From Elusimicrobiota bacterium (GTDB lineage: Bacteria; Elusimicrobiota; Endomicrobiia; Endomicrobiales; JAPLKN01): a stretch of 33,789 nt of DNA. The stretch covers positions 1 through 33,789 of the forward strand of contig JAPLKN010000149.1 of NCBI GenBank assembly GCA_026388075.1, given 5' to 3'. The notes beneath the pieces are model-generated. The model did no database searches and was not told the origin of the DNA. It saw only the letters and a program-made list of their open reading frames with translations. Shown one piece after another: positions 1 to 33,789 of this stretch. The translations under genes and the position numbers were made by a program. Numbering within the stretch: the stretch's first letter is position 1; the number at the start of each line of letters is the position of its first letter.

Positions 1-1
1 T

Positions 2-1561
2 TTAAGAAAAAAAATAATTAACGCGCTTACCGAAAAGGGGGAACTAACCGGCTCTGAATTATTCGCAATGAATTCCGGCCAAAAAAATGTATTGCTTGGC
101 TTAGAAGATGAAAAACTCTATCTGGAAAACATCTTGAGGCTTTCAAGCTTGGATGTTTTAAAGCCGGAAATGAGTTCTTCCATTTCAAAAATAAATGCTA
201 TTTCTGAAGTCCTGAGGAAAAGGTATTTTACCAGAAAAAACAACGCATTTTTTAAATTGTTATCTCAAATCAAAAATCACAAGATTTCACAAGAAAAATT
301 CTACTCTCTCCTTATTAGAAAGGCCCAAAAGTATGGCCTTCCAATCTATGATTATCCTCAATTGGTCCAATTCATAAATCTATTGAAAATTGAAAGAAAT
401 ATTAATTTCAGGGCTGTTAACCGCGAAATGGGTGTTTTCATCAAGGACATTAAATCAAGACTTCCATACAAAGTGTATTCAGAATTGATTAAAAACACTG
501 ATAATTCAAACTGTTTTACAGAATTTGCTTTAAAAATACCTGAACTCAATAATCAATATAACCTTAATATTGAAAAAAGATTCAAAAATCTATCACTTTT
601 TATCGATTTTATCCGACAAAAACAAAAAATTAACCTGATTTTCTTGCTTGATGACGAACGCTCTTTGATAAGGGAACTTCAAAGCACTTTTTCACAAAGT
701 GAGGCCGAAAGAGAGGTCGTTTTTCTTGTAAGTTTTATTGACTATATTGAGGAATTTTTTGAGAATAAAATCTCTCCAAAGGGATATGATTTTTTCAATA
801 CAAATTTCAAAAAATTCTGTCTTCTTTGGGACAAATATTCAAGCAGACAGGACCTAGAAGAAGTTATTAAATATCATTCATTATTCAACGTATTTCACAA
901 AACTAATATTGAAAGAAATATCACTTTTTTGAAAAAAATCCTTGGTTCAAATCCAACAAAAATTTATAGTAATATCAAATTAATTCCAAAAGTAGACCAC
1001 GTAAGCCTTTTGCTAAATTCTTTAAATGATAAGGACAAAGAAATCATAGCCGTGGTTGCGGGGGGATTTCATACCGAAGGATTAAAAGATCTTCTTGAAA
1101 AAGAAAAAGTTTCATATCTCATAATAACTCCCTGCATAAAAGGTTCAACAGAATTTTCAGAAAAAAAATATCTGGCTTTAATAGAACATCAGTCAAAAAT
1201 TATCAGAAACGCGCTTTCCGAAATTATTGGAAACCAATCTATCCGCATAGCAAAAACTCCGGAAACCCTTCTCTCCGCAATTATCTCCCACGATAAATTC
1301 CAAACTATCATTGAAACTCTTCTTTCCAATGAGGAACCACAAAAAATTACAAACGACTTAAACGCCTTTCTAGCAAATGTTGTTTCCGACGCTCAAACAA
1401 ATGGAAAGTTAAAATTCGTAGATAAAATTGAATTTAAATTAGTTGATATTAAATCAAAAACACTCTCACTGATTATTACAGACAAAAACGGCCTTCAATT
1501 CTCTAAACAGTTTTCCCTTGACGAAATGCTGGCCCATAATAAAGCTGAATCTAAGCCTTCT
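2..1561 (+). other. Helical segment with GGFHTEG motif (domain of the giant protein)
   Basis: The first 520 residues are mostly charged, helix-forming and rich in Lys, Asn, Phe and Ile, with no membrane segment. Around 1,052-1,084 the sequence reads VVAGGFHTEGL, followed about 13 residues later by SYLIITPCI. This hydrophobic strand, Gly-Gly-Phe-His turn and second strand look like the core of a Rossmann-like alpha/beta fold. I recall the same GGFHTEG...SY.VITP pattern from other large Omnitrophota proteins, but I know no assigned function. The His at 1,070 and Glu at 1,076 could be functional residues (inference). Residues before 1,000 resemble no family I recognise. Confidence 0.4.
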
Positions 1562-4500
1562 CTCCTCAGCGAAAACAATCCATTCATAGTTGCCCTTGAA
1601 GCAGTATCAAACAGCAGTCTTGCACAGGAGCTCAGCAACCTAATAATTAGCGAAGGTTACGACGGCACAATACCACAAACAATCCCTGAATGGCTTAATG
1701 TTCTTCAAAAGTATTCAATTGCTGTGGTGTTTGGAATACGAAAGCTTTTCGGCCAGAATATCTTAGCAGGGCAAGGGAGCTATCGAAATGAATGCCAGGT
1801 AATCGAGGCGAAGGCACAAAGCATAACGGGTATTCAGCCAGAGGTTAAGGTGAGCGATAACCCTGCTCTTATTCAAAAAGACGGAAGAGCGCTTGCTACA
1901 ATAAAATACAGTAAAAAGGAAAGCAAATACATAATATATGTTCACAAAGCATTCTTTGAGATGATCAAGAACAAAGACCCGGCTGAACAGAAAGAGCTTT
2001 TTGAAGAGTTAGCAATACATGAGCTATTAGAGTATTACGCGCTTTACAAAGATAATGAAGACATATACATTGGATATACGGAGTACTTAAGACAAGGCAA
2101 ACACCTAGACCAACCTAAGACACTAACCCAGCAAGAAATAGAATCCGCAAGAAACAGCGAAAACTTCCATAAATATCTCGGATATCTGTATTATGAGGTA
2201 TTAAGCAATAGGCAATCAAGCCTGTTGCCTGAAGAACAAAGATCAATACGAACAATCAACTTTAAGGTTCAGGATAAACTTCAAAAAATACTTAAATGGG
2301 TTTGGGTAGAACAGGAACTTGAGAAATTGGCACAGAATGATGAAGTTGAACACGGCATGGTAACTCAATTAAGCAAGACAGGGAAAGAATATAGAGACAT
2401 GCTGAAAGGGATATTTGAAGATGCGGGTGTGATTAAAGCTGACGGAGAAACGGTTGCTAATGCGATAGCGAAAATGAGGCCGGGGAGTATACGGCTTATG
2501 GCGATACTCGGAGTAATAGATGAAGAAGAAATGGAACTACTTGGCGGGGATGAAGAAAGAATAGACGAACAATTGTCTACACCAGAGAAGACGCAAGAAT
2601 TGAGGCAGAGGTATGAATCGCGGATAGAACGGTTTGGGCAGTACCCTCAAGCAAAGAAAGAAAGATTAGCAATAAAAATAAAGGAATTAGTTGACAGATA
2701 CAATACAGAACATTATGGTAGCGAAGAGAAAAAGATGTACAAGATACGGTTGATATTGCCTGAATCGCTTGAATATTTTATGAATAAATACAGTTTATCA
2801 AGGGCTCAGGTTTATCCAATTATTTTAGATGAAAATGAGTATTTCATATGGTTTAAGAAAGCAGCGGCGAAGGCGGTCGAGATACGGCAGAAGTATCCGG
2901 AAATATCAGAATCTAAAGCGTGGCGGATAGTGAGGATGCAAGGGGTAGACGATGCGCATAGTGTAGCCGAGGCAATGAAAGCGAAGGTGACAGAAATACT
3001 GCAAAAGTATCCAGAAATTTCGGAACATAATGCGTGGCAGATAGTAATGGGGCAGGGGGTAGAGAAAGCTCTGAGTGTAGCCGGGGAAATGAAAGCGAAA
3101 GTGGCAGAGATACGGCAGAGGTATCCGGAAATTTCAGAATCTTTTGCTTGGATGATATTGATAGGGAATGGAGTAGACAATGCTCTTAGTTTGGCGGGGG
3201 CGATGAAAGCGAAGGTGACAGAGATACGGCAGAAATATCCTGAAATAACAGAGACTCATGCCTGGACGATAGTGATAGCGCATAAAGTAGACAATGCGCT
3301 TAGTATAGCTGGGGCGATGAAAGCGAAGGTGACAGAGATACGGCAAAAGTATCCAGAAATGACGAAAACTCATGCCTGGCAGATAGTGATAGGGTGGAGA
3401 GTAGACGATACGCTTAATGTAGCTGGGGCAATGAAAGCGAAGGTGCCAGAGATACGGCAAAAGTATCCGGAAATATCAGAATCTTTTGCGTGGCGGATAG
3501 TGATGGTGTGGGGAGTAGACGATGTGCTTAGTACAGCTGGGGCGATGAAAGCGAAGGTGGCAGAGACACGGCAAAAGTATCCGGAAATATCAGAATATAA
3601 TGCGTGGCTGATAGTGACAAAGATGGAGATAAGTAAAATAGATGAATGGATAATGAAAGCAAAACCGGAAGTGGATAAAATATTTGCGATAAACGGAAAT
3701 AATATAAATTCTGCCTGGAATGACGTAATAAACCATTCGTTATTTACTGAAGAAGACGAGGAGTTTTTTAATGGTTTTGATCAACGTACCGGCAAACCAA
3801 CAACCCTGGCTGAAAACTCTCCTTTTATTGTTGCCCTCGGGGCAGTATCAAACAACAGTTTTGCAACCCAGTTAAGCAACTTGATAATTAAAGAAGGTTA
3901 CAAAGGCGCAATACCTCAGACAATTCCTGAATGGCTGAATGTACTTCAAAAATATTCAATAGCCGTGGTGTTCGGAATACGAAAGCTTTTCGGTCAGAAT
4001 ATTTTAGCAGGGCAAGGGAACTATGGAAAGGAATGCCAGGTAATAGAAACAAAGGCACAAAGCATAACAGGTGTTCAGACAGAAGTTAAGGTAAGCGATA
4101 ACCCGGCTCTTATACAAAAAGACGGAAGAGCACTTGCAACAATAAGATACAGTGATAAGGAAGGTAAATACATAATATACGTTCACAAAGCATTCTTTGA
4201 GATGATAAAGAATAAAGATCCGGCTGAACAGAAAGAGCTTTTGGAAGAATTAACAATACATGAGTTATTAGAGTATTACGCGCTTTACAAAGATAATGAA
4301 GACATATACATTGGATATACGGAGTACTTAAGACAAGGTAAACACCTAGACCAACCTAAAACACTAACCCCCCAAGAGATAGAATCCGAAAGAAACAGCG
4401 AGAATTTCCACAAATATCTTGGATATCTGTATTATGAGGTACTAAGCAAGAGACAATCAAGCCTATTGCCTGAAGAACAGAGAGTTCTTCAAGTCATTAA

Positions 4501-7500
4501 TCCTGAAATTGAGGACAAACTGCAAAAAATACTTAAATGGGCATGGGTTGATCAAGAGCTTGAGAAATTGGCGCAGGATGAAGAGATAGAATACGGCATG
4601 GTAACTATATTAAGCGAGACAGGGGAAACATACAGGGATATGCTGAAAGAGATATTTGAAGATGCGGGTGTGATTAAAGCTGACGGAGAAACGGTTGCCA
4701 ATGCTATAGCGAAAATGAGGCCTGGCAGTATACATCTTATGGCAATACTCGGCGTAATAAATGAAGAAGAGATGGAGTTGCTAGGCGGGTATGAAGAGAG
4801 AATTGACAAACAATTATCTGAAAAAGGGAGAAAGCAGAAATTAAGGCAGAGGTACGAAGCTCGGATAGAAAGATTTGAGCAGTACCCTGCTGAAAAAAAG
4901 GAGACATTGGCAACAAAAATAAAGGAATTGGTTGACAGATACAATACTGAGCATTATAGTTCCTCCGAGAAAAATATGTATAAGAAGCGGTTGATTTTGC
5001 CAGAGTCGCTTGAATATTTTATGAACAAATTTGGTCTATCAAGAACTTTCGTTTATCAAATTATTGGGGGCCAAAACGAATTTTTTGTCTGGTTTAATAA
5101 AGCGGCAGAAACAGTTGTTCAGATAATGACGCAGTATCCTGAAATAAACAAAAGGAATGCCTGGAGAATAGTGATTGGGCAGGGGGCTGAAAACGCGCTG
5201 ACTGCTGCCGGTGAGATGAGCGCGAAAGTAACGGAGATAATTAGTCAGTATCCTGAAATAACGAAAACTTATGCCTGGGAAATAGTGATTATGCGGGGAG
5301 CAGAAAACGCGCTGGCTGTTGCCGGTGAAATGAGCGCAAAAGTAACGGAGATAATTAGGCAGTATACTGAAATAACAAAAGGTAATGCCTGGGAAATAGT
5401 GATTAAGCAGGGGGCCGAAAACGCGCTGACTGTTGTTGGTGAGATGAGCGCAAAAGTACCTGAGATAATTAGGCAGTATCCAGAAATAACGAAAAGTAAT
5501 GCCTGGGGAATAGTGATTATGCGAGGAGCAGAAAACGCGCTGGCTGTTGCCGGTGAAATGAGCGCAAAAGTACCTGAGATAATTAGTCTATATCCTGAAA
5601 TAACGAAAAGTAATGCCTGGATATTAGTGCTCAAGCAGGGAGTGAGTGGAGCGAATGAATGGATAAGAAGAGCAAGACCGGAAGTAGATAAAATATTTGC
5701 AGTAAACGGAAATAATATAAATTCTGCCTGGTTTGATGTAATAGAGCATTCATTATTTGCTGACGAGGACGAAGAATTTCTCAATAATTTTGACCAACGA
5801 ACCGGTGAAACGACAACCCTCGGCGAAAACAATCCTTTCGTAGTTGCCCTTGAAGCTGTATCAAACAACAGTTTTGCAACCCAGCTTAGCAACTTAATAA
5901 TTAAGGAAGGTTATCTCGGTGCAATACCGCAAACAATTCCTGAATGGCTGAATGTTCTTCAAAAGTATTCAATAGCTGTGGTGTTTGGAATACGTAAGCT
6001 TTTCGGCCAGAATATTTTAGCAGGCCAGGGAAAATATGGAAATGAATGTAAAGTTATTGAGACAAAGGCGCAAAGCATAACTGGTGTTCAGGCAGAAGTC
6101 AGGGTAAGCGATAATCCAGCTCTGATACAAAAAGACGGAAGAGCACTTGCAACGATAAGATACAGTGAAAAGGAAAGCAAATACATAATATACGTTCATA
6201 AAGCATTCTTTGAAATGATCAAGAACAAAGACCCGGCAGAACAGAAAGAACTTTTGGAAGAGTTAGCAATACATGAGCTATTAGAGTATTACGCGCTCTA
6301 CAAAGATAATGAAGACATATACATTGGATATACGGAGTACTTAAGACAAGGTAAACACCTAGACCAACCTAAAACACTAACCCCCCAAGAGATAGAATCC
6401 GCAAGAACCAGCGAGAACTTCCACAAATATCTTGAATATCTGTATTATGAAGTACTAAGCCACAGACAATCCGCCCTGTTGCCGAAAGAACAGAGAGTAA
6501 TACAAATAATTAATTTTAAAACTCAGGACAAGTTATTCAAAATTCTAAAATGGGTTTGGGTAGATCAAGAACTTGAGAAATTAGCGAAGGATGACGAGAT
6601 TGAATATGGAATGGTGAATAATTTAAATAAGGTCGGGAAAGAATACAAGGAAAATCTTAAGGAGCTATTAACTTCTTTCGGTTTGCAAGAAGATCTTGCT
6701 GAAAAAGCGGCTAATACCATTGCAAAGATGAGCTCTGGAGACATAAGATTGATGGAAATATTAGGTGAGCTTAACGCAGACGAGGTGGAAGCTCTCGGTG
6801 GCTTTGAGGAAAAAATAGAAAAAGGCTTAAGTGCTAATAATAAAAAGACAAAGTGGCTTGAAAAATATGAAAACAAAATGTCCGATTTTGAACAATTAAG
6901 CCCTGTGGAAAAGGCGGCATTTGCTAATAAAATCAAAGGTCTTATGGACTCATATGAAAATGGCAACTATGCTAAATATGCAAAAGCAGTGTTCAGAAGA
7001 TATCTCATTCGTGCTGACGCTCCCGATTACTTTATGTATAAATACAAGTTACCGAAATCATATGTTTTAATGATACTGGAAAGACATGCGGATTATTGTC
7101 AGTGGTTTAAAGAATTTAAGAGAGTAGAAAAAAGAATTCAACAAAAGAATATTCCTGGTCTAAGTAATAATTATGTGACAGCAATAATTATTGAACATGG
7201 GCTTGAAAATGTTGAAGCCTGGCTTCGGCGGGCAAAGATTACAGTTGATAATATCCTTGCAAAAAATATTCCCGGCATAGGACTTAACAGCGCTTGGGAA
7301 ATAGTCATTCATCATAGTGACGCCGAAAATTGGCTGGAAGAAGCAGGAAAAGTTGCTGAAAGGATAAAGACAAAAAATATACCAGGACTTGCATATGCTT
7401 TAATATGGAGAATCATAACAAGTAAAGGTAAAGAAAAAGCGGAGGCCTGGCTTTTAGAAGCACAAAAAGTCGTAGAAAGAATATTGGCTAAGAATATTCC

Positions 7501-10500
7501 TGGCATGGGTAATTATTATGCATGGGTAGCGGTAATTAAAAAAGGGAAAGAAAAGGCAGAAAACTGGGTGGAAGAAGCGAAGGAAGTTGCAGATCGAATT
7601 GTTGCAAGAAAGATACAAGGCATGGATTACAACAAAGCATGGATCATAATACTTGGGAAAGGCAAGGAACAAGCAGAATCTTGGCTTGATGACGCACTAA
7701 TAGTGGCAAAACGCATATACGCTCGGCATATCTTTGGATTAATGCCGACGGATTTATGGAGAATAATAATTGACCGGGGTATAGAAAAAGTGGAAGCATG
7801 GCTGGATAATGCTGAGCCCGTAGCAGAACGCATAGATTCAAAAAATTATCCGGGTCTTTCAAGCGGACGCATATGGGGGATAATAAACAGCCAGGGTTAT
7901 GAAAAAGCAGAATCTTGGTTTAAGGAAGCATTTGTCATTTTCAATCGAATTGTCAGTCTAAATATCCCCGGCCTAGCTCCATATTTTATCTGGGAAATAT
8001 TAATCAGAAAAGGTTTAAAAAGTGACGTTGAGGATTGGATAAATAAAGCGCGAGTTGAAGCAAACAAACTGTGCACAACAAATATGGTTTCTCCTAGCGC
8101 TGCATGGGAAGAACTCTTTAATAAAGGCTTAGAAGATGAAGATGACGAAACGATTCTTAATGATCTTGATGAAAGTCCCGATAGCGACCTTGACCCTGAG
8201 GCACTAATTCCGCGATATGGCAAACAGGTTCTGGAAAGACTGGAAGATAAAGAAGGGAAGAGAGGAATATCCCTTGAGCAAGCTGCTCAAAAGGAAGAAA
8301 ATTTATTTTCACGAAATATTTCATTAATTATTGAGAGCGTGTTCATTGCTATTTGGCTTTTGACAACATTTGGCTTAAATTTTATGCCATGGATACATAT
8401 TTTAGTAGTAATTATTGCGCATTATGCCGCATATTTAACGAGCAATTTCTTATTTGGAATGGCCCACGGTAAAAAGTATTACCTTATTGACGGCAAGGTC
8501 GTTGATGCCGGAAAAACAAACCTCAAAGACAAACTGTCTTTTATGCGCAAAGGAATGGGTTTCCGTTTATTCGGCCTTTTGCCGATTCCAATTATTTCAG
8601 GACCATTCACGCCAAAATCTTCTATACAAAAACATATCACTTACAACCAAACCTTGGGCGCGATGCTAGCCGTGACAAATAAAGAAGAAAGAAGGCATCC
8701 CGGAACAAGAAAGCAAGTATTCCTTGACACATTAGCTGCCCAGGGGGTGGAATTCATTCCTGAAGATTTGATGGAAACCAAGCAAAAGCTTATTCATTTT
8801 GGCAATATTAGAATAATAATGAAAGTGTACGATGTGTATAATTTATTCCTGCAATATTCAGACATTTCTAATGATTTCAAATATCTTCGTATTCTGTACA
8901 GTCATATTGTCTATGCCGCAAGACATTCAATAACATGGAGCAGCATGGCAAGCCTTCTGGGTACTCGGTCTGAAAAACTTCAAGAAATAATAGACCAATT
9001 TAATAAATATTTGGCAAAACACTCTGATCTAAAATTAGATATTATTGACTTAAAGAATATTAATGGGCAAAAAGAACAATCAAAGTTCAAAGCTACAGTG
9101 GCCACCCAAAGGGTGGAAATAATCCCTGAGAATTTGATGGAAACTGAACAAAAGCTTATTGATCTTGGGGAAATTGGATCAGTCACGGGTGTGGGAACAA
9201 CAACTTCAGGTCAACTGCCATATGAAATAATTGAACTTTTTTGCAAGTATTCAACGGATAAAAACGATTACCAATATCTTCGCCTTTTGCGAAGCCATAT
9301 TATTTATGCATCAAAACACTCTGCAACCCTTCATAAATGGGCAGTGAATCTTAATATTGAGCACTCCATGCAAGATAATATTACTATTTTAATTAAACTT
9401 TTTAACAGCTATCTTGAAAGACATCCTGAAATAAAAATAGAAAAGATTGATCTAATAGCTGCTATCCGAGAGAAATTTGAATCTGCGGTAGCTGCCCAGA
9501 GGGTGGAAATAATCCCTGAAAATTTGATGGAAACTAAACAAAAGCTTATTAATCTTGGTATGTTGAGAAGAATATTGAAGTTGCCAAGCGTAAGCAGTTT
9601 ACCTTTTTTTGACGAAAATACAATTAATTCGCCAATTGTAAGTGGTTTATTTGATTTATTCAAGCAATGTTCAAATATTGCCAATGATTTCAAATATCTT
9701 CGCATTCTACGCAGTCATATTGTTTGCGCATTAAGAAATTCAGAACCAGTTGAGGCGGCAAGAATTTTAAACACTCAACCCTATCAACTTAAACAAATAA
9801 TTGACCAATTTAACAAATATTTGGCAAAACACCCTGAACCAAAATTAGATAGTATTGACGTTAATACAATCGGACAACAAAGAGAACAACAGGCATTAGA
9901 AGCTGCATTAGTTGCCCAGGAGGTGAATATTATTCCTGAAGATTCGACGGAAAATAAGCAAAAACTTATCAATCTTAGAGTTATAAAGCATTCACCATTT
10001 GTAAATGATCTATTTAGTTTTTTCGAGAAACATTCAACTATTTCTAATGATTTCAGATATCTTCGCATTCTACACAGTCATATTGTTTGCGCATTGAAAA
10101 ATTCAGATATAGTAGAGGCGGCAAAACTTTTGGGTATTAATTCTCCTCAACTTGAAAAAATAATTAAAGAATTCAACTATTACTTGACGAAACACTCCGA
10201 ATTAAAATTAGATAGTATTAACTTAAATGCGCTTGGACGACAAAGAGAAGAACGAAGATTCAAAGCTGCGGTAGCTGCCCAGGAGCTGGAAATTATTCCC
10301 GAGGATTTGACAGAACTTAAACAAAAGCTTATTGATTTTGGACTATTAAGACAGATAATAAAATTGCCAAATGTGCATAGATTATTTGATTTATTCGCCC
10401 GATGTTCAAATTTCGCTAATGATTTCAAATATCTTCGCCTTTTGCGTAGTCATATAGTATGGGCATTGAATAATTCACAACTACATTATGAGGCAAAACA

Positions 10501-13500
10501 TTTGGGGACTCAATCTCCTCAACTTGAAACAATAATAAAACAATTTAACTATTATTTGAAAAATAACTCTGATCTTAAATTAGACTATATTAATGAGAAG
10601 GAGATCCAACGAAAAAGAGAACAACAAAGAATAAAACAGGCATTTGAAGCTGAGATAACTGCGCAGGGAGTGGAAATCATTCCCGAAGATTCTTTGGAAG
10701 ATGGACAAAAGCTTATTGACCTTAGCGAAATAAGAAAAATAGTGAAAGTATCCAAGATATATGATCTATTTGAGCAATATTCAAACATTTCCAATGACTT
10801 CAAATATCTTCGTATTTTGTACAGTCATATTGTTTATGCTGCAAGGCATTCAGAAACCTGGGCTGACACGGCTAAACTTCTCGGCACGGGTTCTTCCCTT
10901 AAAGAAATAATAGCCCAATTTAATAATAACTATTTGGCAAAACACAAAGATCTAAAATTAGATCTTATTGACGTAGAGGGGATTATACAACAAAGAGAAA
11001 AACGAAAATTTGAAGCTGCAGTAGATGCCCAGGAAGTGGAAATCATTCCCGAAGATCTGATGGAAACCGAACAAAGGCTAATTGATCTTGATGAGATCAA
11101 AAAAATGTTGAAATCGCCAAGCTTTTTATTTGGTTTTTTCATACAATGTTCAACCGTTTCTAACGACTTCAAATATCTTCGTCTTCTACGCAGTCACATT
11201 GTTTATGCGTTAAAACATTCTGGAAACTGGGGTGCCACGGCGAACCTTTTGGGCAGTCAACCTTTTCAAATTAAACAAATAATAGAACGATTTGATGAAT
11301 ATCTGTCAAAACACAGAAATTTGAAATTAGACAGTATTAATGCAGATGCGATCAAACAACAAAAAGAAGAACAAATAAAACAAGAGAAATTTGAGGCTGC
11401 GATGGCTGCCCAGGGTGTAGAAATGCTCCCTGACGGAGGTTTAGGAACGGAAGAGAAGCTTATTGATTTAGATCTGGTCATGACAAACATGGGATTGGAT
11501 ACAGTGGATAGGTTGTTTGGTCTATTTGAGAAATATTCAAATAATGAGAACGATTATAAATATCTTCGCCTTTTACAAAATCATATCGTTTATGCGATAA
11601 AAAAAGCATGGACCGATGATGAGAATCGTGCAAAGTTATTGAATATAAAAGAAACTGAACTGCAAATATTAATACGGCTTTTCAATAAATATTCAGAAAA
11701 AATCGGCGATCAAAGCTATATGATAGTTCAAACAAAGAAAATCTCGGACATAACATATAAAGAATTATTAGAATTGCTGGAAGCGAGCAAAAAATACCAA
11801 GATCACAAGCACGTAGGTGGATATTATTTAGATGAAAAACGAAAAAAGTATAACGTATGGAACTTAACCTATGTCTTTGAAAAAATTTCAGATTTGCCTA
11901 ATGAAATGAAGCAAAAAATTGATGTATTGTTTACGCAATTCAAATATGCAACAAAAGAAAACAAGACTGCTCTATACAGACAAAGTCAAGAACAATTGAT
12001 TAGATTAGGCACTAGTTACAAAGGCGAACAATTAAAACATACCTTCTATAACGAGCTTGAGTATTTTTTTGTATTAGATAGTCTTCATTCATTTAACGAG
12101 GATGAAACATTTAAACAACTCCCCTTTAAAACTGTTTGCAACGCAGTATTTCCTGCTTTTAGCACCCTTTTAAAAGAAACTCAATTTGATGCACGGAAAA
12201 GCATTGGCAGTGTTTCATATTATTATCGGATAGGCTGGCTGCAAACTATATTTGATTTGGACCGAAATAATTTGAACCGGTATTTTGAAGTATTCCAGCA
12301 ATATTCTTCCGCGGAACATAATTATCTTGGCCAACTTCACGACATGATAGTTTCTGTTTTGATACGAGACGGCTATTATTCTGGCCTTCAGTTATTAAAA
12401 ATTACGGCTGAAGAGTTTGATTGTTTAGTGAAATCGTATAATCGTTATGCGGAACTCGTAGATGATAGACGTTACATTATATCTCTGCCTAAAGAATTTG
12501 AATCATACAAGAAGATAATACCTAAGCGGCGGTATGTCGGAGATATTACCTATGAACAATTTCTTGAGATGCTTGAAGAAACCAAGAAATACAGATTGTC
12601 TGAAGGTCGTTATGAATACGTGTTGGTAAAAAAGGGTAGGGAATCTCCGTGCTGGAATTTGGGATGCCTGAACAGCATGTTATGTGGCGGCGGGTGGGAT
12701 TATCCATTTGGCAAATCACATTCGGAATGCCTGTTAAGCTATTTTAATGATGCGCTTGATTTTGACCAACATTCAATTGATGCGTGGCGGAAATTCCAGA
12801 ATGAAAGGCTGGGAAAAGGAATTTTGCACGAAAAAACAAAAGAATTGATTGAAATATTTAAGTCGCAAATCAGAAATTGCCTGGAAAGCGGCATTTCTGC
12901 GGAAGAAATCGAAAATTCTATGCAGCCACTCTGGTGCAAAAATGGATATTACGGTCCGTTCAATTTCATTGATATCAATAGAAATTGTTCAGAAATAATA
13001 TATGAGATCGAAAAAACATTAGATTTAAAGTATTCTTACTTTCGATATGAGGTACCCCTTCAGAGCATAACGTATGATCAATTAATGCTTTTATTTGAAC
13101 AGAGCAAGAAGTTTGCGCGCGATCTTGATTCAAAAAAATATTTGATTGACGACAGCCGCCAACAGCTTAATTGTTCTAATTTAGGATATGTAAATTTAAA
13201 AATACTTCCCCAAAAAACCGAGATTGTGTATAAACTCAAACATTTTAAAGATGCTCAGCCCGAACAGATAGAAAGTATCAAGCACGAGCTCTGCAAACAG
13301 ATTGAAACGCTGGTTTCTGCCGGCTATAATTTGACTTCAATAGAAAAAGCCTTTGGATTGACAAAAAAGGTATTTCAAGAGATATGTACTTTTATAGGAT
13401 TTGATTATTCTATGTTGCTTTTAAAGAAAGGCTCTAAAAGAAGTCCGCGTAAACGGTTGACCGCTGTTGAATATTTTGAACAGAAGGGTTTTTCTGACTT

Positions 13501-16500
13501 TATTAAGATATTAGAAGGGCAAAATCTTACCGAAGTTCTCATGGTGCTGGCCGAAGCCAATCCCGGTTTGAGCCTGGAAGAACTAAACCGCCGTATAGCT
13601 GAATTTCGGCTCGGACAATCGGGCAGTGAGGAACAACAAAAACCCGAAGAGACAACAGAAAACATTCCGTTTTCATATATGCAGGCGTTGCTATCGTACT
13701 TTGCACACAACGACATAAAAGCGTTGCCTGAATCGGCAAAGGAAGTACTCATAGCGATATTTAAGAGGTTGTATTTTTCTCACTATGGAAAAACCCAGTT
13801 AGCCGGCAAAGAACAGGATATGGATGATGTTAAAAAGAATCTTGAAGATTCGTTTGAAAAACTTAAATCATCATTAAAAACGACATTTTTTGAAAAATTT
13901 ATTGAAGAAGTAAAGAGCCAGATTATTGACGAAATAGTAGAAGCGTTGTCATATCAGCCGGAACATATATCTAGCATGCTTTACCCGCATCAGCGGTATG
14001 CGGCGTGGTTCATGCGCTATGGGAACGAAAGGCACAAAAATATTGATGTATTTGGCTCGGTCAATGCTTATGACACACGGCTAGGAAAAACCATTTCCAC
14101 CTATGCGGCAATTCGTCCGGAAGACAAATGGAAATCTATAATTATCGTGCCTAAAGTTGTTATAGACACTTGGATTACTCAATATTTGCTTCATGAAGCG
14201 GAGGAAAAGTCCCAGAAACTTGTTATTTTGCGAGGTACTTGGGCAGAGAAATTAAGACTGATATCAGAAAATATGAAAAATGAAGATGGGGTAATCTTTT
14301 TGGCTAGCATGCAGGATATCCGCAAGTGGAATAAGGATGACTTGCGTTTTCAGCTTCTTCAAAAGAAATTAGACCTATGCGTAGTTGATGAAGGCCAGGG
14401 GATAGAAAACTACCGCGGGGAGGGAAAACGAAGCAGTTATCAAGCACGCATAGTCCGCAGGCTTAAAGCAAAAAGATCCTGGATATTATCTGCTACACCT
14501 TTTACCAATCACCCGTTACAGTTATTTTCTTTATTTAATTTGCTTTTCACAAATCCTGGCAGCGGCGAAACAAAAACTGATTATATTTCATACCCAGCAT
14601 TTAAGGCGCTTTACGTTGAAAATCCTATACTATTTCTCAATAGTTTGCACCAAAAGTTTGCAGCAATCAGCATCCGATTGACAAAGGAGGAGCTCGGCGA
14701 TTTATATAAGAACAAAAGACTGTCCGAGATCAAAGAAGGAAACGGGCGTTTTAAGGTGTCCAGCGATCAGGTAAAGATTTTGCTGCAATATCTGCAAGAT
14801 CCAAAAGGGTATCTGCGCGAGTATCACAAGAGGGTGGGGAAAAACGTTGAAGAGGAAAAAGAACTTCGTAAACCTTCTTTGATAAATCAAATGATACTGG
14901 ATTTTGCGATGATTGACCCGACGTTATTGGGGGAAGAACCAGGAACGAATTACTGGGACGCAATGGATGAAATAGTTAATAATCGCAAAGGGAAAAAAGG
15001 GATAATCTTTGCCCGAAATACTGTGCTCATGGATAAAATTGAAGAGCGTTATAAACAACAAGGCCGAAAGATACTTAGAATAGACGGGGGTGTAAAAGGC
15101 GACGCGAAATGGCCTGATGGAAAAACTGTATTTTATCGCTCCGTAAAAAATAAGATCGTGATAGTTCCTGAAGGCCACGAACAGCCCAGGGATCAGAAAA
15201 TGTCGCTTAAAGAATTCCGCCGGTTTCATTTTCAGGAAGATCCGGATGTAGACTTGATATTAATAAATGTAAGTGTAGGAATTGGTTTGGATCTAAGCTC
15301 CGCCGAATGGGTCTTGTTTTCCCAGTTGCCGATTCACTACGTTCAATATAAGCAAAATTCGGACCGGTCGCTAGGGTTTGCAAAGGAAGGCAAATCCAAT
15401 GAGGTTGAAGAATTATTTATGATGCCCGAGTATCCTCCCGATCTTATTAAATTACTAAAATTGCCCGAAAAATTTGCTGAGGAATTCAAAAAGGGCACCC
15501 CCCAAGAACAATATTTCAAAGAAATAATGGGCAGGCAAAAGACTAATTTTGAACTTGTAGTGGATGGTGTTCTGCCTGAAGAAAAAGTGAATCTAGAAGA
15601 ATTTGCGGCAAAAAGCGTATTGAAACTTCTAGACATTGAAGGCTTGCCTCGTATTTTTACGAAACGGGATACAGATATAATCGCGGCATCTAATTTATAT
15701 CCTCTTTATGCCATGATAGAAGAAAACGAAGCAATAAAGCCTGAAGAAAAACCAGCGGTTTTATTGTCATTAGCAAAGATAGTCCAGCATTTTGCAAACA
15801 GCGATCAGTCAAGCAGGGAATTGATTGACGCGGTAAATAAGATTCTTTCAAAAAGTTCGTGGGCGGGCAACAACGATTCTTTTTGGATAGAAGGATTATT
15901 TGATCTGCATAACATATACTTTCGCGACAAGTTGACCCTGATTGTTCCAAAACTTTTGCGCTTATTAGATGAAAAAAATCTAAACATTAATGCCCTCATT
16001 GAACGCGGCCCTCCGGAACTCAAAACCCTTTCAATAAAATATCCGAGATTCGTAGTTCCATTTATTTTGATAACACGGTTGTGGGATTCAGAAATCCAAG
16101 AAGATTCGCAAAACCTTTCCCCAAATCACCCCGGCGCCACAGTTCTTATAAACATCCTTAAAGACTGCCTCCAAACCAAAGAATCTAAACTGCCAGTAAC
16201 CAACCTTATGATACCGCTGATCAACATTTTTGAGTTTGATGATATTTCTTTCCTAGATTTTGTCTCAAACATTAATTTTGAAGGTGTTCCTATAGAAGAT
16301 ATTATTCCTCTTTTTGAAAAACTTGCAATTTTAAAAACGGCCGATAAACAGATATTTCAAAACTTTTTGACATCTTTCAAAAAAACAGCTTTGCCATCAT
16401 TTGATGAAATTTCTTCTTCCGTTGAACAAACGCTTAAAGATCAAATTGTTGCCCTTTTTAACTTTTCTGATGCCGAAGATGTACAGGAAATAAAAGATAA

Positions 16501-19500
16501 AATCTCAGCGCTTGATACAAGAAGCCTGATGCTTTATTTGCAGGTTCTTGGAAAACTGAAATCTGCAACAAGAGAAGATGAGCTTCATCCGGGACAAATA
16601 GAAAAAGAACATATACCGTTATTCAAAAAAATAGTATACCACATTGTCAAAGGCGACTTTCTTGCCTGGCGCAACGAACAAAACTTTGATCTTACGGGCA
16701 ATGAAATTGAATACCTTAAAGATAATCCGGAATTCTGGAAAGCTTTTACTAGAGAGGAAACTTTTAATCTTGGCACTGTTAAAGTGCAAAATAAAGTTGA
16801 CCCGGAAAAACTTTACGATGCTTTAAACCAGGCTATTGATTGTTTTGAAGATAAAGAAACGATAGCCGAAGCTTTCGGCGATGAACTGGCTGAAACTATT
16901 TCTGCTGACATCAAAAACCCCGAAGAAGCCCTCGCTGAACTTGAACAAGAAAAAGAAACCCTTGTTGCTCAACTAAATTCTCTTGACCCCAGAGTTCCTG
17001 AAAGAAGCCTTGTTGAAGAAGAACTTCATAAGATCAACTTACGGATTGCCATTCTTGGCTTTTATATTGAGCTGCAAAAAAAATCTCCTGATCTCAGAAA
17101 TATCAACAATCTCATAGATAGAATCCTCTATGTAACAAAAGATATCGCTTATAATATGTCAACTACTCTCTATAACCTTAAATCAATAGCTTTACAAAAG
17201 GAAGTAATTTTCAAAAATGTTGAAATCCAGCTTACCGCTGATCCCGACCTCATTCTTCAACGAGGCATGTTTAACCCGGACATGGTAAATTGTTTTAATT
17301 TGTCCTCTAAGGCAAGACAGGTTGCATGTTTAGATGATGATCTTGCTTCACGAAATAAAATGCTTGCAATTGTTCGGGTTAACGGCAAAATACGTTCAGC
17401 TGCGATGGTTAAAGTTAGAAGGTTGGAAAATGGAGAACCTGTATTTTTAGTTAAAAGGCCTATTTTCAGAAAAGGCGGTTACGATTTTCAAAAAGAAATT
17501 ATTGATGTTTATAAAACCAAAGTCGAAAGCGAACCTGCACTTAGAAATACGGGCATAGCCGTATATCGTTCACAAAAAACTAAAGACCCCAGAATACAGA
17601 GGCTCTATTCCACGGGGGCCCGGGGGCCAACAGAATATTTTCAATCCCTTTTCGGCATTAGGGAAGGCTATCAGAAAAATACTGATGTCTACCATAACGC
17701 ATATGTACTTTTTGCTCCGTTAGAAAAACAAACTGTTGAATCATTGGACCAAAAAACAAAAAAAGATCACTTTAATTCCGCCGCTCTGATTCCGCGATAT
17801 GGCAAGCAGGTTCTGGCAAAACAGGAAGGGAAGAAAGGAATATCCCTTGAACAAGCTGCACAAAAAGAAGAAAACTTGTTTGCAAGGAATATTTTTATTG
17901 TTCTTGAAAGCATTCTCTCAATTGTCTGGTTTGCGGCAACTTCAACTCTGGGGCTTGTGCCTTGGATGCACATTGTGGTTTCACTGATTCTTGCACATTA
18001 TACTGCATTTTTAGCAAGCAACTTCTTATTCGTCATGGCTCACGGCATAAAATATTATCTGCGTAACGGCAAGGTGGTTGCTGAAGGGGAAACAAATTTC
18101 AAAGATAAACTATCGTTTGTACGAAAAGGTATAGGATTCCGTTTGTTTGGCCTCTTGCCGATTCCCATTATACCAGCATTAATCACGCCAATATTTTCAA
18201 CCCCTAGACACAAAAAATATAATGCTAAGCCCAATAATATGCTCGCGATGGCGGGGAAAAAAAGACCAATATTAAACGAAGAAGCTTTAAGCGGCCTTGA
18301 AGGCGAACTGCTTTTAAAAATTAAAGAAGCTGTCAATAAAGCTCCCCAACCCATCATAGATGCAATTAATGAGGCTGTTGAACTCCGAAAACAAGATAAT
18401 ATCGAAGCCTCCCTCACTTTAGTAAAAAAACTTTCCGAAGAAATAAAAACGAAAATAACTTTGGATGAAAATCAATTTTTCGGATATTATCTTTTCTTTA
18501 TTAATCTTTTTTCTCAAGGTCCCGGAGTTTATTCAGTATATGAACATAGCAGGGAATTGATGTTAAGAGATATTTTGAGCAAATTTCTTACTTTAGATCC
18601 TATAAAAGCTTTTGAGATTTTTCTAATTTTAGTAAGGAAGCCCATTTCTTCTGTAGGAGCCAGTTTTATACTGGATTTTATGAAAGGAAAAGACAATATA
18701 ATAGAAGGACTTATTAACGACGATGATTTAATAAAATTGCTTGAGCGGCCCGATATTGATAAAAATATCGGATATTACTTAATGTTTGCGAAAAGCTCAA
18801 ATCCAGAATTACTAAAACAAATTTTGGAAGACGAAAAGATCAAAGATGAGTTAAGGCTTTGGGCATTTAGTCATTTGAGTTTTTCTTTTTATCTAGATTT
18901 TGATCAGCTAATTGAGCTAAGTTTAAAAATGGCGCCTGTTGCCGAAAAAGAAATCGATCGCATTTTGCAGATAGAAGAGGGTACATGGCCAAAAAAACTT
19001 GCAGACGATATGCAATGGCTTCGCAATCAAAAGATTGTAACTTTTGCCGAAACAATTTTCCTTGCAAATAATTTTTGTTTTATCAAGCATCATTTTTCAC
19101 AAAAATTAACAGAAAGAAATCTTAGGAATCATTTAGCTTCAATTTTAGTTACAAGTATCGTTAAGGGACGTGGCGCTTTGCACGGAGCTTATCGCATTTT
19201 TCTTGGTGATGAAACTGTTTCAAACAGCACAAAAGAGAGTCTTTTACAGACTATCGTTCATGAAATGGACCATTTGACCCAAAAATATATTTTAAGCCTC
19301 AAGGTTTTCGGGAAACCTTCAAAAATAATGGACTGCAATAATGATCTGGTAAAAATTGAAACTTCATCAGATCTTGCTGTTTTTGAGTTTTCCAAAAGGT
19401 TCGGGATAGATATTGCTTCTTTCCTAAATGACCTTGATTACGAAGATAGTTTTAAAAGTTTGCAAAATACGGATTACTTTACGGAATCCCGGCATATCGC

Positions 19501-22500
19501 AGCCCGTGGTTTTCTGAATATGTTCATTGAATTGAACAAGGAAAACGGAACCGATATTGATTGGGCTAGATTTAGAAAAATATTCATGGAAAACGTGCTG
19601 AAAAATGATGAAAAAGATGATTTTGCAAAAGTTTGCCTTGCTTCCGTAGCAGTTTATTACGGCCTAAGTGAAAGCGACGCGGACTCTAGTTATAATGAAG
19701 CGCTCAAGTACAAAGAGGCTTCAAATGTGCAAAAAACGTTCTTTCAAATATTTGAAGGCGACAAAATAGAATTCAATAAGATATTTGTTCCGCCATTAGA
19801 AATTTTGAGAAAACTGATAAAAATCGCGAAGGATAAAGACGATGACTCTATGGCATTAATCCCGCCTCTTGCCAAATGGGTTCAAGGGAATCCCAAGCGC
19901 TTGCCTGCTGCCGTTGCCATTGAAGAACTGATCTATGGTTTTGCGCTTCAGCTTCTATTTGAGTTTCTGCTTTCTTTGATTCCTGGCATATCTTTGGTAT
20001 TAAATCCTATTGCCATTAAAGCAATTGCACTTATAATCAGCAGTTATATTTTCGGCGTTTCGCATCAAACTATATTCTACCGTGACAAAAAAGGCAACAT
20101 AATTGAAGGGAGGAAAGCAACACCATTTGACAAATATGTCCGATTTCCGATTCTTGGAATGATTTTTAGGATACTAAACATTATCCCGGGTCTTCCTATT
20201 GGTTCATTTCTTGCCTGGGCGTTTCCTTCCCATTTTATTTACGATTTTACCCCGAGAAATAATGCTAGCTCGACAGAAAAAGAAAAAACAAGAGCCCTAA
20301 AGCTTGAAGAAATTAAATTAGATATAAATGATGATGATATAAAACAAGCAGAGAAAGCATTTCAGCAAATTCTTTCGTTAACCCGCCCTGAAATACAATG
20401 GAGTCCGAAAAAATGGGAAACACAGGTAAAAACTGCAGAACTACTAATAAACGGACAGAAGAAAAAAGTTGCGTGGTGCCTTGCGGGAGGCGGAAAAACA
20501 TATGCATTTATCTTGTCTGCCTATCTGCTGCTTAAGCGGCGTGGTTTAACCGGCATAATTCACTTAACCGCAAACTCTGACCTTTCAAAAGAGAGTGCAG
20601 AAATCGCGCGAAGTTTTTTTGAACAAATCGGCGAACCGGAAATTGCCGCACGAATTGGCTTTGCGACTGCCGATGCTCACTTTGCCTGGAATCCTGAAAC
20701 CGAACAATTTGACAAAGTAGAAGACGATCTAAACAAGTTTTATTCCGAAAACGATATCATCTTTCAAACGATTGAACCTCAGGGCTGGGATCGAATGGCA
20801 GAAAAACTCTCGTCCAGCGCTCACAGGCCCATGCAAACCAAATATCAATACCTGCTGATCGATGAAGGCGATAACGTGTTGGGCGAAGACGACTATTTTG
20901 AAACATCAGGAGAAATCCTTCCAGACGCCAGCGCCCGTATAGACACCCAATTGATTGCCGATGACATAGCGCGCGCACTCATTAAGTCAGGCAACAAACG
21001 CTACTTCACAAAACGTGAGGACATAAAGAGGGTAAAACTTAATCTTTCCGGGATACGATATGCCTTGAACTCAAAAGGAAGCACTGGGAAAAAACGTTTT
21101 GATGAAGCAAAGAGTAAACTCCCCTGGCTTACAAAATCGTTGTTTGTATCATACGTCAATAAAGCCTTGACCGCGCACTTATGCATCAAACCGGGAATAG
21201 ACTATGAAATTGCGGGACGACGCATCATTATTACCGGAATCAAGCAGGGAGAAGGCAAAAGCAGGGTTCATTGGCCTGCGGGCCTTCAGCAGGCGGTACA
21301 AATAAAGGAAATGCGTAATCATGCGATTGATAAAATTGAGCCGGAGCGAATGAGTGCCGCGCATATCTTGGCTGCAAATCTTGTCTCCGAGTTTGGAGAC
21401 AGCGTCGGCATAGCGACCGCAACCCCGGATGAAGACCTGTTCAGCGGTATTTTTGGCCGTACAATGGAATTTGTTGATGAAGGGGGCGATGCCGCAAACC
21501 CGATGATTGTCGGCAAATACATTCATGAAACTGACAAAGAAAAACAGGAAGCCGGAATCTCTGATATATTGGATGCTGTTGAATTAGATGCATCGGCAAT
21601 AGTTAAAGTGGATTCTTCTCGGGACAGCGATCGCTTGCAAATACGGATACTCCGGACGTTTGCTTCACTGCCGAAAGAAAGTTCTTGGGCAAAGATTAAT
21701 CCCAAGATTTTTTCAGCAATCCAGGTTATAAACTCTCCCGAATATCAAAAGTTGTACCAGAAATTCAATGACGCTGAAAAGACCTGCAATGAAGATGAAA
21801 TTGCTAAGGCAGTTGAAACCATAATCAATAAAGTGAAAAAAGACGAGCATTTAAACAATCTGTTGTACGGGGATTCGGAGACCAAAACACCCGGACTTTT
21901 TATTCTTTTGGATGCGCGCACAGGAAACCTCGCAGACTTTTCTATTGATATCGGAAAAAAGGCCGGAGCAATCGGCATTGTTAACAATAGGGGAAGATCC
22001 GGTTTCACTCCGGTTTTAGACATTGCCAAAAGCATTGTGGCTATATCGCTGTGCGAAGAAAAGCATGAACAGGACGAGATACAATTCGGATGCCGGGCTG
22101 GACGAAACAAATCAAAGGGGTATGCGATTTTTCGTATGTGCAGAAACGGAAAACTGTTCAAGGAAAACGAACGCATCAGTTACGAGCCGCGGCAAATAAT
22201 TGAGAGCGAAATGAAAAAGAAAAAAACGGTGAGCCCCCGGCATATCAAAAAACTTGAAGAAATAATCAGCGCTCCTTTTAACGAACGGCTTTCCCCGGCT
22301 GACAAAGCATTTATCTGTAAGCACCTGCGAAATGAATCCAATCTTATTAGAGAAGAAGAAATAGAAGCCAGAATCGGCGACAGAACCGGCATAATGACAA
22401 CTATTGTAAAAAAGAAGGGTAATATTGAGCGGATAATTGAAAGACTGCGCCGTTTCAACAGCGCGCAGGATATTCTATCAAAGAAGATGCGTATTGAACG

Positions 22501-25500
22501 CGACAAACTTTTCCAGCAGAAACTTGACCAATATGTAAAGATAAAAGATGCACTAATTGAAGCTCCTGAATCAATTGTTAAAGGCGGCACCGGTTCTTTG
22601 GAAATAGCGCGTGAACAAGTTTTGCAAGCTGTGCATAATGAGTGGCTCTTGTTTGTTAAGGCAATGGCCGAAACTGAACGGAATATCCAGGATCAACTAT
22701 TTGAGCACGACTCGTTCATGTTTGCAGGATTTGATCCGCAGGCAGAATACATCCGAGACCTGAACCTGGCATTTGAAAATTTTGTTTCCAGAATAAAACC
22801 CAAAATAAAACAGGCATTTGAAAAAGAAGGGTTTACGGTCAAAGAAAAGTTTGATTTTATTCCCGAGGCGATGCCGAAAAAACAGCGTATTCTTTATTCG
22901 TTGTCAAGCAAATTGATGCTTATAGGCGTCGCAGTGATTCCCAGCGCGGCCATCATCTTTGGAGGCCTGGGAATATTAAAAGCGTTTACAGCCTTAGGCT
23001 GGATATTGCCGGCAACGCTGGGGCCTCTCGGACTTATCTTAGGCGCTCTCGCCATTATAATGATTATCTCTGCGGGGATTTTGAAACGGTTCTATATGGA
23101 CCGCATAGAATACGATAAAAAGATCGGCAAAGATCTTATTCTGTTTGACCGTGGCGAAAGAACGCATGAACAAATGTTAAAGGCCGGCATAGATTTCGTC
23201 TGGCTGGTTGCAAAACGGATGTCAACATTCATGCTGGCGGGAGCTATCGGTTCAATAATTATAGGCTTATCGCTTGGTATCGCCAGTATGCTCTACACCT
23301 CCCCTATCCTCGCCCTTATCGCCCTTGCCTTATTCGGAATCATGATAAAGAAAAGCGGACAATCACTTAAAGCAGTAAAAATTGTTCCTCAGGAAAAACA
23401 ACAAAGAATAGCTTTTGAAGTGATTGCCGGCATTCTTATTTCGGCGATAAGTATTTATGGATATGCGACTGCTTTATTGTTGGGGCTGCCATGGGGTATT
23501 CTTATCGGAGGGATACTGGCGCTTTTTTCAACTTTCGCCTTATTTGTGATACCCAAAAAGAAATTGAATGACGTGACTATCAGTAAAACTTTTTTGATAA
23601 GAAACATGAGCTTTGGCGCTGCCTCAGGATACGCGTTTTATTTCATTCTAAATGCTCTTTTGTTTCCGGGTTTCATGCTAGTGTCATATGTTGCTATCTT
23701 GAGCGTCATAGGTTTGGCAATAGGAGCAACTGCAATCGTTTCGCTTTATATGGTTACGATACGCCGGCCGATAGACGAACTTACCGGCAAAACGATGTTG
23801 AAAACCAAGCTTATTATCGGGAAGGATGTTTCCGGGGCGATACTTTCGAAATTATCGTTTGTGCCTGTTTTTATTATAGGTTTATTGGTAGCTATTTTTC
23901 TGGTAGAAATCGGCGTAATCTTCGGCATGATATCGCAACCTTTGTTGATAGGGCTGATAATCGCCATTCCCGTTGTGATAGCGGCAGCCGGCGTTCTTTC
24001 TCATGATTTTGCGTTGCAGCTCTTAGGCCTTTTTGCGCTTATGCCTGGGGTCGGTCAAGCATTTATTCCCGTTTTTGATTTTTCAAGACGTGCCGGCAAT
24101 CCGGCTGATGGATCGGTGCCGGGGCAAAATAACCCGTACAACACTTCTCCTTTGGGTCAGTTGACACCGGCAGATATGACCCAGGACGATCGGACCGCTC
24201 TGGCAGAAATCTGGAATTCATGGAAAAACGATGCGGATGTAATCTATGCTATCAATACTATTGAGAAATTAACCGGAACAGCCGATGAATTCACTGCGGG
24301 GGCAACACTGACGCAAAACCAAGAGAATATTCTGTTTCAAATTGTTACCGCGCTCAATCCGGAAGGCAATACTCAAGGGTTAACCATATATATTGGGAAT
24401 CCGACAGAAATAGAGAATTTAAGAAAAGATGTGGTTGGAGTTTGTAACCTCCGTTGGGGGCTGAATCAGTGTGAGCAGGTATTCGGCGGCTGCATCTCAG
24501 TTTTTAACGCACAATTTGAAATTCTAAAAGGCCATCCTTTGGATACAACATCAGCGCTGGATTCAACTCAGATTACATTTTTTAATCAACTGCTCCATAC
24601 CTCCCTTTACCCCAACAGTGATGGACATTCCATAGATTATTATAATCCGCAGACTATTACCCCAAACCTTACTAACCCTCGTAATCCGTATCTCTATTGT
24701 AAAGAAGTGGTAAACATTTCGAGTCTCCTTATTGACTATGCTAACCAATATATAACTATTGGACAATACTCAATACCTTATTTCGATGCTGTAAATTACG
24801 CGACCGGAGCCTATTGGGCTTACGATTATAACGCTCTCTATGTTTCGGATCTGCATATGATGTATAAGTATTTTTATGTTGACAATAATATTGGATTTAA
24901 TAAATCAGCATTTGAAACTTTGATGTATACCGCTGCTCAGGATTTTATAAATAGCGGCCAGGCACAGGTAGACCATGATATAACGGACGCATATCATAAT
25001 AATCCGTTAATCAAGGCATTTATTGATGCTCTCATCCCCAATATGAACTTAGGACATAATGCAGTTATAGATATGTTGTACCGAAAATATAACTTGAGCT
25101 TGGACGACATTACTCGGCTAGCAACGCTTTACGATTATATTAAAAACAATTCAGATATATATTCGTTTGTTTCGCGATTTAGTGAACTTAACGGAAATAA
25201 TTTTGCTGATTCTTCAACCACCATTACGCTTGCCGGATTTAACCTTTTGATAATCATCTCCAATGATGAAAATCAGGGTACGGCCGGGCGACGGCCGATC
25301 AGTGAAGTCATAAACGATCTGCGTTCAATTGAACTGCTGGAACAAGCGCTTGGCGCCAATATGCAGTACTATAATGTTTTGTTCGGTACAAATTATTCAT
25401 CCGGCGGGACAGTTATTCTTGGCGAACGACAAAGTCTTTACGCATTTATCAACTCTTCTTGGGCTTCAGCGCGGACATATATAAACGCAAGTGATGTAAA

Positions 25501-28500
25501 TCTAGCGAACGATGTGAAAAAAATAACCGCCGCAGGAATGTTATGGCTGTCTATAAATCAAGATGAATCCACCTATAATGCTATAAAGGAATTGTTTCAT
25601 TTCACCGAGACCTGGGTTTCTGGCAGCAGTCCAAGCACGGGTCAGCTTTCCGTGTTGCTTAATATTATCTCATCAGCTGAGTTTTCGTATCCCAAAATAA
25701 CCGATGAGCAAACAGCTGAAGAAATTGTAAATAACCTGGTTGAACTTGAAGGGCTTCTGTCAACTATTAATAGCCTGAGTTATGAGGTGAAAGTATTCTT
25801 TGGCCTGATACCGCGTAACGTAAGCGGTCTTAATGCCCTAAATACGGCCTGCGGAACAAACTGGGACGGCAGCTTAGCGACACTCACGCTGGATCAGATA
25901 TCGCAGTTTTATGAAACGTTTTTTATTCAAAACGCCTGGGCGTCGCACGATGCCGTTCTTCAGAATGGCGCCGAAATGTACGGTGCGCGTACCTTGGCGT
26001 GGGTTCATAACGTAGAAAATATCACGGTACTAGCTGCTATATCTACTTTCGTTATCTTGGCCGTCATATCTTTTCATAAACATCGCGTTAAAATCCATAA
26101 AGCAATAAAGAAACTGGTTAATTTCGTCTCTAATAAAATAGAAAAAGCAAAAAACGGTATTAAGAAGTATAAGTTGCTCATTATTAATTACATACAAAAC
26201 TTAAAGAATAGAACAAATATCAAGTTTCAGTTAAACAATGTTGAAAAATTGGGAGAAATACTGAGCGCCTATCCTATAGATGACATTGACAATGCAGCTA
26301 CTGCAATCAAAAATAGTTTTGAAGGCGTTTATCAAAAGTTAAAACGGTATTTAAAAGATAGTTTTCAACAGGATAAAGTGACAACAGAAATAATCGCAGA
26401 AGTGCTGTTTCTGTCAAAAGACAGGGAACAGGCGCTGGCAAAAGCCTTGCTGGACATATATACCTACCCGAGCGGCATGGATAAAGAAGTGCTAATTAAC
26501 AGTTTCTCTGGTTTATACGCGCAACTAGATGCGCAAGAGAAAAAACAGTGGGAACAAATTGCGGTATTTTTTCTAGAAAATATCGCCGATACAATATTAC
26601 GGAGACAAATAGCAAGCAAATTTGTGCAAGTAATGCTGATTAAAACTGGTCCCGGCAATGTAAAAGAATTTGATGTTCAACAAGCATATACATTTTTAGA
26701 AAAAATTCTTGAAATACAAGGCGGAACTGTTTCAAGTCACGAAATATTTAAGAATGTACTAAATGAAACCTTTGCCGTTGCTGATACGGAACAGCTTAAA
26801 ATAAACCTGGCTGAAAATATCAAAACTATGTTTCAAGACGCTAAAAACCAGCCTGCTAAGAAAAAGTCATCCAAATTAGACAAGAAAACCATGCTCAATA
26901 CTCTTCAGGAATTGTATTCGGCCGATGACACATCCGAAATCAACCGTAGTCTGATTATCCTGATAACAAAAACTTTGCTGCAAATTTTCGGCGAAAACGA
27001 TAAGGAATTTATTAAAAATGCAAGTGATTTTCTTGCCGGAAACATTCCTGAAAGCAATTTTCTAGCCGTTGATCCTCGCTCTATTGAACGGCTTCTAAAG
27101 ACTGCCAATGAATTGGCCGAGGATAATGAAACTCTTGCATTCGCGATTATCTTATATAGGGCAATGAAAAATCCTAAAGAAAATCAAGAGCTTATTGATA
27201 CATTTTATTCTGGCATTTACCCCGACAAAAAGCTCCCCTTTATACAGGCATTTGTCATAAATATAATAAACCAAGCTCAATCTAAAGACCAAAATAAAAG
27301 AAGAGATAATCTGAATCAACTGTTCTCTCTGCTTGATAAAGAACCGCCGGAAGATTTTTATTTTAATATTTTATACCAATTATACGAAAAAATTGATAGT
27401 CCGCAGCTAAAAAATACTGTTTTAACGAAAATAAAAACAAATATTCCTGATTTAGCTCAGCAGAAATCCCAAGATATAAGCAGCCTATTGAAATACTATA
27501 TACTTTTTAAAGGCGGCATGGGTTTTATTACTACAAAAAATTTGGAAGAAATCTATGGCTTGCTCTCTGAGATTTTTGGAATCCCTCCCGTATCAGATGA
27601 ACACACAAAATTTATCATTAAACTTATCTCTTATACGTGTGATGTAGCAGAAACCTCTGATGAAAAATATTTGGTTTCCAAACAAATCGGGGCATACTTC
27701 GTCAATTTACTAAGTGATGGGAAAAACGAGGAATTTATAATTGATTTATTCAGAAATGATGAGGTCTTCAAACAGATAATTTTAAGTATTATTTCTTTTA
27801 TAGTTAAAAATGATCCGGAATCAACAGCGCTGGTCCTCAACAAATTTATAAATTCTTTTCTGTTTTTTGTATATCGCGATCAGCACGAGAAAGTAAAACC
27901 GGGCGTAAAATTAACGCAGTCCTTAGTTGCTTTATCTCAAAAATTGTCAGCCGGATGTGATATTGATCAGGAAATAATAATCTTTGAAAAAATTACCGAC
28001 ATACTCCTGAGTTACGCAAAAACCGAAAAGGAAAAAGAAGTATATTTAAATCTAGCTAAATACGCATTTCTGCTTGCAAAATATAGTAATCCGAATCTCC
28101 AAGAATACGCAAATATACCGAAATTACAATCTCAAATACAACAAAATGAGCAAATAGTTTTAACTCAGGAAAATATTGGGATCATTTTAACTGAAGTACT
28201 TCGCGAACTAAAACATAATGTTAATGAAAGAATAAACATTAATGAAATTATAGAAAATACCCATCAGGGGCTCGCGCTTATCCATCCTCTTGCCAAATGG
28301 GTTCAAGATAATCCTAAACGCTTGCCTGTAGCCGTTGCAGTAGAAGAGCTAATTTATGGTTTTGCTCTTCAGCTTTTGTTTGAGTTTCTAATTTTTTTGA
28401 TTCCCGGTATATCTTTGGTATTAAATCCGATAGCAATCAAAGCAATCGCCCTTATAATTTGCAGCTATATTTTCGGCGTTTCGCACCAAACCTTATATTT

Positions 28501-31500
28501 CCGCGACAAGGATGGAAATATAATTGAAAGGGGAAAAGCAACGCCGTTTGACAGACTTGTCCGCTTCCCACTGCTTGGAATGGCTTTTAGGATACTAAAC
28601 ATTATCCCAGGCCTTCCCGTGGGATCATTCCTTGCCCTGGCGTTCCCAGCCCATCTCGGCTACGACCGTATCCCAGGCGTTCCCCTAGCAACAATAGGAG
28701 AAAACAAAGTTTCTCCTCAAGATTTCGCAAAAATTCTTGAAGATAGCAAACTTATGCAATTTGATAAAAATGCCGAAGATTTTGTTATTGACGAATCTAG
28801 AAATTCATTAAACTGCTGGAATTTAGGTTACATTAAAGTGGCTCTAGAATTGCCCAGCATTCTGAATTTCTTTGACACATATGACGATGCTAAAAAAACT
28901 TTACTTAATAAATTTATCGCGCAAGTTCTTGATTTATCCAAAAATTGTTCAAGTATTGATGAGATTTCAAAATATTTTGGTCTGGGTCCTAACAATTTTC
29001 ACAATCTCTTGAATAAATATAAAATTCGAGTTCCAATAAATAACAAACTATCATTAGACGAAGTCAAACAAATAATTGAATCAAACATCAAAAAGGATGC
29101 CCAGGGAAATGTAGAAGGCATAAATATTTCTGCGATTAAAAAAGAGTTATTTGGCAAAGACTTTACTCTCTATAGAACCTTATTTAGAATTTACGGTGGA
29201 ACACCTGTGTTTGGCACCACATTTACTGAATTGTTTAAGACATTTCTAAAAACCAAAGCCAAGAATGACGTTCTTGTTCTGACGCCGAAAATTGCGCTTG
29301 ATCTAGGATTTTTAACTCCAGAAGGCAACGGTTCTACTCAGCCGGCTTTATTAACCTTACAATCTCTTGACAAAGAATTTATTGGTGTTACAATTCAAAA
29401 AAGGCCTTCTATAGAAGCAAAAAAAATAATTGAATCTAACATCAAAAAGAATTCCAAAGGCGGAATAGAAAGTATAAATTTATTTTCGATAAAAGCAGAA
29501 CTATTAGGCAAAAAAAGAAATTCCTATAATACCTTATTCAAAGTTTATGGCAGAATACCGGTGCTCGGATCTACATTCTCTGAAATGTTTAAGGCGTATC
29601 TCAAAACCAAAGCCAAAAATGATGTTCTTATTGTAACGCCAGAAATTGCGTTTAATCTTGGATTTTTAACGTCAACTGGTACTGGCTTTACTAAAACAGC
29701 ATTATTAGCTTTACAATCCCTAGGCGAAGAAGTTACCGGTATAAAGATTTTGAAACAATTGCAGATAACACCTCATTATGAAACGCTTATTACTCCTCTT
29801 GCCAAATGGGTTCAAGGCAATCCGAAAAGAATGCCTTACGCTATTGCGATTGAAGAATTGATCTATGGTTTTGCACTTCAGTTATTGTTCGAGTTTCTTC
29901 TTTCTTTGATTCCCGGTATATCTTTGGTATTAAATCCGATTGTAATCAAAGCAATAGCCCTTATAATCAGCAGTTATATTTTCGGTGTTTCGCACCAAAC
30001 CTTATATTTCCGCGACAAGGCTGGAAACATAGTTGAAAGGGGAAAAGCGACACCGTTTGATAAATTTGTCCGATTCCCGTTTCTTGGAATGGCTTTCAGG
30101 ATACTAAATATCGTCCCCGGCCTACCCGTCGGATCGTTCCTTGCTTTGGCTTTTCCTTCGCACCTCGGCTACGACCATATCCCCGGCGTTCCACTGGCGA
30201 TAATAGGAGAAAACAAAGTTTCTACTCAGGATTTCGCAAAAATTCTTGAAGATAGCAAACTTATGCAATTTGATAAAAATGCCGAAGATTTTGTTATTGA
30301 CGAATCTAGAAATTCATTAAACTGCTGGAATTTGGGTTACATTAAAGTAACTCTGGGGTTACCCAGCACCTTTAATTTTTTTGATGAGTACGACGATACT
30401 CAAAAAACCTTACTTGAAGAATTTACCACCCAAGTCTTTGATATATGCAAATATTGTTCAAGTATTGATGAAATTTCAAAATATTTTGGTCTGGATCCTG
30501 CTATTTTTCGCGACATCTTGAAAAAATATAAAATTCGACTCCCAATAAATAATAACCACAGTAAAGCAGAAGCTGGTCATATTAGTGATAAGGCAAAATT
30601 ATTGCAAAAAAATGCAAAACAAATAATTGAATCGTACATCATAAAGAATGCCGAAGGGAATATAGAAAGTATAAATTTGTTTTTGATAAAAAAAGAGCTG
30701 TTGGGCAAAAACAATAACTCCTACAAATTTTTATTTAGTATCTATGGCAGAACTCCTGTGCTAGGATCCACATTCGCTGAAGTTTTTAAGGTTTACCTTA
30801 AGGCCAAAACTGAAAATGGTGTTCTTGTTATGACTCCCAAAACCGCACATAGTCTCGGTTTTAGAACATCTAAAGGTACTGCTTATACTCAATTAACATT
30901 ATCGGTTTTACAAAATCTCGGCAAAGAATTTACCGGCGTTACGCTACAAAAAAGACTTCCGCAAATAAAATCAGATAAAATTATTGGGCCAAAGATTAAG
31001 ACGGGTACAAAAAATAAGGAGAAGTTTATTGGCATTATAATTCAAGAAAAACTTCCGCATAAAAAACTGCGCGTAAAAGCTAAAAAGGATTTTATCGTTA
31101 ATGAGCTCCTAGAGAAAATGCCTGAAGAAGAAGCAAAAAAGATTATCGAATCTAACATTAAAATTAATGACAAAGGTGAAATAGAAAATATAAACTTATT
31201 TGCGATAAGAAGAGACATTTCTGGCAAAAACTACGTCGTTTATAAGACCTTATTTAAAATTTATGGGAAAATTCCGGTGCAAGGATCTACATTTGCTGAA
31301 GTGTTTAAAGTTTATCTTAAAACTAAAGCTGAAAACAGCGTTCTTGTTGTAACCCCAAAAACCGCATTTGATCTCGGTTTTAGAACACCAACTGGTAATG
31401 GTCTTGATTATCCTGCATTATTAGTTTTACAATCTCTCGGTGAAGAAATTACCGGCGTTACAATACAAGCAAGACCTCCTAAAAAGAAAATAGATAAAAC

Positions 31501-33789
31501 AAATACTAAAAATAAAAAGGAATTTGCCGGTAAAGAGCTTCTAGAGAAAATGCCAGAAGAAGAAGCAAAAAAGATTATCGAATCAAATATCAAAAATGTC
31601 AATGGCAAAGTTGAAAGTATAGACTTGTTTTTGATAAAAAAAGCCCTATTAGGTACAAATAAGCGCCTTTATAGAACCCTTTTTAGTATTTACGGCGAAA
31701 CGCCTGTGTTTGGTACCACATTTGCTGAATTGTTTAAAACATATCTCAAAACCAAAGCCGAAGACGGTGCTCTTACCATAACACAGGAAAATGCATTTAG
31801 TCTCGGTTTTTTTACTTCAATTGGTACTGGTTCTACTCATCCCGCTCTGCAAGTCTTACAATCTCTCGGCAAAGAAATTACCGGCGTTACAATTCAAGAA
31901 AAACTAATTGAAGAAGAAGCAAAAAAGATTATCGAATCAAATATCAAAAATGTCAATGGCAAAGTTGAAAACATAAACTTGTTTTTGATGAAAAAAGAAT
32001 TGTTTAAAAGAGGTACTGCTTCCTATGAAGCCCTATTTGGAATTTATGGCGAAACACCTGTTTTTGATACCACATTTCTAAAATTGTTTAAAGCATATCT
32101 TAAAACTAAAGCTGAAAATGGTGTTCTTGTCTTAACGCCGGAAATTGCGCTCAACCTCCGATTTAGCATAAATAACGATATTGCTTATGCTCTATCAACC
32201 TTACAATCTCTCGGCAAAGAATTTATTGGCGTTACAATTCAAGAAAAGCTTTCAGAAGAAAAAGCAAAGAAAATAATTGAATCAAACATTAAAACGTATG
32301 CTAATGGGAAAATAAAAGGCATAAATATTTTTGCGATTAAAATAGGATTATTTGGTATAAACCAAACTTCTTACTTAACTCTATTTAGAACTTATGGTAA
32401 AACGCCCGTGCTCGGTTCTACATTTGCTGAATTGTTTAAGGTATATCTTAAAACCAAAGCCAAAAATGGTGTGCTTGCTATGACGCACGAAATCGCGTTT
32501 GATCTTGGCTTGATAAGACCGGGGATAACTTCTGCCGATTCAGCAATATCAATCTTACAAATTCTCGGCCAAGAATTTACCGGCGTTACAATTCAAGAAA
32601 AACTGCCTGAAGAAAAAGCAAAAAAGATTATTGAGTCCAATATCAAAAGAAAGGCCGGAGGCGAAACAGAAAGAATAAATATTTTTGCTATAAAAAAAGC
32701 GTTATGTAGCAGAAATCGCACTTCTTACATAACTTTATTTAATATTTATGGTGGAACACCTGTTTTTGGCACCACCTTTGCTGAATTGTTTAAGGCATTT
32801 CTTAAAACCAAAGCTGAAAATGGGGATCTTGTTGTTACACGAGAAATCGCTCTTAATCTCGGGTTTAGAAAACCAAATGGTACTCCTTCTGCTCAAACAG
32901 CTTTATCAGCTTTACAAAATCTCAACAATGAATTTTTGGGAATTACGATCTTAGACAATTCTCAAAAAATATCGAATCCCGCTGCAGCTCTAATTACTCC
33001 TCTTGCCAAATGGGTTCAAGAAAATCCCAAACGTCTACCTGTTGCCGTGGCGATTGAAGAACTTATTTATGGTTTTGCTCTTCAGCTTTTATTCGAGTTT
33101 CTGCTTTCTTTAATTCCAGGTATATCTTTGGTATTAAATCCGATGGCAATCAAGGCAATAGCTCTTGTAATCAGTAGTTATGTTTTCGGCGTTTCACATC
33201 AAACCTTATATTTCCGCGACAAGGCTGGAAACATTATTGAAAGGGGAAAAGCGACACCGTTTGATAAATTTGTCCGATTCCCGTTTCTTGGAATGCTTTT
33301 TAGGATACTAAACATTATCCCATGCCTTCCTGTTGGATCCTTCCTTGCCCTGGCGTTTCCGTTGCATCTTGGCTATGATCATGTTCCAGATGTTCCGCTT
33401 GCGATGACAAATGTATCCATTAACAAAACGACTTTAAAAGACCTTGATAAAGAAGAATTCTTAAGAATTCTTGAGGAAAGCAAAGGATTTGTTTTTGATT
33501 CTGATAAAAAGGTTTATATTGAAAGCGACGAACAAAAGGCAAAGAATTGCTGGAATCTCGGATACATGAGAAACAAATATCTTGAAATCTATGAATACAA
33601 TATATCTGATTATTTAAAAATTCTTGAAGCTTTCGATAAGAAATTACCAGAATCATCTCTTATTGAACAGCTAAAACAAATGATATTTGAAAGACTAAAA
33701 ATAAATAATGATTCCACAAAATTAACGGCCGAAGATTTTGGAGTTTCTCATAACACTTTAGAAGTTATGATCCGTAAATTCCAAAAAAG
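2..33789 (+). CDS. Giant multidomain membrane protein, interior fragment (no start or stop in window)
   Basis: One reading frame with no in-frame stop covers the whole window, giving at least 11,262 residues; both ends run off. Independent motifs far apart all lie in the same phase, so there is no frameshift: VVAGGFHTEGL near 1,052, an SNF2 Walker A near 14,072, HExxH at 19,259, a SecA-like Walker A at 20,483 and the last repeats near 33,700. The standard genetic code suffices. Domains in order are duplicated helical-repeat modules, a CPBP-like membrane module, HTH-like repeats, an SNF2 helicase, a second CPBP-like module, a zincin, a third CPBP-like module, a SecA-like ATPase, a polytopic membrane region, an extracytoplasmic domain, a helical region, and three CPBP-like modules interleaved with repeats. 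The combination resembles the giant proteins described from Omnitrophota. Function is unknown; an envelope-spanning machine used in attachment, transport or predation is inference. The open frame is seen directly; that it is expressed as one chain is assumed. Confidence 0.95.
1562..3802 (+). repeat. Long duplicated module A, copy 1
   Basis: First of three paralogous modules in the same protein. It opens with ENNPFIVALEAVSN, continues with IPEWLNVLQKYSIAVVFGIR, a strand-rich stretch ending IIYVHKAFFEM, then AIHELLEYYALYKD (2,012-2,053), and ends its constant half with LILPESLEYFMNKYSLS near 2,755-2,800. A variable array of 38-residue helical repeats follows (2,870-3,640), then an acidic cap, TEEDEEFFNGFDQRTG. 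The HELLE sequence at 2,018-2,032 sits where a zincin HExxH would be but has Glu in place of the second His. The distance to copy 2 is 2,241 bp, measured at the Pro codon of the NNPF/NSPF motif. Function is unknown. Confidence 0.85.
2870..3640 (+). repeat. Tandem 38-residue repeat array (7 units, exact 114-bp period)
   Basis: Seven head-to-tail units with consensus KVxEIRQKYPEISExxAW, then xIVIGxGVDNALSVAGAMKA. The repeated Tyr codon falls at 2894, 3008, 3122, 3236, 3350, 3464 and 3578, exactly 114 bp apart each time, with no insertion or deletion. Each unit predicts as two short helices, so the array probably forms a superhelical solenoid like other alpha-alpha repeats (inference). The DNA itself is highly similar between units, which suggests recent expansion by slippage or unequal recombination. 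Most substitutions fall just after the PEISE motif and after AW, as expected of a variable ligand-facing surface. Confidence 0.9.
4286..4388 (+). repeat. 103-bp perfect direct repeat between module A copies 2 and 3
   Basis: Bases 4,286-4,388 are identical to 6,299-6,401. Copy 1 (about 2,057-2,159) differs at only a few positions. They encode YKDNEDIYIGYTEYLRQGKH and the following PKTLTPQEIES. Absence of silent changes over this length means recent duplication or gene conversion. Confidence 0.8.
5111..5640 (+). repeat. Tandem 38-residue repeat array (5 units, exact 114-bp period)
   Basis: Five units with consensus KVTEIIxQYPEITKSNAW, then xIVIxxGAENALAVAGEMSA. The repeated Tyr codon lies at 5135, 5249, 5363, 5477 and 5591, again exactly 114 bp apart. 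The fold is clearly the same as the array in copy 1, but the units resemble each other more than those of copy 1 (RQKYPEIS versus I.QYPEIT). The arrays were therefore homogenised separately after the modules duplicated (inference). Confidence 0.9.
5819..8200 (+). repeat. Long duplicated module A, copy 3 (diverged second half)
   Basis: Third copy, opening GENNPFVVALEAVSNNSF. It matches copies 1 and 2 closely until about 6,430, then diverges while keeping recognisable landmarks: WVWVDQELEKLAKDDEIEYGMV near 6,550, and YFMYKYKLPKSYV near 7,030 in place of YFMNKYSLSRAQV. Its repeat array (7,120-8,150) is of a related but different 39-residue type. It ends in an acidic linker, DESPDSDLDPEA, leading into the first membrane module. 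The HELLEYY sequence is retained near 6,272-6,292. Confidence 0.8.
7120..8150 (+). repeat. Tandem 39-residue repeat array (8-9 units, mostly 117-bp period)
   Basis: Units with consensus AKNIPGLxxxxAWxIIIxxG, then KEKAEAWLEEAKxVAERI. The codon before the conserved Pro position falls near 7151, 7268, 7379, 7496, 7613, 7730, 7847 and 7964. Spacings are 117 bp except one of 111 bp; a degenerate last unit starts near 8,084. The pattern is the same AW...I(V/I)...G...A as in the two 38-residue arrays, so this is a diverged version with one extra residue per unit. Two-helix solenoid units are likely. Unlike the other arrays, the units here differ strongly at the DNA level, so the array looks older. 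Confidence 0.85.
8200..8690 (+). other. CPBP/CAAX-protease-like membrane module, type II copy 1
   Basis: After ALIPRYGKQV comes SLEQAAQKEENLFSRN (Glu-Glu at 8,294-8,299), then hydrophobic helices SLIIESVFIAIWLLTTFGL and WIHILVVIIAHYAAYL, FGMAH at 8,453-8,467, FRLFGLLPIPII, and HITYN at 8,633-8,647. CPBP (ABI) glutamic intramembrane proteases are defined by EExxxR, FxxxH and HxxxN/D motifs set in membrane helices. Here FxxxH and HxxxN are intact, and the first motif is EE with the Arg one residue late (EENLFSR). All six such modules in this protein keep the second and third motifs, which argues for a real relationship. Activity is uncertain because motif 1 is altered. The module would cross the membrane two to four times. 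Confidence 0.6.
8700..11740 (+). repeat. Eight tandem ~120-140-residue repeats with Fis-like HTH pattern
   Basis: Each unit starts near AAQxVEIIPEDLMETxQKLIDLG. The Gln codon is at 8741, 9107, 9497, 9917, 10280, 10664, 11030 and 11411. It continues with NDFKYLRILxSHIVYAxxHS, then a segment such as NWGATANLLGSQPFQIKQII (11,228-11,287) and KYLAKHxDLKLDxI. The stretch HIVYAL..S...AA.LLG....L..II..F follows the spacing of the Fis/NtrC C-terminal helix-turn-helix (AL...GN...AA..LG.....L...I). This is resemblance by eye, not a profile hit. Unit length varies from 121 to 140 residues through indels in the linker after LIDLG and in the charged QREQxKFEAA helix. The array immediately precedes the region carrying the SNF2 domain, so a DNA-contacting array is possible. 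A purely structural helical repeat is the alternative. Confidence 0.8.
11741..13420 (+). repeat. Three units with (C/V)(W/S)NL(G/T) motif
   Basis: Three diverged units each begin with (D/S)ITYxxxLxxxExSKKY near 11,747, 12,541 and 13,066. Each continues about 20-30 residues later with a Tyr-rich segment leading to NVWNLTY (near 11,858), PCWNLGC (near 12,650) and NCSNLGY (near 13,169). Helical segments follow that again look HTH-like, for example SIEKAFGLTKKVFQEI near 13,336. Three further units of the same family lie at 28,700, 30,205 and 33,430, where the motif is NCWNLGY. I do not recognise the family. The pairing of a small Trp/Cys-containing domain with a following HTH-like segment is consistent across copies. 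Confidence 0.6.
13421..13960 (+). other. Charged helical linker before the SNF2 domain
   Basis: About 180 residues without a recognised domain. They include a Lys/Arg patch (KKGSKRSPRKR near 13,424), a predicted helix pair around FSDFIKILEGQNLTEVLMVL, an acidic, Gln-rich spacer (SGSEEQQKPEETTEN, 13,622-13,666) and a long helix running into the helicase. The spacer composition fits a flexible interdomain hinge. Nothing else is apparent. Confidence 0.5.
13961..15450 (+). other. SNF2-family helicase/translocase domain
   Basis: Superfamily 2 ATPase with SNF2 order of motifs. The Q-like motif is MLYPHQRYAAWFM at 13,979-14,017. Motif I is DTRLGKT at 14,072-14,092 (compare DEMGLGKT). Motif II is VVDEGQ with DEGQ at 14,387-14,398. 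Motif III is SATPFTN from 14,489. The second RecA lobe has KGIIFARN near 15,000, and motifs V-VI are INVSVGIGLDLSSAEWVLFSQL from about 15,263, then QNSDR at 15,353-15,367. SNF2 proteins translocate on double-stranded DNA using ATP. Motif II is DEGQ rather than DEAH/DEGH, and the last motif keeps QxxDR but lacks the following Arg of the usual DRxxRIGQ, so coupling of hydrolysis may be weakened. The location is presumably cytoplasmic, between membrane modules at 8.2 and 17.8 kb. It lies in the same chain as a SecA-like ATPase, which is unusual. Confidence 0.85.
15451..17190 (+). other. Long helical region, no recognised family
   Basis: About 580 residues of amphipathic helices with no membrane segment and no conserved catalytic motif that I can identify. 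Segments such as KPAVLLSLAKIVQHFANSD, LTLIVPKLLRLLDEKN and TVLINILKDCLQTKESK give the impression of HEAT/ARM-like helical hairpins without a fixed period. A predicted coiled coil rich in Glu and Leu lies around 16,920-17,080 (EEALAELEQEKETLVAQL, then ERSLVEEELHKINLRIAI). It probably acts as a scaffold between the helicase and the next domain (inference). Confidence 0.45.
17191..17785 (+). other. Unrecognised alpha/beta domain with C-F-N-L motif
   Basis: The segment after 17,215 alternates strands and turns, unlike the helical regions around it: GMFNPDMVNCFNLSSKARQV, then MLAIVRVNGKIRSAAMVKVR, PVFLVKRPIF and TDVYHNAYVLFAPL. The pattern of Cys before a short loop, a conserved Asn-Lys, a strand with V-N-G-K and a second strand A-A-M-V-K-V recalls an acetyltransferase-like or similar small alpha/beta fold seen in large bacterial proteins. 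I cannot name the family and no catalytic triad is evident. A Gly-rich STGARGP loop lies near 17,612. It ends directly before the second type II membrane module. Confidence 0.35.
17785..18235 (+). other. CPBP/CAAX-protease-like membrane module, type II copy 2
   Basis: Close paralogue of the module at 8,200. The same lead-in (ALIPRYGKQV, GKKGISLEQAAQKEENLFAR) has Glu-Glu at 17,867-17,872. Helices IFIVLESILSIVWFAAT and WMHIVVSLILAHYTAFL follow, then FVMAH at 18,029-18,043, GFRLFGLLPIPIIPALI, and HKKYN at 18,209-18,223. FxxxH and HxxxN of CPBP proteases are conserved; motif 1 is EENLFAR, with the Arg shifted by one. Similarity to copy 1 is high in the helices and in the loop KLSF(V/M)RKG(I/M)GFRLFGLLPIPII, and it vanishes after HxxxN, which fixes the module's end. 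Confidence 0.6.
18236..19100 (+). other. Helical region upstream of the zincin motif
   Basis: About 290 residues of soluble helices (for example EASLTLVKKLSEEIKTKI and KAFEIFLILVRKPISSVG), with regular helix-turn-helix spacing that suggests an armadillo/HEAT-type scaffold. No catalytic motif or membrane helix is seen. It connects the second type II membrane module to the metalloprotease-like domain. Confidence 0.4.
19101..19620 (+). other. Zincin-type metalloprotease-like domain (HEMDH)
   Basis: The helix TKESLLQTIVHEMDHLTQKY carries HEMDH at 19,259-19,273, a canonical HExxH zinc-binding and catalytic motif with the expected hydrophobic residue before His and Leu-Thr after it. A short strand-like segment, GAYRIFLGDETV, precedes it, as in many zincins where a strand edges the active site. 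A candidate third ligand is the Glu at 19,484 in YFTESRHIAARGF, about 70 residues downstream, or the Glu in DLAVFEFSKRF near 19,376-19,408. The family cannot be named. HExxH can occur by chance, but the position in a helix and the E.RH..AR segment downstream favour a real metalloprotease fold. Substrate unknown. Confidence 0.55.
19850..20260 (+). other. CPBP/CAAX-protease-like membrane module, type I copy 1
   Basis: The module reads PLAKWVQGNPKRLP, then EELIYGFALQLLFEFLLSL (Glu-Glu at 19,922-19,927), IPGISLVLNPIAIKAIALI, YIFGVSH with FGVSH at 20,051-20,065, the hydrophilic loop KKGNIIEGRKATPFDK, FRILNIIPGLPIGSFLAWAF and HFIYD at 20,231-20,245. FxxxH and HxxxD match CPBP motifs 2 and 3. Motif 1, usually EELLFRG, reads EELIYGF, so the Arg is missing while both Glu residues remain. 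Spacing between the motifs is the same in all four type I copies. It sits immediately N-terminal to the SecA-like ATPase and would tether it to the membrane. Confidence 0.6.
20330..22850 (+). other. SecA-like DEAD ATPase (divergent preprotein translocase motor)
   Basis: Motifs follow SecA order and wording. An upstream helix, QVKTAELLINGQKKKVAWCL, parallels the SecA Q(L/I).GG..L..G.IAEM.TGEGKT segment. Motif I is AGGGKT at 20,483-20,500. Motif II is LLIDEGDNVL with DEGD at 20,861-20,872 (SecA IVDEVDSIL). A SecA-like GIATATP lies near 21,407-21,427 (SecA GMTGTA). Motif V is NNRGRSGFT around 21,983-22,009 (SecA MAGRGTDI). Motif VI is EEKHEQDEIQFGCRAGRN, ending about 22,108 (SecA ERHESRRIDNQLRGRAGRQ). 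SecA drives unfolded proteins across the membrane. Helices follow to 22,850, corresponding in place to the SecA scaffold, but no C-terminal zinc finger is seen. The chain then enters about a dozen membrane helices, so the motor is fused to its own membrane part. Confidence 0.85.
22900..24085 (+). other. Polytopic membrane region (about 11-13 helices)
   Basis: Dense series of hydrophobic segments: LMLIGVAVIPSAAIIFGGLG, then WILPATLGPLGLILGALAII, MLAGAIGSIIIGLSLGI, PILALIALALFGIMI, IAGILISAISIYGYATALLL, GILIGGILALFSTFALFVI, SGYAFYFILNALLF, MLVSYVAILSVIGLAIGA, VPVFIIGLLVAIFLVEIG, LLIGLIIAIPVVIAAAGV and LLGLFALMPGVGQAFI. Basic loops (KKSGQSLKAVK, IPKKKLN, TIRRPIDE) fit the positive-inside rule for the cytoplasmic side. 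I see no homology to SecY by motif. Its place directly after the SecA-like motor suggests a fused channel or anchor (inference). Confidence 0.75.
24086..26017 (+). other. Probable extracytoplasmic domain
   Basis: About 640 residues between the last helix of the polytopic region and the single membrane helix at 26,018. Composition differs sharply from the rest of the protein: rich in Asn, Thr, Ser, Tyr and Gly, poor in Lys, starting with the Pro/Gly/Asn-rich linker NPADGSVPGQNNPYNTSPLG. The few cysteines lie in this region (CNLRWGLNQCEQVFGGC near 24,442-24,490, YCKEV near 24,695, TACGTNW near 25,845) and could form disulphides. The strongly basic stretch after the 26,018 helix marks that side as cytoplasmic, so this part should face outward. 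No fold recognised; it contains both helix-like and strand-like stretches. An adhesion or substrate-binding role is inference. Confidence 0.55.
26018..26077 (+). other. Single transmembrane helix with basic cytoplasmic flank
   Basis: The segment ITVLAAISTFVILAVISF is followed at once by HKHRVKIHKAIKKLVNF and NKIEKAKNGIKKYK, a textbook stop-transfer arrangement under the positive-inside rule. It fixes the orientation of the preceding domain (outside) and the following region (inside). Confidence 0.8.
26080..28270 (+). other. Long cytoplasmic-looking helical region
   Basis: About 730 residues of soluble helices with no membrane segment or catalytic motif found. Recurring helical hairpins such as EIIAEVLFLSKDREQALAKA, NRSLIILITKTLLQIFGEND and TLAFAIILYRAMKNPKENQE suggest a TPR/HEAT-like scaffold without strict period. 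A Lys-rich stretch, QPAKKKSSKLDKK, at about 26,851-26,890 may be a flexible linker. The region ends at the second type I membrane module. Confidence 0.45.
28274..28690 (+). other. CPBP/CAAX-protease-like membrane module, type I copy 2
   Basis: Paralogue of the 19,850 module. The lead-in is HPLAKWVQDNPKRLP, with EELIYGFALQLLFEFL (Glu-Glu 28,343-28,348), FGVSH at 28,472-28,486, loop DKDGNIIERGKATPFDR, FRILNIIPGLPVGSFLALAF and HLGYD at 28,652-28,666. It has the same missing Arg in motif 1 and the same intact FxxxH and HxxxD as the other type I copies. It is followed directly by a WNLGY unit, a pairing also found in copies 3 and 4. Confidence 0.6.
28700..29040 (+). repeat. WNLGY unit after type I copy 2
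   Basis: The unit reads QDFAKILEDSKLMQFDKNAE, then FVIDESRNSLNCWNLGY (near 28,784-28,834), a helical linker, then SIDEISKYFGLGPNNFHNLL (28,957-29,016), which has the spacing of an HTH. It is nearly identical to the unit at 30,205; 104 consecutive bases match exactly (28,721-28,824 and 30,230-30,333). Same family as the three units at 11.7-13.4 kb. Function unknown. Confidence 0.65.
28721..28824 (+). repeat. 104-bp perfect direct repeat between WNLGY units
   Basis: Bases 28,721-28,824 match 30,230-30,333 exactly, with silent and non-silent differences starting on both sides. The distance of 1,509 bp equals one membrane module, one WNLGY unit and two Repeat C units, so a block of this size was probably duplicated in tandem. 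Confidence 0.8.
29041..29785 (+). repeat. Repeat C, copies 1-2 (~118-residue units)
   Basis: Two tandem units begin with VKQIIESNIK and AKKIIESNIK; the Glu codon of IIES is at 29,078 and 29,432, 354 bp apart. Each then has GxxEgInxxxIKxEL, TLFxIYGxxPVxGxTFxExFKxxL and KTKAKNDVL. It ends with TPEIAxxLGFLTxxGxGxT and ALLxLQSL, a helix pair that looks like a winged helix-turn-helix (A..LGF.......AL..L..LG). The array is then interrupted by the third type I membrane module and a WNLGY unit before resuming at 30,600. Confidence 0.8.
29786..30204 (+). other. CPBP/CAAX-protease-like membrane module, type I copy 3
   Basis: Membrane module with TPLAKWVQGNPKRMP, EELIYGFALQLLFEFL (Glu-Glu 29,852-29,857), FGVSH at 29,981-29,995, loop DKAGNIVERGKATPFDKFVR and HLGYD at 30,161-30,175. 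Its DNA is very close to copies 2 and 4, including a run of almost 60 identical bases with copy 4 in the loop after FxxxH, so these copies arose or were homogenised recently. It breaks into the Repeat C array, showing that membrane module plus WNLGY unit moves as one block. Confidence 0.6.
30205..30570 (+). repeat. WNLGY unit after type I copy 3
   Basis: Near-duplicate of the unit at 28,700: the same QDFAKILEDSKLMQFDKNAE and NCWNLGYIKV, diverging only after the motif, then SIDEISKYFGLDPAIFRDIL, again with HTH spacing. It ends in RLPINN, as copy 2 ends in RVPINN, which marks the unit boundary. Confidence 0.65.
30580..32965 (+). repeat. Repeat C, copies 3-8 (~115-144-residue units)
   Basis: Six further units. 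The Glu codon of IIES (or the equivalent) is at 30,629, 31,148, 31,580, 31,934, 32,279 and 32,633. Units 5-8 are packed at 354, 345 and 354 bp, while units 3-4 carry extra Lys-rich linkers (QARPPKKKIDKTNTKNKKE near 31,466-31,522). The core is stable: LFxIYGxTPVxGTTFAELFK, YLKTKAENGVLVxTPxxAF, LGFxTxxGTxxxxxAL, LQSLGKEFTGVTIQ. The second half follows a winged-helix pattern by eye; the conserved aromatic YG-TPV-G segment has no parallel I can name. Seven of the eight copies end with GVTIQ or GVTLQ or a close variant. Confidence 0.85.
32980..33404 (+). other. CPBP/CAAX-protease-like membrane module, type I copy 4
   Basis: Last membrane module: TPLAKWVQENPKRLP, EELIYGFALQLLFEFL (Glu-Glu 33,056-33,061), FGVSH at 33,185-33,199, loop DKAGNIIERGKATPFDKFVR and HLGYD at 33,365-33,379. 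Motif 1 again lacks Arg. It follows the end of the Repeat C array and precedes another WNLGY unit, the same order as copies 2 and 3. Confidence 0.6.
33405..33789 (+). repeat. WNLGY unit after type I copy 4, cut by window end
   Basis: The unit has EEFLRILEESKGFVFDSDKK, then NCWNLGYMRN (33,545-33,577), helices, and TAEDFGVSHNTLEVMIRKF with HTH spacing near 33,726-33,781. More diverged than the two preceding copies. The frame is open through the final base, so the protein continues beyond the window. Confidence 0.65.

Follow-up and report, generated by a model that had tools for sequence, protein, structure and literature searches.

The DNA analysed here, a stretch of 33,789 nucleotides (hereinafter referred to as the window), makes up the whole of contig C149 in a MAG assigned to Endomicrobiales (Elusimicrobiota), which comprises 2.14 Mb in 167 contigs and is 95% complete. 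No genome of the same family was found among 60 relatives searched, so the source represents its own family-level lineage within Endomicrobiales. A single frame on the plus strand was open from base 2 to base 33787, and a six-frame count over the whole window found no stop in its 11,262 codons, which agrees with the preliminary description of this DNA, where the frame beginning at base 2 was said to lack stops across 33.8 kb. The other five frames contained 386-1,031 stops each, with a longest open stretch of 213 codons. About 810 stops per frame were predicted by the base composition of the window (ln P about -841), and open runs in 50 shuffled window sequences reached at most 176 codons.

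Codon-position composition was coding-like from end to end of the window, and the frame never changed; G+C was higher at position 1 than at position 2, and purines made up 0.58-0.70 of position 1. The strongest argument for translation comes from within the ORF, namely from selection on its repeats. In a self-comparison, dN/dS between internal repeat copies was 0.09-0.16 (codons 535-2,230 and 6,625-11,135). The differences between copies were chiefly synonymous or at third positions, indicating protein-level evolution of the frame where it is repeated. For codons 535-2,230 and for the copies of the membrane module this is direct support; the regions between them rest on the open frame and homology. 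Together with the domain matches described below, these data bear out the earlier view of a single continuous, motif-bearing coding frame, and it is very probable that the window ORF is one real gene.

Both ends of the gene had been reported to lie out of view. This holds for the window itself but not for the gene, whose 5' continuation was found on another contig of the assembly (C26, L009:8302-8833). The last 26 bases of C26 are the first 26 bases of the window, with matching frame. When the corresponding domain of a paralog (C157) was used as reference, residues 18-146 were covered by C26 and residues 140-545 by the window; because these are consecutive parts of the domain, the join is continuous at the protein level as well. 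As a nucleotide link, the 26-base overlap is weaker than usual, since another contig pair in the same assembly overlaps by 141 bases. C26 carries a hydrophobic Sec-type signal ending in SSSVHA, followed by the first third of the N-terminal domain. Upstream of the signal, back to the preceding stop (C26:8302), there was no in-frame ATG, and TTG codons on C26 are candidate starts. DNA and protein searches of the assembly for a 3' continuation returned the window alone and no further contig; the 3' end of this copy lies outside the assembly, and the C-terminal tail of the family is described below from relatives. The window lies wholly inside one giant ORF, whose protein comprises at least about 11,400 aa. 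The features recognised in the window are listed in Table 1.

Table 1. Features of the giant ORF, in window coordinates.
Feature	Position	Strand	Remarks
C-terminal two thirds of N-terminal domain	2..1231	+	terminates with VVAGGFHTEG plus a short strand-helix
Long tandem repeat unit A	1550..3790	+	HELLEYY domain, helical part, ~38-aa repeats; compared with unit B, dN/dS about 0.15 (self-comparison)
Long tandem repeat unit B	3791..5812	+	82% DNA identity with unit A
Long tandem repeat unit C	5813..8173	+	second half diverging; conserved part with DNA 85% identical to unit A
Membrane module copy 1	8207..8683	+	divergent, FGMAH
About eight ~122-aa tandem repeats	8684..11701	+	self-comparison
SNF2-like helicase core	14045..15370	+	SNF2-rel_dom 2.4e-14, Helicase_C 0.0028; RLGKT, DEGQ, SATPF, DRSLGF
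Membrane module copy 2	17786..18262	+	divergent, FVMAH
HEXXH motif HEMDH	19259..19273	+	putative zinc metalloprotease-like domain; surrounding domain recurs in a giant on C145
Membrane module copy 3	19853..20254	+	EELIYG...FGVSH...H..YD, CPBP-protease-like motif order
Divergent SecA-like ATPase module	20282..22321	+	Walker A GGGKT, IDEGD, HWPAGLQQAV, QFGCRAGR
About 10 clustered transmembrane segments (predicted)	22913..24028	+	after the SecA-like module; matching region in the G002 giant
Membrane module copy 4	28271..28681	+	self-comparison
~115-aa tandem repeat series	29009..32971	+	broken by membrane module copy 5
Membrane module copy 5	29783..30190	+	self-comparison
Membrane module copy 6	32987..33394	+	self-comparison

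The N-terminal domain (hereinafter the head domain) is ~490 aa long and lies behind the signal sequence. In the window gene, it is made up of the C26 part, with the signal peptide and the first ~146 residues, and window codons 1-410, the junction resting on the 26-base overlap. An alignment of 66 head-domain sequences contained 13 invariant columns. Sequence searches with the head domain gave no NCBIfam or PDB match. Its Pfam matches were dropped as sub-threshold and mutually discordant, and weak Pfam matches to GCR1_C, TelK_muzzle, mTERF, and Mre11_C_bact were discarded for their weakness.

An AlphaFold model built from the 66 sequences reached a mean pLDDT of 87.9 and superseded a weaker one from 8 sequences. 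In a fold search of 350,542 chains, EreC, 3b55/2rad, and ChaN, which we take to be members of one superfamily, were within the top 50, and none of these matches was significant; the best match to the EreA/ChaN superfamily had E 0.085 and TM 0.14-0.16. By eye, the order of H, E, and H at strand ends is similar to that of EreA/ChaN (TIKI/TraB-like) proteins. However, the head domain contains a large helical insertion, and its TM score is below 0.2 against most of these proteins. A search of a viral structure library with the head domain gave coiled-coil-type matches alone.

Hydropathy, the sole basis for this count, gave 27 candidate transmembrane segments in the window protein. Four of the six membrane modules, each ~135 aa, are spread over codons 6,618-11,131. 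The order EE...FxxxH...HxxxD inside membrane segments, reminiscent of CPBP/Rce1 proteases, was seen in four of the six modules. No Pfam match was obtained for the modules up to E 10, the CPBP/Rce1 family profile included, and their identification as CPBP proteases was not retained, being a resemblance of motif order without profile support. The domain surrounding the HEXXH motif gave a SprT-like match alone, which was sub-threshold.

Two ATPase-like parts were recognised in the window protein. The match of the first to SNF2-rel_dom (53.6 bits) was over the Pfam cut-off of 24.9, and that to Helicase_C (18.3 bits) was under its cut-off of 23.5. Weak matches of this part to the defence protein DpdE were read as general helicase similarity. 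The second, the SecA-like module, matched SecA_DEAD above the Pfam cut-off (2.4e-06) and SecA_PP_bind just under it (9e-04). It is common to giants on C126 and in G002, with the motor motifs kept, and also aligns with the housekeeping SecA. A first scan of the contigs, made with the SecA-like part, was negative for relatives; relatives were found by a scan with the N-terminal alignment. The housekeeping SecA is encoded by a separate 883-aa ORF (C16, 445 bits), and the window module is not that SecA. The module retains GGGKT, a DE-type Walker B, the RW..LH..VE stretch, and the Q.R.GR motif of SecA; unlike SecA, it is very divergent, lies inside a giant protein, and is followed by about 10 membrane segments. 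None of the domains recognised in the window belongs to an adhesin, lectin, glycosidase, peptidoglycan hydrolase, or carbohydrate-binding family.

The head domain matched 13 places in the source genome, at no fewer than 10 giant loci. The giant on C158 is an ORF of 8,463 codons with start and stop, and those on C107 and C157 are open from end to end, as in the window. ORFs joined to the family by head or tail total about 194 kb, corresponding to 9% of the assembly. Domains of the LOG, HAD, ABC1-kinase-like, and TIM-barrel types were found in other giants of the genome. The giant on C107 (L010) contains two LOG/SLOG-type (lysine decarboxylase-like) domains at residues 1296-1681, next to which a nucleotidyltransferase-like stretch was recognised by eye.

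In a sample of the phylum, the head domain was matched in 64 of 295 genomes, and the strong matches were nearly all in Endomicrobiales. Its named relatives all belong to Elusimicrobiota, chiefly to Endomicrobium, Endomicrobiellum, Ruminimicrobiellum, and further Endomicrobiales. The longest head-bearing ORFs elsewhere in the order have 11,814, 11,689, and 11,603 codons, and five other Endomicrobiales families contributed complete ORFs with start and stop (8,305-11,814 codons), located on contigs 31-433 kb long.

Intact relatives share a C-terminal tail, [KR]xIL[GSA]AA-COOH, for which no description was found in the literature searched. An A[AG] end was present in 12 of the 18 head-bearing relatives with a stop inside the DNA examined, compared with 4 of 302 other ORFs. 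These four look like distal pieces of giants: three run off the start of their stretch, and one follows an interrupted giant. The six head-bearing exceptions are mostly short or interrupted copies, one of which ends in LLACA. The last two residues served to pick 29 tail-bearing ends, drawn from six families and holding at least one gene twice (G004_C28 and L138); L occupied position -4 in 24 of them, I position -5 in 18, and K/R position -7 in 19.

Prc is a tail-reading protease that degrades SsrA-tagged proteins (PMC6686036). The tail of the giants may resemble the substrates of such proteases, an analogy offered as a lead only; the source genome contains one S41-type peptidase. A tmRNA is encoded on contig C75 (C75:823-1205, L197), with a tag ending in LPLAA that is faintly like the giants' tail. 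The register of the two differs, and equating them was rejected except as a lead.

On sequence grounds, then, the window gene belongs to an order-wide, multicopy family of giants composed of a predicted signal peptide, a ~490-aa head, and, in intact relatives, a shared tail. The preliminary description was right about a continuous, motif-bearing frame and missed this family, its N-terminal domain, its C-terminal tail, and most of the domain content. At 33.8 kb in the window alone, the ORF exceeds the 20 kb by which bacterial giant genes are delimited, and the 27 candidate segments agree, at the level of hydropathy, with the multiple transmembrane helices also expected of them. West-Roberts et al. 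in 2023 reportedly found most full-length giants to carry divergent SecA DEAD domains. The gene is of a known kind by its size, and, if that is so, by its SecA domain too.

The size of the protein had been regarded as nearly without precedent, which does not hold as worded. The Omnitrophota giant of Velamenicoccus archaeovorus has 39,678 aa with peptide evidence (PMC10066038), predicted giants extend to about 85,800 aa, and Elusimicrobia are reported to have giant genes commonly (PMC12057145, PMC11573180). The window protein resembles Omnitrophota giants in its very long single ORF, predicted membrane helices, and few recognisable domains, and those giants likewise occur in small-genome, often host-associated bacteria from a related part of the tree. 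Giant bacterial genes, those of Omnitrophota included, have been described as poorly conserved (PMC10066038) and as hard to give a role, whereas many Endomicrobiales copies across the order share a head and a tail, with 8-12 thousand aa as the usual upper range. The huge proteins (>5,000 aa) counted in Elusimicrobia surveys are of the same phylum and size class, and the population of the window was probably among those counted; the consulted portions of these surveys give counts and describe no family, head domain, or tail (PMC11573180, PMC12057145). The order-wide head-plus-tail family is new in that no description of it was found in the literature searched.

As to function, we tentatively favour, at slightly less than an even chance, an exported, membrane-anchored giant that is cut by proteases and serves contact with other cells, encoded by one real gene of the order-wide family. 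The N-terminus of the giant would be exported by Sec, and the membrane modules and the cluster of ~10 segments would lodge the chain in the inner membrane. In the predicted topology, the ATP-dependent SNF2- and SecA-like parts would remain cytosolic, and the N-terminal domain and the repeat blocks would face outward. The chain may then be cut by a factor reading the C-terminus, possibly the sole S41-type protease, and/or by the built-in protease-like modules, yielding a product for contact with partner, host, or prey cells. A more specific proposal, which we consider rather unlikely, is an export and processing route for polyproteins of 8-12 thousand aa, in which the common N-terminal domain would serve as the head of every giant, the tail would be an address for a C-terminus-specific factor, and some chains would bring their own SecA-like motor and membrane proteases. 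If true, this would represent a protein-sorting signal not previously described.

The signal peptide, the long repeat blocks, and the numerous membrane segments would also suit a giant extracellular adhesin or a weapon that degrades walls, secreted in full to act at the surface of prey or host, as proposed for Omnitrophota; giants of Omnitrophota and Elusimicrobia have been so interpreted (PMC10066038, PMC12057145). That no adhesin, lectin, glycosidase, or peptidoglycan hydrolase family was recognised in the window makes this doubtful, although it deserves to be kept in mind: the parts recognised there are ATPases, which need ATP, and other giants of the family carry enzymes of cytoplasmic type (LOG, HAD, ABC1 kinase, TIM barrel). 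That largely cytoplasmic-type domain content, with the protease-like HEXXH and membrane modules, is what would be expected of an intracellular or injected polyprotein, in which such enzymes are strung on one chain, freed by proteolysis, and active in a partner cell. The multi-membrane layout fits released cargo poorly, however, and the proteases are identified at the level of motifs, so that a polyprotein of this kind seems quite improbable.

The remaining alternatives concern the state of the locus. A decaying or recombining repeat locus, no longer expressed as a single protein, would account for the in-frame TAA stops or frame changes in the paralogs on C145 and C126 and for the existence of relatives with up to five stops inside the head domain; because of these paralogs, decay or misassembly may affect part of the family. 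The window copy, with zero stops in 33.8 kb and repeats under purifying selection, is very unlikely to be such a relic. Finally, the MAG consists of 167 contigs broken by repeats, and the length of the ORF might reflect separate genes joined in assembly. False joins would not hold one frame through 11,262 codons, and complete ORFs of similar length are present on long contigs in the five other families; an artefact is therefore barely credible.

Giants of the whole order, those of termite and ruminant gut lineages included, can be recognised by their head and, when intact, by their tail. Because head and tail mark its members, the family is countable, traceable in evolution, and testable. It raises the questions of whether the tail controls sorting or cutting, whether the SecA-like part is a motor, and why many genomes of Endomicrobiellum, a genus of intracellular symbionts, are without giants when most other genera have kept them.

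On contig C145 (L213, L063, L064, L194), two giants are each cut once by an in-frame TAA (7987, 47168, near 50370); one of them additionally shows a frame change, and the distal parts of both retain the family tail. Decay, assembly error, and recoding are candidate causes of these interruptions. The giant on C126 (L058) has an N-terminal domain split by one TAA and, in addition, a SecA-like module.

Among the genomes listed, 16 of genus g6, which holds Endomicrobiellum, were without a head match, and most other genera had several. Many reduced symbiont genomes in genus g6 are without the head domain, and some of the copies left there carry stops. The genus holding Endomicrobiellum comprises every flagellate endosymbiont characterised to date (PMC11257099); given this and the genomes lacking a match, giants appear, among the genomes listed, to be often lost in intracellular life. 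In genus g12, one genome assembled as a single contig of 1.6 Mb (G014) had no head match although three further g12 genomes carry several.
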